A DNA stretch of 49,971 nucleotides from a virus. The stretch is taken from the IMG/VR virus record IMGVR_UViG_3300049734_000243, positions 1-49,971 of that record, one strand, 5' to 3'. This document shows, one piece after another, positions 1 through 49,971 of the stretch. The notes beneath the pieces were generated by a model, which saw only the letters and a program-made list of their open reading frames with translations, ran no database searches and was not told the DNA's origin. Made by a program: the position numbers and the translations under genes. The number at the start of each line of letters is the position of its first letter. The stretch's first letter is position 1.

Positions 1-127
1 TGTCCGTATCCGGCTCACGGCGGCCGAAATCGCCATCGAGAAATGCACCGCACAAGCGGCAATAGTCCTCGTCGTCGGCTAGGCAGTCGTCGCAGTCACA
101 GGACTCCGTACCGTCGCACCGTTCGTC
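1..127. repeat. Left copy of 127-bp terminal direct repeat (contig circularity)
   Basis: Bases 1-127 are identical to 49845-49971. A perfect 127-base overlap at both ends is what a de Bruijn assembler leaves when a contig is circular. The true unit is then 49,844 bp. A minus-strand gene reads straight through the join with an intact frame, which supports a real circle or circular permutation. Confidence 0.93.
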
Positions 128-169
128 AAAATCCTCGGTGCCGTCATTGGGCCGCTCTTCTCGGATCAC
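1..169 (-). CDS. Acidic Cys-rich zinc-ribbon-like protein (N-terminal part; gene crosses the contig join)
   Basis: The N-terminal part of a 93-residue protein starts with GTG at 167-169 and continues across the join into 49732-49844. The start overlaps the stop of the VRR-NUC gene as GTGA and has a GGTGAGG ribosome-binding site. The protein is very acidic. It carries closely spaced cysteine pairs (C-x4-C-x-C-x2-C, then two CxxC knuckles), as expected for one or two zinc ribbons. I do not recognise a named family. Its place between the VRR-NUC gene and the beta-helix gene puts it at the distal end of the early operon. The function is unknown. Confidence 0.75.
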   Translation of the reverse strand, partial: MIREERPNDGTEDFDERCDGTESCDCDDCLADDEDYCRLCGAFLDGDFGRREPDTD

Positions 170-648
170 GACCGCCTCACCGGGTCGAGCCCACCGGTCG
201 CCTCGTCGCGGGTCGCGCGGCCTAACGCGATCACGAGCTCCTCGGCCTCACGGCGCCCGCCGATGTAGTGCTTCGATCCCTCGGCACCGTTGCACAGCTC
301 GTGGAACTCCTGCTGCGCCGGCGACACGACACCGCCCTTCTGCCGCTTCGTCTCCCACCAGAACGAGCAGAGCCCTGGGAACACTACGAAGCCGTCGCCA
401 AGGCCCGGCGTCTGCTTCGACGCCCGCGCCTGGCTGAGCGAGTAGACGCGGCCGCCGAACGCGCGGAAGACCTTCCAGCACTCGAGCTGCTCGATCCGCT
501 CGAGGCGTTCGGCGGTGCCGTCGTCGGGCGGGAGTGCGCCGGCTTTGCGTTCGCGCCAGGCGACGAGCGTCAGACCAGCCGCGTGTGCGGCGCGCAGTTC
601 GTCGATCGGCCCCATGGGCTCGAGCTCGACGATTTTCGGTGTCGTCAT
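166..648 (-). CDS. VRR-NUC domain nuclease
   Basis: A 160-residue PD-(D/E)xK enzyme of the VRR-NUC family, which in phages is often a stand-alone Holliday-junction-type or flap nuclease. The catalytic signature is visible: a Gly-Asp at D85 before a hydrophobic strand, E99-x-K101, then a conserved Gln (Q113) in the helix after a Ser-Pro. The start ATG at 646-648 overlaps the replisome-organiser stop as ATGA. The open frame extends upstream to 759, but that part lies inside the neighbouring gene. Next to the replication gene it probably processes replication or recombination intermediates. Motif order and length fit the family well. Confidence 0.85.
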   Translation of the reverse strand: MTTPKIVELEPMGPIDELRAAHAAGLTLVAWRERKAGALPPDDGTAERLERIEQLECWKVFRAFGGRVYSLSQARASKQTPGLGDGFVVFPGLCSFWWETKRQKGGVVSPAQQEFHELCNGAEGSKHYIGGRREAEELVIALGRATRDEATGGLDPVRRS

Positions 649-1802
649 GTGGTGCGGTCCTCGCTCGTCGGTCCATGTCCTGCGGCCGCTGTCACTGGTG
701 CGCACGCGGCCTCCGCCGCTTCGATCTTCGCCGACGTGAGCGCCATACGAAGTGCCCACGCCTGGATCGGGTCGTTCTCGTGGTTCGGGTAGCGTGACGT
801 CTCACGCGCCTCGAGCTCGGCCCACTCGTCCGGGTGCGCGGCGACCCACTCCTCGGCGTCCGCGAGCCGCTGTCGGCGATCGCGCTCGTCGGCTGCGCGC
901 TCGAGCTTCCCGTTGTATGCCGCCGCCTCAGTGACCGTTCGGCCCTGTGCGTCGGTCTCGACCCATGGCTCCAAGAGCTTGTTCAGCACCCACAGCACCG
1001 AGAGGCCCGGGTCGCGCGGCAGTTGCTTCAGGACATGACGGCAGGCGTGCTCGAGGTGCGCCGGCGATTGTGCGCGTGCGTAGACGCCGCGGCGGATCTT
1101 CGCGCCGTCAGAGTGTTCAAGCGCGTCCCAGAGCTGCTGTTCGCCGTCCGGTCTCCGCGCGGCGGGCATTTTGGCGAGGAGGTCGAGCGCGGCGGGCGGA
1201 AGTCGGCGATCGATCGGGCCGTTCTTCTCGCGTGAGCGAGAAGGTGCGGCGGCGGCGGATTTCCGGAATCCCCCTCCGCTCCCGCTCCCGCTCCTTTCTA
1301 AATCAAAATCAACATCCCGCTCTAAATCAGGACGGAAACGCTCCGGAATCGCTCTGGAATCCCTCTGGAGCGTTTCTGGAGGATTTCCGGAATCGCTCCC
1401 GCCATCGCCCTTAGGTGACTCTGGAGAAATTCTGGAGCCGTTCCCGAAGTCGTCGTTCGGCATCTCCGGCGGGTCCGGCAGCTTCGACGGCGTCGGGTGG
1501 CTGATCTTCTGGTGGCGAAGGAAGTTCACCACGACGCCGTAACGCACACGCGCGACGACATATAGCCGGATGCGCCCGCACGCCTCGAGCTGCGTGAGAT
1601 ACGTCTCGATCTTCTTCGCCGAGATGTCGTCGTCGAGTGGCCAGAGCTGCCCTTTGATCACGCGGGCGTCGGCGAGAAATCGTCCCGAGTCGTCGGCGCA
1701 CACTTCCCAAAGGCCCTTGAATGTCCATCGCACGAGCCTGGGAAGCGTGCACATCACGGGATCCGTCCAGAAATCCGGTTTTGCTGAACGAATGCGAGCC
1801 AT
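645..1802 (-). CDS. Phage replisome organiser / helicase loader (DnaD-like N-terminal domain)
   Basis: A 385-residue protein. The first 110 residues match the phage replisome-organiser N-terminal winged helix: Met-Ala-Arg-Ile-Arg-Ser start, a Lys-Pro-x-Phe-Trp-Thr-Asp motif, a Leu-Trp-x3-Ala-Asp-Asp-x-Gly stretch and an Asn-Phe-x2-His-Gln-Lys-Ile motif. A low-complexity Pro/Ser/Gly linker (about 115-190) follows. The C-terminal half is alpha-helical and could contact the host helicase or its loader. The linker DNA is unusual: short repeats beside an AT-rich patch (see the 1255-1440 entry), as in phages whose origin lies inside the initiator gene. Family assignment is firm; origin binding is inferred. 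Confidence 0.85.
   Translation of the reverse strand: MARIRSAKPDFWTDPVMCTLPRLVRWTFKGLWEVCADDSGRFLADARVIKGQLWPLDDDISAKKIETYLTQLEACGRIRLYVVARVRYGVVVNFLRHQKISHPTPSKLPDPPEMPNDDFGNGSRISPESPKGDGGSDSGNPPETLQRDSRAIPERFRPDLERDVDFDLERSGSGSGGGFRKSAAAAPSRSREKNGPIDRRLPPAALDLLAKMPAARRPDGEQQLWDALEHSDGAKIRRGVYARAQSPAHLEHACRHVLKQLPRDPGLSVLWVLNKLLEPWVETDAQGRTVTEAAAYNGKLERAADERDRRQRLADAEEWVAAHPDEWAELEARETSRYPNHENDPIQAWALRMALTSAKIEAAEAACAPVTAAAGHGPTSEDRTT
1255..1440. other. Candidate replication origin: short repeats plus AT-rich patch inside the initiator gene
   Basis: The plus strand carries TCCGGAATC at 1262, 1342 and 1386, a TCTGGAATC variant at 1353, and several TCTGGAG copies between 1363 and 1437. The patch at about 1297-1330 is AT-rich (runs such as TCTAAATCAAAATCAAC) in an otherwise GC-rich genome. 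Iteron-like repeats beside an AT-rich stretch inside a replication-initiator gene are the lambda O arrangement. No binding data exist, so this is inference. Confidence 0.45.
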
Positions 1803-1805
1803 TTT

Positions 1806-2102
1806 TTAGGCACCCCTCTCTCGGAAAACGGGGTCTTTTTCGTGAGACCCCCCTCGATTTTCCGGGGGGGTCGCGTCCGAAACGGGGTCGATTCTGACGA
1901 GCTGACCGGCCCGAATCGCCCCATCGAGGCGCTCTGCGATCGCTTCCATCTCGGCCCCGATCGAGCGCGCGCGGTTGTTTGTGGCGATGCGTGCGTGTCT
2001 GCGGAGGAACTCCACGTGCCGGTCAGGGAGCTCGGCGCGGCCCGTCATCCGGTCGAGCACGCCGGGCACGACGTCGGCGATCGGCGTGAGGCGCGCGCTC
2101 AT
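1806..2102 (-). CDS. Small helical protein of unknown function
   Basis: A 98-residue hydrophilic, Arg/Glu-rich, probably all-helical protein. I do not recognise the family. ATG at 2100-2102 is preferred because a GGGGG tract lies 8-12 bases upstream; a GTG two codons earlier is possible. The gene ends three bases before the replisome-organiser start, with TAA followed by an A-run into the ATG, so the two are probably co-translated. It could be an accessory to replication initiation. Confidence 0.6.
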   Translation of the reverse strand: MSARLTPIADVVPGVLDRMTGRAELPDRHVEFLRRHARIATNNRARSIGAEMEAIAERLDGAIRAGQLVRIDPVSDATPPENRGGSHEKDPVFRERGA

Positions 2103-2156
2103 GCCCACGCCCCCAGGTCGGTCGTGAGCGAACGAACAACCAGGTCGCCGTGGCGA

Positions 2157-2396
2157 GGTAGACCGATTGGTAGACTATTGCGGCCTGTTGGGGACGTTGC
2201 GGGCGTCTTGGGGCCCTTTACGCCTACCTTTATGACTGACGACGCCCGGGAGTGGGGTGCGCTTAGGATCCAGTGGGGCAACCCGTCCGGGTTCGAGTCC
2301 CGGCTTTCGCATCGCCCGACGTAGCAACGTGTTACTCGCATTTACGCCTCCCGCTCGCCGGCCTCGGCGAGGACCGAGGTAGACTTTTCGGTAGAT
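2157..2396. other. attP: attP: tRNA-Leu(UAG) 3'-half core with paired integrase arm sites
   Basis: The core at 2262-2311 is the 3' half of a plus-strand tRNA-Leu gene. It has an anticodon loop with TAG (2264-2266), a long variable arm closed by GGG-GCAA-CCC (2275-2284), a T-arm CCGGG-TTCGAGT-CCCGG (2287-2303) and the acceptor 3' strand CTTTCGC plus A. The 5' half is absent, so this is not a working tRNA gene. Four GGTAGAC/T copies flank it at 2157, 2169, 2378 and 2390, with both pairs exactly 12 bp apart and in the same orientation, as expected for arm-type sites. The integrase gene is about 0.5 kb away. The 2103-2341 stretch holds no convincing gene. Confidence 0.82.
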
Positions 2397-2902
2397 TCCG
2401 AGCGGTCGATTGCCGCTACAGTTGCCGCGACATCGGCCGGCAAATCCCACAGACCGAGAGCGCCCCGACATTGGATCGGCTGCGGAAATCCGAAGGCCGC
2501 GCCGCACCAAAAGGCAAAGCGCCGCTCGTCTGCGACGTCGTAATTCCCGAATGCGAACTCGAGGCGCGCCTGCTCTTCGCTGCTAGACCTAGCCCGAATG
2601 TCATGCAGATAGCCCGGCGTTATCTCCTCGCAGTATTGCAGATCAACGGCGCCGATCAGCGCTGCGCGCGGCAGGTCGCCCGGTTTTGCGATCCCGAGCG
2701 CGCGTAGCGTCGAGGCAAATGGCTCGAGAAAGCACGTGTCGATCGCATCCCGGGGAAATCCTTTCGCGGCGTGAATGTAGAGCCGCCCGCGATGATACGT
2801 CTTCCAATTGCGCGTTTCGACGCGCTTAGGCGGAACGATGGCGTTAGGTGCTCGGCGAACCATGAGCGTTGCCCACGGCTGAGTTAGTGTGATCGATTTC
2901 AC
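2342..2902 (-). CDS. ASCH domain protein
   Basis: A 186-residue protein. The N-terminus has the ASCH (ASC-1 homology) signature: a first strand reading Ser-Ile-Thr-Leu-Thr-Gln-Pro-Trp-Ala, Lys-x-Val-Glu-Thr-Arg-x-Trp at about 27-34, and Tyr-His-Arg-Gly-x-Leu-x-Ile-His-Ala-Ala-Lys at about 36-47. ASCH domains are PUA-like RNA- or nucleotide-binding folds, and some have RNase or base-modified-nucleoside hydrolase activity. The GTG start overlaps the integrase stop as GTGA. The 3' end of the gene covers the right-hand attP arm sites. The exact role in the phage is unknown. Confidence 0.85.
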   Translation of the reverse strand: MKSITLTQPWATLMVRRAPNAIVPPKRVETRNWKTYHRGRLYIHAAKGFPRDAIDTCFLEPFASTLRALGIAKPGDLPRAALIGAVDLQYCEEITPGYLHDIRARSSSEEQARLEFAFGNYDVADERRFAFWCGAAFGFPQPIQCRGALGLWDLPADVAATVAAIDRSESTEKSTSVLAEAGEREA

Positions 2903-4068
2903 TTGCCCGCCTGCGCTTTATGGCGCTCGTCAAGAGTCGGCTTGAATCGCGCGTACGTGCCGTGCACGGTCGCGACCGAACTCCCAAGCTGCTCGGAGAT
3001 CGCTTCGAACTCCACGCCTCGTTTGCGGGCCCGTACGGCCCAGGAATGGCGCGCGTCGCGCAGCGTGTAATCGTCGACCTGCACTGCGGCCGCCGCCTTC
3101 TGATGCTGGTAGTGCGCCTGGTAGCGCGTCACGTTAGGCCAGAGCACGGCGTTCGGCAGTTGCTGACGGAGGAACGCCTCGAGGTACGGACGCGCCCACG
3201 CCTCGACGAGGATCTCGTGCCGGTCGCGCGTGTCCGTCTTCGTGCCCGGCACGTGCGCGAGCCCGCAGTAGCCGTCCCGGTCCTTCGCGTAGAGCTCGAC
3301 GTCGCGGCGCTTCATGCCGAGCGCCGCCGAAACTTCGGCGCCGGTCGCCTTGATGAACGCGGCGAGTGAGCGGAACTCGGGCGGCATCGCGTCGACGATT
3401 CGCTTGTCATTCGCGGCCGTCTCCCAGCGCAGCTTCGGGGTCCCCTTCTTGGGCCGCTTGATGTCATCGATCGGGTTCCCCTCGAGCACGTGCATCTCGC
3501 GCAGGTAGCCGATCAGCGAGAAGAGCGCGTAGAGCAGCTTCCGCTTGTAGCCGACCGAGACCGGCTCGCCGTTCGCCTTGAGGCGCGTCGCGAGCCACTG
3601 CGAGACCCGAGGCGTCGTGAGTTCCGAGCGATAGCGGATGCGGTCGTCGGGGAGCGCGTTGCCGTCCTCGTCCTCGGCGGGCACGTCGGGGTCGGCGACG
3701 ATCGTCGCGAGCTGCGCGCGATACATCTCCGCCGTGCCGGTCTCGCCGAGGTTCGATCGGACCCAGTCCTGCCAGCCGTCGAGGTACGCGGTGAGGTCGA
3801 CGTCCTTGAGTCGTGCGCGGAGCTCGTCGAGCTGGTCGCGCTGGTCGGCGTCGTAGAGCTCCCCGAGCGTGAGCCGTGGCGGCGAGACGGTCACGGCCTC
3901 AAGCAGATCCCAGTCGCGGCGCTTCTTGAGGCGCTTCACGAGCGCGGCGACGTCGTCGGCGACGTCGGGATCCGAGGTCCCGCACGAGCGGATCGGGCCG
4001 ATGCCGCGCGAACGGATCGGGACGCGGATCGAGAAGTGCCCGCCGGGATATTTGCGATATGGCGTCAT
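2899..4068 (-). CDS. int: Tyrosine recombinase integrase with an atypical active site
   Basis: A 389-residue phage-type tyrosine integrase with an N-terminal arm-binding region, a helical core-binding domain (about 90-200) and a catalytic domain (about 215-380). The nucleophile is Y372. K277 sits in a Gly-Thr-Lys turn and R340 in the box II arginine position. Three usual catalytic positions differ. The box I arginine (normally Thr-Gly-x-Arg) is E245, the box II histidine (H-x-x-R) is R337, and the later His/Trp nine residues before the tyrosine is S363. The protein is full length and has a matching attP, so it is probably active and belongs to a divergent subfamily. The ATG follows the excisionase-like gene after TAA with four bases between. 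Confidence 0.9.
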   Translation of the reverse strand: MTPYRKYPGGHFSIRVPIRSRGIGPIRSCGTSDPDVADDVAALVKRLKKRRDWDLLEAVTVSPPRLTLGELYDADQRDQLDELRARLKDVDLTAYLDGWQDWVRSNLGETGTAEMYRAQLATIVADPDVPAEDEDGNALPDDRIRYRSELTTPRVSQWLATRLKANGEPVSVGYKRKLLYALFSLIGYLREMHVLEGNPIDDIKRPKKGTPKLRWETAANDKRIVDAMPPEFRSLAAFIKATGAEVSAALGMKRRDVELYAKDRDGYCGLAHVPGTKTDTRDRHEILVEAWARPYLEAFLRQQLPNAVLWPNVTRYQAHYQHQKAAAAVQVDDYTLRDARHSWAVRARKRGVEFEAISEQLGSSVATVHGTYARFKPTLDERHKAQAGK

Positions 4069-4072
4069 GGCG

Positions 4073-4348
4073 TTAGGCGCTCCGGCGGACGCGTGACGGA
4101 CTCGCCGTGCCAGGCGGCCGCGGCTCGACCACGTCGTCGGTTACCGAGTGCGTCAGGTAGCGGCGCACGTAGGCCAGGAGCTCGGAGCGCAGATAGAGCC
4201 GCGCGCCGGCACGCTTCCCCTCCCCGCGGCCCGGGAGGATTGCAACCGGCACGTTCGAGCGCCTGAGCCATGAGACGGACCGGCGCATGAACTGCGCGGC
4301 CTCCTCCTCGTTCAGGATCTCGTCCGCGACGTTAAGCGGCTGCGTCAT
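4073..4348 (-). CDS. Helix-turn-helix protein, excisionase-like
   Basis: A 91-residue protein with an N-terminal MerR/HTH_17-like DNA-binding domain: Asn-Glu-Glu-Glu-Ala-Ala-x-Phe at about 10-17, a recognition-helix region with Ser-x-Ser-Trp-Leu-Arg-Arg, then a Gly/Arg wing and Leu-x-Leu-Arg-Ser-Glu-Leu. The C-terminal tail is basic and Pro/Ser-rich. It lies directly upstream of int in the same transcript and ends four bases before the int start, which suits an excisionase or directionality factor. The start ATG at 4346-4348 overlaps the preceding gene by 17 bases. The longer open frame to 4546 is a shadow. Confidence 0.7.
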   Translation of the reverse strand: MTQPLNVADEILNEEEAAQFMRRSVSWLRRSNVPVAILPGRGEGKRAGARLYLRSELLAYVRRYLTHSVTDDVVEPRPPGTASPSRVRRSA

Positions 4349-4571
4349 CGGCGTTCTCCACGCGCGGGGTGGCGAGCAGGCAGGCGCGGTCGTACGCGGC
4401 CACGACGGCGCGGCGCGACATCCGGAAGGCTTCGAGGATGGGCGCCTTCGACGTGGCCGTGAGGTAGAGCCGCGCGATGATGTCTTCGTGCTCGGTGAGC
4501 AGGCGCATGAACTCGTCGCGTGCCGGGTTGGCGGGCGTCGTCTCAACGGCGCGGATGGCGTCGGTCGTCAT
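4332..4571 (-). CDS. Small helical protein of unknown function
   Basis: A 79-residue protein, mostly helical, with a Phe-Arg-Met-Ser-Arg-Arg-Ala-Val-Val-Ala-Ala-Tyr stretch that could be the second and third helices of an HTH. The ATG at 4569-4571 overlaps the HNH gene stop as ATGA. The 3' end overlaps the excisionase-like gene by 17 bases. I cannot name a family; DNA binding is only a suggestion. Confidence 0.6.
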   Translation of the reverse strand: MTTDAIRAVETTPANPARDEFMRLLTEHEDIIARLYLTATSKAPILEAFRMSRRAVVAAYDRACLLATPRVENADDAAA

Positions 4572-5035
4572 GCGCTGGCACCCTCGCGCCATGGCTGGCC
4601 TAACGTCAGCCAGTAGTCTGGACGCGCCTCAGCCTCGGCGCGTGTGATGTCTTCCTGGCCGTAATAGTGCGCGTAGAAGCCGCAGACGTACGGGACGAAC
4701 CAGCGCGAGTGATCCCAGAGGTACGGCCGCTCGGGGATCACCTTCGCCTGTATCGTCAGATGGCAGACTTGGCAGAGCGCGAGCAGGTTCCACCACCGGC
4801 AGTTGGCCTTGTCGCCGTCGAGATGGTGCACGGTGAGGATGCGCAGCTTCCCATCCTGCGGGTGCGTGCAGTGCTCGGTGCACGGCGTGAGCTCGCGATG
4901 TTGCTTCGTGGTGACGATCATCCGGTCGCCGCGCGGATGGCCACACCGGATGCAACGGTGGCCAGCCTGCTGCTTCACGCGCTCGGCGATCGCGGACCAA
5001 TCGGGCGGGTAGACGCCGCGCGTATCGAGTCTCAT
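4568..5035 (-). CDS. HNH endonuclease
   Basis: A 155-residue HNH nuclease. A structural zinc knuckle begins at C28-x2-C31. The His-His-Leu-Asp-Gly-Asp segment (H70, H71) carries the first catalytic histidine, N83 lies in Trp-Trp-Asn-Leu, and C88-x2-C91-His completes the ribbon and metal site. The architecture fits free-standing phage HNH proteins, either homing nucleases or replication/packaging nickases. The start overlaps the stop of the 51-residue zinc protein as ATGA. It lies far from the terminase genes, so a packaging role is less likely. Confidence 0.85.
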   Translation of the reverse strand: MRLDTRGVYPPDWSAIAERVKQQAGHRCIRCGHPRGDRMIVTTKQHRELTPCTEHCTHPQDGKLRILTVHHLDGDKANCRWWNLLALCQVCHLTIQAKVIPERPYLWDHSRWFVPYVCGFYAHYYGQEDITRAEAEARPDYWLTLGQPWREGASA

Positions 5036-5187
5036 GCGGCCCTCACCGATGGGGTCCAGTAGACCGGCAGTGGCTGGACGGGTGGCGTCTCAGCTGTCGG
5101 CGCGCTCGCGATCGGCTCACGGCGATCGCACAGCACCGGGCAGCGGCCGCCGATCAGCGCGTAGTGGCAATGCGGACAGCGGTTCAT
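5032..5187 (-). CDS. Small zinc-knuckle protein
   Basis: A 51-residue protein that opens with Met-Asn-Arg-Cys-Pro-His-Cys and a second pair at Arg-Cys-Pro-Val-Leu-Cys, a minimal four-cysteine zinc knuckle, followed by a Pro-rich tail. The ATG at 5185-5187 overlaps the upstream HNH stop as ATGA, and its own stop overlaps the next HNH start the same way. It sits exactly between two HNH genes. No family is recognised; nucleic-acid binding is inferred from the knuckle. Confidence 0.6.
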
Positions 5188-5651
5188 GCGTGTCGCCTCG
5201 CAGCTCGCCGCATCCGGCAATCCTCACGTCGGCAGATTCGGCAACGGCGCCGACCGGGGTGGCGCGAAGACGTCTCCGTGTTCTCGGCTGTCAGTTCGTG
5301 GCCTCGATGGCAGTGCGTCCGACCGACGAACTGGTTGTTCCAGCGTCCCTTACTCGCCATGTCCTGGCTGTTATCGCGTGGTGTGCCGAGGAAGAGGTGG
5401 TCAGGCCGCACACAACTCGGATTGTCGCAGCGATGGAGTACCCACAGCCCAGCCGGGATCTCACCGAAATGCACGCGATACGACACGCGGTGCGCTTCTT
5501 CCCAATGGCCATTGCACAGGTTGAGACGCCCGTAGCCCTGACGCGTCCGGGCTCCGTCGAACTCCCAGCAGCCCGCTCCCTTCTGGACGCGAGCCCAGAA
5601 CCGAGTCGCGACATCGCCGCGAATCCATCTACGCTTCTTCGTTGCGGTCAT
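5184..5651 (-). CDS. HNH homing-type endonuclease (HNH_3-like)
   Basis: A 155-residue HNH nuclease of the homing type. The domain has Phe-Trp-x-Arg-Val and Gly-Cys-Trp-Glu at 18-30, then the core His-Arg-Cys-Asp-Asn-Pro (H73, N77), Arg-Pro-Asp-His-Leu (H85) and Gly-Thr-x-Arg-Asp-Asn (N94). A C-terminal zinc ribbon follows, with a His-Cys-x-Arg-Gly-His and a Cys-Arg-Ile-Cys pair. It resembles the plus-strand HNH protein at 17181-17687 in the same motifs. Such genes spread as mobile elements between phages. It overlaps both neighbours by four bases. Confidence 0.9.
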
Positions 5652-5998
5652 GCCTGGCGTCCCACTGGCACGTCGTTGCGTTCACGTTCTCGATAATCAG
5701 CAACTATCCGATCCCAATCAGGACAGGTGCGTCGATGGGGAAGTCCGCGCCCGTCGTGCACGTCGACCTCGCCCGCGAACACGTCGAGTTGGTGCCGCTG
5801 CTTGTCGGTCGCCACGCTCGGCCGCAGGCAGCCCGGACCGTCGCAGTCGACGGCGAGGAACTTCCCGTCGCGCCACGGGTCGGGCACGATGTAGATCGTG
5901 CGGGTACACGTCCCGCCGAGCTCCATGCCCCGGCACCGCTGGCCTTTCGCGCCAGCGGGGACGGTGATCAGACGGGTCCGAATGAAGCCTTTAGGCAT
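5648..5998 (-). CDS. Conserved-looking protein of unknown function
   Basis: A 116-residue mixed alpha/beta protein. ATG at 5996-5998 is chosen because it overlaps the upstream stop as TAATG; the open frame runs further only into the neighbouring gene. It contains four to five cysteines (Arg-Cys-Arg-Gly, Cys-Thr-Arg, Asp-Cys-Asp-Gly-Pro-Gly-Cys) that could bind a metal. I do not recognise the family. Confidence 0.6.
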
Positions 5999-6351
5999 TA
6001 GGCCATCCTCCGGATCCGCACGACGTAGCAACTCCCCATTCCCTTCGTGGCGGGATACTTCTGGATCCACTTCGGCACCGGTTCACCGTCCGGAACAATG
6101 ACGTTCTCCCGCCCGTGCGGACGGTACTCGACACCGCCCTCAAGAAGACCCGCGCGCACTGCAGCATGGATGCGTCGAATGCGGCGAGCCTCGAGCGCGC
6201 GCTGCGCCTCCCAATCGGGCCACGTCGGCGCACTTATGCGCCACGGGCTCGGTATCAGGTCGCCCATCCACGTCCATTCGCGAGGCAGCTCGCCGAGCAC
6301 CTTGTCGGTGACTGGCGACGCTACCGCCTCGAAGAGCGAGAGCTGCTGCAT
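5998..6351 (-). CDS. Protein of unknown function, possible DNA-binding
   Basis: A 117-residue protein beginning Met-Gln-Gln-Leu-Ser-Leu-Phe, a clamp-binding-like N-terminus (QxxLxLF resembles the beta-clamp motif). A Trp-rich middle and basic helix (Arg-Arg-Ile-Arg-Arg-Ile-His-Ala-Ala) come next, then a beta-rich end. The pattern recalls winged-helix restriction/modification or replication accessory proteins, but I cannot assign it. The ATG lies eight bases after the upstream TAA. The longer frame to 6786 is a shadow of the next gene. Confidence 0.6.
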   Translation of the reverse strand: MQQLSLFEAVASPVTDKVLGELPREWTWMGDLIPSPWRISAPTWPDWEAQRALEARRIRRIHAAVRAGLLEGGVEYRPHGRENVIVPDGEPVPKWIQKYPATKGMGSCYVVRIRRMA

Positions 6352-6359
6352 GGCTGCGG

Positions 6360-6836
6360 TTACGCCGCCGGTGCCAGCGGGAGGTCCGCCTGGAACCGCT
6401 TGCCATGCAGGAACCGGATGGCCTGCTGACGCACGGTCTCGAGCGCGTCGTCCCAGTCGGCCGGCACGTAGCCCGGCTTCCCGATCTCCGCCTCTTCGCG
6501 CGCCTCGCGGAGCAGCGGAGTGTTCAGGAAGATCGGCGCCGTGAACGCTTCCGGCGTGTAGCGCGCGTGCACGATGACGTTGTAGCGCGTGCCGCCACCT
6601 TTGGCCTTCTCCTCGCCGAACGAGAAGCCGGTAATCGCGAGCCCTTCGGCCCAAGGCTTCGGCAGCCCGCAGGCCGCGACGACGAGCGGGACGAAAGCCG
6701 CGAACGCACTCGTGAACGACTTCTCCGGCGCCTGTTTCGAGACGCGCTTGTGCTCGGACGTCTCGCCATTCTCGGCCTCGGTCCATTCAATCCGAGTTTC
6801 CTTGCCGTCGATGTAGCGAATCTTCTTGAGATCCAT
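6360..6836 (-). CDS. Protein of unknown function (early operon)
   Basis: A 158-residue soluble alpha/beta protein with a charged N-terminus (Lys/Glu-rich first 40 residues), a hydrophobic central helix, and a Tyr-x-Val-x-Val-His-Ala strand. No motif I can name. It is the first gene after the 155-base gap at 6837-6991, so it may have its own ribosome-loading site. Confidence 0.6.
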   Translation of the reverse strand: MDLKKIRYIDGKETRIEWTEAENGETSEHKRVSKQAPEKSFTSAFAAFVPLVVAACGLPKPWAEGLAITGFSFGEEKAKGGGTRYNVIVHARYTPEAFTAPIFLNTPLLREAREEAEIGKPGYVPADWDDALETVRQQAIRFLHGKRFQADLPLAPAA

Positions 6837-6991
6837 CGGGCCAACTCCGGGTGCAGGGTGGAACAGTGAGAAGCGGTCGGGCCCGATTCGACGGGCCGTC
6901 TCTACGCTGGTTAGCCGTTAGGCGTCAGGACGGGGCGCACCCGCCTGCCCGTGTGCGTAGCGTGCTGCCGATTGCACCACGACCGCGGGGT
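6837..6991. other. 155-base intergenic stretch with a hairpin
   Basis: No gene is supported here. A GGCCCG/CGGGCC inverted repeat with a six-base ATTCGA loop lies near 6880-6897 on the plus strand. It is not followed by a T-run in either direction, so it is not a clear intrinsic terminator. A GCCGTTAGGC copy of the genome-wide heptamer is also present. Confidence 0.4.
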
Positions 6992-7327
6992 TCATAGCGA
7001 GAGATGCAGCTGCTGGCGCTCGAGCCGTGCGATCGCGCGATCGAGGTAGACGCGGGCATTCTGCAGGTTCGTCAGTTCATCGCCATCCGATTTCTCCAGG
7101 AGAAATCGGATGGCATTGCCCGTGTTGAAGTCGAGGCCGAACGCGTCGATCACGTCGAGCGCGCTGAGTGGCTCCGGTGAAACCGCTGCGTGGTCGGCCT
7201 CATGCGCCTTCTCGTTGCTCTTCCCTCGACAGCTGACACAGACGCGCTGACGCGGACCGGTCGGGGTGAACGGCTTGTCGCACTCGTCGCACTCGCGCGC
7301 GCCGTAGGTTCTCGTGGCCATGGTCAC
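6992..7327 (-). CDS. Zinc ribbon fused to a DUF3310-like domain
   Basis: A 111-residue protein in two parts. Residues 12-35 form a CxxC...CxxC ribbon (Cys-Asp-Glu-Cys then Cys-Val-Ser-Cys). The C-terminal half reads like DUF3310: Ile-Asp-Ala-Phe-Gly-Leu-Asp-Phe, Gly-Asn-Ala-Ile-Arg-Phe-Leu, then Asn-Leu-Gln-Asn-Ala-x2-Tyr-Leu-Asp. DUF3310 proteins are common in phage nucleotide-metabolism or replication clusters, with function unsettled. The start is GTG at 7325-7327 (GTGA overlap) or ATG two codons later. Confidence 0.72.
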   Translation of the reverse strand: MTMATRTYGARECDECDKPFTPTGPRQRVCVSCRGKSNEKAHEADHAAVSPEPLSALDVIDAFGLDFNTGNAIRFLLEKSDGDELTNLQNARVYLDRAIARLERQQLHLSL

Positions 7328-8358
7328 GGCTCCGCGATGGCGTTGCGTCCGCGCTTCGGCTGGTCGTTGAGCTCGAGCGCGTCCTGAATGCGCCCCGGCT
7401 TCGGCACGCGGTGCGAGAGCGAGCCGGCCGGCGTGCCGCGCTGCGGCTCCTCGACCAGGTCGCGATCGTCCTGGAAATCGTCGGCCTTCGCTGGCTCTGC
7501 CGCGGATGCCGCCTCGGCAGCTGGCGACGGCTCGTCGAGGATCTCGCCGCCGGTGACGATGGGCTGGTCCTCCGGGTACATGAACCCGCTCGCCTGGTTG
7601 GCCATGGCCGGGCCCTGTGTGTAGTGCGCCGCGAGTCGCGGGTGCCGGCTCTCGAGGAGCTTGGCCGCCTCTCGCTCATCCGCGATGCGGGCGCTGACCT
7701 CGGCGGCGCGATCGTCGAGCTCCTCCTCGCGCCACTTGAGATGCGGCAGTTGGCTGGCGATGAACCGCATGCACCGACGCACAGCGCGCGTCTCGGCCGT
7801 CTCGACCGGGAACGAGTCACCGACGGGATCCGACTTCCGTGTGCCGCCGCCGCACCACTTCGCGCCGGTGAACTCGAGGTCCATGCCTTTGAGCTTCACG
7901 CGGAAGATCACGGCCGCGGCAGCAGCGTCGGGAATGTTGAGCGCGATCCGCTCGCCCTCGCGGCGCCGGAGCTCCGCACGTGCCTTCGCCGCGTCGTCGT
8001 CCGTGCCCTTGGCGAGCTTCTCGAGCCGCGCGTCGTAGTTCACGTGGTCGAGCTTCGCGTACTCGATCACGCCGTCGTCGAGCATCTCGGACAGCCGGCG
8101 CAGGTAGTAGCTGGCGTTCCGGTAGATGTTGCCGCCGAGGACGTTGATCTCGGTGGGGTCGAGCAGATTCTGCCGGCAGTACATGGCGACGGCGCGCTGC
8201 ATCTCGTTCGAGAGGCCTTTGCCCCAGTTCATCTCGGAGATTTTTGCAGCGACCAGGTGCAGTTTCTTCCGCTCGTCGAGCGACTCCTGCACGGCGGCCG
8301 GCATGCTCTCTTTCGCGCGTGCGGTCTCGCTCGGCTTGATGGTGGCGGGTACGGTCAT
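7324..8358 (-). CDS. Candidate RecT-like single-strand annealing protein
   Basis: A 344-residue protein. After a charged N-terminus there is a helical region with Met-Gln-Arg-Ala-Val-Ala then Gln-Asn-Leu-Leu-Asp-Pro-Thr-Glu, and a Val-Leu-Gly-Gly-Asn-Ile-Tyr strand, which resembles the RecT 'GL-P ... Y.N' layout. Later comes Glu-Thr-Ala-Glu-Thr-Arg-Ala-Val-Arg-Arg (about 187-196), as seen in annealing proteins. The last 110 residues are acidic and disordered, like an SSB-type tail. No partner exonuclease of the RecE/Exo type is visible unless the VRR-NUC enzyme serves. It may instead be an unrelated early protein of conserved phage type. Confidence 0.5.
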   Translation of the reverse strand: MTVPATIKPSETARAKESMPAAVQESLDERKKLHLVAAKISEMNWGKGLSNEMQRAVAMYCRQNLLDPTEINVLGGNIYRNASYYLRRLSEMLDDGVIEYAKLDHVNYDARLEKLAKGTDDDAAKARAELRRREGERIALNIPDAAAAAVIFRVKLKGMDLEFTGAKWCGGGTRKSDPVGDSFPVETAETRAVRRCMRFIASQLPHLKWREEELDDRAAEVSARIADEREAAKLLESRHPRLAAHYTQGPAMANQASGFMYPEDQPIVTGGEILDEPSPAAEAASAAEPAKADDFQDDRDLVEEPQRGTPAGSLSHRVPKPGRIQDALELNDQPKRGRNAIAEP

Positions 8359-8555
8359 GCGACGGCTTCCTTGGCGGTCTCGCCGCCACTCAGTAGGTGA
8401 TCGGCCACCGCGCTCACATGCGGGCAGCGCGTGACGAGGCAGGTAAGGCAGCAGATGACGCCGTTGAGGTTCGACTGCCTGACGGTGACCAGCTTGGTAT
8501 CACCGACGGCGTAGTACTCGGCGATGCTCGTGGACTTCACATGGCGGACTTGCAT
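8355..8555 (-). CDS. Small Cys-rich SWIM-like zinc protein
   Basis: A 66-residue protein. A strand-rich start (Tyr-Tyr-Ala-Val-Gly ... Val-Thr-Val) is followed by Cys-Cys-Leu-Thr-Cys, Arg-Cys-Pro-His-Val and a helix. The C...C-x4-C-x-His order is close to a SWIM finger, though the first pair is CxxC rather than CxC. The ATG overlaps the upstream stop as TGATG. DNA or protein binding is likely; no partner is evident. Confidence 0.6.
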   Translation of the reverse strand: MQVRHVKSTSIAEYYAVGDTKLVTVRQSNLNGVICCLTCLVTRCPHVSAVADHLLSGGETAKEAVA

Positions 8556-8836
8556 CAGACCGCCTCCTGTGGTGTTGCGGGTTTCGGCGTGTCGATGTAC
8601 GCGTCGATGGTCACGAGCCGCCGGCCCCCGCGGATACCTTCGGCGCGGAAGCCGGTCATGTGCTTGGCGCGTGGCAGGACCTTGAGCCACGCCTCGCGGA
8701 TCGTCTCGAACGAGATGGTGGTCGGATACCCCCAGAGCTCGACGATATACGGCTTGGCCTTCTCGTTCCGGACGTAGCGATGCCCGCCGAGGCCTGTGGG
8801 ATCCGTGTCTTCGCTGACGAGGACCAATTCGCTCAT
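8555..8836 (-). CDS. Small protein of unknown function
   Basis: A 93-residue soluble protein with a beta-rich middle (Tyr-Ile-Val-Glu-Leu-Trp-Gly-Tyr-Pro) and a Lys/Arg-Gly-Gly-Arg-Arg stretch. The start ATG at 8834-8836 overlaps the upstream stop as ATGA. No family recognised. Confidence 0.55.
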   Translation of the reverse strand: MSELVLVSEDTDPTGLGGHRYVRNEKAKPYIVELWGYPTTISFETIREAWLKVLPRAKHMTGFRAEGIRGGRRLVTIDAYIDTPKPATPQEAV

Positions 8837-9297
8837 CGTGTCACCGCCTGCCGCATGGCGAGCCGCAACGCGATGCGCTGCCTGACGAGATGCACGGTCA
8901 GCCACTCGGCGAAGCTGGTCGGCGTCGCCCACTCACTGCACCGCCCCACTCGGTCGGTGCTTAGCCGTTCGCGCCAATCGGGTCCGTTCGCAAGACGGTT
9001 CGCGACGTCGTAGACCTGCATGCTGACGCGGTCGAGCCAATCGGGATCCCATCCGAGCGCCTCGCCGAGGTAGTTGTACCACCAGACACCGTGCGCGTCG
9101 TAATCGACGCCGTGCTGCACCTGAAAGCCGGCGGCGAGTGCGACGGTGCCGACGACACATGCGCACTGTGTGCGCGGGGCGCCGCGGTATTCGCCGAAGA
9201 CCTGGCCGAGCGGCCCGATCTCACGATCGATGAGCTGCTGCGCGAGGTCTGGGCGCTCGTCGCAGAGCCGATCGAGAAACTTGCCGAGGAGGCCCAT
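8833..9297 (-). CDS. Protein of unknown function (early operon)
   Basis: A 154-residue soluble, mostly helical protein with several tryptophans in the middle (Val-Trp-Trp-Tyr-Asn-Tyr-Leu). ATG at 9295-9297 is favoured by a GGAGGA ribosome-binding site eight bases upstream. An in-frame ATG nine codons earlier overlaps the preceding gene. No family recognised. Confidence 0.6.
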   Translation of the reverse strand: MGLLGKFLDRLCDERPDLAQQLIDREIGPLGQVFGEYRGAPRTQCACVVGTVALAAGFQVQHGVDYDAHGVWWYNYLGEALGWDPDWLDRVSMQVYDVANRLANGPDWRERLSTDRVGRCSEWATPTSFAEWLTVHLVRQRIALRLAMRQAVTR

Positions 9298-9298
9298 A

Positions 9299-9520
9299 TC
9301 AGCGTCCTCCGAAAGGCAGGTCAACGCCGCGCATCTTCGCGCACACCATCTCGTCGTGAAGCAGCGGACAGACGACGCGGTGACACGAGCGACACTCCGT
9401 CATCGTGCGTTCGTTGCGCGCACGGACGCGGCGCGGGATCTTCGGATGATCCCAAATCGAGACGCGGTAGGGGCGTGGGTTCGATTCCCAACACCCCTTG
9501 GCAAAGTTGCGGACTGGCAT
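9299..9520 (-). CDS. Small Cys-rich protein (start uncertain)
   Basis: A 73-residue frame whose C-terminal half has Cys-Arg-Ser-Cys, Val-Cys-Pro-Leu-Leu-His and a further Cys, a likely zinc site. ATG at 9518-9520 lies two bases after the upstream TAA. An internal ATG at 9401-9403 would give a 34-residue zinc peptide. The N-terminal half is antisense to a tRNA-like T-arm on the plus strand and reads like the Ser-Asn-Pro-Arg-Pro translation artefact of tRNA complements, so the shorter start may be right. Confidence 0.45.
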   Translation of the reverse strand: MPVRNFAKGCWESNPRPYRVSIWDHPKIPRRVRARNERTMTECRSCHRVVCPLLHDEMVCAKMRGVDLPFGGR

Positions 9521-9522
9521 AG

Positions 9523-10218
9523 TTAGGCGCCCCCGTACGTGAGCGAATCGTCCGCCCACGCGTCGGCAGAGAAACCGCTCTCGTGCCATTCCGTGTAACG
9601 GTTGCATAGCACCCGCCACGGTTCGTGATTGTTGAACATCCGCGCCTCACGACGCGCGTGCGCGATCTCCGTTGTGCTCGGGACCGGCATCTCGTCGTCC
9701 GCCTCAACGCTGTAGTCGCGACCGACTTCCGTTTTATCATCGTCGGCGTAGATCGGCCGCGACGGTTCGACATCATCGGCCTCCACTTCGGCGATGCGGT
9801 GCATCACGTCCTGGCGGATCTCATGGCCGCGCGTCGCCAGCAGCACGTCGGCTTCGGCGCGCAGCAGCTGCCCGACGAGCTCGGAGCTAACCGAGCGATC
9901 CACCTTCTCACGGAGAACGAGTACCGAGAGCTCGGCCTCGGCCAGCTTCCTGATTTCGTCTTCGCTCGGGTCCGTCCGGCCGGCGCGATACAGCGCGTCG
10001 CGCGCATCGGAGCGAATCGAATTGGAATCGCATTCGTTGAGGGCGTACATCGTCTGCCCCACGCGCGTGAACACGAGCCCCAAGCGTTCGAGCGTGGCAG
10101 TCAGCAGTTCTTGCTCGCTGGCAAGCGTCACGTACCGCAGTCGGATCGGTCGCATCGGTTCACGTGTGTCGATGTCCAGGTCGCCCGCTGATTCCAGATC
10201 GTCGTCATCGTGCCACAT
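9523..10218 (-). CDS. Acidic protein of unknown function
   Basis: A 231-residue protein with an acidic start (Asp-Asp-Asp-Asp-Leu-Glu), a long helical centre (about 30-150) and an acidic, probably disordered region near 155-175. I see no catalytic motif. It lies downstream of a 97-base intergenic stretch with two hairpins and is the first gene after that stretch in the early operon. Confidence 0.6.
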   Translation of the reverse strand: MWHDDDDLESAGDLDIDTREPMRPIRLRYVTLASEQELLTATLERLGLVFTRVGQTMYALNECDSNSIRSDARDALYRAGRTDPSEDEIRKLAEAELSVLVLREKVDRSVSSELVGQLLRAEADVLLATRGHEIRQDVMHRIAEVEADDVEPSRPIYADDDKTEVGRDYSVEADDEMPVPSTTEIAHARREARMFNNHEPWRVLCNRYTEWHESGFSADAWADDSLTYGGA

Positions 10219-10232
10219 CGGTTGAACGCTCC

Positions 10233-10256
10233 GAGCGAATCGCGTAGACTTCGCTC
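10233..10256. other. Perfect 7-bp hairpin in the 97-base gap
   Basis: GAGCGAA (10233-10239) pairs with TTCGCTC (10250-10256) around a ten-base loop. It lies between the membrane-protein gene and the 231-residue gene, beside the terminator-like structure at 10269-10314. It may be an RNA element in the 5' leader of the 231-residue gene. Confidence 0.45.
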
Positions 10257-10268
10257 CGTTAGGGGATT

Positions 10269-10314
10269 CGCCGCGGGGAGCCTGGCAGGGCTACGATCCG
10301 CGGCGTTTTCTTTT
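10269..10314 (+). terminator. Intrinsic terminator pointing rightward (antisense to the operon)
   Basis: CGCCGCGG (10269-10276) pairs with CCGCGGCG (10298-10305), with an inner AGCC/GGCT stem. TTTTCTTTT (10306-10314) follows on the plus strand. The T-run makes it a rightward terminator, although the genes here read leftward. It may stop antisense transcription before it reaches the immunity switch. Confidence 0.65.
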
Positions 10315-10315
10315 C

Positions 10316-10489
10316 CTACTGCCCGCCACCCCGGCGGTCGTACGCTTCCTGGTCTTTCCGGTCCGCCCACCGCTCGAGCTTCGCCGCGGCGGACGTCGCG
10401 ATCAGAATCACGGCCGCCATGAAGCACAGGATCCCGGCGAGGATCGCGGCCGACGCGAGGATCTCACGCCACGGCATTGTCCCGAGCAT
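10316..10489 (-). CDS. Small single-pass membrane protein
   Basis: A 57-residue protein. One hydrophobic segment (about residues 9-34, Ile-Leu-Ala-Ser-Ala ... Val-Ile-Leu-Ile-Ala) precedes a charged C-terminal tail ending in Gly-Gly-Gly-Gln. The ATG overlaps the upstream stop as TAATG. In an early operon such a protein could be an exclusion or host-modulating factor; this is speculation from location and topology only. Confidence 0.65.
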   Translation of the reverse strand: MLGTMPWREILASAAILAGILCFMAAVILIATSAAAKLERWADRKDQEAYDRRGGGQ

Positions 10490-10995
10490 TACGACGCCCT
10501 CGGCTTGAGCCCGAAGAACCGGCGCGCGCCCGCCGACTCGCCGCGCTTCTGCGCCAGCCGCTTGCCTAACGCACGCGTGAGGAGCGAGCTCCGGCGCGTG
10601 TGCGCCGCCTGTGCGTCGTACGCGGCCCGGAGGTCTTCCTCGCGGTCCGACGTGGCGGCGACAAGCACGAGGTAGTCGGCCCTGCCCTGCGCCCTCGTCT
10701 CCGCGACGTTCTCCGCGGCCACCGCACCCACGCCGTCGATGCCACGCCACGACTCCACGTCGGCGCGCAGCTCGTCGATCGCCTGGAGTACGAGGTCGAG
10801 GTCCGCGCCGCGCTGCACCATTCGCCAGTAGTCGCAGCGGTGCTTCACGAAGGTCGCCGGGCGTTTCTGGGCCCGGACGTCGGCCACGTGCTGTGGCTTT
10901 CGCGGCATGTGGTCGAACGCCTGGAGGAAGAGTTCGTGAAGCCGGCCGGTCACGACGGCGACCATATCGGGGCTCACGTTCGGGTGGATGCGCAT
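10489..10995 (-). CDS. Helical protein of unknown function (early operon)
   Basis: A 168-residue, largely helical protein. ATG at 10993-10995 gives the compact product. The same frame is open further upstream, and a GTG near 11123 would add about 43 residues of low-complexity sequence. The body has a Cys-Asp-Tyr-Trp motif and a Leu/Ala-rich helix pair, and the end is basic. No family recognised. The 146 bases up to the Cro-like gene (10996-11141) show no other gene. Confidence 0.6.
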   Translation of the reverse strand: MRIHPNVSPDMVAVVTGRLHELFLQAFDHMPRKPQHVADVRAQKRPATFVKHRCDYWRMVQRGADLDLVLQAIDELRADVESWRGIDGVGAVAAENVAETRAQGRADYLVLVAATSDREEDLRAAYDAQAAHTRRSSLLTRALGKRLAQKRGESAGARRFFGLKPRAS

Positions 10996-11141
10996 AGCTG
11001 GGAAACCGATCGTTAGGGGTAACTGCTGAGCCTGCGGTGGCAGCCGAGGCGGGTCGTGCACGTGCTCAGTGAGAGAGTGGCCGGGTGCGGAGAGGGGGGA
11101 AGCCTTCCGCTGCGCCACGGTGACGCCCCGGCCGTCAAGCG

Positions 11142-11375
11142 TTAGGCCGCGTGCGCCGAGAGGTGCTCGTTGATGAAGGCATCGACCTTCTCGAGGAGCG
11201 GAGGCGACTCGCGAACCCCCCGGAGGACCTGATACAGGTGACCGGTGGTGACGCCGTTGTCGGCGCACCACTGCTCTACCGTCGTCCTGGCGAGTGCGAT
11301 CGCAGCCTTGAACCCGGCGCGGCGCTGTTCACCGTTCCGCTCGGCTGGCTTGCCACTGACTGAAGATCGGGACAT
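11142..11375 (-). CDS. Cro-like helix-turn-helix regulator
   Basis: A 77-residue protein, first gene of the leftward operon. The HTH is visible at about 34-53: Val-Glu-Gln-Trp-Cys-Ala-Asp-Asn-Gly-Val then Thr-Gly-His-Leu-Tyr-Gln-Val-Leu. A short helical C-terminus follows. It is transcribed from the promoter at 11418-11445, across two palindromic operators, with AAAGGA about ten bases before the ATG. Position, size and divergence from the CI-like gene make it the likely Cro counterpart. Confidence 0.75.
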   Translation of the reverse strand: MSRSSVSGKPAERNGEQRRAGFKAAIALARTTVEQWCADNGVTTGHLYQVLRGVRESPPLLEKVDAFINEHLSAHAA

Positions 11376-11390
11376 GATTTTGTATCCTTT

Positions 11391-11445
11391 GTGACGGTCA
11401 TTGCGGTGACAGTCACGATATTAACCGGCTTTTCCGATTTGTCAA
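11391..11445 (-). promoter_or_regulatory. Early leftward promoter with two operator palindromes
   Basis: On the minus strand TTGACA (11440-11445) is separated by 16 bases from TAATAT (11418-11423), close to a sigma-70 consensus. Directly downstream are the palindromes GTGACAGTCAC (11406-11416, perfect) and GTGACGGTCAT (11391-11401, one mismatch), 15 bp centre to centre. They overlap the expected start of transcription, so a bound repressor would block it. Confidence 0.8.
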
Positions 11446-11456
11446 CCGGAAATTCC

Positions 11457-11885
11457 TTGGCGAAAGGCAAAATACCGGAGCGCCCCGGTGACCCCGTCAT
11501 CGTGGACCGCATCACACGGGCGATGGGCGCCTACCAGTTCCGCACTGGGAAGCGCATGCAGTGGAACGACCTAGCCGATCAGTCGGGGCTTTCGCAGTCG
11601 ACGGTGTCGGACATCGCGACGCTCAAGCGGCGCGTGCAGATCGCGGACGCGGCGCTCTTCGGCGACGTGCTTGGGGTGCGGCCAGCCTGGATTGCGTTCG
11701 GCGAAGAGCCGATGGCGGTGCCGCCCTACGAAGTCACTCTGCAGATGCCTCAGGCACCAGAGCAAGTGATCCCCGAGACGGCAGCCGGATCTGGTCATCG
11801 ATCCGAGACGGCGGGTCCGCACGATTCAGCCACTCCCATAACCAGTCGGCCATCCAAGACTCGTAGGCCCAGGACGGGACCGTGA
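11457..11885 (+). CDS. CI-like HTH repressor
   Basis: A 142-residue product if translated from TTG at 11457. The HTH lies at about residues 31-55: Trp-Asn-Asp-Leu-Ala-Asp-Gln-Ser-Gly-Leu-Ser-Gln-Ser-Thr-Val-Ser-Asp-Ile. A helix with Trp-Ile-Ala-Phe-Gly closes the DNA-binding domain. The rest is Pro/Ser/Thr-rich, and no S24 self-cleavage peptidase domain is present, so SOS-type cleavage is not expected in the usual way. The frame is open back to GTG 11391, but that start lies inside the operators; GTG 11502 is another candidate. Confidence 0.75.
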   Translation: MAKGKIPERPGDPVIVDRITRAMGAYQFRTGKRMQWNDLADQSGLSQSTVSDIATLKRRVQIADAALFGDVLGVRPAWIAFGEEPMAVPPYEVTLQMPQAPEQVIPETAAGSGHRSETAGPHDSATPITSRPSKTRRPRTGP

Positions 11886-12013
11886 GCTGAGCGATGATGC
11901 CGTCACGCCGATTCCGCACGACCAACGAGACAACGCCTCCGACCGCCGCCACCTGAGAGATGCCGCGAGCCATGAGAGTATCCGTGTTCGGTTCTATTCG
12001 TTTTCTTGCCGCG

Positions 12014-12045
12014 CTGTCACAGGGTATGACACCCCCCTGTTACAG
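12014..12045. promoter_or_regulatory. Inverted repeat upstream of the 12082 gene, possible operator
   Basis: CTGTCACAGGG (12014-12024) and CCCTGTTACAG (12035-12045) pair at ten of eleven positions. Nested inside is TGTCA/TGACA (12015-12031). The half-sites resemble the GTGAC/GTCAC operators of the switch. It lies 36 bases before a plus-strand start codon, where repressor binding could control the gene. No clear -35/-10 pair was found. Confidence 0.45.
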
Positions 12046-12081
12046 CTCCGTGAAGAGGTCACTCATAGCAGGCGACTTGAT

Positions 12082-12375
12082 ATGACGGAATTCGACGAAG
12101 GCGCGTTCACGCAAGAAGAGATGATGGCCTTTATTGTCGACGCACGGAGGTCGAAGGAAAGTCTCGCTGGCGTCGCGTTCGGCCCAACATCCGGTGCGAG
12201 GGAGATCACACACTCCGTGCTCCGTGATGACGGAGTCGAGGTAGCGATCGCGGTCATTCCGGTGATCGTCGCCGGCGAGCCTCAGCTGGCCATTCGCCGC
12301 TTCGAGATTCGGAACCCAGAGGACCGCGAACACCTATTTCGGTGGCAACGCGAGCAACGGTCGCGGCGAAGTTAG
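12082..12375 (+). CDS. Small protein of unknown function in the immunity region
   Basis: A 97-residue acidic soluble protein, with a helical start (Phe-Thr-Gln-Glu-Glu-Met-Met) and a beta-rich middle (Val-Ala-Ile-Ala-Val-Ile-Pro-Val-Ile). No family recognised. It follows the CI-like gene on the same strand and is probably expressed from the prophage. The ATG follows a weak GCAGG ribosome-binding site. Confidence 0.55.
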   Translation: MTEFDEGAFTQEEMMAFIVDARRSKESLAGVAFGPTSGAREITHSVLRDDGVEVAIAVIPVIVAGEPQLAIRRFEIRNPEDREHLFRWQREQRSRRS

Positions 12376-12608
12376 CCTACGTAACCTTACCGATCTGCGT
12401 TGAGTGCGGTGGGCCCTGCGACAAGCCGTTCGGGTGGTTCGTCGTCGAGCGATGGGAGGGCGGGCGCGTCGTCGCCCGCGGCCACGTCTGTTGCGCGGGC
12501 TGCCTCATCGCCACCGCTCACAGCCAGCGGGACGATCGACTCTATCCGCCGACGCGCGGCGCGCTCGAGCCAGTGGTCGATGAACGGGTGATCGAACCAG
12601 GCGAGTGA
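12342..12608 (+). CDS. Small zinc-ribbon protein in the immunity region
   Basis: An 88-residue protein from GTG 12342. It holds Cys-Val-Glu-Cys-Gly-Gly-Pro-Cys near residue 19 and His-Val-Cys-Cys-Ala-Gly-Cys near 48, a clear treble-cysteine ribbon pair. It overlaps the preceding gene by 34 bases. It ends just before a 16-bp hairpin, so it is the last gene of the rightward transcript. Function unknown. Confidence 0.6.
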   Translation: MATRATVAAKLAYVTLPICVECGGPCDKPFGWFVVERWEGGRVVARGHVCCAGCLIATAHSQRDDRLYPPTRGALEPVVDERVIEPGE

Positions 12609-12609
12609 C

Positions 12610-12646
12610 ACGTACGCAGGGTAGCAACGCGCTACCCTGCGTACGT
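12610..12646. terminator. Perfect 16-bp hairpin between convergent genes
   Basis: The arms at 12610-12625 and 12631-12646 are perfectly complementary over 16 bases with a five-base loop AACGC. The hairpin separates the rightward immunity transcript from the end of the leftward late operon. No T-run follows on either strand, so it may terminate with help or act as a transcript-end stabiliser. Confidence 0.7.
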
Positions 12647-12673
12647 CATCAACCGAATGCAGCGCGGATCAGA

Positions 12674-15178
12674 CTACGGCAGCTTTATGTCGCGGCTCAC
12701 AGGCTGGCGCCGGATGTACTCCCACTCTCTTGGCGTGAGCGCGCGAGGTCGTACCGGCCGCGCGGGCGCCCCGCTCCGACGTGCAGCGAGCGCGCTGGCC
12801 GCTGCAGCCACGCCTGCCGTCCGCCGATTGACTTCGTCGATGTTCGCGCCCGGGTCCGTCCCGTTCTCACCCTTGCCCTTGTAGGGCGAGCTGGCCGAGA
12901 GCGCGTAGTCGGCGTTCAGGCCGATCCCGGCGACCGTCGCCGGATAGAACGATCCCGCCGGGTTCTGCGACACGTAGTCCGGGAGCATCCCGCCAACCAC
13001 GTTCCGGAGAAAGACCCACGTGCGGTCCGAGGCGAAGGCGTTCAACGCCGGCGAGTGGACCGTGCCGTTATCCGAGTTGTGGAAGGCATAGCCCGCCATG
13101 GACGTGAACACGTTGTCCCGTATTTCCAGTCGGTGCGCTGCGCCGAAGCTATACGCCATGGGCATCACGATCCCTGCTGCCGTCGGCGCGTGGACGATCG
13201 TGTTGTGCGCGATCTCGATGTCCTGCAGATCCTGTGTCGCCAAAAGAAGCGACTGGCGAGATCCCTCGGCGCCTATGTTGGTGAACAGGTTGTGCGTGAA
13301 GCTCGCTCGCTGGAAGTGGACGAACCCGGTCCAGCCGTAGGAGTCGTCGGCCGCGTGCAATCCCCACGCAACCGGCATGTTCTTCCCGATGTTGTAGCGG
13401 AAGGTCACGTCCCGGGTCCCCAAGTACGTGCACTCGCACCCGTTCGCGTTGGCCTTGAACACGATGCCGACGCCTTCCTGCGCCGCCGGCCAGTTGTTCT
13501 CGAAGACGTTGCCTTCGATCAGGACGTACTGCGCTGTCTTGAACTCGATGCTGTTCTTGATCGTCCAGATGTCTTTCCAGACCAGCGGCTTGTAGAAGTG
13601 GTTCCGGGTGATCGTGATGTCGCGAGGCACCATGCCGGCGATCCCCGGATCCGCACCACCGAACATCACGTTCTCGCCTGCGCCTTCCAAATAATTGTTA
13701 TCGATCAGGTACGGTCCCGGACCGTTCCACCCGACGATCGCCTGCGAGTCGAACCCGCTGGCGTGACAGTCGCCGATCCATGAGTCACGGATGATCGTCG
13801 CGCCCGAGTTGAGCGCGATGCACCGCATCGAGTTGAGCTCGGGGCCGTAGAAGTAGACGCGATCGACCAGGATGTTTTTCGGGACCTTGGTCGAGTCGGT
13901 CTGCGTCTCGCCGCCACCGGTCCATCCGCCGTCGCCAAGCCAGAGAAGGCCGTACTGGATCGAGGTGCGCGCGAGCGTCCCAGAGATCGACACGCCGAGA
14001 ATGCGCCAGCCGCAGGTCGGGTTCGCGGTCTTGATCGCCGGGGCCGTGTTGGGCGAAACGATCTTCGCGAAACTCGCAGCGGTCGTGGCCGTCGGCCGCC
14101 GGCCTGAGTCGGGAGGCGCCGCGACGGAGCGGATCGTGATCCACGTGCCGTCGCACGGACGCGTCTTGAGAACGAAGTTGCCGGTGAACGTCGTGTTCGT
14201 GAGGCGAATCTCGTCGTTCGCCTTTGCCGTGTCGAGCGCCTGCTGGAGGTTTCCGGCGACCGTGTAGGACCGGGTCGGCGTCGGAATCGTGAAGCTGGGC
14301 ACTGTCCTCGGCAGGACCGCCGCCAGCGCTACGTTGGTCGTGTCTCCGCCCGGAGGAAGCGGGTTGCTGGTGTCGGGTGGCGCGATCAGGGTGACAGACC
14401 GCGTGAGCGGGGAGCTCGTCAGCCCTTCGGCATCGCGCACCACGAGCGTGACGGTGTAGGTGCCTGCTGCGGCATAGGTGTGTGTGCTCGTCGCCGCGCT
14501 CGAGGTCACCGGCGGCGTATTGTCGCCCCACGTCCACGTGTATGACGTGACGGCCTTGTCGTCGGTCGAGGAGGACCCGTTCGCCGCGCAATTTCGGGTG
14601 AACGACACACAGGTCGGCGTCGGGAAGCTGGCCACGGGAGCCGTGTTGGTCACGGGCGGCGGCTTGGTGGTGGTATCTACCACCTGAATCGTGCGCGCCA
14701 TTTGACCTGTGAGGCCTTCCGCATCTCGGACCGTGAGGCGCACCGTGCGCTGCGTCAGGGTGTCGGGGTAGATCGCCGAGGCGGTGCGCCCGGTCGAGGT
14801 GCAGTTGGGCGTCACGGCGCAGTCCCACTGATAGCCCGTGATGCCCTTGTCGTCCTTGGACGGCGCCGCGTCGAAGGTGCAGATGCGGTTCACGTAACAC
14901 TTGCCGCTCGCGTCGCTCACGACGAACGCTGCGACCGGCGCCGTGTTCGCCGGGTGCGGGGGTGTGGCGACGCTGTCACGGGCCAGCCACCGGTTCGCAC
15001 ACTCGCGCACGCGGTTCGCCAGGTTCCTGCGGCGACCGCCGCCGTTCGCCGTCTCCAGCGTGTCCGTGTTCTTCACCACGCAGCGGTGGTCGGCGGTGTC
15101 GGCGGCGGTGTTCTGCGCGCCTAACGGCCATGCGAAGCCCGCAGCTGCGAGCAGGAGGAGACACAGCGATCGCGTCAT
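12674..15178 (-). CDS. Secreted protein with two PKD domains and a right-handed beta-helix
   Basis: An 834-residue protein. A Sec signal peptide (about 1-22, Leu-Leu-Leu-Leu-Ala-Ala-Ala core, Gly-Ala-Gln cleavage) is followed by a linker and two PKD domains (about 78-170 and 180-270). Each PKD has Asn-Thr-Ala-Pro-Val-Ala, Asp-Asp-Lys and Thr-Val-x-Leu-x-Val-Arg-Asp-Ala-Glu-Gly. A long parallel beta-helix region (about 300-770, many Asn-rich coils) and a basic tail complete it. Such proteins bind or cleave polysaccharide. It is the last late gene, after the lysis genes. A signal peptide is unusual for a virion protein, so a host-derived secreted protein is possible. Start ATG 15178 has an AGGGTG site. 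Confidence 0.85.
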   Translation of the reverse strand: MTRSLCLLLLAAAGFAWPLGAQNTAADTADHRCVVKNTDTLETANGGGRRRNLANRVRECANRWLARDSVATPPHPANTAPVAAFVVSDASGKCYVNRICTFDAAPSKDDKGITGYQWDCAVTPNCTSTGRTASAIYPDTLTQRTVRLTVRDAEGLTGQMARTIQVVDTTTKPPPVTNTAPVASFPTPTCVSFTRNCAANGSSSTDDKAVTSYTWTWGDNTPPVTSSAATSTHTYAAAGTYTVTLVVRDAEGLTSSPLTRSVTLIAPPDTSNPLPPGGDTTNVALAAVLPRTVPSFTIPTPTRSYTVAGNLQQALDTAKANDEIRLTNTTFTGNFVLKTRPCDGTWITIRSVAAPPDSGRRPTATTAASFAKIVSPNTAPAIKTANPTCGWRILGVSISGTLARTSIQYGLLWLGDGGWTGGGETQTDSTKVPKNILVDRVYFYGPELNSMRCIALNSGATIIRDSWIGDCHASGFDSQAIVGWNGPGPYLIDNNYLEGAGENVMFGGADPGIAGMVPRDITITRNHFYKPLVWKDIWTIKNSIEFKTAQYVLIEGNVFENNWPAAQEGVGIVFKANANGCECTYLGTRDVTFRYNIGKNMPVAWGLHAADDSYGWTGFVHFQRASFTHNLFTNIGAEGSRQSLLLATQDLQDIEIAHNTIVHAPTAAGIVMPMAYSFGAAHRLEIRDNVFTSMAGYAFHNSDNGTVHSPALNAFASDRTWVFLRNVVGGMLPDYVSQNPAGSFYPATVAGIGLNADYALSASSPYKGKGENGTDPGANIDEVNRRTAGVAAAASALAARRSGAPARPVRPRALTPREWEYIRRQPVSRDIKLP

Positions 15179-15211
15179 GAGGATCACCCTGGAAGGGGCA
15201 TTGGAGGGGCG

Positions 15212-15853
15212 TTAGAACGTGACCCGTACGCCGACGGGGAGCGCCCAGCGATGGTCGGGCGAGAGGTTGGTGTACTGGACCGCACCCGTTACGCGGATCG
15301 GGCCGAGGAGCCGCAGCTCAAGGCCTCCGCGGACGAATACGGTGGATTCGTCGCGCGCGTCGACCGCAGCGTCGACGAACGGCAGAATCCGCGGATTGGC
15401 GCGCCGCAGCCTGGCCTCGAACAGCCGACGGTCCGCCGCGCGCTGCATGCCGAGCAGCACGAGCATCGAATCGCGAGCCGCCACGCGCTGCGCGCACGAC
15501 GTAACCGCCGACTGGCACGCGCGGATCGCCGTGTCGGCCGCGGCTACGATCACCGACTCGCGCACGGTCAGCGTGTCGGTGCGCAGCAGCGAATCGACGC
15601 GCGTGCGGAAGCGCGTCACGGTGCCGGTGAGGCGCAGCGTATCGGTCGTGAACACGGAATCGACGCGGCCGATCTCGCGCGCCTGTGTGACCGAGTCGCG
15701 CCGGAGCTCCGCGATCTCCGCGCGCAGCTCCGCCTCACGCGCGCCGACACGACGCCGCTCGCACTGCGCCATGAGCAGGAACGCGAGTGCCAGGGCGAGG
15801 ATTCCCGCAGCCGTCACGTACGGCCACGCCATGACCCGTCCGATCATGTTCAC
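15212..15853 (-). CDS. Membrane-anchored coiled-coil protein, spanin-like
   Basis: A 213-residue protein. One TM segment (about 10-29) is followed by a long coiled coil (about 33-150, heptads with Ala/Leu/Arg) and a beta-rich end (Val-Arg-Gly-Gly-Leu-Glu-Leu-Arg-Leu ... Gly-Val-Arg-Val-Thr-Phe). Inner-membrane anchor plus periplasmic coil is the i-spanin layout, and the C-terminal strand ending in Phe recalls an outer-membrane segment, as in unimolecular spanins. It lies at the end of the lysis genes. The GTG start overlaps the upstream stop as GTGA. Spanin function is inferred from topology. Confidence 0.6.
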   Translation of the reverse strand: MNMIGRVMAWPYVTAAGILALALAFLLMAQCERRRVGAREAELRAEIAELRRDSVTQAREIGRVDSVFTTDTLRLTGTVTRFRTRVDSLLRTDTLTVRESVIVAAADTAIRACQSAVTSCAQRVAARDSMLVLLGMQRAADRRLFEARLRRANPRILPFVDAAVDARDESTVFVRGGLELRLLGPIRVTGAVQYTNLSPDHRWALPVGVRVTF

Positions 15854-16254
15854 TGGCCCCGCCTCCGGTCACTGAACTCGGCCTTGTGCAGCTGCTCGTA
15901 ACGTTCGGCCTCCAGCTCGAGCGGCGCCCGGCGGTAGCCCTTGGTCGCGCACTGCCAGAGCCACACGACGAGGAACACCGGGATGCTCATACGGTTGGCC
16001 TGCTGGCTGTGCCGGAGCTCGTGCGCGACCTGGAAGCCGTAGATGACGTCACCGCGCACGTGCGTGACGCGGCCGATCGTGACACACCAGTTGCCGCGGC
16101 TCTTGCGCGAGCGTGCGACGAGATCGGCGAGCGGCGCGCGGTACCAATAGCGGATGTCTTCGGGGTCGTTCGGGACACCGCGCAGGATCGCCCAGAGGCG
16201 GCCAACGGCGTAGAGCGCGGCGATCGCCATCGCCGCATAGAACCACCCGCTCAC
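15850..16254 (-). CDS. Membrane protein with HExxH (zincin-like) motif
   Basis: A 134-residue protein. TM segments lie at about 5-24 and 91-104. Between them is Ala-His-Glu-Leu-Arg-His-Ser-Gln-Gln (H78, E79, H82), the zincin HExxH motif, with a Glu-rich helix near 112-118 that could supply the third ligand. DUF4157-like metallopeptidases have the same His-Glu-Leu-x-His. In a lysis cluster it may act on envelope or virion protein. Activity is unproven; the motif is exact. Confidence 0.6.
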   Translation of the reverse strand: MSGWFYAAMAIAALYAVGRLWAILRGVPNDPEDIRYWYRAPLADLVARSRKSRGNWCVTIGRVTHVRGDVIYGFQVAHELRHSQQANRMSIPVFLVVWLWQCATKGYRRAPLELEAERYEQLHKAEFSDRRRGQ

Positions 16255-16502
16255 CGCACCGCCTTGCGCTTCGGCCGTTTGCGCTTCAGCAACGACGGAT
16301 CGATCCGTGTACGGGCGTCCTCGCGGACGAGTGCCCTGATGGCGTCCTCCGCGTCGACGATTGGGATGAACACGTAACGGCCGGGCTCGGGGACGGACGC
16401 GTCGTGGCCGATCAGCTGGTAGCTGCCGTTCCGGGAGAGTTTCGCGACCGGCGCGTCGCGCAGCAGCCGGAGCATGCGGGTGATCGCCTTGGGCTTCGGC
16501 AT
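16251..16502 (-). CDS. Small basic protein of unknown function
   Basis: An 83-residue protein with basic ends (final residues Lys-Arg-Lys-Arg-Pro-Lys-Arg-Lys) and a beta-hairpin-like middle. ATG at 16500-16502 is the first start outside the papain-like gene. It ends overlapping the HExxH gene as ATGA. No family recognised. Confidence 0.6.
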   Translation of the reverse strand: MPKPKAITRMLRLLRDAPVAKLSRNGSYQLIGHDASVPEPGRYVFIPIVDAEDAIRALVREDARTRIDPSLLKRKRPKRKAVR

Positions 16503-16507
16503 ACTCG

Positions 16508-17182
16508 TTAGGGAAGCTCCCGGGCCAGCACGACTTCGCCGTCCTCGAGGATGAGCCGCGCCATGTCGTCGAACGAGAGGTAGGCGTGCCCGCGCCGGGC
16601 CCAAGTACGGCCCCAAGAATTCTTCAATCGGAATAGGCCCGTCGTCCGGTTCACGCCGTTGATCAGGTAGGCATGGCCGCCGGCGAGTGAGCCGGACACG
16701 CGCACGCGGTCCGAGTCGTCGGGGTCGAACATGCCGGTGTACCAGTTCGTGCCGACGAGTACGGGGCCCGCCGTCAAGACCGCGGTGATCAGCTCATCGA
16801 GCGTGTAGCCCCACCGGTACTCGCCGAACCACTTCCGGCCTAACGCGGCCTTGCACTGCGCGAGCATCGTGGCGCCGCCGTCGACGCCGTAGTCGCGGCC
16901 CTCCGCCCGGTCGATGGCCTGGATGGCCGCGTACACGGCGGCCGGCGCCTCGAGCGGGTTCGGGCCGTGATGCGTGACCGGCCCGTCCTCCATGAAGTGG
17001 AGCAGCGAATACGCCGTACACTGCGACGTCGCGCCCTGGTCGCCCCACCATCCGTTCGCGAAATGGTACCGGGAAGCAACCGACGTCACGGCGGCAGGAG
17101 AGACCATCGCCCGTATCCGAAACCGCTCGTTGCGGCTATCGTAGTGAGGAACCCGGCCCAAACCGACGTTAGGCAACGACAT
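16508..17182 (-). CDS. Papain-like (C1 family) cysteine peptidase
   Basis: A 224-residue protein with the complete C1 active site: Asp-Gln-Gly at Q49 (oxyanion hole), C55 in Ser-Gln-Cys-Thr-Ala-Tyr, H170 in Gly-Gly-His-Ala-Tyr and N188 in Lys-Asn-Ser-Trp-Gly. There is no signal peptide or propeptide of usual length. Papain-like enzymes are uncommon in phages. Here it lies between amidase and spanin-like genes, so it may cut peptide cross-links or an envelope protein during lysis, or a virion protein. The start ATG shares CATG with a divergent HNH start and has a GGTGAGG site. Confidence 0.85.
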   Translation of the reverse strand: MSLPNVGLGRVPHYDSRNERFRIRAMVSPAAVTSVASRYHFANGWWGDQGATSQCTAYSLLHFMEDGPVTHHGPNPLEAPAAVYAAIQAIDRAEGRDYGVDGGATMLAQCKAALGRKWFGEYRWGYTLDELITAVLTAGPVLVGTNWYTGMFDPDDSDRVRVSGSLAGGHAYLINGVNRTTGLFRLKNSWGRTWARRGHAYLSFDDMARLILEDGEVVLARELP

Positions 17183-17687
17183 GGCACCTCACCGTATTGA
17201 TCCGATGGCCCGCCTTGGTAGCGGTCGCGACCCCGTCGTGCGCTTCTGGGAGAACGTCGCCATCGACGGGCGATGCTGGATCTGGGTCAAGGGACTGCGC
17301 GACAAACGGAAGGGCTACGGCGTCCATTACATCGCGTCTCACCGCACGGCGGCACATCGTTATGCGTGGGAGCTGCTGAACGGGCCGATCCCGGGCGGAC
17401 TCGACGTCCTGCATCGATGCGACAATCCGCGTTGCGTGCGACCGGATCACCTTTTCATCGGGACCCACCGCGACAACATGGCCGACATGGTGGCGAAGCG
17501 TCGGCACGGTGCGAGGCATCGAGATCTTTGCCGTAACGGTCATCCGCTCCACGGCGACAACGTGGTGATTCGGGCCGATGGTCAGCGTCGGTGCCGGTTG
17601 TGCCGCAATGCCAGCGAACGGATGCGGAAATACCGACGGGGCGATCGTGTGCCCGGGCGTGGCCCTGGCGGGCGCATGTTCGGATAG
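17181..17687 (+). CDS. HNH homing endonuclease, inserted against the operon
   Basis: A 168-residue HNH nuclease. It has Arg-Phe-Trp-Glu-Asn and Arg-Cys-Trp-Ile-Trp (21-35), core His-Arg-Cys-Asp-Asn-Pro (H78, N82), Arg-Pro-Asp-His-Leu (H90), Gly-Thr-His-Arg-Asp-Asn (N99) and a C-terminal cysteine ribbon (Cys-Arg-Asn-Gly-His; Cys-Arg-Leu-Cys). It is closely related in motif to the HNH protein at 5184-5651. It is on the plus strand inside the leftward lysis region, typical of a mobile homing gene. An in-frame ATG at 17205 is an alternative start that would not hide the ribosome-binding site of the divergent gene. Confidence 0.85.
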   Translation: MAPHRIDPMARLGSGRDPVVRFWENVAIDGRCWIWVKGLRDKRKGYGVHYIASHRTAAHRYAWELLNGPIPGGLDVLHRCDNPRCVRPDHLFIGTHRDNMADMVAKRRHGARHRDLCRNGHPLHGDNVVIRADGQRRCRLCRNASERMRKYRRGDRVPGRGPGGRMFG

Positions 17688-17692
17688 CCGAT

Positions 17693-18205
17693 TCACGGCG
17701 TCCCCATGATGCCGCGTGCCCGCGTCACCAGTCCGGCCAAATCGACCATCGATCCCGGGCAAGATTTTCGGGCGAAAATCTCTCGGTGGCCGACCACATA
17801 CGCGCGGTCAATCGGGATGCCCCACCGGCAATGGATTTCCGCCAGCAGCCGCGCGCTGCGCTCGTACATGAGGTTCGGCCAAGCATCGTCGCCTTTCCCT
17901 TCGTGCTCGATGCCGATCGTGTAGAGGTTCGGGTTCACCCCGGCGATGAGCCCTTTCCATGTCGGTTCGTGGACCCGGCCGGCGTGCCATGCGGTGTCTT
18001 CCTCGCGCACGTACTGGTGCAGCTCCCCTTCCTTCGTCACCAGGTAGTGCGCGCTCACCTTCGACGCCGGATTGCGGAACCATGAATCGACGGCGGCTGT
18101 GCTGCCCTCGGCGATGTGGATGACGATCGCCGTCGGTCGATACGTGCGGCGGCCCGTCGTGAAGTTGGGCGAGCCGACCCATTTGGGCGTTAGGACGGGG
18201 AGCAC
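17693..18205 (-). CDS. N-acetylmuramoyl-L-alanine amidase endolysin (Amidase_2/PGRP)
   Basis: A 170-residue single-domain endolysin that cleaves the amide bond between muramic acid and L-alanine. It has Ile-Val-Ile-His (H30), Ser-Ala-His-Tyr-Leu-Val (51-56), Gly-Ile-Glu-His-Glu-Gly (98-103), Val-Gly-His-Arg-Glu-Ile (H140) and Lys-Ser-Cys-Pro-Gly (C149). H30, H140 and C149 are the zinc ligands of the T7-lysozyme family. There is no cell-wall-binding domain and no signal peptide, so a holin or pinholin is needed. The GTG start follows the holin-like gene stop by two bases. Confidence 0.92.
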   Translation of the reverse strand: MLPVLTPKWVGSPNFTTGRRTYRPTAIVIHIAEGSTAAVDSWFRNPASKVSAHYLVTKEGELHQYVREEDTAWHAGRVHEPTWKGLIAGVNPNLYTIGIEHEGKGDDAWPNLMYERSARLLAEIHCRWGIPIDRAYVVGHREIFARKSCPGSMVDLAGLVTRARGIMGTP

Positions 18206-18207
18206 GT

Positions 18208-18777
18208 CTAGTCGTCCCCCCGCTCGTCCACCGCCGGAAGCGGGGCGTTAGACGCGGTGTTAGACGCTGGCGGCACTGGTATCTCGGCCGTCCGTCCGGG
18301 CACTGGCTGACGCGCGCCCGGATCCGCCACCGCCCGCGCGGTCAGCGCGTTGACCTCGGCGCCGGCGATGGCCTGCGCGGCCATGACGTTCTGCGTGCTC
18401 GCGATCGTTGGGTCGGTTGTCTTCCGCTTGATCCAGTACTGCGCGACGTCGATCCCCATCCAGACCGTGACCGCGAAGAGCACCGCGTGCACCATGTACT
18501 CGGGCGGCCACACGCCGGAGAGGTAGCCGACGATGCCGGACCCGATGACGGTGATCCCCGCGAGCGCGAGCGAGACGAGCTGCCGGAGGTTCACGAACGG
18601 GATCGTCGCGATGTAGGTCCACCCGCCGCGCGCCTTGATGGCGATCCAGAGCAGCACCGCCTCGAGCAGTGATACCGCGACGAAGACCCAAAGGGTGACG
18701 ATCGTGTGCGTGTGCGATCGCGGCTGTTGGACGGCGGCCTGCTGCACGACCTCTTGCACGACTTCCTGGAAGGTCAT
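18208..18777 (-). CDS. Three-TM membrane protein, candidate holin
   Basis: A 189-residue protein with three hydrophobic segments (about 26-47, 67-89 and 93-115) followed by an Ala/Pro-rich soluble tail. It lies directly before the amidase gene and overlaps the next upstream gene by four bases. Class I holins have three TM helices, but the long tail is unusual. Function is inferred from topology and place. Confidence 0.6.
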   Translation of the reverse strand: MTFQEVVQEVVQQAAVQQPRSHTHTIVTLWVFVAVSLLEAVLLWIAIKARGGWTYIATIPFVNLRQLVSLALAGITVIGSGIVGYLSGVWPPEYMVHAVLFAVTVWMGIDVAQYWIKRKTTDPTIASTQNVMAAQAIAGAEVNALTARAVADPGARQPVPGRTAEIPVPPASNTASNAPLPAVDERGDD

Positions 18778-19307
18778 CGCAGGCTCCGTCGCAGGAGAGA
18801 ATCACATGGGAGTCCGGCCGCGTCCGTGAGCGTGCCGGACTCCCACCGCCGCATCTGGAGGCACTGGAGCCGAGCCATGGGAACGATCAAAGAGTGCACG
18901 ATCTCGGCATGGTCCTGCCGGTCCTCGATGCTCTCGAGCCGTGCGTTCGTGCCCCGCTTGAACACCATGAGTGTCTCCACAACGGGCCGCACCTCGTTCT
19001 CGATCTCCTGGCGGGTGGCGACGCGCGCGGCCACGAATGTGCTCACGCCCGCATAGACGCCGATCGCCAGCGTGATCAGGGTGAGCCATTTCGTCACGCG
19101 ACCGATCGTCCAGTCGGGAAAGAGTCGATCGTCCGCGCGCCGATGCTGGTGCCTCGGATCCCGCCGCTCGACGCCCGCGTAGCGGCGGCCGGCCGCGTCG
19201 TCCTGTACCGCGTGTCGGTCGAACTCGTGATCGGGCGGGTTGGCCACGTCGTCACCCCATGCCTTGGTCGCCTCAGCGGTTGGATGCGAAAGGCCCCGAG
19301 CGCTCAT
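18774..19307 (-). CDS. Single-TM protein of the lysis region
   Basis: A 177-residue protein. The N-terminal 65 residues are hydrophilic and Arg/Asp/His-rich, one TM lies at about 74-96, then a coiled-coil-like helix (Glu-Asn-Glu-Val-Arg-Pro ... Leu-Glu-Ser-Ile-Glu-Asp). It is the first gene of the lysis region and could be a second holin or an anti-holin. No family recognised. Confidence 0.55.
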   Translation of the reverse strand: MSARGLSHPTAEATKAWGDDVANPPDHEFDRHAVQDDAAGRRYAGVERRDPRHQHRRADDRLFPDWTIGRVTKWLTLITLAIGVYAGVSTFVAARVATRQEIENEVRPVVETLMVFKRGTNARLESIEDRQDHAEIVHSLIVPMARLQCLQMRRWESGTLTDAAGLPCDSLLRRSLR

Positions 19308-19470
19308 CTCGCGAGCGATCGGGGCCGTCGTAGGACCGGCGTCGGTTTGTGCGGGCTACGGCAACCCGCTCCGCAGAATGTATGGGCTAAACTGCGTTCT
19401 TACCAGAGAGTTAGAAATGCCGTCGTCGGTCAATCTGACTTATTCTCGGCGATGCATCATTTGCGCAAAC
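19308..19470 (-). promoter_or_regulatory. 163-base gap: hairpin and possible promoter for the lysis region
   Basis: No gene is seen. On the minus strand TTGCGC, 17 bases, GAATAA lies near 19440-19468, a possible weak promoter. A GCGGG/CCCGC hairpin near 19357-19375 could end or slow transcription from the tail genes. This is one of the longest gaps in the late operon, so separate control of lysis is plausible. Confidence 0.4.
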
Positions 19471-20343
19471 TCACCCGATGATCGCCGGCACAAACGACCG
19501 GGCGCCGCCAGCCGGCGCCGCAAACGAAAGCCCGCGGGGTTTCCGCCACGGCCGGAACGGCGTCCACGGATCCAGCATCAGCGCGACCAGTGACCGTTCG
19601 CTGAGCTGCCGGTCGTAGATCAGGAACGCGCCCGACTCCGCGCTGTCATTGGTACTACTGAGGCCGTGGAAAATGCCGAACCCGACCGATGCACTCGTGA
19701 TCTGCGTGCGCGTCACCGGGACGCCGCCGTTGGTCGCGATCCGCGCCCCGCTCAACCAGATCTCCATCCCGCGCGGGCCGTTGGTGAATGCCCACACGTT
19801 GTCTGCCGTCATGTCGTACCCGCCCGACGCCAGCGTGATGCGGTTATTCCCGCTGTTGCCGCCGAAGTCGTAATAGATATTCCCGTCACCATAGGGGAGG
19901 TACGCCGCGAAGTACGTCGGGCCGGCGCCTTCCGCGATGACCGGCCCGAACGCGGCCGAGTTGCGGGCCGTCGAGTCGGTTTTGCGATAGTGGAAGATGA
20001 CCGTCGCCGCCCCGGTCGGCAGAAACGCGAAGTTTTCCGGCCGTGTGCTGATCCGCGCCGGGTTCCCGAATGTGCTCCGCGCGACGGTGCCGCGATGCCC
20101 GCCGACGAACTCCACGGAGGGCGTCGTGAACCCGATCGGGTAGCCGTGCTGCCCGCAGATCGGGTCGAGGATCTTCGCCTCCGACTCGGCCGGTGCCGTG
20201 TCGCCGGTATTGTAGCCGGTATCCCACAGGGGCCACGCGAGCACCAGCCCCTCCCACGACCAGCGACACGACGGATCGACGCGATTGTACCCGACGTTCC
20301 ACCGCTGTGGCTTCCACTTCCGCGAGTGGTTCTGGATGCTCAT
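19471..20343 (-). CDS. LamG/concanavalin-like tail or fibre protein
   Basis: A 290-residue beta-rich protein. The segment from about 60 to 265 has the jelly-roll pattern of LamG domains found in phage tail fibres (alternating strands, Gly-rich turns, Ile-Trp-Leu-Ser-Gly). It ends with Leu-Asp-Pro-Trp-x-Pro-Phe-Arg-Pro-Trp, a closing motif common in such phage proteins. It probably binds host surface sugar. It overlaps the upstream gene as GTGA/ATGA type. Confidence 0.75.
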   Translation of the reverse strand: MSIQNHSRKWKPQRWNVGYNRVDPSCRWSWEGLVLAWPLWDTGYNTGDTAPAESEAKILDPICGQHGYPIGFTTPSVEFVGGHRGTVARSTFGNPARISTRPENFAFLPTGAATVIFHYRKTDSTARNSAAFGPVIAEGAGPTYFAAYLPYGDGNIYYDFGGNSGNNRITLASGGYDMTADNVWAFTNGPRGMEIWLSGARIATNGGVPVTRTQITSASVGFGIFHGLSSTNDSAESGAFLIYDRQLSERSLVALMLDPWTPFRPWRKPRGLSFAAPAGGARSFVPAIIG

Positions 20344-20825
20344 TGAATTTCGTCGGGGATGGGAACGAGGCTGAAGCCGAAGTCCGCCGCGGTGGAACTG
20401 AGCGTATTATTGGTCCCGTTCCAGAACACGGGCGCGGCATGCCGCGCGCCGATCTCCACGACACCGCTCGCCGCCATCGTCACTGCCGCATTCTCGTCGA
20501 TGACGATGGAGCCGATCTGCTGCAGGTTCCGGAGCTTATCGACCGAGCTCACCGCGATGTCGCCCGTGCCGTCATCGTTGTCGTAGATGGTGCCGTCGCC
20601 GGTCGCGAGGTAGACGCGTACGATCTCGCCAACGACGCGCGTGCCACCCGGCTTGATCCACGCGCGCCACGCGAACAGCCGCGAGCGCGCCGATGTGCCG
20701 AAGTCACGATACGCGCCCTGCCGACCCGCCCCCGAGCCGAGACTGGTTGGCGTGAACGCGTGTGTGCCGCCGCTCGCGAGCCATGTAATCGCCGTCTCGT
20801 CGTGCTGGTAAACCTTATTAGCCAT
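20340..20825 (-). CDS. Tail-associated protein
   Basis: A 161-residue beta-rich protein with no named motif. Placement between the fibre genes and conserved spacing argue for a virion or tail-fibre-associated role. It contains a Tyr-Asp-Asn-Asp-Asp-Gly-Thr-Gly turn that could bind calcium. Confidence 0.6.
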   Translation of the reverse strand: MANKVYQHDETAITWLASGGTHAFTPTSLGSGAGRQGAYRDFGTSARSRLFAWRAWIKPGGTRVVGEIVRVYLATGDGTIYDNDDGTGDIAVSSVDKLRNLQQIGSIVIDENAAVTMAASGVVEIGARHAAPVFWNGTNNTLSSTAADFGFSLVPIPDEIQ

Positions 20826-20829
20826 CGGT

Positions 20830-21354
20830 CTAGGTCCGTTTGATGGTCAGTGAGAGCGTGACGCGTGTGACCGTCGTCGCGCTATCGACGGTCACGCGGA
20901 TGATGTCTCCGGCGGCCAGCGCGATACTGAGGCCGGTCGCTTGGTTCTTCGCCGCACTCGATAGGTTCGGTTTGGTTCCCCACATCGTATCGGCGACCGT
21001 CGGCGGGAAGTTGGCATAACTGTCTTTCCACGTGTCGATCGTGATACTGCCGGACTGATCGCCGAACACACGCCACGCCGTGAGCGTACCGGCGAACGGG
21101 ATCTCGAGATCGCCCTTCACGCCGGTCGTAATCACCGCGCCGCCGCCGTCGATGACGAACGGCACCGCGACGAGCGACGCGTTAGGCTGGTCGAAGATGA
21201 CATCCCATCCGTCGTTGGTCGCGTTTCGCTTCTTGTGGATAGCGGGGGTCGTGTTCGTGTCGAGCCATTCGACGCCGGCGCCGACGGCAGCGGGGTCCGC
21301 CGTCTGGATGTAGCGTCCCTTATGGATCTGCGTCGCGAGTCGATGTTCAGGCAT
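20830..21354 (-). CDS. Tail fibre-like protein
   Basis: A 174-residue protein. The N-terminus resembles short phage fibre leaders (Ala-Ala-Val-Gly-Ala-Gly-Val-Glu-Trp-Leu-Asp-Thr). The C-terminal region is a beta-sandwich-like repeat with Gly-Asp-Ile-Ile-Arg-Val-Thr-Val-Asp-Ser, as seen in receptor-binding tips. No enzymatic motif. Confidence 0.6.
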   Translation of the reverse strand: MPEHRLATQIHKGRYIQTADPAAVGAGVEWLDTNTTPAIHKKRNATNDGWDVIFDQPNASLVAVPFVIDGGGAVITTGVKGDLEIPFAGTLTAWRVFGDQSGSITIDTWKDSYANFPPTVADTMWGTKPNLSSAAKNQATGLSIALAAGDIIRVTVDSATTVTRVTLSLTIKRT

Positions 21355-21360
21355 AGCAGC

Positions 21361-21597
21361 TCATTCCGAAATGATGTTGCCGTCTTCAGTCAGGAATTCC
21401 CCATCTTCAATGATGAACCCCGCGCCGACTTCCGACGCGGGCACCCATTTGAGAATCGGGCGTGTCGCGTCGTCCGGGTGCGGCGCGATCGTTAGGAAAT
21501 AGCCGGTCGTCGCCCAATCGGACGGCACCGCATCCATCGCGCCTGGATGGTGCGCGATGCCAGCGGGGAGCTCGTCTTGTCCAATCGGGTTCGCCAT
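21361..21597 (-). CDS. Small tail-region protein
   Basis: A 78-residue acidic protein. It ends with a Gly-Glu-Phe-Leu-Thr-Glu-Asp-Gly-Asn type repeat (Ile-Glu-Asp-Gly-Glu-Phe-Leu-Thr-Glu-Asp-Gly). It lies one base from its upstream neighbour. Probably structural or assembly-related; no family recognised. Confidence 0.55.
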   Translation of the reverse strand: MANPIGQDELPAGIAHHPGAMDAVPSDWATTGYFLTIAPHPDDATRPILKWVPASEVGAGFIIEDGEFLTEDGNIISE

Positions 21598-22818
21598 TTA
21601 CGGCGTCCCCCAGGTTGCCTTGAGTGCCGTCTCTACCGAGTTGAGGCCGGCCGTCGAATACGGCGCATCGTAACAGAGCTCGCGCGCCAGGAGCATCGAC
21701 AACCCGAGCCCGGTCCCGTAGTCGCCAACCCACATCTGCGTTGACTCTGTGATCTGCGGCGGGCAATCGTTGTCCGCGACGAGCACCCCATCCACGAATA
21801 GCCACCAATGGCCGATTCCGTAGTCGAACGCGAAACGGTAGATGTGCGGCGTCGACATGTCCCACGTATCAGGGACATTCTCATACGTGGGAAACCACAC
21901 GTGCGTATTGACGAACCCGCCCATCTCCGACGTACCGATGGCCGAGATGCCTTTCCCCTTCGGGTAGCCGTTCCCCTCAAGCACCGTGGCGACGTCGCCT
22001 CCGTCGATGCCGGAGGCGACGACGTAGTGTGTAAACGAGCTATTCGTCGGCGGACTGAACGCGATTTTATTATTGGCGCCGCTCCATTGGACGCACGGCT
22101 TCCCGCCCGGCCAGAGCGACGTCCGGAACTTGGGCGCAATCCCGCCGACGACGGCGCCATCGAGGTTCGACACGCTGTCGTCCGGCCACGTCGTGACGTC
22201 CTGGTTATCGGAGTGCGTGAGCGCGAGTGTTTCGGCGTTCAGGTCGTGGATTGGTGAGCCAAGGTCGCCTGATGGCGGCGTTGCGGGCGGCGCGAGCGGC
22301 GCATTCCGGAATTGTAGATGCACTTTCGACACGGACGGCGATGCGATGCCGTTGCCGCTCCGGCCCCGCACGCGCCAGATGAGATCCGCCGCCGACGCGG
22401 TCGGAATCGCGATCCACGAGCCTTTGCGCGCGCCGACGGCGTTGATAATGACCGGGATGGGTGCAGCGCTGACGCCCGGCTCGGTCCACGCCGAGCCGTC
22501 CGCGCTCCGCTCGGCAAACAACTCCGCCGCCGTCGATCCGGCCGCTGCTATATCCGCGATGACGCGCATCTGATTGGCCCATGACGCGTCGTACCATGGG
22601 CGCGCGAAGCCGAAATCGGTCGCTACGGCCGGCTGCGCGATGAGCGTCCGCACGCTGCCGCCGTCGAATATCGGGACCGTGACGACAGGCGGTTTGGTTG
22701 GTCCTGTCCCGCCCGGCGGTGGCCCGCCCTGCTCGCCCGTGCGCGTCGCGATGCCCGCCAGCTCGAGCGGCGTGACGTTCTCGGCGTCTTTGATCGGCGG
22801 TAGCGTGAGAATGGCCAT
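21598..22818 (-). CDS. Minor tail protein with LamG-like C-terminal domain
   Basis: A 406-residue protein from ATG 22818. Residues 1-60 are Pro/Gly-rich. A beta-domain with Ser-Thr-Ala-Ala-Glu-Leu-Phe lies at about 80-170. From about 190 a concanavalin-like lectin fold is apparent: Asp-Asp-Ser-Val-Ser-Asn-Leu, Val-Gln-Trp-Ser-Gly, His-Trp-Trp-Leu-Phe-Val-Asp-Gly-Val. It probably binds host surface glycan. The longer frame to 23199 lies inside the tip gene. Confidence 0.75.
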   Translation of the reverse strand: MAILTLPPIKDAENVTPLELAGIATRTGEQGGPPPGGTGPTKPPVVTVPIFDGGSVRTLIAQPAVATDFGFARPWYDASWANQMRVIADIAAAGSTAAELFAERSADGSAWTEPGVSAAPIPVIINAVGARKGSWIAIPTASAADLIWRVRGRSGNGIASPSVSKVHLQFRNAPLAPPATPPSGDLGSPIHDLNAETLALTHSDNQDVTTWPDDSVSNLDGAVVGGIAPKFRTSLWPGGKPCVQWSGANNKIAFSPPTNSSFTHYVVASGIDGGDVATVLEGNGYPKGKGISAIGTSEMGGFVNTHVWFPTYENVPDTWDMSTPHIYRFAFDYGIGHWWLFVDGVLVADNDCPPQITESTQMWVGDYGTGLGLSMLLARELCYDAPYSTAGLNSVETALKATWGTP

Positions 22819-22823
22819 CGTCG

Positions 22824-25364
22824 TTAGGCCGGCTGATAGTGAACGCCAGCCGACCACGCGATCGGATTGTCGGCGATGTCCAGAGCCACGAGGCGATACC
22901 ACATGTCGGTCGAGATACGCGCCATGTCGACGTATTCGCCCGATGCCACACTCGCCGACGTGTGATACTCGGCCCACGCGTCGCTGAGGCCGTTGTCGTT
23001 CGACTCCTGTATCTGAACCTGCGCCGCGCCCGACGTCGTACAGATCCACCGGAACAACAGGACCGGAATGGCCACCGTGCCGTTGGTCCCGCCGCGAAGC
23101 TCGACCTTCGGCGTGTCGTCCACGAATTCGGGCGGATCGGTGCCGCCGGATCCGGGATTCGGGATACCCGCAAACCAGACCCACGGCGACTCGGCCCACA
23201 CATCTGGATCGAGTGTCGAATAGGCGACCAGCTTATACCACTTGGGGCCGATGTCCGGGTCCACCGCGATAAACGGCGTGAATGGCGGGCCGGCCATCGT
23301 CCCGAACGCCGCCGTCGACACGCGATCGAACGACTTGTACGCGGCCATCCGGTTCGCGCCGGTGACGTTCGACGTGCCTTCCATGTAGACCTGCGGCACG
23401 CCGCCGATGAGCTGCGCGACCGGCCCGACCGTGAACATCGGCGTTGTCGGAAGCGGCGCGTTCCCGGTCACGAATCGGAGCTTCGGCCCGCTGACCCCCC
23501 ACGTCTCGCCGATGTTCAGGATGAACGTCTCATACTGGTAGGAATTGAACGGCTCCAACCCGGTATCGAGGAACGTCACCGGGTCCGTATTCGTGCCGAT
23601 CATCAGCCGGAATACGACCTGACCGTTGCGGGTGATGATGAGCCAGTTGTTGCCTAACGTCGGCTCCAGATCGTCCGGCGTGACCGTGACGGCGTATTGC
23701 GATTGTGTCGGGTCACTGGTCACGTTCATCGACACGACCGTGCCGTCGAGCGGCGTCGGCGTCGGGTCGACGGCTTGGACGGCAACCGGCCAGATGACTT
23801 CCTTGCTCGGTCGGCCTAGGTCGGAATAGCCGACGAAGACGAGCCGCTTATAAAAGCTCTTGCGCGTCGAAAACCGGATGAGCGCGGCAAAATTGGGGTC
23901 GGTCCCTTCGACGCCTTCCGGCCGCCGGAACCGGCCCATCACTTCGCGGACGTTCGATTGCTGGACCGAGAACGTTGGCCCGTCGGCCAGTTCGGCGAAG
24001 ACGCCTAGTTCGGCCATCCCGGCATTAAAGCGAACGAGCGCCCACAATCCGCCGTCGTAATCCCCGTCGTCGCCCGCGCCGTAGCTATGCGCCTCGGCTA
24101 CGACGAAGTCGACTTGCGGCGCGGGCGGGATGGCCGGCGTCTGCGGTCCCGGTCCCTGACGACGGATCCACTCGAGATACGCGCCCGCGGGCGTGCCGCG
24201 GCACTGCCACTGCGTGGTGCCGTGCCCCCGGGTCATCAGGTCGTGTACGATGCCGAACACGGCGAGCCGCTGTGTCGTGTCGTAGTGAACCGCGTTGCCG
24301 ATGAAGTCGTACAGGTCCGCGATCTCGCTGGGCCAGAACAGCGTCGACGTGACGACGTGATCAAACTTCGGAGTGCTCAGGTCCGCCAGCGCGGCGTCGA
24401 CCATCGCCTGCAGCTCGTCGAACGTGTCGATCGGGCTGGTCGCGTTCTCCGAGAACTTCATGTAGCGCTCGATGTTCCCGAACGCCGCGATGCTCGCAGG
24501 ATCTCTGGCGAACGTCGTAATCACACCGCCCGTGGCCGCGTCGATCGCTTCGCCTTCGATGTAGTTTCGGACGTTCGACACGTCGAGCGACGCGCCATCG
24601 ACCGCGAGATAGATCGTCGGACTGATTGTGGTGTCGGCGGTCGCCTTGGCTCGGTTCGGGTCGAGGATCCCCGTTTTCATGAGCCCATCCGACGGGTCGT
24701 ACACGTCGCGCACCATGTAGCCGGTCGAGAGCGCGAGCGTCACGAGCGCGTCCATCACGGACACTTGATATGGAGTGAACTCCGTCACCGTGAACGCCGG
24801 CGCAACCGGGATGTAGAGCGACGGGACGGGCGCAGGCAGGTTGTCCGTGACGATTTGTTGCGCCACGTCTTCGAACGCGCCCGCATAGGTGCGCTTGACG
24901 CGGATGGTGGAATCCATGAGGCGCGCCCCGACTGAGCGCCCCTCGAGCTGCATCGGATCGGATGTGAAATCCGGTTTGTCGAGATAGCCGTGCGCCAGTT
25001 CTTTCCAGTCGCCGGACACGATGGCCGCGCCGTTGGCGACCACGGCGACTGATACCCGCCACTCGCGCGCCGCCTGGATCGCTGGCGCCGGCGCTAACGT
25101 GTCGTCGACGTTGAGTATTGAATCGCCGCGGAGCGGCGAGAGCGATTCCGTCGCGAGCTCGCCATCGCGTTTGACGGACGCCTGCAGCGACCACACCGGA
25201 GTGTCGACGTTCGTCGAGAGGACCGCGCCGATGAAATAGTCTTTCGCGCTCAGGTTCGTGTAATCCTTCCACGTGCCCGACGCGTTTTTTATCTCGAGCT
25301 TTGCGTAAACGTTCGGCCGGTCGGAGTTGAGGACCGTCAGCTCCGGACCACTGATCGTTCTCAC
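22824..25364 (-). CDS. Tail tip / central fibre protein with FN3-like domains
   Basis: An 846-residue protein that follows the distal tail gene. The N-terminal 400 residues are mixed alpha/beta and resemble a baseplate-hub or Tal-type protein. From about 410 to 846 there are several FN3-like beta-sandwiches (Pro-x-Pro linkers, Val-Thr-Val-Thr-Pro-Asp-Asp, Trp-Tyr-Lys-Leu-Val-Ala, Trp-Tyr-Arg-Leu-Val-Ala). This domain order is usual for the siphovirus tip protein (gpJ/Tal role) that plugs the tail and contacts the receptor. Exact hub family not assigned. Confidence 0.75.
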   Translation of the reverse strand: MRTISGPELTVLNSDRPNVYAKLEIKNASGTWKDYTNLSAKDYFIGAVLSTNVDTPVWSLQASVKRDGELATESLSPLRGDSILNVDDTLAPAPAIQAAREWRVSVAVVANGAAIVSGDWKELAHGYLDKPDFTSDPMQLEGRSVGARLMDSTIRVKRTYAGAFEDVAQQIVTDNLPAPVPSLYIPVAPAFTVTEFTPYQVSVMDALVTLALSTGYMVRDVYDPSDGLMKTGILDPNRAKATADTTISPTIYLAVDGASLDVSNVRNYIEGEAIDAATGGVITTFARDPASIAAFGNIERYMKFSENATSPIDTFDELQAMVDAALADLSTPKFDHVVTSTLFWPSEIADLYDFIGNAVHYDTTQRLAVFGIVHDLMTRGHGTTQWQCRGTPAGAYLEWIRRQGPGPQTPAIPPAPQVDFVVAEAHSYGAGDDGDYDGGLWALVRFNAGMAELGVFAELADGPTFSVQQSNVREVMGRFRRPEGVEGTDPNFAALIRFSTRKSFYKRLVFVGYSDLGRPSKEVIWPVAVQAVDPTPTPLDGTVVSMNVTSDPTQSQYAVTVTPDDLEPTLGNNWLIITRNGQVVFRLMIGTNTDPVTFLDTGLEPFNSYQYETFILNIGETWGVSGPKLRFVTGNAPLPTTPMFTVGPVAQLIGGVPQVYMEGTSNVTGANRMAAYKSFDRVSTAAFGTMAGPPFTPFIAVDPDIGPKWYKLVAYSTLDPDVWAESPWVWFAGIPNPGSGGTDPPEFVDDTPKVELRGGTNGTVAIPVLLFRWICTTSGAAQVQIQESNDNGLSDAWAEYHTSASVASGEYVDMARISTDMWYRLVALDIADNPIAWSAGVHYQPA

Positions 25365-25367
25365 GCG

Positions 25368-25730
25368 TTACACCTCGGCAAGCCGCAGCGCGAGTCGACG
25401 CTTCGGCGAGGCGACACTCGAGACCTTCACGAACTCGCGGTTCGTGATCGTGACCTGACACGTCACCGCGGGGCCGTTGTTGGTGAAACTGCCCGAGCAC
25501 GCCACGAACGCGCCGCCGTCAGGCGATCCGATCACCGACAGCAGGGTGTTCTCCTCGGCGAACGTCATCGCGCGCGTGGTGTACGCCCAGTTCCGTTTCG
25601 CCGCTCGCCTGGTGCTACGGAGATTGCCGGCGAACGTCCGCATTGTCTCACCAACGACGTCCGATTCCGGCTGGCTCGCCGAATCGCTTCGTACGTCCAC
25701 CACGACGGACCCGACGACTAGGAAGCTCAT
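25368..25730 (-). CDS. Distal tail (Dit-like) or tail-terminus protein
   Basis: A 120-residue beta-rich protein just after the tape measure and before the tip gene, where distal tail proteins lie. It has Trp-Ala-Tyr-Thr-Thr-Arg-Ala-Met-Thr-Phe-Ala-Glu-Glu-Asn and a strand pair near the end. Short for a full Dit, so it may carry only the core ring domain. It lies three bases before the tip gene. Confidence 0.6.
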   Translation of the reverse strand: MSFLVVGSVVVDVRSDSASQPESDVVGETMRTFAGNLRSTRRAAKRNWAYTTRAMTFAEENTLLSVIGSPDGGAFVACSGSFTNNGPAVTCQVTITNREFVKVSSVASPKRRLALRLAEV

Positions 25731-25783
25731 GAGCGAACCCTCACGTCTTTACAGCCGCCGTTGAGTGCGCCAATGTCTCTGCC

Positions 25784-26281
25784 ATGCGCGATTCCCGTCT
25801 TACCACATTGTGGGTTGTCGGCATGGTCGCGACCGCGTGCAGCACCGGCACCAGTGCTGCCCCAGCTCCCGCGGCTGCGCCGCAGTACGCGCCGATCGAG
25901 ACGGTGACCGTGCGCGCAGCTCCGGGAGAGGTGACGCGGCGACTCGTCGCGCTGTACGCCGCCGATGGCATCACCGTCGCCTCGAACACGGGCGGCACAG
26001 TCACGACGGCACCGGTGCAGACGGTGGCCCTCTCGGCTGGCGCCGGCGCGACACGCGCGACGGGCAGTGTGGCGTACTTCTACCGCGCCACGATCGCGGG
26101 TGACTCCGTCTCGCTCGTCACGCTCGCCCTCTGGGGTCGCTTCGTGACACGAAGTGGCGCGGATCCCGAATCGCCGCCGAGCGAGAATCCCGTCACGGCC
26201 CAATGCGCAGAGGCGGCGCAGTGTGCGCCGTTCCTCGCCCGCATGCGCGGCCACGCGGCGAAGCTGAGGACGGGACCGTAG
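25784..26281 (+). CDS. Lipoprotein of unknown function on the opposite strand of the tail module
   Basis: A 165-residue protein. A lipoprotein signal peptide (about 1-20) ends in Val-Ala-Thr-Ala-Cys, a lipobox with the lipidated Cys near position 20, then an Ala/Pro linker and a beta-rich domain with Val-Thr-Val-Arg-Ala-Ala and a C-terminal Cys pair. It is the only plus-strand gene within the tail genes and is convergent with the tape measure (four bases apart). Lone opposite-strand lipoproteins in temperate phages are often morons expressed from the prophage that alter the envelope or block superinfection. That role is inference. Style suggests a Gemmatimonadota-type host. Confidence 0.8.
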   Translation: MRDSRLTTLWVVGMVATACSTGTSAAPAPAAAPQYAPIETVTVRAAPGEVTRRLVALYAADGITVASNTGGTVTTAPVQTVALSAGAGATRATGSVAYFYRATIAGDSVSLVTLALWGRFVTRSGADPESPPSENPVTAQCAEAAQCAPFLARMRGHAAKLRTGP

Positions 26282-26285
26282 CACG

Positions 26286-29200
26286 TCAGGTCGGCAAGAG
26301 GTTGACCGTCTTACGAACCTCGGGATTCGCGCTCGCTTTCGCGCGCCGCCGGAGCTCGGTCACCACTTCGGTTGTGATCTGCACGGCGTCCTTGTCCCGC
26401 CCGTCGATCTGAATCGTCGGCGCGAACGTTACGGTGCCGACGGTGGTAACGGCTGTCGCGCCCGCGGGTATCGGCGTCGGGACCGGCGTCGGCGTCGCCA
26501 AGAGTTGGCGGCGCAATGCCGGATCCTGCGTGGCATGGAACCGCGCGCGCTCGAGATTGAAGTCGCGGAACCCCTTGACCACGTTCACCAGCTCGCCCGT
26601 CGCCGCGCGCGACGCTTCGGCCATGTCATCGAGCGCGTTGTCGGCGCCGACGATGGTTTGCACGAAGTCCTCGACCGATTCGAATCCTTGCAGGAACGGC
26701 GTGAGGTCGATACCGGCGGCGCGTGCGCTCGCGATGAAGTCGAAGAGCTCGCGCAAAGCCTGCTCGGCCATTTGCCGGCCGGCTGGCGTGCTGACATCGA
26801 TGGCGGCCAGGAATCGCTCGAAGAGCTGCGGCGCGAATTGGCGTATCTGCTCGGCCGCGTCGCGGAACACGTCCTGTGGCCCTTCGAGTTCGAATATCTC
26901 GCGTCGCGCGTCTTGAAGCGTCCGCAGGTCAGAGAGCGTGTCTTCGAAGTTGGCCGCCGCCCGCGCCGCCAGTTCGATTGCTTCCGCGAGCTGATCCAAT
27001 CCCAGCGCTGAGATGCGGCCCTTGGCGTCCGTGATCGTGATACCGAATTGCTCGGCGCGACGCTTCAGGTCGAAGATGCTCGAGCCAGCGGCGCGCAATT
27101 CAGCATCCAGTCCTTCGACATCACGGAACCCGCGCTGGAACCCGGACGTGCCGCGGCGCGCGCTGAGGATGGCCGACTCCTGAATGATGCGGGACGTGGC
27201 CGTGAATTCGCCGATCGTGTCGCCGAACCCTTGCAAGTCCTGACTCAGCCGAGCGAGCTGCTCGTTGTTCTCTTTCAGGATGGCGTTATTCGCGCGTTGC
27301 GTTTCGTTACCGGTAATGGCGTTGAACGCCGTCCGGCCAAGATTCACGGCGGCGGCGAGCAGATCACCGATCGCGGGGATGGCCTTGAGAATGTTCGTGA
27401 CGGATCCGAAGATGCCGCCGGAGTCTTTGAGCGACTCCGCCGTGTCCGCGACGTTCCCGAGGGCACGCGCCAATTGCGCCGCGTCGTCGATCGACTGGAC
27501 GATCTCCCGGTCGAAGATGCCCATCGCGTTCGCTGCGTTCGCGATGCTCCCGGCGGCATCGGCGACATCGAAAAACGTCTGCGTGGCCGTCCGCGCGTCG
27601 TCCGTCAGTCCCGTGACGACCAGGCCTAACGCCTCGGCCTGCCGCCGGAGCTCGGCCAGCTTTCGCGCCTTGATGTCATCCGCCTCAGCGCTCCGGAGAA
27701 TGACATCGGCCGCGGCGCGGAACGTTCGCGTCAGGTTCGCCATCTGCGCGTCGAGCACGCGCGTCGCGTCGGCCACTTGTTGCTGTGAGCCGAACATCTG
27801 GGCGAACACCTTCTGATTTTGCGCGGCTTCAGCGCCCTGCACGGCCCGCCGGATCGACTCGTTGAATATCTGCTGATCGATCCCGACGGGAATCTCGAGC
27901 TTCTGCGCGGGCGACACGAGGACCTTGTCGATAATGCCAGTGAGCCGTACCGGGCCGACGTCCGGTACCGTGCCGCCCAACTTCCGGCGCGTCAGCTCGA
28001 TGCTTACGGCGTCGATGTCTGTCAGCGTGCGGAGCATCGCCGCCAGTTCGTTCGACGTCTCGGAGACGGTGTTCCCGTGGATCTTCGACAGCCGCGCCAG
28101 CTCGTCGTAGAGTGGAATCGCCTTGGCGACGGCGGCGTTCTGGAGGTCGGCATTTCCGGCCGACCGGTCGAACGCGTCACGGATGACGTTGACCTGTGCG
28201 GCGAGTTCCTTCACGGCGTCTTCCGCATCCTGTGTCTTAGCCGTGATCGTGATGACGGGTTGCTTGAACGTCGTCACCGTCGGCAACGCCTGGAGCGCCG
28301 CCCGGATCTTGTCGAAGTCTTCCTGCCGCTGATTCAGCTCCGGCTTGAGTTTCTTGAGTTCTGCGTTGAGCCGGTTGAACTCCTGCACCGCGGCGAAATC
28401 GCGGCGGCTACCCAATGCCTGTAGCTGCGCCTCGAGCGATGCGACTTCCGTCCGGAGATCCTTGAGACCCTTGATCGTCTTGACGTTCAGGTTCTCATCG
28501 AGCGTGACCGTGCCGAAGTCGATGCGTTGGAGCTGGGACACCAGCCCCTGCGCGTCGACCGACTCGACCATGTTCCGCGTCTCGTCGACGAACTTCTTCC
28601 GCGTTTCCTCGATTTCGTCGCGCGTCTTGTTGAACATGTCGAGGATGGCCGCCGTGCCGGCCGCGACGCCGGACACAATCAACCCCTTGGGACCGAAGAA
28701 CGCCGCGAACGATGCCAACGCGCGGAGTGCCGTCCGGACGCCCGACGCGCCGGCTTCGCCGCCCCTCGCCAACGCCTCGAGCCCGAACCCAATGCCGACC
28801 AGAGCCGGGCCAGCGCGGGTCATGATTTGGGTCATCGACTTGCCGGCGATCGTGATTTGATCGATGGCCCGCTTCGTCTGATGCGCTTGCTGCGTAATGC
28901 CGCCCAGGTCGATGACGCCGGCACCGAACCGCGGCGTGGCGCTGCCAGCCGTCCGGATCGCGTTGGCCGCACTCCTGGCCGCGCGTTCCTGTTCGCGGAA
29001 CGATTGCGTCGTCTTGTCGATGATGCCGTCGAGCCGGTTCAGCTCATTGCTCGCGAGCTTCACATCGACGGCCTGCCGACGAATCGCGTTGGCCTCGTCG
29101 AGCCACGCGGCGCGGGCCTTCCGGCTCGTGCCGTCGACCTGCGCGCCGTAGGCAGCGAGCTGCGCGATGTCGTTGATGAGCTCTTTCCGGACCTGTGCGC

Positions 29201-31244
29201 GCGCGGCTGCTTCCTGTGCGGCATCCGCTTTGGCGTTTGCCGCGCCGCGCCGCTGCTCGGCGTAGAATTGTGCGGCCGCGTTCCGTTGGTTTTGCCATGC
29301 GCCCTGCGCTGCGACACTCGCGCCCTGCGCCTCCTTCAACCATTCCCGCTGGGCGTCGGCGAGGGACCGCGTCTGCGCCACCGTCTCGCGGATCCCGCTC
29401 GCATCGATTTGATCGACCGCGGCGTCGAGCTGTCGCGTTGCCTGCACCGCCTCCGTCGTCGCAGCCACGAGCTGCTGCTGGTCCGCCGTCGCTTGCCGGA
29501 TCGGCGCGGTATCGACGACGATTCCGACCGTGGCGCCCGCCGTCAGTCGCTTCAGAATCGGCGCGCCCTGGCTCACCGCCGACGTAATGGCGCCGATGTA
29601 GGCTCGACCCGCCTCCGTGCCTTGGCGGGCCAATTCCGGCGCCAGCGTGCGCGTTTCCGCGACGACGGTCTCCGTGAGGCGTGAGACTTCGGTCGTAACA
29701 GCACCGGTCGACAGTGCGCCCGCGATCGCATCGCGTACGCGTGGCGCTTCAGCCGCGATCCCGGTCGCGATCGAGTTGGCGAGCAATCGGCCTGCGCGCT
29801 CACCCGTGGCAGACGTGTCGCCGATCGTGAGCGCGGCTGTCAGCGCACGACTCGTCTCGGTCGCGAACGACTGCAACGCCCTCGTGCCGGTGGCCAGCCG
29901 TGATGTGAGGCCAGTGACCAGCGCGCCGCCCGACGCCGTGCCGGCCGCTTCGAACAAGGCCGGGAACCGCGCTAACGACGCCGACACGGACGATTCGAGC
30001 CGCCCTATCTCGCCGGTCAGGTTCTGCGGGATGAGTGCGGCCGAGATGCTTGTCCGCAGCGCTGCGGCGTCTCGCGTGAGCGCGATCTGGACGCCGGCCG
30101 ACAGTTCCATCCCGGCGCGCTCGCCGATCGGCGTCAGGTTGCCGATGATGTTCGTGCCCGCGATAGCCGTCTGTGCGCCGCGCGTGAACGCCGCCACCGC
30201 GTCAGCCGTGCCGGCCACCATGCCAGCCGTTAGCGTCGCCGTGAATCCGCGTGCCGCGAGCGTCCCGGTATGTCCGAGCACCGGAACGAGCCGCGCCGTT
30301 TCGGTCGCGACCGCCGTTGTGAGCGCGCGGAGTTCGGTCGGCAGGTTCGCCGGCACGAGCGCCGTCGTCACCGCCCGCTGCACTGCGCCCGCATCGGCGG
30401 TAATCGCGCGAACTACCCCGGACACTAGGAGCCCGCCGGCTCGCGTGCCCTGTTGCTCCAGTCCCGACAGCAGGTTCGCGCGCTCGAGCGTGGTACTCGC
30501 GCCGACCGAGAAGCGGCCGATCGCCGCCGTGGCCGATCGTAATCCTTCGTCCAAGCCTGTCGCCAGCGCGCGGCCTGAATCCCGGCCCGCCGCGCCGAGC
30601 GTGACCACAATGCTATCGCCCGTCTCGTTCGCCGCCGTCAGGAGCGGCGTGAAAGCGGTATTGAGTCCCGTCGGGATCAACGCGGCCTGAATCTCTCGCC
30701 GAAGCGCCGCCGAGTCACGGCGGACCGATGTCGAGAGCCCAGACACGAGCTGCCGGCCCGCCTGCTCGGCCTGCGGCGTCAGGTCGCCCAGGATCCCGCG
30801 CGTCCCCGTGAGCGACGCCGTGACCTGTCGCGAGAACCCGGCGAAGACGGCTCGCGCGTCGGCGAGCCCCCGACCTAACGATGCCAGGAATGCCGCCGAC
30901 GAGTCCGCACCTTCTTCCGCAAAGTCCGTCGAGATGCCAGCGATTCCGGACGCGATGACATTCCGCATCGTCGCGACATTGGTCGCGAGCGACCGCGGCA
31001 GGAGCGCGACGGCCACGTCACGCCGGAGCTCATCGCCGCCGGCCGTGATCGCTTGCCGTAATCCGGTGATAACGGATTCGCCCGCAATGCGCGCCTGGTC
31101 GCTCATGTCCGGCAACACAGGCGTGCCGCTCAACGACCGCGCGATCTCACGCTGGAGCGTCTGCGCTTCGGCCAGAATGACGCTGGCGTCCCGGCGGAAC
31201 TCCGAGACGTCAACGCCTATGCCGATTAACAGGTCATCGGCCAC
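26286..31244 (-). CDS. Tape measure protein
   Basis: A 1652-residue protein, by far the longest gene, placed after the tail-assembly chaperones. It sets tail length and passes with the DNA. At about 0.15 nm per residue the tail would be near 250 nm. Residues about 40-560 hold roughly four degenerate repeats of about 120-130 residues (each with Leu-Ile-Pro-x-x-Leu or similar, Gly-Glu-Arg-Ala-Gly, and Ala-Gly-x-x-Leu-x-Ser). A long helical middle and a hydrophobic Ala/Gly-rich segment (about 815-870) follow. The C-terminus ends with a basic helical stretch. Transmembrane-like centre and helix content fit the family. Confidence 0.92.
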   Translation of the reverse strand: MADDLLIGIGVDVSEFRRDASVILAEAQTLQREIARSLSGTPVLPDMSDQARIAGESVITGLRQAITAGGDELRRDVAVALLPRSLATNVATMRNVIASGIAGISTDFAEEGADSSAAFLASLGRGLADARAVFAGFSRQVTASLTGTRGILGDLTPQAEQAGRQLVSGLSTSVRRDSAALRREIQAALIPTGLNTAFTPLLTAANETGDSIVVTLGAAGRDSGRALATGLDEGLRSATAAIGRFSVGASTTLERANLLSGLEQQGTRAGGLLVSGVVRAITADAGAVQRAVTTALVPANLPTELRALTTAVATETARLVPVLGHTGTLAARGFTATLTAGMVAGTADAVAAFTRGAQTAIAGTNIIGNLTPIGERAGMELSAGVQIALTRDAAALRTSISAALIPQNLTGEIGRLESSVSASLARFPALFEAAGTASGGALVTGLTSRLATGTRALQSFATETSRALTAALTIGDTSATGERAGRLLANSIATGIAAEAPRVRDAIAGALSTGAVTTEVSRLTETVVAETRTLAPELARQGTEAGRAYIGAITSAVSQGAPILKRLTAGATVGIVVDTAPIRQATADQQQLVAATTEAVQATRQLDAAVDQIDASGIRETVAQTRSLADAQREWLKEAQGASVAAQGAWQNQRNAAAQFYAEQRRGAANAKADAAQEAAARAQVRKELINDIAQLAAYGAQVDGTSRKARAAWLDEANAIRRQAVDVKLASNELNRLDGIIDKTTQSFREQERAARSAANAIRTAGSATPRFGAGVIDLGGITQQAHQTKRAIDQITIAGKSMTQIMTRAGPALVGIGFGLEALARGGEAGASGVRTALRALASFAAFFGPKGLIVSGVAAGTAAILDMFNKTRDEIEETRKKFVDETRNMVESVDAQGLVSQLQRIDFGTVTLDENLNVKTIKGLKDLRTEVASLEAQLQALGSRRDFAAVQEFNRLNAELKKLKPELNQRQEDFDKIRAALQALPTVTTFKQPVITITAKTQDAEDAVKELAAQVNVIRDAFDRSAGNADLQNAAVAKAIPLYDELARLSKIHGNTVSETSNELAAMLRTLTDIDAVSIELTRRKLGGTVPDVGPVRLTGIIDKVLVSPAQKLEIPVGIDQQIFNESIRRAVQGAEAAQNQKVFAQMFGSQQQVADATRVLDAQMANLTRTFRAAADVILRSAEADDIKARKLAELRRQAEALGLVVTGLTDDARTATQTFFDVADAAGSIANAANAMGIFDREIVQSIDDAAQLARALGNVADTAESLKDSGGIFGSVTNILKAIPAIGDLLAAAVNLGRTAFNAITGNETQRANNAILKENNEQLARLSQDLQGFGDTIGEFTATSRIIQESAILSARRGTSGFQRGFRDVEGLDAELRAAGSSIFDLKRRAEQFGITITDAKGRISALGLDQLAEAIELAARAAANFEDTLSDLRTLQDARREIFELEGPQDVFRDAAEQIRQFAPQLFERFLAAIDVSTPAGRQMAEQALRELFDFIASARAAGIDLTPFLQGFESVEDFVQTIVGADNALDDMAEASRAATGELVNVVKGFRDFNLERARFHATQDPALRRQLLATPTPVPTPIPAGATAVTTVGTVTFAPTIQIDGRDKDAVQITTEVVTELRRRAKASANPEVRKTVNLLPT

Positions 31245-31250
31245 GGCTCG

Positions 31251-31592
31251 CTACTGCGTCACCAGGTCGAACGCGATGCGCTCGAGCCGGAACGTGATGT
31301 TGCCCTTATAGAACCGATGCTGCTTCACGCCGGTTTCGTCGGCCGGATGGAACGTCACGCGTCCGGCGGAGTCCTCGGTGTAGTGCAGTCCGACGGCCCA
31401 ACCCTCTTTGCGGTTGGCCTCGACGATATGCGAGAGCCGAACGTCGTGGTGATAGATGATGAGCTTGAAACCCGGCGGCGGCGCGTAGTGGTACGGGCTC
31501 CCGCGCGTGGCGACGATATAGTCAGGAATCCCGTCGGGTCCTTTCGACACCACGCGCGGCGCGCGGAAGATGGGCGCATGAATATCAGGCAT
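31251..31592 (-). CDS. Small tail protein upstream of the tape measure
   Basis: A 113-residue beta-rich protein with several His/Tyr pairs (Tyr-His-Tyr-Ala-Pro; Ile-Ile-Tyr-His-His-Asp). ATG at 31590-31592 overlaps the -1 frame stop of the chaperone fusion (ATGCCTGA). The position between chaperone and tape measure is typical for small tail assembly or tail terminator proteins. No family recognised. Confidence 0.6.
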   Translation of the reverse strand: MPDIHAPIFRAPRVVSKGPDGIPDYIVATRGSPYHYAPPPGFKLIIYHHDVRLSHIVEANRKEGWAVGLHYTEDSAGRVTFHPADETGVKQHRFYKGNITFRLERIAFDLVTQ

Positions 31593-32237
31593 CGTCGTCC
31601 CATTCCTCCGTCGGTTTCGGTTCCGGATGGTCGTCCTCGTGCCAAATGGCGAGCAGGTCGAACATCTCGTCAATCTCTGCCGCGCCGCCCGGCGTATACG
31701 CTCGCCCGTGGAGCTCTGCCCATCGCTTGCGTGGCCATTCGTGAAACTCACGAACGCACACGCGCGCAAAGTTTACGTAGTAGCGGCGGCCCCGGAGTTT
31801 TTTCGGCGTTTCTCCGCTTCCTCGCCGAGTCCGTTCACGCGGAGCGCGACGAGGAACATATCCATCTCGATCGACGCGAACCCTTTGTGATGGTAGAAGC
31901 GGTCGGCGTCATCCGGGCTCGCCAGCACGCGCGGCCCCCCGAAGGCCTTGACCCACGCCAGCGCGATGACGTTGATGCGCCATCGCTTGTTCTCGATGCT
32001 GATGTTGCCCATCCCATCGTCGCGCCGATGCACTTCGAACAGCTTGTCTTTGTCAGCCGGAGAGCCGGCCTCGAAATACAGCCGCCGGTTCCCAATCACG
32101 AGTGTTTCCTGCGTGGGCCGGACCGCATCGAAGAAGTCATCGAGCGTGGTGAAATCGAGGACCGGCACGTCGCCGTTCGTGCTCGGCATCTCCGGCTTGT
32201 TCAGTTCCAGGACGGTGTCATGCTTGGTGGTGCCCAT
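31585..32237 (-). CDS. Tail-assembly chaperone, -1 frameshift fusion (GT type)
   Basis: Frame 0 from ATG 32237 reaches the slippery heptamer AAAAAAC at 31797-31803 (A-AAA-AAC). A -1 slip there re-reads the last C and opens a second frame of 70 codons to TGA 31585-31587, with no stop. That extension is coherent: Arg-rich start, Trp-Pro-Arg-Lys-Arg-Trp, and an acidic Trp-Asp-Asp-Asp-Ala end. The fusion is 217 residues. In siphoviruses the gene before the tape measure makes a short chaperone and a frameshifted long form that carries tape measure onto the tail-tube pathway (gpG/gpGT). The heptamer is a classical slip site. The frameshift is predicted, not measured. Confidence 0.82.
31773..32237 (-). 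CDS. Tail-assembly chaperone, short form (gpG type)
   Basis: A 154-residue product of the same start with no frameshift, ending in TAG. A helical/beta mix with Val-Arg-Pro-Thr-Gln-Glu-Thr-Leu-Val-Ile and a Glu/Lys/Arg-rich C-terminus. Shares residues 1-147 with the fusion. The usual ratio is many G to few GT. It lies after the tail tube gene and before the tape measure, as expected. Confidence 0.8.
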   Translation of the reverse strand: MGTTKHDTVLELNKPEMPSTNGDVPVLDFTTLDDFFDAVRPTQETLVIGNRRLYFEAGSPADKDKLFEVHRRDDGMGNISIENKRWRINVIALAWVKAFGGPRVLASPDDADRFYHHKGFASIEMDMFLVALRVNGLGEEAEKRRKNSGAAATT

Positions 32238-32250
32238 GTTCGGGTAACCT

Positions 32251-32307
32251 CTGGACAGGGTATGAAGACCAAGGCGAACGGGTCGCCGCCGTGTGGCCCC
32301 TGTCCAG
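32251..32307. repeat. 10-bp inverted repeat upstream of the chaperone gene
   Basis: CTGGACAGGG (32251-32260) is exactly complementary to CCCTGTCCAG (32298-32307). A third related copy, TGGACAGGGGATAC, begins at 32867 upstream of the tail tube gene. The 108-base gap (32238-32345) holds no gene. The repeat may be a regulatory or RNA element for highly expressed tail genes. Confidence 0.5.
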
Positions 32308-32345
32308 GGTCCACATCGACGGCGCCCGCCGCCAATCTGCGGCCG

Positions 32346-32807
32346 TTAGGCCCAGATGACGTATCCACCCGCGCCAGTGGGCGCGGCATCTTCCTGCGAG
32401 AGCAGGGTGAATCCAATCGTGGACGCACCGCCGCCGGAGACCGATCCCCAGTCGCCGGACCCCACTTTGCAGAGGTGGGTCCAGCCCTTCACGTTCTCGA
32501 CCACGTCGGTCGAGCCGCCGCGCGGGAGGAACTTGAAGTACACCGCCGTGTCGGTCGATTCCGCCGACTGCGTCGCGAGCTGGCCGGGATCCTCCGGGAT
32601 GTGCAATCCCGCGACCGTGTAGGACACTTCACGCGGGCCGGGCTCGGAATACGCGTTATTCGTGTCGAACGTGTCCTCGGTATTGACCGTCCTCGACACG
32701 TTTTTTGTGACCGAGTTCAGTCCTTTGATGAGGGTATACGTGCCGCCTAACGTGGTCGACGTCGAAAGGCGGAACTCTTTGCCGGAATACGGGATTAACG
32801 TGGCCAT
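32346..32807 (-). CDS. Major tail tube protein
   Basis: A 153-residue beta-rich protein with the lambda gpV/HK97 gp9-like pattern: an N-terminal strand pair, Thr-Phe-Asp-Thr-Asn-Asn, a Tyr-Phe-Lys-Phe-Leu-Pro-Arg-Gly strand and a C-terminal hairpin. It lies just before the chaperones. It forms the hollow tail tube hexamers. The copy of TGGACAGGG upstream and the genome position suggest strong expression. Confidence 0.78.
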   Translation of the reverse strand: MATLIPYSGKEFRLSTSTTLGGTYTLIKGLNSVTKNVSRTVNTEDTFDTNNAYSEPGPREVSYTVAGLHIPEDPGQLATQSAESTDTAVYFKFLPRGGSTDVVENVKGWTHLCKVGSGDWGSVSGGGASTIGFTLLSQEDAAPTGAGGYVIWA

Positions 32808-32889
32808 CGGTTAGGCTCCATGCCTGTCGTTAGGTGGCAGGTATCGAAACGCACTCGCGGAGCCCGTGGACAGGGGATACATCAACGCC

Positions 32890-33153
32890 TTACATGCCTT
32901 TCTGGTTCAACTGCTGCAGGTAGTCCCATCCCTGCGCGCGCGCCGAACCGGCGGGATACGGGTTCTCACCCGCCCACGGATTGCTGGTTTCCTTCGACGC
33001 GAGCATGTCCGGCTCTTGAAACTCCGGCGTCGCGAAAATCATCGGGACGGGATCCTCCGACCGCTTCACGATGATCTCGCCGCTGGATTCGGATTCTGTC
33101 CCGGCGACTTCGCCCTCGGCCGCCGATGCGGCTCTACGCTTTCTTGCTGCCAT
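32890..33153 (-). CDS. Small acidic protein of unknown function
   Basis: An 87-residue protein. It starts with a basic Ala-Ala-Arg-Lys-Arg-Arg, has an acidic Ser/Glu stretch, and ends Gln-Gln-Leu-Asn-Gln-Lys-Gly-Met. No family recognised. It overlaps its neighbour by about 20 bases. Confidence 0.55.
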   Translation of the reverse strand: MAARKRRAASAAEGEVAGTESESSGEIIVKRSEDPVPMIFATPEFQEPDMLASKETSNPWAGENPYPAGSARAQGWDYLQQLNQKGM

Positions 33154-33352
33154 GTTTCGCGACTCCGCTCGTGTGGTGATCGGTAGGCTCAGGAACGTCG
33201 AACGTCGCCCAGTCGTTCGACGTCGGCTCGTGGTGTTCGTCGGCCGCCATCATGATCGCTTCGACCGTCTCGAACGCCGCCCGGGCCGCGTTCATGGCGG
33301 CCAGGCACGCCGTCCGCGCCGCCTGGAGCTGCGCCATCTCCACGGGCGTCAT
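33134..33352 (-). CDS. Small helical protein of unknown function
   Basis: A 72-residue protein with a strongly helical first half (Ala/Met/Glu-rich, one amphipathic helix) and a His-rich second half. It overlaps the DUF3168 gene stop as ATGA. Probably an assembly factor; no family recognised. Confidence 0.55.
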   Translation of the reverse strand: MTPVEMAQLQAARTACLAAMNAARAAFETVEAIMMAADEHHEPTSNDWATFDVPEPTDHHTSGVAKHGSKKA

Positions 33353-33768
33353 GCCGTGACCACGGTCGTCGTGAGGTACTGCGACACGGCTGAGTGGCCG
33401 CCGTCCGGGTTCGCGAAGTCCTCCATCAGCCGCACCTCGCCCTGCACGAGCGCTTGGCTATCGGCCGTCATGACGCCGAGCGGGAGGGGTTTGCCATGCA
33501 GCACCCGCCGGATTTCGCGAAACATCCAGAGCGCGGTTTTCTTCGACGTGTGCCGCACGGTGAGCGTGAGCACGCCGTCGGCGCCGTCCGTGCCGAACGT
33601 CTCGGCCGGATTCTCGAGCGATGAGCCGATCTCGGTGTACCCCAGCGGCGCGTTGGGCGGCACATCCCCGGCCGCGTAGACGCCACGCCCGGTCGCCTGC
33701 GCCATGTAGCCCGGGTCGTTGATGAGCGCTTCATCGACGGCGACATAGATCGTCGGTGCCGCGCTCAT
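33349..33768 (-). CDS. Tail completion / tail terminator-like protein (DUF3168)
   Basis: A 139-residue protein. The DUF3168 layout is visible: Gly-Arg-Gly-Val-Tyr then Asp-Val-Pro-Pro-x-Ala-Pro-x-Tyr, followed by a strand with Leu-Thr-Val-Arg-His and an Arg-Arg-Val-Leu-His-Gly helix. These proteins cap or complete the tail and join it to the neck. ATG at 33766-33768 overlaps the HK97 gp10-like stop as ATGA. Confidence 0.78.
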   Translation of the reverse strand: MSAAPTIYVAVDEALINDPGYMAQATGRGVYAAGDVPPNAPLGYTEIGSSLENPAETFGTDGADGVLTLTVRHTSKKTALWMFREIRRVLHGKPLPLGVMTADSQALVQGEVRLMEDFANPDGGHSAVSQYLTTTVVTA

Positions 33769-34208
33769 GCAGGTCTCCGTTGCCGACGGATCGCGCCGCG
33801 TACATTCGTGCCCAACGCCCGCTTGAACTCCGGCGCGATCGCGTCGCGGGCAGGGAACACACATGGCCGCGCCTTCATAAACCGAGTACCGAACTCGGTA
33901 TACAGCGCGTAAAACGGCTCATCGGCTTCGATGAAGTCTTCCTCACGCCAACCGACTTCGTACACGAGCCCATCTTCCGAGAACCGGAGCCGGATAGCGT
34001 CGCGCAGGAATCCCGGCGCATGCACATGCCCGCGAACGATGGTCGGCTCCGACGACACCGGCGCGAGCTGCCGCGCCAGCCGCCACTGTTTCCGTCCGTA
34101 GGTCCGAACGGTCTCGCGCGACTTCCGCTGCATCACCGCGTCGGCCGCGTAGAGGTTCGCGACCAATCCTCGGAGGTTGCCGGTCGATACCGTCATGCGG
34201 ACCGGCAT
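33765..34208 (-). CDS. HK97 gp10-like neck/tail-joining protein
   Basis: A 147-residue protein with the gp10 pattern: a helical start, Ala-Pro-Val-Ser-Ser after a Leu, strands with Phe-Tyr-Ala-Leu-Tyr-Thr-Glu-Phe-Gly-Thr, then Ala-Arg-Pro-Cys-Val-Phe-Pro and a C-terminal helix. The ATG overlaps the upstream stop as TAATG. It usually forms part of the head-tail interface. Confidence 0.75.
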   Translation of the reverse strand: MPVRMTVSTGNLRGLVANLYAADAVMQRKSRETVRTYGRKQWRLARQLAPVSSEPTIVRGHVHAPGFLRDAIRLRFSEDGLVYEVGWREEDFIEADEPFYALYTEFGTRFMKARPCVFPARDAIAPEFKRALGTNVRGAIRRQRRPA

Positions 34209-34627
34209 TACTGGGGCGCCGTCGTGGTGCACAGCACCTTCCGGAGCATCTCGTAGCTCCGGACCGGGGTGCCGATGGGATAGAGCCGCAGCGGCGACGG
34301 TGCCCCACTCCGATCATGCGTCACGCTGATCCGCTGGAACGTGTTGGTGCTGTCAGCCGGCACCGCCGCCCCCTCGCGCATGGTCACGTAGAACTCGCGC
34401 ACCGACGTTAGGCTGCCGGCCGTCATCTGCTCCTGCGGCACGCTCGCCGGCGAGATCCGGCACGGTTCGGTCGCGAGCGGGACCGGGTTCCACGTGATCG
34501 GGCCCGCGGTGCCGCCCGGCTCGAACGTGCGCGTGCCCTGCTCGATGGCGGCCGAGTGCGGGAGGTTGGCGTCATTGAACGCCCGCATCTCCTCGAGGTC
34601 GGCGGCGCTCAGCATCACCTCGCTCAT
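34208..34627 (-). CDS. Head closure (stopper)-like protein
   Basis: A 139-residue protein with a helical N-terminus (Leu-Ser-Ala-Ala-Asp-Leu-Glu-Glu-Met) and a beta-barrel-like remainder. Its position between connector and gp10-like genes matches the head-closure slot. The family is inferred from synteny. Confidence 0.6.
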   Translation of the reverse strand: MSEVMLSAADLEEMRAFNDANLPHSAAIEQGTRTFEPGGTAGPITWNPVPLATEPCRISPASVPQEQMTAGSLTSVREFYVTMREGAAVPADSTNTFQRISVTHDRSGAPSPLRLYPIGTPVRSYEMLRKVLCTTTAPQ

Positions 34628-35019
34628 GCGCCGTGCCTCAGCGAGGTGAGTACCGAGAACCCGGCCAGCGGGTCGGCTTCCTCCTCGACCACGGCCGACT
34701 CGAACGCGGCAAGGTACGATTGCGCCTTCGTCACCCAGTAATCGATCTGCGCCTGGATCGTGGTCTGCGCCTTCGAGCCTTGGTCAACGAGCGCGCGCGT
34801 GACACTGGCCGGCGATGCGGTCATGCGGTCGGCGACTTCGGTGGCGGCGCGGTAGTACACCCACTGCTCCGCCGCCGCGTCGTCGTCGGTCTTCGTGTAC
34901 GCGTCCGCGATGAACCCGGTCAGGAGCGTGTCAACGTCGCCGCTGGATAGTGCCGGGAACCAGACGGCGCCGTTGACGTCTCCTGCCGGGGACTTCACGT
35001 CCGCCAACACGATCGGCAT
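34624..35019 (-). CDS. Head-tail adaptor (gp6-like)
   Basis: A 131-residue helical protein with an Ala/Thr-rich helical bundle (Trp-Val-Tyr-Tyr-Arg-Ala-Ala-Thr-Glu-Val) as in gp6-type connector proteins. It overlaps the next gene as ATGA. Its position just after the capsid cluster supports the adaptor role. Family by topology and synteny only. Confidence 0.6.
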   Translation of the reverse strand: MPIVLADVKSPAGDVNGAVWFPALSSGDVDTLLTGFIADAYTKTDDDAAAEQWVYYRAATEVADRMTASPASVTRALVDQGSKAQTTIQAQIDYWVTKAQSYLAAFESAVVEEEADPLAGFSVLTSLRHGA

Positions 35020-35025
35020 AACGCG

Positions 35026-35214
35026 TCAGTCCTCGGTGGGTTCCGCGGTGGGTTTCTTCTGCCCCGGCGGCCCGCCGTGCGGATGCTTGGCGTCGCGCCG
35101 CGCTTCCTGCTCGGCCTTCTTCGCCGCGCGTTCCTCGGGCGTGAGCTCGTCGTCCTCGCCCTCGTCCTCCAGCTCTTCGTCGCCGTCGATCGGCGAGCCC
35201 GTGTCTTCGCTCAT
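35026..35214 (-). CDS. Small acidic disordered protein
   Basis: A 62-residue protein of Glu/Asp/Lys/Pro-rich low complexity (Glu-Glu-Leu-Glu-Asp-Glu-Gly-Glu-Asp-Asp-Glu). Probably disordered. It may be an assembly chaperone or a leftover fragment; no family recognised. Confidence 0.5.
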   Translation of the reverse strand: MSEDTGSPIDGDEELEDEGEDDELTPEERAAKKAEQEARRDAKHPHGGPPGQKKPTAEPTED

Positions 35215-35227
35215 CGCTCGAACTCCT

Positions 35228-35383
35228 TTACGACTCGGGGTGTTCGTTCTGCCACGCGGGCGCCGGGGTCGGTGCTGGCCTCACGACCAGCACCTTGCCG
35301 AACATCTTCTGCCGCAATACCGGACTCCCCGGTATCGTGCCGTCGATGATTACCGGCTCACGCCCGTACTCGTCGACGGCCAC
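35228..35383 (-). CDS. Small protein of unknown function
   Basis: A 51-residue frame from GTG 35381-35383, one base after the upstream TAA (TAACGTG). It reads Ala-Val-Asp-Glu-Tyr-Gly-Arg then Ile-Pro-Gly-Ser-Pro-Val-Leu-Arg-Gln. The frame is open to 35509, but that part lies inside the neighbouring gene. Weak but consistent spacing. Confidence 0.5.
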   Translation of the reverse strand: MAVDEYGREPVIIDGTIPGSPVLRQKMFGKVLVVRPAPTPAPAWQNEHPES

Positions 35384-35384
35384 G

Positions 35385-35855
35385 TTATTTCCTGCCTCGC
35401 CGGCGCCGCGGTTTGTCGCCACCCTCATCGCCTTCGTCCTCTTCGAGCGGCGGGAGGATCGTATCGCCGAAGATCGGCGCGCCTTCCACGGGCTCGGCCA
35501 TGCTCGCACGGCGTTGCTCCTTCATGTCGCTCCGCCACGCGTTCTCGTCCTCGTCCGCATCTTCGCGCGCGGCGTCCGTCACTTCCGGTCCGCCGACCTG
35601 TGCGGTCGACGCGGGCGGGAGCTCGTACGGCGTCTCCGACGCCAGCTCGCCGTCCTCGGTGATCTCGCGCCCGTGCGCGTCGTGCCAGCGGCCATCCGGC
35701 GCCTGGTACTTGCCGCCGGGGATCGTCTTGTCGAGCTGTGACACTTCGCCGGCCTCCTGGGCACGAAGCCGTTCCTCGGCCGCGCGCCGCTGCGATTCCG
35801 CCTGGTCGATGATGACGATGCGCTCGGCGGGGGTGTCCGTGTCCTTGTTAGGCAT
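35385..35855 (-). CDS. Acidic coiled-coil-like protein
   Basis: A 156-residue hydrophilic protein, helical at the N-terminus (Arg-Ile-Val-Ile-Ile-Asp-Gln-Ala-Glu-Ser-Gln), with acidic Glu/Asp runs and a basic tail (Arg-Arg-Arg-Arg-Gly-Arg-Lys). It follows the major capsid gene. It could be a decoration or assembly protein; family unknown. Confidence 0.55.
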   Translation of the reverse strand: MPNKDTDTPAERIVIIDQAESQRRAAEERLRAQEAGEVSQLDKTIPGGKYQAPDGRWHDAHGREITEDGELASETPYELPPASTAQVGGPEVTDAAREDADEDENAWRSDMKEQRRASMAEPVEGAPIFGDTILPPLEEDEGDEGGDKPRRRRGRK

Positions 35856-35873
35856 GCTACGTCACTCCGCCGG

Positions 35874-36950
35874 TTACGGGTTGGAAATGGTCGGATCGGT
35901 GTACGACGCGTTGTTGAACTGCAGGATCGCGCCGTTCGTGCGGGTCAGGACGCCGAGACCGAAATACGACTCGTAGAAGTCCACCCGCAGCGGGTGATCC
36001 TCGAACTCCGCCGCGCGCGTCAGGTCGAGCGATCCCGCCGGGTCTTCGCGGAGGCCTAACGTCTTTTGCGGCGAGCCCGCATCGAAGACGAGCAGGTAGT
36101 TGGCGATCATCCACGGCTTGACCCACACCTCGGCCGCGCCGTAGATGCCGATCGCGCGGTTGTTCTGGACCGTGATGTCCAGTCGCTGCGCCGGCTGGTT
36201 CGCCTGCGTGCCGAGCATGAGCCGCGGGTCCACGTAGGCGACGAAGCCGCTCAGCGCGCGGAACGCCGTCTCGTTCGCCTGCGCGATGTAGATCCGGAGC
36301 GACGCGCCGTGACCATGCTCGACGACGGTGGAGATGGCGGCGTCGACTGCGGCCGTCGTGAGGGTCGCGTTCCCGAGGTAGTGCGTGTGCGTCGAGCCGT
36401 CGAATGTCTCGCCGTTCGGCCCGTTCGGGATCACCGCGCCGTCGGCGTTGACGAGCCGCTTCACGGCCAAATCGACGTTATCGACCAGATGGTCGCGGAA
36501 CGTGTAGTTCGCGCTCAGGAAGAGCGCTTTCTTGATCTCCGCCGATACGCGCTGCCGGTGCCCGGCCTGCGCACCCTGGACGGCCCGCGCGAAGTCGGCG
36601 GCGCTCCGCCGCTTCTCCCACTCCTTCGTCCAGCCGACGTTGTACTGGTACTTCTTGAACGGGAACGCGACCTGCGCGACTGCGGCCGCGCGCTGCGTCG
36701 GTGCCCGGCCGTACTCGTCGACTTCCGTCATCGACCCCGCGGCACTGCCGCCGTACGCGCCGATGCGCTCGGCAGTCCCGGCGCGCGTGCTCGCCAGCGA
36801 CGAGAGCTGGTCGCGCATGATCGTGTTGTACGCGGCGACGTCGGCGTCGAGCGCGGCGACGATCTCCTGAAACGACAGGTTCCCGTTGGTGATCGGGTTG
36901 GTCGACGCCAACAGGAAACTGATATCATGGGTTCCGGTTCTCCCGGCCAT
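35874..36950 (-). CDS. Major capsid protein
   Basis: A 358-residue protein, HK97-fold-like in layout: an N-terminal helical arm, a P-domain with long helix (Lys-Lys-Ala-Leu-Phe-Leu-Ser-Ala-Asn-Tyr), an A-domain beta-sheet and a C-terminal Arg/Leu-rich strand. It lies in the head module, between scaffold/decoration genes upstream and connector genes downstream. A strong GGGGAGG ribosome-binding site precedes the ATG, as expected for the most abundant virion protein. Confidence 0.85.
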   Translation of the reverse strand: MAGRTGTHDISFLLASTNPITNGNLSFQEIVAALDADVAAYNTIMRDQLSSLASTRAGTAERIGAYGGSAAGSMTEVDEYGRAPTQRAAAVAQVAFPFKKYQYNVGWTKEWEKRRSAADFARAVQGAQAGHRQRVSAEIKKALFLSANYTFRDHLVDNVDLAVKRLVNADGAVIPNGPNGETFDGSTHTHYLGNATLTTAAVDAAISTVVEHGHGASLRIYIAQANETAFRALSGFVAYVDPRLMLGTQANQPAQRLDITVQNNRAIGIYGAAEVWVKPWMIANYLLVFDAGSPQKTLGLREDPAGSLDLTRAAEFEDHPLRVDFYESYFGLGVLTRTNGAILQFNNASYTDPTISNP

Positions 36951-36964
36951 TCTCGTATCCTCCC

Positions 36965-37372
36965 CTAAATGAGCCGAGTGAGCCGGACGTCCGTATCGGA
37001 CACCGCTTGCGCGGCGCCGACAGCGTCACCGGTTGTTGCGGCGGTATCGAGTCGGCCCGCCGTCGCACCGAGAAAGAGAATCGCGCCCGGCGTGAGGCTG
37101 CCTGACGCGTAGCGGAACCGCACGCCCGCGCCAATGAGCGTCACGGCTTGTCCTGCGACGGCCGCGCGCGGACAGATGCCGGCGAGTCGCGTCGTTTCGG
37201 TGCCCGCCGCCGTGGCGTTGGTCATGTAGACCTTGCCATCCGACGCCTTGATGTAGCAGGTGGCCATGAGCAGGAGGTTCTCCCCCGCGACCAAGTCACC
37301 CGCCAGGTGCGGCGCGTGGGCGGCCGTTCCGGCGTCCACGCCTGCGTCACTAGCGATCGTCACGAGTGCCAT
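36965..37372 (-). CDS. Capsid decoration protein (DUF2190-like)
   Basis: A 135-residue beta-rich protein. It has the DUF2190 pattern (Gly-Glu-Asn-Leu-Leu-Leu, Val-Tyr-Met, Gly-Ile-Cys, Val-Ala-Gly-Gln-Ala-Val-Thr-Leu-Ile, Leu-Thr-Pro-Gly-Ala). Such proteins stud the capsid surface. It lies just upstream of the major capsid gene in the transcript. Confidence 0.75.
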   Translation of the reverse strand: MALVTIASDAGVDAGTAAHAPHLAGDLVAGENLLLMATCYIKASDGKVYMTNATAAGTETTRLAGICPRAAVAGQAVTLIGAGVRFRYASGSLTPGAILFLGATAGRLDTAATTGDAVGAAQAVSDTDVRLTRLI

Positions 37373-37458
37373 TGCGGCAATCCCTTCGGAAAAAGGTTTC
37401 TCGGTTTTCCCAGGGGTGACGACCGCTCGGCGCCGGGGCGCCTAACGAACCGCGCCCC

Positions 37459-38211
37459 TCAGATCCCGGCGAACGCCGGGCTACTGCGCTTCTGGTCTAC
37501 GATCTCGTTGAACGTCTTCATGCCCGGCGAGCCGGTCACGCCGCCGCCCGGTCCGCTCCGCACGCCCGCGCCGCCGTCCGCGTTCGACATCAGGAACGTG
37601 GCCGGGATGTAGGGACGGAAATCCTTCACGAGCGCGGCGACCTTCGCGTCGAGCGTGTCGCCGTCGTACTCCGTCTCCTCGCCGATCTGCTTGACGGCGA
37701 GCGATCCGTCGGGCTTCGGCACGAAGTGCGGCCGGAGCTTGCCGGCGGCGATGAGCTCCGCGTACTCGCGGTCGGCCCGCACGCCCTGCTCGTTCGGCGT
37801 GATGAGGAGCGCCACGGCCTTGTCGATGCCGATCTGCACGACCGCGTCGTTGAACCGCCTGTGCGCGTCATCGCGCTCCGTCTCCGCCTTCCGGAGCTTC
37901 GACTCCCACTTCTTGCGCGTCGATTCCTCGATCGTCGCGGCGTCCGGCGTCTTGGCGCGGAAGTCCGCCATCTCCTGCTCTTTCGCCTCGAGCGCCTCGG
38001 TGAGCTCCTTCACCTGCGCCTCGAGCTTCTTCACTTCGCCGCCGGCCTCGCTCGTTCCCTGGCTCTTGCCGATGTTGATGAGACTCACGGCCACCTCGCC
38101 GGCGCGAGCGCGCAACGCCTTGGCGAATTCCTTCGCCTTGGCCTTGTCGTCCCCGACGTACTCGTTGATGGCTGCGATGATCTCGGCTGCGTCCATGTGG
38201 TCGGCGGGCAT
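37459..38211 (-). CDS. Capsid scaffolding protein
   Basis: A 250-residue protein with a strongly helical, charged centre (about 40-130: repeated Lys/Glu heptads, Val-Lys-Lys-Leu-Glu-Ala-Gln-Val) and a Gly/Pro-rich C-terminus. Helical coil scaffold before capsid genes is the usual order. ATG at 38209-38211 has a GAGGA site eight bases upstream. No clear protease domain is seen, so it may be released without cleavage, or cleaved by an unrecognised protease. Confidence 0.75.
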   Translation of the reverse strand: MPADHMDAAEIIAAINEYVGDDKAKAKEFAKALRARAGEVAVSLINIGKSQGTSEAGGEVKKLEAQVKELTEALEAKEQEMADFRAKTPDAATIEESTRKKWESKLRKAETERDDAHRRFNDAVVQIGIDKAVALLITPNEQGVRADREYAELIAAGKLRPHFVPKPDGSLAVKQIGEETEYDGDTLDAKVAALVKDFRPYIPATFLMSNADGGAGVRSGPGGGVTGSPGMKTFNEIVDQKRSSPAFAGI

Positions 38212-38303
38212 AGCGGTGTCCTCAGCGGGTAAATGGTTCGCGGTGACCCGAATCACCGAGGCGGCTGGGTCGTGCGCGGTCAGCCGAAACCGAAGCAAAC
38301 AAA

Positions 38304-38337
38304 GACGGCAGGGACCCGTGATGGGATCTCTGCCGTC
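38304..38337 (-). terminator. Intrinsic terminator between minor head and scaffold genes
   Basis: The minus strand forms an 11-bp stem plus three G-C pairs with a bulged A and a five-base loop. Arms at 38304-38317 and 38323-38337 carry the mirrored GACGGCAG/CTGCCGTC. The sequence TTTGTTTGCTT follows. This could reduce expression of upstream packaging genes relative to capsid. The rest of the 203-base gap (38212-38414) holds a second small CGGTGA/TCACCG hairpin and no gene. Confidence 0.7.
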
Positions 38338-38414
38338 ATGAAACCGACGTGAATTGTCGGGGCCGCGGCCCCGTGCGCGTTAGTCTATGGCGTCGTGGTC
38401 CGGCTGCGCAAGTC

Positions 38415-39047
38415 TCACGCAGCGATCTCCCCGGTCTCGGAGTTCCGGTAGCGGATCTGGCACTTGCAGTTCGTGACGCACAATCGGCCGCCGATCGGGA
38501 TGAGAGAACCCACCGGCACCCATCCCCGCGTCGTCTGCTCGACACAACTTCCCTGCCCCTCGCAGTGCTCCGCTGGCGCGAGCAGGTTCGATTCCTCGTC
38601 GTACCCGCGGTCCCGCATCTCGCGCTGTCGCGTCGCCTCGTAGGATCCGCGTCCCGCCTGGGCGTAGAGTTTCGTGCGCGTCACGAGCGTACCATCCAGG
38701 CGCTGCCGGCCGTTGCTGATCTGGTCCGCGAACCGGCGCAGGTACGCGTACTGCCGTTTGACCTGTGCGCCGACCCGGCCGAGGTCCCTGGGTGTGAGCT
38801 GTGCGCGCCCACCTTTGGCCGCCATCGCCGAGTAGAGGTGGATGGCTTTGATTTCCTGCCGCATCCGGCGCTCCCACTCGCCGAGCGGCAGCGCGCGCGA
38901 CCGCAGCTGCTCCGTCAGCACGGATACGGCACGCGTGTGGTCGGCAAGGGTGCGGTCGATCATCGACCGGACGCGCTGGGAGGACAGAAACCGCCCATTC
39001 GGGCCCCGGAATCGACCCGCCGAATCCGACCAGCGGAAGTCAGGCAT
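38415..39047 (-). CDS. Mu-F-like minor head protein
   Basis: A 210-residue protein. The N-terminus has Ser-Ala-Gly-Arg-Phe-Arg then a helical middle, and the C-terminal region has the Mu gpF-type tail with Cys-x-Gly-x-Gly-Ser-Cys and a Cys-Lys-Cys pair. Such proteins are packaged in small number with the portal. It overlaps the small gene downstream as ATGCCTGA. Confidence 0.7.
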   Translation of the reverse strand: MPDFRWSDSAGRFRGPNGRFLSSQRVRSMIDRTLADHTRAVSVLTEQLRSRALPLGEWERRMRQEIKAIHLYSAMAAKGGRAQLTPRDLGRVGAQVKRQYAYLRRFADQISNGRQRLDGTLVTRTKLYAQAGRGSYEATRQREMRDRGYDEESNLLAPAEHCEGQGSCVEQTTRGWVPVGSLIPIGGRLCVTNCKCQIRYRNSETGEIAA

Positions 39048-39228
39048 CCGGTTCGGGCTTCGCCTCGAGCAGTCCTTTCGCGTCCGGCGGCGCGTGCTGG
39101 TTGAACGACGCGACGGCGGCGTCGATGTCTGCGAGTGTGATTTCGGCCTCGGCGTCGAGCTCGGCGTCCGTCGGGCGCCGGCGCTGCAGCATCGGGTCGT
39201 TAGGTGGATTGTTCGGTGGGTTCGTCAT
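39040..39228 (-). CDS. Small Pro-rich protein of unknown function
   Basis: A 62-residue protein with an Asn/Pro-rich start and an acidic helix (Glu-Ala-Glu-Ile-Thr-Leu-Ala-Asp-Ile-Asp). It overlaps the 88-residue gene by 29 bases. No family recognised. Confidence 0.55.
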   Translation of the reverse strand: MTNPPNNPPNDPMLQRRRPTDAELDAEAEITLADIDAAVASFNQHAPPDAKGLLEAKPEPDA

Positions 39229-39466
39229 CGAGGGAATACCAGTCGGGGCCCGCCGGCGCGCAGTTGAACGGCGCCACGTCGTCGTGGAACAGCCCGCCCG
39301 GCCGGCGCGAGTGGGAATAGCGCACGACGTTCGGCTGGCGCTCGGTCACGGGCTGGCCACACTTCGCGCAGGCCCCGCTCCGGCGCTCCACGCCGTGCTC
39401 GTCGATGCGGATGTCGTACGTGCCGCGTTCCATGAGCGGCCAATTTACGACGTCGATTAGGCGCAT
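39200..39466 (-). CDS. Small CxxC protein of unknown function
   Basis: An 88-residue protein with Ala-Cys-Ala-Lys-Cys-Gly near residue 33 and a later Cys, a likely single zinc knuckle. ATG at 39464-39466 overlaps the stop of the next upstream gene by ten bases. No family recognised. Confidence 0.6.
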   Translation of the reverse strand: MRLIDVVNWPLMERGTYDIRIDEHGVERRSGACAKCGQPVTERQPNVVRYSHSRRPGGLFHDDVAPFNCAPAGPDWYSLDDEPTEQST

Positions 39467-39642
39467 GGATAGCCGGTGTCGACGTCGCACATATAGTGAC
39501 AGCACGGGCATTGCAGCCGCCGGCAGCCCACCGGGTGCGTCGCGACCCATGCCTTGCCGCAGATATCGCACTCCATGCGGGTGTTCGTCCACACGGGTTC
39601 GTTCGGGTCTGGCTCTGTGTCGTGCTCGCGCTCGAGACTCAT
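39457..39642 (-). CDS. Small zinc-ribbon protein
   Basis: A 61-residue protein. It has Glu-Cys-Asp-Ile-Cys-Gly, then Gly-Cys-Arg-Arg-Leu, Cys-Pro-Cys-Cys-His, and a final Cys; several cysteines fit a zinc ribbon. It overlaps the repeat-protein gene as ATGA. Function unknown. Confidence 0.6.
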   Translation of the reverse strand: MSLEREHDTEPDPNEPVWTNTRMECDICGKAWVATHPVGCRRLQCPCCHYMCDVDTGYPCA

Positions 39643-41240
39643 GGCTCGGACAACGCCTCTGCGAGTGCCAGGGTTAACGCGATGACATCGTCGCGTGTGT
39701 AGATCAGGTCCGACTGCGCCGGTGTTTCCGCGATGCGCTCGATGAGTTGTGCCGCTGCCTCGGCCGGCGTCGCGGCTTCGATCGTGATGACGGGTTCGGG
39801 CGGAACGACGGGCGCAAGTGCCGCTGCCGTCGGCGGCTCCGGTTCCTCCGGCGGCCCGACGATTTCGACAACTTCTGGTTCCTCGACGACTTCCGCTTCG
39901 AGGGCTTCCGGTTCGACAGCTTCTAGCTCGGCGGCTTCCTCTGCTTCATGGCGCTCGGCGGCTTTCGCTTCCAACGCCTCGAGCACGTCGAGCAGCTCCA
40001 GCGCTTCGACGACGCGTAGCGTTTCTTCCGTCGTCGGCCCCGGGAGTTCCGGCTCGGGTTCCGATTCCGAGATGAGTGCCTCGCGTGCCGCTTCGGCTTC
40101 GGCGATCGCGCCGCGTTCCGCCTCAGGTTCCTCGGCGATCTCGAGTGCACGCCCACGAATCTCTCGGCGCGTGATCGGAGCTTCGGGCTCGGGTTCTGCT
40201 TCTTCCCGTGCTTCGGCTTCGATCTCGGCGACTTCGACTTCTTCTTCCTCTTCGTCCCGCTCGCGCTCTTCTTCTTGTTCTCGACCGATGCGTCGCTCGA
40301 CGACGATGGCAGCGATGCCGGCGAGCGTCGTTCCCGCCCCGCCTGCGCCTTCCTGAATCGCATGGAGGAACGCGTCGGCACCCGTGAGCACATAGGCCCC
40401 CGGATCGGCCGCGAGCACGTAGCCCGTAGGTCCGGTCGTGTGGTCTAGCGCAGCATCGGCGCCGGCAACGGTGTATACGCCGAACACCGCCAGCATCGCC
40501 CGCGTCGCGAGCACTGACGCGCTCGCGCCCGTGAGTGCATACGCACCACTGAGTCCGGCCAGGATGCGCGTCGCAATCGTCGCCGCCTCCATGCCGGTTG
40601 TCGTGTACGTTCCGGCGGCGGCATCGAGGACGTATTCGCCGAAGATGGTGTGAATCAGCGCGGCATCGGCGCCTGTGATCGTGTAGGCGCCAGGCGCACC
40701 AACGACGAGCCGACTCCAGAGGAGCGCCGCATCGGCACCGCTTACCGCGTAACCGCCTGCCGTCGCAACGAGGATACGGCTCCGGAGCAACGCCGCCGCC
40801 GCGCCATTGATCGTGTATGCGCCGGCCGTTCCGATCACGACGCGACCGGCCAGTGTCGTTGCGGCAGCGCCGCTCAGTGTATAGGCGCCCGGCGCACCGA
40901 CCAGGAACCGGGAGCGGAGCAGCGTGGCCAGCGCACCACTGAGCGTGTATGCGCCCGGCGCGCCCGTGATGACGCGCGTTGTGCTGACCGTCGCGGCGGC
41001 GCCCGCAAGCGTATAGGCGCCAGGATCGCCGGCGATGATGCGGCCTTTCGAGAGCGCCGCGTCAATGCCGGTGAGGGCGTATGATCCCGGCGCGCCACTG
41101 ATGACGCGCGTCGCAACCAGCGATGCAGGCGCGCCGCTTACCGCATAGGCGCCCGGCTCGGCGTGGATGCTGTAGTGTTGCGGTCCCGGCGGCGGATATC
41201 GCCGGAATGGAACCGGGAACGCACGGCCGAACCGCGCCAT
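39639..41240 (-). CDS. Structural repeat protein: tandem Gly-Ala-Tyr-Thr repeats plus Glu-rich tail
   Basis: A 533-residue protein. From about residue 28 to 300 there are about a dozen repeats of 22-23 residues, each close to Pro-Gly-Ala-Tyr-Thr-Leu-Ser-Gly-Ala-x-Ala with an Arg-x-x-Val/Leu after it. Copies vary (Gly-Ala-Tyr-Ala-Val, Gly-Ser-Tyr-Ala-Leu, Gly-Thr-Tyr-Thr-Thr). Residues 305-470 are Glu/Arg/Ala-rich, probably helical. The end is an amphipathic helix. Similar Gly-x-Tyr/Phe-x-Leu-x-Gly repeats occur in phage virion proteins. It may be a fibre-like head or neck protein; no function is established. Confidence 0.75.
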   Translation of the reverse strand: MARFGRAFPVPFRRYPPPGPQHYSIHAEPGAYAVSGAPASLVATRVISGAPGSYALTGIDAALSKGRIIAGDPGAYTLAGAAATVSTTRVITGAPGAYTLSGALATLLRSRFLVGAPGAYTLSGAAATTLAGRVVIGTAGAYTINGAAAALLRSRILVATAGGYAVSGADAALLWSRLVVGAPGAYTITGADAALIHTIFGEYVLDAAAGTYTTTGMEAATIATRILAGLSGAYALTGASASVLATRAMLAVFGVYTVAGADAALDHTTGPTGYVLAADPGAYVLTGADAFLHAIQEGAGGAGTTLAGIAAIVVERRIGREQEEERERDEEEEEVEVAEIEAEAREEAEPEPEAPITRREIRGRALEIAEEPEAERGAIAEAEAAREALISESEPEPELPGPTTEETLRVVEALELLDVLEALEAKAAERHEAEEAAELEAVEPEALEAEVVEEPEVVEIVGPPEEPEPPTAAALAPVVPPEPVITIEAATPAEAAAQLIERIAETPAQSDLIYTRDDVIALTLALAEALSEP

Positions 41241-41243
41241 GGT

Positions 41244-41720
41244 CTAGACTTCAAACTCCATGTAGCCGTCTGCGTTCGGCGTGCCGGTCGACGCCGTGAG
41301 CCGGAGGCCGAGCGCCTCATAGGCCGATGAGCTACTCAGGAGAGACTGGGCCTCGCGGCCTAACGGCGATTGGATCACCAGCGGGCCAGGCCCGGCGAAC
41401 CGCCATGCTTTGAGGCGCGATAACACCGTGGGCTCCGCCGAATACTCGATGCCGGCGGTGACCTGCGCCGGGTTGGTCGCGCCGGCGGCCACAAACCCGC
41501 GAATTTGCGTCGGCGTCGGCGAGCTCCCGACCGTGCCAGCGCCCGCGCCGGTCGACACCACCAGCTCCACGAGGCAGGTCGCCGTCGAATCAATCGAGAC
41601 GCCCAACTCCACAAGCGCGGCAATGTGTTCGGCCGCCCCTGCAATCAACAGGATGGCGGTTTTCGCCGACGTGGAGAGCGCGAACGCATCGAAGTTGACC
41701 ACGTAGCCCTTGGAAGCCAT
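41244..41720 (-). CDS. Structural protein of unknown function
   Basis: A 158-residue beta-rich protein ending Tyr-Met-Glu-Phe-Glu-Val, with a Ser/Thr-rich centre. Surrounding genes are virion genes, so it is probably structural. No named family. Confidence 0.6.
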   Translation of the reverse strand: MASKGYVVNFDAFALSTSAKTAILLIAGAAEHIAALVELGVSIDSTATCLVELVVSTGAGAGTVGSSPTPTQIRGFVAAGATNPAQVTAGIEYSAEPTVLSRLKAWRFAGPGPLVIQSPLGREAQSLLSSSSAYEALGLRLTASTGTPNADGYMEFEV

Positions 41721-41732
41721 AGCTAACTCTCG

Positions 41733-42998
41733 TCAGTAAAGTGCGGACCGTTGGCGGGCCTGCGAGATGATAACAGGCTTCGCGGATGCGGGAACGAATT
41801 CCGTCAACGTCTCCGCGAACACGAGCCACGAGCTATACCCGCTCGCGCCACCGTAGCGCAGCGTGCGGCTCGTGCCCGCGACCGAGTTGTTGACCACTGG
41901 CCGATCCTGATAGATGCGGAACCGGAGTCGCTGGTTCTGCGTGACAGCGAGGCTCGGCCCTGTCAGGTAGTGCAGCGCGGTCGCTGAGTCCGTCGGGCAC
42001 GACGTGTAGCTTTGTGCCCATACAGTGGGGCTAGTGCCATCGTTGTTCACGACCGCGATCTCCAACGTCAGGATGTCATGCGGGCTGGCCCCCACCTGCC
42101 CCTCTAGCCGGGCCGAGGGCTGCGCCAGAACTACCTGCACGACTCCACCTAACGTGGACGCATCGAGCGGCGCCGAGAACCACTCGATGTCCGTTCCACC
42201 AGACGTGCCAGTCCACTGATCACCGGGATACGTGGGCGACGCGACCGTCGTGTGGACCGCCGTCGCCGAGGCCGAGCCATCACTCAGTGCCAGCTTCTTC
42301 GCCGTGATGCTGTTGGGGTTGATGTCGCTCGCGTCGTCTGTGAGATACACCGACGATCCAATCGGATCGCTCGCGATGAACGAGATCGTCTCGGTGAACA
42401 CCACGTTGGAGTCGGCCGTGTTCGCGTTCGAGCCGTTGTACTGGATTGTGCCAGTAAACCCGCTCGCCATGTTCCCGCCGCCGTCGTCGATACCAGCGCA
42501 GAACATGATGCGGTCGCCCTTCTTGCACGCCGTCGACGTGGGCGTCGCAGTCGGGGATTGGCGAGTAAGGCCTGTTCCCACTTCGGAGGCCCCGGTCGCT
42601 TCCGCAATCAGTGTCGCCGCGCCTGTGTGGTCGATTCGGTAGACGGCTCCCTTGAGCGCGATGTTCGCGTTCATGGAGGACTCCGACCCGCACAGGTTGA
42701 ACGTCACCGTGCTGGAGATCGTCACATCAGCGGAAAGCGGTGCGCTGAGCCAGGTATCCGCCGCCCGCTTGCCTGCTGTCGGTCCAGCGACGGTTGAAAC
42801 AGTGACCCCGACGCCAGTTCCGGTCCCGATGTCCGGAGACAGCGTTAGGAGCTGCACCGCAGGAACCTCGTTCACCACATCTGCGCCGAACGTCGGCCGA
42901 CGAGCGGTCGTGCGGAACGACAGGTACTCCCCGATAGACGGGTTGTCGGCCCAGAACGCCGGAGGGTTCGTCGACCGGGCGTAGAGAGTCGTCGCCAT
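41733..42998 (-). CDS. Structural protein of unknown function (beta-rich)
   Basis: A 421-residue beta-rich protein with two related halves: each contains Thr-x-Trp-x-Ser-Ala-Pro-Leu or Trp-Phe-Ser-Ala-Pro-Leu, then Val-Thr-Ile/Val-Val-Gln-Val. The halves look like repeated carbohydrate-binding-module-type beta-sandwiches (about 60-210 and 250-405). It overlaps the upstream gene as TAATG. It may be a head fibre or decoration; unknown. Confidence 0.65.
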   Translation of the reverse strand: MATTLYARSTNPPAFWADNPSIGEYLSFRTTARRPTFGADVVNEVPAVQLLTLSPDIGTGTGVGVTVSTVAGPTAGKRAADTWLSAPLSADVTISSTVTFNLCGSESSMNANIALKGAVYRIDHTGAATLIAEATGASEVGTGLTRQSPTATPTSTACKKGDRIMFCAGIDDGGGNMASGFTGTIQYNGSNANTADSNVVFTETISFIASDPIGSSVYLTDDASDINPNSITAKKLALSDGSASATAVHTTVASPTYPGDQWTGTSGGTDIEWFSAPLDASTLGGVVQVVLAQPSARLEGQVGASPHDILTLEIAVVNNDGTSPTVWAQSYTSCPTDSATALHYLTGPSLAVTQNQRLRFRIYQDRPVVNNSVAGTSRTLRYGGASGYSSWLVFAETLTEFVPASAKPVIISQARQRSALY

Positions 42999-43228
42999 TA
43001 GCTCTTAAACCACCTGTGCCACGGACGCCAACGCTGCTGTCCGACGACGTACCACGGCGGCCATCCGTCCAGTCGAAACAAAACTCGCTTCCACCACGGC
43101 GAGCCGAGCGTGTCGAGCAACTCCTCGCTATGCCGCTCGCGGCGTTCCAGTTCCGCTATCCTCGACTGGAGCGCCGCGATATGCGATTCCGCCTCATCCC
43201 ACGACCTACACTGCGCGTGATCCGCCAC
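42998..43228 (-). CDS. Small coiled-coil protein
   Basis: A 76-residue protein from GTG 43226-43228 with an AAGGTG site. It has an N-terminal coiled coil (Ile-Ala-Ala-Leu-Gln-Ser-Arg-Ile-Ala-Glu-Leu) and a Trp-rich, basic C-terminus that may touch membrane or partner. The longer frame to 43363 lies inside the neighbouring gene. Confidence 0.5.
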   Translation of the reverse strand: MADHAQCRSWDEAESHIAALQSRIAELERRERHSEELLDTLGSPWWKRVLFRLDGWPPWYVVGQQRWRPWHRWFKS

Positions 43229-43236
43229 GACACACC

Positions 43237-43596
43237 TTACTTGCCACCCTGACCCTTCCCGCCGCCCTTCAGCTGCTCGATCGACACTTCGTTGGAGAAC
43301 GGACCCCAGACCCACGAGTCCTGAATCTCCGGTGTCGGGTTCCAGAGATAGCGGATCTTGCACTTGAGGAAATCGCCGTTGACGTTCACGACCGATTTCT
43401 GCTCGCCAAGCTCGCCCGAGGGATCGATGTTCTGCGTTTCTGCAAAACCGTCGCCCTGATGGAAGTATGCGGAGATCAGGGTCGCGTCGGTCGCCGTGTT
43501 CTCGAGGGTGATCTCGATTTGATTCGTTCCCTTCTTGTTGCCGATGTCAACGGCGGACACGAGCGTCGGCGCTGGGTGGGATGCTCCGTTCGTCAT
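43237..43596 (-). CDS. Structural protein of unknown function
   Basis: A 119-residue beta-rich protein with Leu-Val-Ser-Ala-Val-Asp-Ile-Gly and Thr-Asn-Gln-Ile-Glu-Ile-Thr-Leu-Glu-Asn, ending in a Gly/Lys-rich tail. It reads as a small immunoglobulin-like fold. The 100-base gap behind it (43597-43696) has no accepted gene. Confidence 0.55.
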   Translation of the reverse strand: MTNGASHPAPTLVSAVDIGNKKGTNQIEITLENTATDATLISAYFHQGDGFAETQNIDPSGELGEQKSVVNVNGDFLKCKIRYLWNPTPEIQDSWVWGPFSNEVSIEQLKGGGKGQGGK

Positions 43597-43696
43597 GGTC
43601 TGTCCTTTTGTTGCTGGGAGAACTGTCCTGCGGCGATCGAGGTGTTGTCGAAGTCCAGGTCCGCGCCCGATGTGCTGGGGTCGTCCTGGTCCCTCG

Positions 43697-44125
43697 TTAG
43701 GTGAGGGTGAGAATCGTACCCGGGTCCGAGTTGTTCGGCTTCCACGTGAACGTCTCGCCCGATTGCAGCGTGATCGCGGAACCGTAATCCCACCACGCGA
43801 TCAATGGATCGAGCGGCGATGATGGCGTGTCGTTGAAGAGCACGACGTACTGGAACGGCCCGACCGCGCCGGAAGCCGTGATGATGATCTGGTTGCCGGC
43901 GAGCGTGTACGTACCGCCCGACTGCGCCGACGTGGTCACCGTCACGGCCTGGGGCCCCGTGTAGCCGTTGCCCGTCGCGATTTCCGCCAAGTCCGTTTTG
44001 ACGACGTCGGCAGACGCGGATGGCGCCGCGTTGGTCAGGTAAATCTTGAGTGCGTCAGCTCCGAGATTGTGGACCTTTTCGGCCAAGTGCTCGACAAACG
44101 CCTCGAACTTTTGATAGGTCGCCAT
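43697..44125 (-). CDS. Virion protein, conserved phage type
   Basis: A 142-residue protein of a type common in phages: Phe-Val-Glu-x-Leu-Ala-Glu-Lys-Val-His-Asn-Leu-Gly, then Leu-Thr-Asn-x-Ala-Pro, Gly-Asn-Gly-Tyr-Thr, Gly-Pro-Phe-Gln-Tyr-Val-Val-Leu and Trp-Trp-Asp-Tyr-Gly-Ser. The family is abundant in virions but its exact position is not known to me. It lies three bases before the portal gene stop/start region. Strong by pattern. Confidence 0.7.
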   Translation of the reverse strand: MATYQKFEAFVEHLAEKVHNLGADALKIYLTNAAPSASADVVKTDLAEIATGNGYTGPQAVTVTTSAQSGGTYTLAGNQIIITASGAVGPFQYVVLFNDTPSSPLDPLIAWWDYGSAITLQSGETFTWKPNNSDPGTILTLT

Positions 44126-44128
44126 CGG

Positions 44129-46231
44129 CTATTCCGGATTGGAGGTGTTAGGCGGGTTGGTGCCGTTGCTGGTCGTCGGCGTAACGTTCACGGTCCAGGT
44201 CCGTCCGTTTGGCTCGGTGACGCTGACGTTCTTGCCGGCCGGCGCGGGCTGCGGCATCGCGATCGGCAGGACGATCGGCGCTGGTGACGGCTCCGGTTTC
44301 GCGGCGAGCGCGGCGACGAGGGCGGATACCTGCGCCGTGAGCCCGGCGACCTCCGCGCGCAGCTCCTCGATCGACGGATCCGGCGAGGGCTGCGACGGCG
44401 GCGAGCCGGAAGGGGCCGAAGGGGGCTGCGGCCGTTGGGCGTTAGGCGCGGTGTCGGGCGTCCGCGTTCCCGCCGGTATCGGGCCTTGCGGCCCGCCTTC
44501 CGTCTCAGGCTGTCCAGTCCTATCCGCTCCGCTCTCTGCTCCGCTCGTAACCACTGCAGCGTCCGGGTTGGTCTGGTCGACGCTGCCCGTCTCGGGGCCG
44601 CCGACCAGGAGCTGCTGCTGCTCGTCGGTGAAGCCAACCACGGACGCCACTCCTTCGGCGGTGTAGCCGGCCGCGGAGAGCTTGGACGCGCTCTCCGACT
44701 GCTCGGGTACCCGGGCGGAGGCGAGCGACGTCTCGAGCTCGTCGCGGATCGCCGCCTCGTCCTGGCCCTCCGGCCAGACACCGTCATCCTTGGCCGCCGA
44801 CTCGACCATGTGCGCCTCGAGCGTGGCGCTCCTGGCGCCGAGCTTCAGCATGCGCTCGATCGTGCGATCGATCTTCTCGACCGTCGGCGCCAGTTCGAAT
44901 TCCGTCGGCCACACCACGAACCCGCTCGGGCTCGTCGCCCCGGCACGGAGCTCCGCGAAGTAGATCAGCGTGTTCTCGAACGACTCGCGCCGGGCGGCAA
45001 GCGACGCGAGGAGCGGCGACGTCGCCTCACCGAAGCCGACCTCTTTCGATCGGCCTGACGAGTCAGGCTCGCTCGTCAGCTGGCGCACCATGATTTCGTG
45101 CGCTTCCTCGATCGTCGAGCGGATGATCGTCGAGAACACATCGGCGGCGACCGCGCCCGCCGAGCTGTCGTAGATGCTCGGGATGAGCCACTTCCCGTCC
45201 GGCGTCGCGCTCCCGATGACTGGCACCAGGATCGAGTTCGCCTCGTGGTGCTCGATCATCAGGTTGAACGCGTCTTTTTCCGCGCCGAGGATGTACTTGA
45301 CCGACTTGGCGGCGTCGCGCGCGTCCCAGTTGCGCTCTGATATGCGGTTCATCAGCGAGGTGGCGATCTGGCCGAGCTCCATCGTCAGCGAGCCAGACAT
45401 CGCCGGCCGTTCGGTCGTCCCCTGCGACGACTCGGCCACGAGCGCCGCGACGGGGATCTGTCCGCCGGTCCGCGCCCATGTGCCGCGCCCGTTCTCAACG
45501 GGCGTCTTGTCGCCGTGGAAGAGCCACCAGCCGCCACCCGAGAACTGGTCGCCGAGGCCGACGTAGCCCTGCCGGACGAGCAGGTAGTAGCCGTCCTCGG
45601 TGTTGCTCGGCTCCCAGAGCTGGCCGCCCTTCCGGATCCGCGGGCGGATGACCATCCAGTCGAGACGGCCGTCGGTCGACTCCCACATGGGTACTGCGAG
45701 CGGCGAGTACTCGACCAGGAAGGGTCGGAAGCCGGCTCGGATGTCCGTGCCGCGGACCGGGCCGTTCGCGTTAGGCCGCCGTGGCATTTCGACCATCACC
45801 CACCGGTGGCCGGTCGCGATCGCGCGCTCCTGCACGCCCGTCGTCCACGCGCGGAACTGCGTGCCGTCCTTGCCGACGCCGTCGCAGTTGTAGTGGAACG
45901 ATTCCGCGACGGTCTCGTTGTCCGCGGCGATGGCGTCACGCGGCCGGACCTCGCCGAGCGTGCCGTAGTTCGGCATCGGTGCCACGCGCGCCAGGTGCCC
46001 GGCGAGGATCTTCGCGTGGATCAGCGGGAAGTTGAGGTACGTGGCCTGCGCCTTCCGCGACCGGTAGGACGTCTCTTGCTCGTTGGTGAAGCGCTCCAGC
46101 TCGACCTCGGTGGTGCCGTCGCCGAGCACGGCGTCGCGGCCGTAGAACCGGCGCTCCTCGCGCTGCCAAGCGTCGCGATTCGTCGTGTAGATCTCGTGCT
46201 CGGCGCCGAGGATCTGCTGGATATCAGGCAT
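44129..46231 (-). CDS. Portal protein
   Basis: A 700-residue protein. The N-terminal 460 residues match the portal fold seen in siphoviruses (Tyr-Leu-Asn-Phe-Pro-Leu, Trp-Val-Met-Val-Glu-Met, Ser-Leu-Thr-Met-Glu-Leu-Gly-Gln-Ile-Ala, Phe-Gly-Glu-Ala-Thr-Ser). A helical region and a Pro/Gly/Ser/Thr-rich disordered C-terminal tail (about 530-700) follow. Longer than a minimal portal because of the tail. It overlaps terminase by eight bases (ATGCCTGA). Confidence 0.85.
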   Translation of the reverse strand: MPDIQQILGAEHEIYTTNRDAWQREERRFYGRDAVLGDGTTEVELERFTNEQETSYRSRKAQATYLNFPLIHAKILAGHLARVAPMPNYGTLGEVRPRDAIAADNETVAESFHYNCDGVGKDGTQFRAWTTGVQERAIATGHRWVMVEMPRRPNANGPVRGTDIRAGFRPFLVEYSPLAVPMWESTDGRLDWMVIRPRIRKGGQLWEPSNTEDGYYLLVRQGYVGLGDQFSGGGWWLFHGDKTPVENGRGTWARTGGQIPVAALVAESSQGTTERPAMSGSLTMELGQIATSLMNRISERNWDARDAAKSVKYILGAEKDAFNLMIEHHEANSILVPVIGSATPDGKWLIPSIYDSSAGAVAADVFSTIIRSTIEEAHEIMVRQLTSEPDSSGRSKEVGFGEATSPLLASLAARRESFENTLIYFAELRAGATSPSGFVVWPTEFELAPTVEKIDRTIERMLKLGARSATLEAHMVESAAKDDGVWPEGQDEAAIRDELETSLASARVPEQSESASKLSAAGYTAEGVASVVGFTDEQQQLLVGGPETGSVDQTNPDAAVVTSGAESGADRTGQPETEGGPQGPIPAGTRTPDTAPNAQRPQPPSAPSGSPPSQPSPDPSIEELRAEVAGLTAQVSALVAALAAKPEPSPAPIVLPIAMPQPAPAGKNVSVTEPNGRTWTVNVTPTTSNGTNPPNTSNPE

Positions 46232-47879
46232 AGGCTTTCCGCCAGTGCTTCGGGTCGAGGTCGCGTTCGGCCGCGCCCGCGAGTCGGTTGTAGCCGAGGC
46301 TCGTCGCGTCGACCGGATCGTCGGGCACGCCTTTCGTCGGGAACGCGTGCAGCAGCCGCAGGTAGGTCGAATTCCAGACCGGGTTCCTGACGAGCTTCAC
46401 CAGTCCCACTTTCGCCTGCGAGGCGATCGGGCCGGCGCGCACGATCTTGTCGCCACTCGCCGGCACGAACTCGACGCGGAAGCCGGCGAGCAGCTTCACC
46501 GTGGCGACCTTGTCGGACACGCCGGCCGCGCCCGGCTCCTGCTCGAAGACCTGCGGCACCTCGGGCCCGTCGAGACGCGCCGCCTCGAGGATCCGCTGAT
46601 CGCGGTCACCCGGCGCCCACTGCCCGAAGACGCAGTCCTCGATCAGCACGGTCCCGTCCTCGAGGTGCGCCTGCCTAACGCCCCACGTCCAGTCGCCGGC
46701 GCCGGCGGTGGCCGCCTTGTCCCACGCGCGGGCGCGGCGTTTGACCTTCGGCAACGGATCGCCCGGCTCGACGAAGCCGAACCAGCCCGAGTTGAACACG
46801 AGACCCGCGGCCGCGCGGATCCGCCAGTTGCCGCCGCGGTCACCGCCTAAGAGCCGCATCTGGTCGACGAGCGACATCGCGCGGATCCGCGCCTCGTACC
46901 CCGGGTCGAGCGCGACGCCGATCTTGTTGTCCTGGAGCCGCGCGAGCACGAACGTCACCGAGCGCGCGAACTGGCCGTGCCCGGCGTGGCGCTCGTCGAG
47001 CTCCGCCATCGCGAGGTCGGAGTACGCACGGAACGTCGCGCCGTGCGCGTCCGGCGGCGCCACGACCGACGACCACACGACCTGGTCGCCGACGCGGATG
47101 AAGAAGCGCACGGAGCCGGACCGCTCGGGGATCGCGTAGCCCGACTCCTGGTCGATCCACCACGCGAGGAACGTCGCGAGGAAGCTGTCGGGGTCCGGGT
47201 TGCAGGCCGCAAGGACGTACGGCCTAACGCCGCACGTCGAGCGATTCCGGGACAGCATGTAGAAGAACTGCTGCTCCGTGAACTCCTCGAGCTGGTCGAA
47301 GATGAGCGCGCAGATCTGCGCGGACTTCCACGCCAGGACGTCGGACTCGTACTGCAGCCCGGCCATCTTCCCGCGGGCGCCCGAGGGGAAAAACCAGTCG
47401 AGCGTCGTCTCGCGCGGCTCGGCGCCGAGCTGCGGGTACATCTTCCGCGCCTCGTCCCACATGCCGCCGGGGTTCCGGATCTCGGGCGTCGTGCGGCGAA
47501 ACGCCACGAAGTTGAACCCGGGGTTGTCGACGTGATCGAGCGGCTGGCGGGTGAGCGCCCAGGTCTTCCCGCCGTACACCGATCCGCCGTAGATCCGGAT
47601 GTCGGCCTCGCTCGCGAGGAACGTCGCCTGCGGGCCGGGCTGCGGCGTCAGGTTCCGGCGTGCGGATTCCGCGAGCTCCGTTGGCGACTGCTCGCCGGTG
47701 ACGGTCGGGCGGAACGACGCGACCGCGCGCGCGATCGCGCGCTTCGGCGCCGACTCGCCGCGGCCGAACAGGTCGCCCAGAGTCAGGCCGGCCACGAGCA
47801 GCGCGAGCCCGAGTGCACTAGACGCGGAGCGCAAGCCAGCCCTCTTCGATCTTCGCGCAGACGGCCGGGTCGGTGACAT
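46224..47879 (-). CDS. terL: Terminase large subunit
   Basis: A 551-residue ATPase/nuclease. Walker A Gly-Gly-Ser-Val-Tyr-Gly-Gly-Lys-Thr lies at about 98-106, and Walker B Ala-Leu-Ile-Phe-Asp-Gln-Leu-Glu-Glu at about 191-199. The RNase H-like nuclease region starts near Arg-Ala-Trp-Asp-Lys (D387). It cuts and pumps DNA into the head through the portal. ATG at 47877-47879 has a GTGAGG site but overlaps the small subunit by 62 bases; a GTG at 47795 is the alternative with a shorter N-terminus. The first 45 residues show low conservation. Confidence 0.92.
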   Translation of the reverse strand: MSPTRPSARRSKRAGLRSASSALGLALLVAGLTLGDLFGRGESAPKRAIARAVASFRPTVTGEQSPTELAESARRNLTPQPGPQATFLASEADIRIYGGSVYGGKTWALTRQPLDHVDNPGFNFVAFRRTTPEIRNPGGMWDEARKMYPQLGAEPRETTLDWFFPSGARGKMAGLQYESDVLAWKSAQICALIFDQLEEFTEQQFFYMLSRNRSTCGVRPYVLAACNPDPDSFLATFLAWWIDQESGYAIPERSGSVRFFIRVGDQVVWSSVVAPPDAHGATFRAYSDLAMAELDERHAGHGQFARSVTFVLARLQDNKIGVALDPGYEARIRAMSLVDQMRLLGGDRGGNWRIRAAAGLVFNSGWFGFVEPGDPLPKVKRRARAWDKAATAGAGDWTWGVRQAHLEDGTVLIEDCVFGQWAPGDRDQRILEAARLDGPEVPQVFEQEPGAAGVSDKVATVKLLAGFRVEFVPASGDKIVRAGPIASQAKVGLVKLVRNPVWNSTYLRLLHAFPTKGVPDDPVDATSLGYNRLAGAAERDLDPKHWRKAYA

Positions 47880-48372
47880 GGTGCCTCACGACCCGGAGCA
47901 TCTCGAACATGAGGCGCTCGAGCTCGGAGAGAGACAACGCGTTGGACGAGCGCATGCGCTCGATGCGATCGACGATGCGAGACACGCCGTCGACCAGCGC
48001 GATCGACTGCGCCAGCGTCTCGGGCTCGAGCTCCTCGCCACCGCGCTCGAGGAACTCTTCGAACAGTGCGCGCGCGGCCGCCAGCTCCGGCAGCAGGTCG
48101 AGCGGGTTCGGGTCGTCCGCGTGCTCGGCGATGAGCTGGCGCAGGCGTGAGCTCTTGACGCTCGCGTAGCGCCGCTTCCGGCCGTGCTTGAGCTTCGCGT
48201 CACCGCCGCCGTCGTGCTGACGGCAGCGCCCGACACCGGGATGGTCGGTCTTCGCCCCGGCGCGCGCGCGGCAGTATTTCTGCCGCTTCTCGTTCCACGC
48301 GCGGCAGTAGTAATTCGGCTCGAGCTTTCCCTCGAACGTCGTCGGGACGTCGCGGGTTTGCTCATTGGGCAT
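47818..48372 (-). CDS. terS: Terminase small subunit
   Basis: A 184-residue protein. The N-terminus has a Cys-x-Ala-Trp-x-Glu-Lys-Arg-x-Lys-Tyr-Cys ribbon, a conserved Gly-Arg-Cys-Arg-Gln-His-Asp-Gly-Gly and a Leu-Lys-His-Gly-Arg-Lys turn, typical of one TerS type; the rest is helical. It recognises packaging sequence. ATG at 48370-48372 is chosen. It is the first gene of the late operon after the terminator at 48409-48447. Confidence 0.8.
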   Translation of the reverse strand: MPNEQTRDVPTTFEGKLEPNYYCRAWNEKRQKYCRARAGAKTDHPGVGRCRQHDGGGDAKLKHGRKRRYASVKSSRLRQLIAEHADDPNPLDLLPELAAARALFEEFLERGGEELEPETLAQSIALVDGVSRIVDRIERMRSSNALSLSELERLMFEMLRVVRHHVTDPAVCAKIEEGWLALRV

Positions 48373-48408
48373 GTCCGTCCGCGGCAGCCGTGACCATGGC
48401 ACCTAACG

Positions 48409-48447
48409 AAAAAGGCGCCCGCGGCCCGGATCGGGCACGCAGACGCC
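48409..48447 (-). terminator. Intrinsic terminator: end of the early operon
   Basis: Minus-strand hairpin with inner GCCCG/CGGGC (48424-48436) and outer GGCG/CGCC pairs (48414-48417 and 48444-48447). TTTTT follows (48409-48413). It ends the leftward early transcript just before terS. The 48373-48482 gap has no gene; a late promoter here was not identified. Confidence 0.75.
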
Positions 48448-48482
48448 GTCGTGAGACCAGCTCAGGTTGTGTGAACAAGAGT

Positions 48483-48719
48483 CTATCGCGGGTCTACGCC
48501 CTGAACAATAGCGCGCAGCAGCCGGGCCGGACCGAACGCGACGATCTCCGTCACGCGCACCACCCAGTCGCCACAGTCGGTGCACTTCCCCGTCTGCCGC
48601 AGGAAATTGCCGCAGGACATCTGCGCCGGGCCTTTCCGGGGCGCGGGCTCGACGGTCATCGGGTTCCAGCGGATCGCCGCGTGGTCGCACGCTGGCTCGG
48701 GGTTCATCTGGGCGGCCAT
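48483..48719 (-). CDS. Small zinc-ribbon protein
   Basis: A 78-residue protein from ATG 48717-48719. It has Cys-Gly-Asn-Phe and Cys-Thr-Asp-Cys-Gly-Asp-Trp, a four-cysteine ribbon with an earlier Cys, then a hydrophobic Arg-rich end. It is the last gene of the early operon. Function unknown. Confidence 0.6.
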   Translation of the reverse strand: MAAQMNPEPACDHAAIRWNPMTVEPAPRKGPAQMSCGNFLRQTGKCTDCGDWVVRVTEIVAFGPARLLRAIVQGVDPR

Positions 48720-48730
48720 GGGAGTCGGGG

Positions 48731-49735
48731 TCAGGTGGGGTTCGTGGTGGACGTGTGTTCGCCAGCGCCCTGCGCGCGCTCGTACGTGCAGCCGGTCAGT
48801 GTGAGCGCCGGCCGGACGCCGGGATTCCAAGCCACGGGCGCGACGCGATCGGCGCCGAACGCGCCGAACCGCGCGCCGACGACGGTGCACGCCTGTTCGC
48901 CGATGCCGGCGAGCTGGATCCGCGGCGGTCGCTGGGCGCCGTCGCCGAAGGATCCGCCGATCACGTTCAGTGGGCCGGCGTGTCGGAGCAGGACCATTGC
49001 GCCGTCCGCGTGCAGCTGGTCGGCCGCGTAGCGCACACCGGCGAGCGTGACCGACTGCGCGTCCGTCGCCGGCCCGGCCGAGACGAGCAGCCGGCCACAC
49101 GCCTCGACGCCGGCGCCCTGGATCACGACCGGATCACCGACGCGCGCGAGCTCGAAGGCGACGTCACACACGGCGATCGTGCCGCCGAGCCACTGGAACG
49201 ACGACTCCGCGCGGACGCCCTGCGCACAGGATTCGGCCCGGCAGTGCGTGAAGAGGTGCTCCTTCGACTGCTGGCCCTCGAACGCCCACGCGAAGCCGCA
49301 CTGGTAGACCGAGACGGACTCGAAGCGCGCGTGCTCGTTGTTGGCGTCGATCGTGTCGCTCCAGAGGAACCCGTACAACGCCGCCTGCCCGTTCCCGAAG
49401 ACGCGCACGTCGCGGAACTGATGCATCGTCGACGGCACGGTGCCTGGCTCCTTACGAGTGCGCTCGGCGCGGAACACTGCCTCGCACGGCGTGTCGCACC
49501 GGACATCGACGCGCGACCAGCTTGACTCGCGGCAGTTCTGGAGCGAGAACACCGGCACGTTCGCGTTGCCGCGCCACACGAATTCGAGCCGCCGGCCAGG
49601 CGTGACCGTCCGCGGCCTTGGCGGCCCGTCGAGATCTCGAAGCACAACGGTGTCGGTGAGGATGACGCCGCCGTTCGGGAACGGCCGTGCGTTCCGGATC
49701 CTGTCCGCGACGTCAGACGCCGTGAGCGCGATCAC
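48731..49735 (-). CDS. Right-handed beta-helix protein encoded in the early operon
   Basis: A 334-residue protein. A first segment (about 1-50) gives the Val-Ala-Asp-Arg-Ile and Gly-Gly-Val-Ile-Leu pattern of a beta-helix cap. The remainder shows the coil pattern of a right-handed beta-helix (Val-x-Val-x-Gly, Asn/Cys-rich turns) to about 320. No signal peptide and no visible catalytic triad. Tailspike or capsule-binding proteins have this fold, but such genes normally lie with tail genes; here it lies between the acidic zinc protein and terS. GTG start overlaps the upstream stop as GTGA. Confidence 0.7.
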   Translation of the reverse strand: MIALTASDVADRIRNARPFPNGGVILTDTVVLRDLDGPPRPRTVTPGRRLEFVWRGNANVPVFSLQNCRESSWSRVDVRCDTPCEAVFRAERTRKEPGTVPSTMHQFRDVRVFGNGQAALYGFLWSDTIDANNEHARFESVSVYQCGFAWAFEGQQSKEHLFTHCRAESCAQGVRAESSFQWLGGTIAVCDVAFELARVGDPVVIQGAGVEACGRLLVSAGPATDAQSVTLAGVRYAADQLHADGAMVLLRHAGPLNVIGGSFGDGAQRPPRIQLAGIGEQACTVVGARFGAFGADRVAPVAWNPGVRPALTLTGCTYERAQGAGEHTSTTNPT

Positions 49736-49971
49736 GTGACGACGTCCTCTTCGGTGAAGTCGTGCTCGGCGTCGTCGCCATCGTCTGGAAACTCGTCAGG
49801 CACATACGGCCCGTCGTCGAAATCCTCAGCGCACTCGGTGCAGATGTCCGTATCCGGCTCACGGCGGCCGAAATCGCCATCGAGAAATGCACCGCACAAG
49901 CGGCAATAGTCCTCGTCGTCGGCTAGGCAGTCGTCGCAGTCACAGGACTCCGTACCGTCGCACCGTTCGTC
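49732..49971 (-). CDS. Acidic Cys-rich zinc-ribbon-like protein (C-terminal part; gene crosses the contig join)
   Basis: C-terminal part of the same gene as 1-169. The last 127 bases repeat 1-127. The frame ends at TGA 49732-49734, overlapping the beta-helix start as GTGA. This part has Cys-Thr-Glu-Cys then a run of Asp/Glu to the end (Thr-Glu-Glu-Asp-Val-Val-Thr). Confidence 0.75.
   Translation of the reverse strand, partial: DERCDGTESCDCDDCLADDEDYCRLCGAFLDGDFGRREPDTDICTECAEDFDDGPYVPDEFPDDGDDAEHDFTEEDVVT
49845..49971. repeat. Right copy of 127-bp terminal direct repeat
   Basis: Identical to 1-127. See the left copy; it marks the overlap of a circular contig rather than a biological long terminal repeat, though a real terminal redundancy in the virion cannot be excluded from sequence. 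Confidence 0.93.

Follow-up and report, generated by a model that had tools for sequence, protein, structure and literature searches.

The question raised by this locus is why a viral genome should carry one short word, CCTAACG/CGTTAGG, so many times. The window, that is, the whole stretch of 49,971 nt that was analysed, is a complete siphovirus, as judged from its integrase and a 127-bp terminal repeat, and the presence of a tyrosine integrase indicates that the phage is temperate. An exact search gave 37 copies, the number previously counted by eye, with 16 CCTAACG on the plus strand and 21 CGTTAGG on the minus strand (Table 1); the positions listed in the original prediction were right to within 1-8 bases (2842 instead of 2835, 6916 instead of 6918, 30874 instead of 30882). 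A third-order Markov model of the window predicts 4.4 copies (z 14.6), and the heptamer ranks first for over-representation among all 7-mers of the window. The extension CGTTAGGC is present in 24 of the copies, against 1.6 expected.

Synonymous-codon shuffles of the predicted genes gave 2.2 heptamers within genes where 23 are found (sense, 14 against 0.57; antisense, 9 against 1.63). As the excess survives this shuffling, neither codon use nor codon-pair use, the latter having been named beforehand as a possible explanation, accounts for it. It had also been proposed that TTA, CTA and AGG codons cluster in the motif: this holds for TTA (12 of the 21 in the window), but not for CTA or AGG, while TAA stops cluster there as well (8 of 20). 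Selection therefore acts genome-wide at the level of the DNA, as originally suggested, on the evidence of the Markov excess, the shuffles and the placement of TTA. Because a stop codon lies within the heptamer, gene ends can host copies; however, the probability that the excess reflects chance, codon use, gene-junction use or an assembly artefact is negligible, since shuffles fail to reproduce it and it was replicated independently in a second phage and in many genomes.

Table 1. Heptamer copies and selected genes of the phage genome, in order of position
Feature	Position	Strand	Remark
endonuclease-like early gene	166..648	-	common to G009 (68%)
heptamer CCTAACG	221..227	+	conserved at aligned position in phage G009
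heptamer	2842..2848	-	
tyrosine integrase	2899..4068	-	PHROG 1, E 1.3e-19
heptamer	3132..3138	-	in integrase gene
heptamer	4071..4077	-	TAA stop
heptamer	4599..4605	+	TTA codon on coding strand
heptamer	6916..6922	-	intergenic
early protein, no family match	7324..8358	-	also in second motif-rich phage and Gemmatimonadota (pro)phages
heptamer	10257..10263	-	intergenic
heptamer	10565..10571	+	TTA codon
heptamer	11011..11017	-	intergenic
heptamer	11140..11146	-	TAA stop
heptamer	15120..15126	+	TTA codon
heptamer	16506..16512	-	TAA stop
heptamer	16839..16845	+	TTA codon
heptamer	17167..17173	-	gene junction
heptamer	18188..18194	-	
heptamer	21180..21186	-	Pro-Asn
heptamer	21490..21496	-	
heptamer	22822..22828	-	TAA stop
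heptamer	23653..23659	+	TTA codon
heptamer	27625..27631	+	TTA codon, probable tape measure gene
heptamer	30874..30880	+	TTA codon, probable tape measure gene
heptamer	32344..32350	-	TAA stop
heptamer	32746..32752	+	in sole head-to-head pair, without attC inner arms
heptamer	32828..32834	-	intergenic
heptamer	34406..34412	-	
major capsid protein	35874..36950	-	47% identical relative in motif-poor genome G328
heptamer	36055..36061	+	TTA codon, major capsid
heptamer	37441..37447	+	intergenic
heptamer	39198..39204	-	TAA stop
heptamer	41359..41365	+	TTA codon
heptamer	42148..42154	+	TTA codon
heptamer	42843..42849	-	
heptamer	43695..43701	-	TAA stop
portal	44129..46231	-	
heptamer	44440..44446	-	portal gene, Pro-Asn
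heptamer	45769..45775	-	portal gene, Pro-Asn
terminase large subunit	46224..47834	-	
heptamer	46674..46680	+	terminase gene
heptamer	47223..47229	+	terminase gene
heptamer	48402..48408	+	intergenic

Gemmatimonadota and related phages, where a search for the same enrichment had been advised, do contain it, and the guess at the host phylum was thus right. Among 298 Gemmatimonadota genomes, reached via a 16S primer sequence, about 19 are enriched, with hundreds to thousands of heptamers each and a maximum density of 0.94 per kb, equal on both strands; most of the 298 avoid the heptamer. The carriers form patchy clades, and the rpoB tree indicates that the motif was gained or lost patchily. It ranks first among the 7-mers or 8-mers of G218, G107, G259, G262 and G116, and of 294 TTA codons sampled from Gemmatirosa kalamazoonensis, 284 lie within GTTAGG. 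No other iterated motif of comparable strength was found in the non-enriched genomes. The core is identical across distant clades and the flanks alone vary; near-matches are mostly unenriched, the exceptions being TGTTAGGC and GTTGGGC, which is also enriched in G218. The chromosome, chromids (8-16 heptamers per 20 kb) and a plasmid unit of 15.0 kb with 14 GTTAGGC, i.e. at full density, are affected alike, so that the motif extends to all replicons of the host.

Relatives of the phage were sought with its terminase, capsid, portal, early protein, endonuclease and integrase as queries. These scans yielded one motif-rich near relative, whose terminase in turn retrieved one further motif-rich fragment among 18 other loci; the fragment L283 has 4 heptamers in 4 kb. 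The near relative, a second phage designated G009, carries 25 heptamers in 33.7 kb against 3.3 expected, and it has only a few early genes in common with the window phage, the structural genes being unrelated. The early protein without a family match might, at a guess, be a RecT-like annealing protein. The non-enriched genome G328 contains a phage that is related in its capsid, portal and early genes but has 1 heptamer per 40 kb, and this near absence indicates that motif density follows the host. Sites for a phage repressor (stoperators), for packaging or for replication could in principle be spread in this way, as the repressor sites of cluster A mycobacteriophages are spread genome-wide, but a phage-specific site is highly improbable and was rejected as the main cause, given the equal density on host chromosomes and the motif-poor phage of G328. 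The source of the phage heptamers is the host, and they are not a phage invention; the phage seems to have gathered them while living in motif-bearing bacteria.

The arrangement of the copies in the hosts shows no strand polarity. On the Gemmatirosa chromosome, 242 copies in one orientation face 255 in the other (141/145 and 101/110 in the two halves), and in G218 the orientations of successive pairs are balanced. Close pairs are depleted in G218 (44 within 150 bp against 94 expected), so that the copies repel each other at short range; the overall spacing has the same coefficient of variation as random placement, the close-pair deficit being the only departure. Density per kb is 1.0 in intergenic, 1.9 in convergent, 0.6 in coding and 0.5 in divergent DNA, and no hairpin or terminator pairs of the kind known for Neisseria DUS were found.

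The original prediction left a choice between a Chi-like, uptake, segregation or host-protein binding site, of which uptake fits best. We regard the chances as about even that the heptamer forms the core of a signal, (Y)GTTAGGC(R), which the host imposes and which is iterated throughout the genome in a patchy subset of Gemmatimonadota, and that this signal is of the uptake type. By analogy with known systems, GTTAGGC may well be a DNA self-recognition signal of these bacteria. A surface receptor belonging to the type IV pilus/ComEC apparatus for competence would favour fragments with a copy of GTTAGGC, and the imported conspecific DNA would recombine into the chromosome. The motif would thus accumulate to about one per fragment, free of orientation, where the coding sequence permits, mainly as TTA-GGC (Leu-Gly), CCT-AAC (Pro-Asn) and stop codons, and a temperate phage, like a plasmid, would gather the signal during residence in such hosts. 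This function, the candidate receptor and the route of phage acquisition are inferred. Several features expected of an uptake signal were observed: hundreds to thousands of host copies at about 1 per kb, the lack of replication-strand polarity, and phages, presumably of such hosts, that carry the motif. ComEC was found in 16 of 18 enriched genomes; it is equally present in non-enriched ones and hence not discriminating.

Some observations sit less easily with uptake. One core occurs in distant clades, whereas known DUS drift into dialects; the near-matches mostly lack the enrichment of a freely decaying signal, and the terminator pairs typical of Neisseria DUS are missing. The plasmid and the phages are at full host density, unlike horizontally acquired regions of Neisseria, where DUS are sparse (PMC2397512). 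The premise that uptake signals are invariably sparse in phages, once counted against uptake, was discarded, as in temperate Pasteurellaceae phages the USS of the host builds up to about 750 per Mb, with a USS profile that identifies this host (PMC6776037).

Another explanation, possible though distinctly tentative, could be that GTTAGGC is read inside the cell by a host factor for DNA binding, methylation or repair that acts on any cell DNA, as a self-marking motif similar to HIP1, so that selection or biased repair adds it to chromosome, plasmid and phage alike. The equal density on the 15-kb plasmid, the phages and all replicons agrees with this, as does the unchanged core, and HIP1, for which a methylation/mismatch-repair model exists, sets a precedent for iteration of a motif that does not serve uptake (PMC4390886). 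However, HIP1 is palindromic and GTTAGGC is not, pure mutation would yield neither the deficit of close pairs nor the low density in divergent intergenic regions, no candidate factor was found, and there was no recognised methyltransferase among the scanned phage proteins.

Chi sites are typically 7-8 bp long, and enrichment in a phage could shield its DNA from the host recombination nuclease. Such a recombination hotspot is nevertheless unlikely here, since the Gemmatirosa chromosome shows no polarity and most carriers have no detectable RecBCD or AddAB: in profile searches of 18 enriched, partly incomplete genomes, RecC was present in only 2, and the AddB/RecB-type nuclease domain was absent in 12 and weak in 5, with a clear pair in one. 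Core boxes of integron attC sites (GTTRRRY), bound by the integron integrase, would explain the letters of the motif, as integron arrays of Gemmatimonadota have precisely GTTAGGC for their attC core, the integrase is common in this phylum and GTTGGGC fits the consensus too. This is also very doubtful as the cause. True array fragments hold 5-9 hairpins each, but no attC partner accompanies the sites of phage or host, and the single head-to-head pair of the phage lacks inner arms; the phage sites were rejected as attC hairpins because no pair of R'' and R' boxes whose inner arms are complementary was found. The original observation of matching core letters without hairpin geometry was thus correct. 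Moreover, the integrase did not pass the detection cut-off in four enriched genomes of clade 2 (G155, G187, G145 and G176) and is present in the non-enriched G180, G189, G101, G217 and G021. It is a long shot that the uptake signal is deliberately the integron core box, one address tag for uptake and cassette capture; GTTAGGC-preferring competence would then favour the import of cassettes, with two copies each, and tagged phages and plasmids would travel by the same route.

Compared with known systems, GTTAGGC resembles the USS of Pasteurellaceae, which is short, non-palindromic, mostly located in genes in both orientations at about 0.7 per kb, and carried by temperate phages of the host (PMC6776037, PMC2346458); it differs in sequence, phylum, its 7-9 bp core and full density on a small plasmid, and uptake is inferred here. 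Like the DUS of Neisseriaceae, it is iterated genome-wide, strand-neutral and patchy among relatives, but the core is shorter, it lacks inverted-repeat terminator pairs, and mobile DNA is not motif-poor. With cyanobacterial HIP1 it has in common high iteration, a lineage-patchy distribution and the same core in distant relatives, although the palindromic HIP1 is associated with two methyltransferases, and GTTAGGC has none linked to it. The likeness to Chi sites is in length and over-representation, without polarity, and that to attC in an identical box, which occurs as true attC in integrons of Gemmatimonadota.

To our knowledge, DNA-uptake self-recognition signals are established only in two proteobacterial families. 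We put GTTAGGC forward as a third case of the uptake type, in an unrelated phylum, the Gemmatimonadota, which are abundant in soil and hardly tractable. If this is true, selfish drive and selection for safe sex could be tested against each other in lineages that are independent and that gained or lost the signal sharply. In practice, the tag lets metagenomic phages be assigned to motif-bearing hosts, and constructs given GTTAGGC might render these bacteria transformable.

Nearly all genes of the 49,971-base virus record lie on the minus strand, and the presence of terminase, portal, capsid and tyrosine integrase genes indicates a temperate tailed phage. The first 127 bp of the window recur in direct orientation at its far end, so the genome is probably complete, either circular or terminally redundant. 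The heptamer CCTAACG/CGTTAGG, for which the original prediction gave about 37 copies divided about 16 to 21 by orientation, occurs exactly 37 times (16 plus, 21 minus) against 4.4 expected under a third-order Markov model, and has the top z-score of all 7-mers in the window; the 8-mer CGTTAGGC is present in 24 copies against 1.6 expected. The motif is a strict GTTAGG, preceded by C and followed by a pyrimidine (mostly C), and no conserved flank was found beyond this core across the copies. Codon use does not account for the excess, since synonymous-codon shuffling yields 2.2 copies within genes against 23 observed. The suspected clustering of TTA codons is real: 12 of the 21 in the window lie inside the motif, as do 8 of the 20 TAA stops.

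Coordinates of sequence features and heptamer counts in six enriched Gemmatimonadota genomes
Feature or genome	Position or size	Count or basis
Endonuclease-like early gene, window	166..648 (-)	
Early protein, window	7324..8358 (-)	no family match
1652-aa protein, probably tape measure, window	26286-31244	length and position
Terminal repeat, window	49845-49971	
CCTAACG cluster, G328:C14	37766-37840	five copies, spacing exactly 17 bp
G107 (Gemmatirosa kalamazoonensis)	7.5 Mb	4539
G259	6.0 Mb	4285
G218	4.3 Mb	4057
G262		2516
G116		2449
G177		2361

The same enrichment, sought in Gemmatimonadota, was present in about 19 of 298 genomes picked out through a 16S pattern. These are mostly fragmented assemblies, strongly enriched and equally so on the two strands, with counts down to a few hundred; G205 is borderline. 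In most of the 298 the heptamer is conspicuously rare, at 20-60 copies per 4 Mb and several-fold below the reversed control, and no substitute motif of comparable strength was found in the non-enriched genomes. Either GCCTAAC or CCTAACG ranks first among the 7-mers of G218, G107, G259, G262 and G116. The G218 motif extends to TSCGTTAGGC, and the variant GTTGGGC is also enriched there (260 against 76; loci L128-L132 and L241-L260), possibly representing a dialect. The evenly spaced G328 cluster has nothing to do with the dispersed motif, being a short tandem repeat.

The 1,106,233-base replicon of Gemmatirosa matches NZ_CP007129.1. Motif density is 0.6 copies per kb on the chromosome and similar on the megaplasmids (8-16 copies per 20 kb), and a 15.0-kb plasmid unit carries 14 GTTAGGC. 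The corresponding 20.9-kb record (L133, G107:C1) holds a 14,997-bp unit, with a repeat of about 5 kb at the ends, and probably represents an overlapping assembly of a 15.0-kb circle. In the 880 kb examined, 284 of 294 TTA codons lie inside GTTAGG, and the near relative G180 has no TTA among 17,747 codons; thus, Gemmatirosa retains this codon almost only for spelling the motif. In the rpoB tree, motif-free relatives separate the enriched genomes into two or more groups, and within rpoB several enriched genomes place the motif at the same Leu-Gly codons, where relatives have CTC/CTG GGC or TTG GGC. Density peaks between convergent genes and is sparse between divergent ones. Inverted pairs show no excess, and close neighbours are depleted in G218 (44 no more than 150 bp apart, where random placement, a null that ignores coding constraints, predicts 94).

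Enrichment also extends to a related phage. The 33.7-kb viral contig G009, where the heptamer is again the top 7-mer (25 copies against 3.3 expected), shares with the window an early protein (57% identity), the endonuclease-like gene and a few small genes, and none of the structural proteins. Site 221 of the window is kept at the aligned G009 position, with differing flanks. A 4-kb fragment whose terminase is 64% identical to that of G009 has 4 copies, relatives at 47-52% have 0-1, and the heptamer is rare or missing in distant relatives identified by terminase or capsid. Another phage contig, L006 (IMGVR_UViG_3300036884_000038), has iterated words of its own, ACAGCGTC and GCTGTCCC, at about 16-18 copies per 20 kb against 1 expected. 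Among 395 Gemmatimonadota genomes, three encode relatives of the early protein, and all three are without motif enrichment. One lies on contig 71 of G328, which also encodes a capsid protein 47% identical to that of the window and a similar portal and head protein; this contig has a single heptamer in 40 kb, and its 7 TTA codons all lie outside the motif. The motif is thus missing from a kindred phage that resides in a motif-free genome, which rules out the phage lineage as the motif's source, and the motif is very probably imposed by the host.

A Chi-type site is argued against by the scarcity of RecC (2 of 18 enriched genomes tested), by a RecB/AddB-type nuclease domain that is undetected or weak in all but one of these genomes, and by the lack of motif polarity along the Gemmatirosa chromosome. 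Gemmatimonadota integrons commonly contain genuine attC sites with a GTTAGGC core, as paired boxes 88-140 nt apart with complementary arms; cassette arrays with such regular hairpins were seen in G160, G138 and G273 (L271, G160:C5; L272, G138:C2; L273, G273:C14). The window has one chance pair without arms, in agreement with the hairpin geometry originally reported as absent, so its sites were rejected as attC, and enrichment neither requires an integron integrase nor follows from having one. The main rival reading is that an intracellular factor would act on all cellular DNA, as proposed for HIP1 (PMC4390886).

The literature search found no papers on uptake sequences in Gemmatimonadota. The pattern resembles that of uptake signals, and the phage part has a direct precedent in temperate phages of Pasteurellaceae, which gather the uptake signal of their host, up to host density, and whose signal profile reveals the host family (PMC6776037). 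From this likeness and precedent GTTAGGC is proposed, with an even chance of being right, to be an uptake-type self-recognition signal in a subset of Gemmatimonadota.
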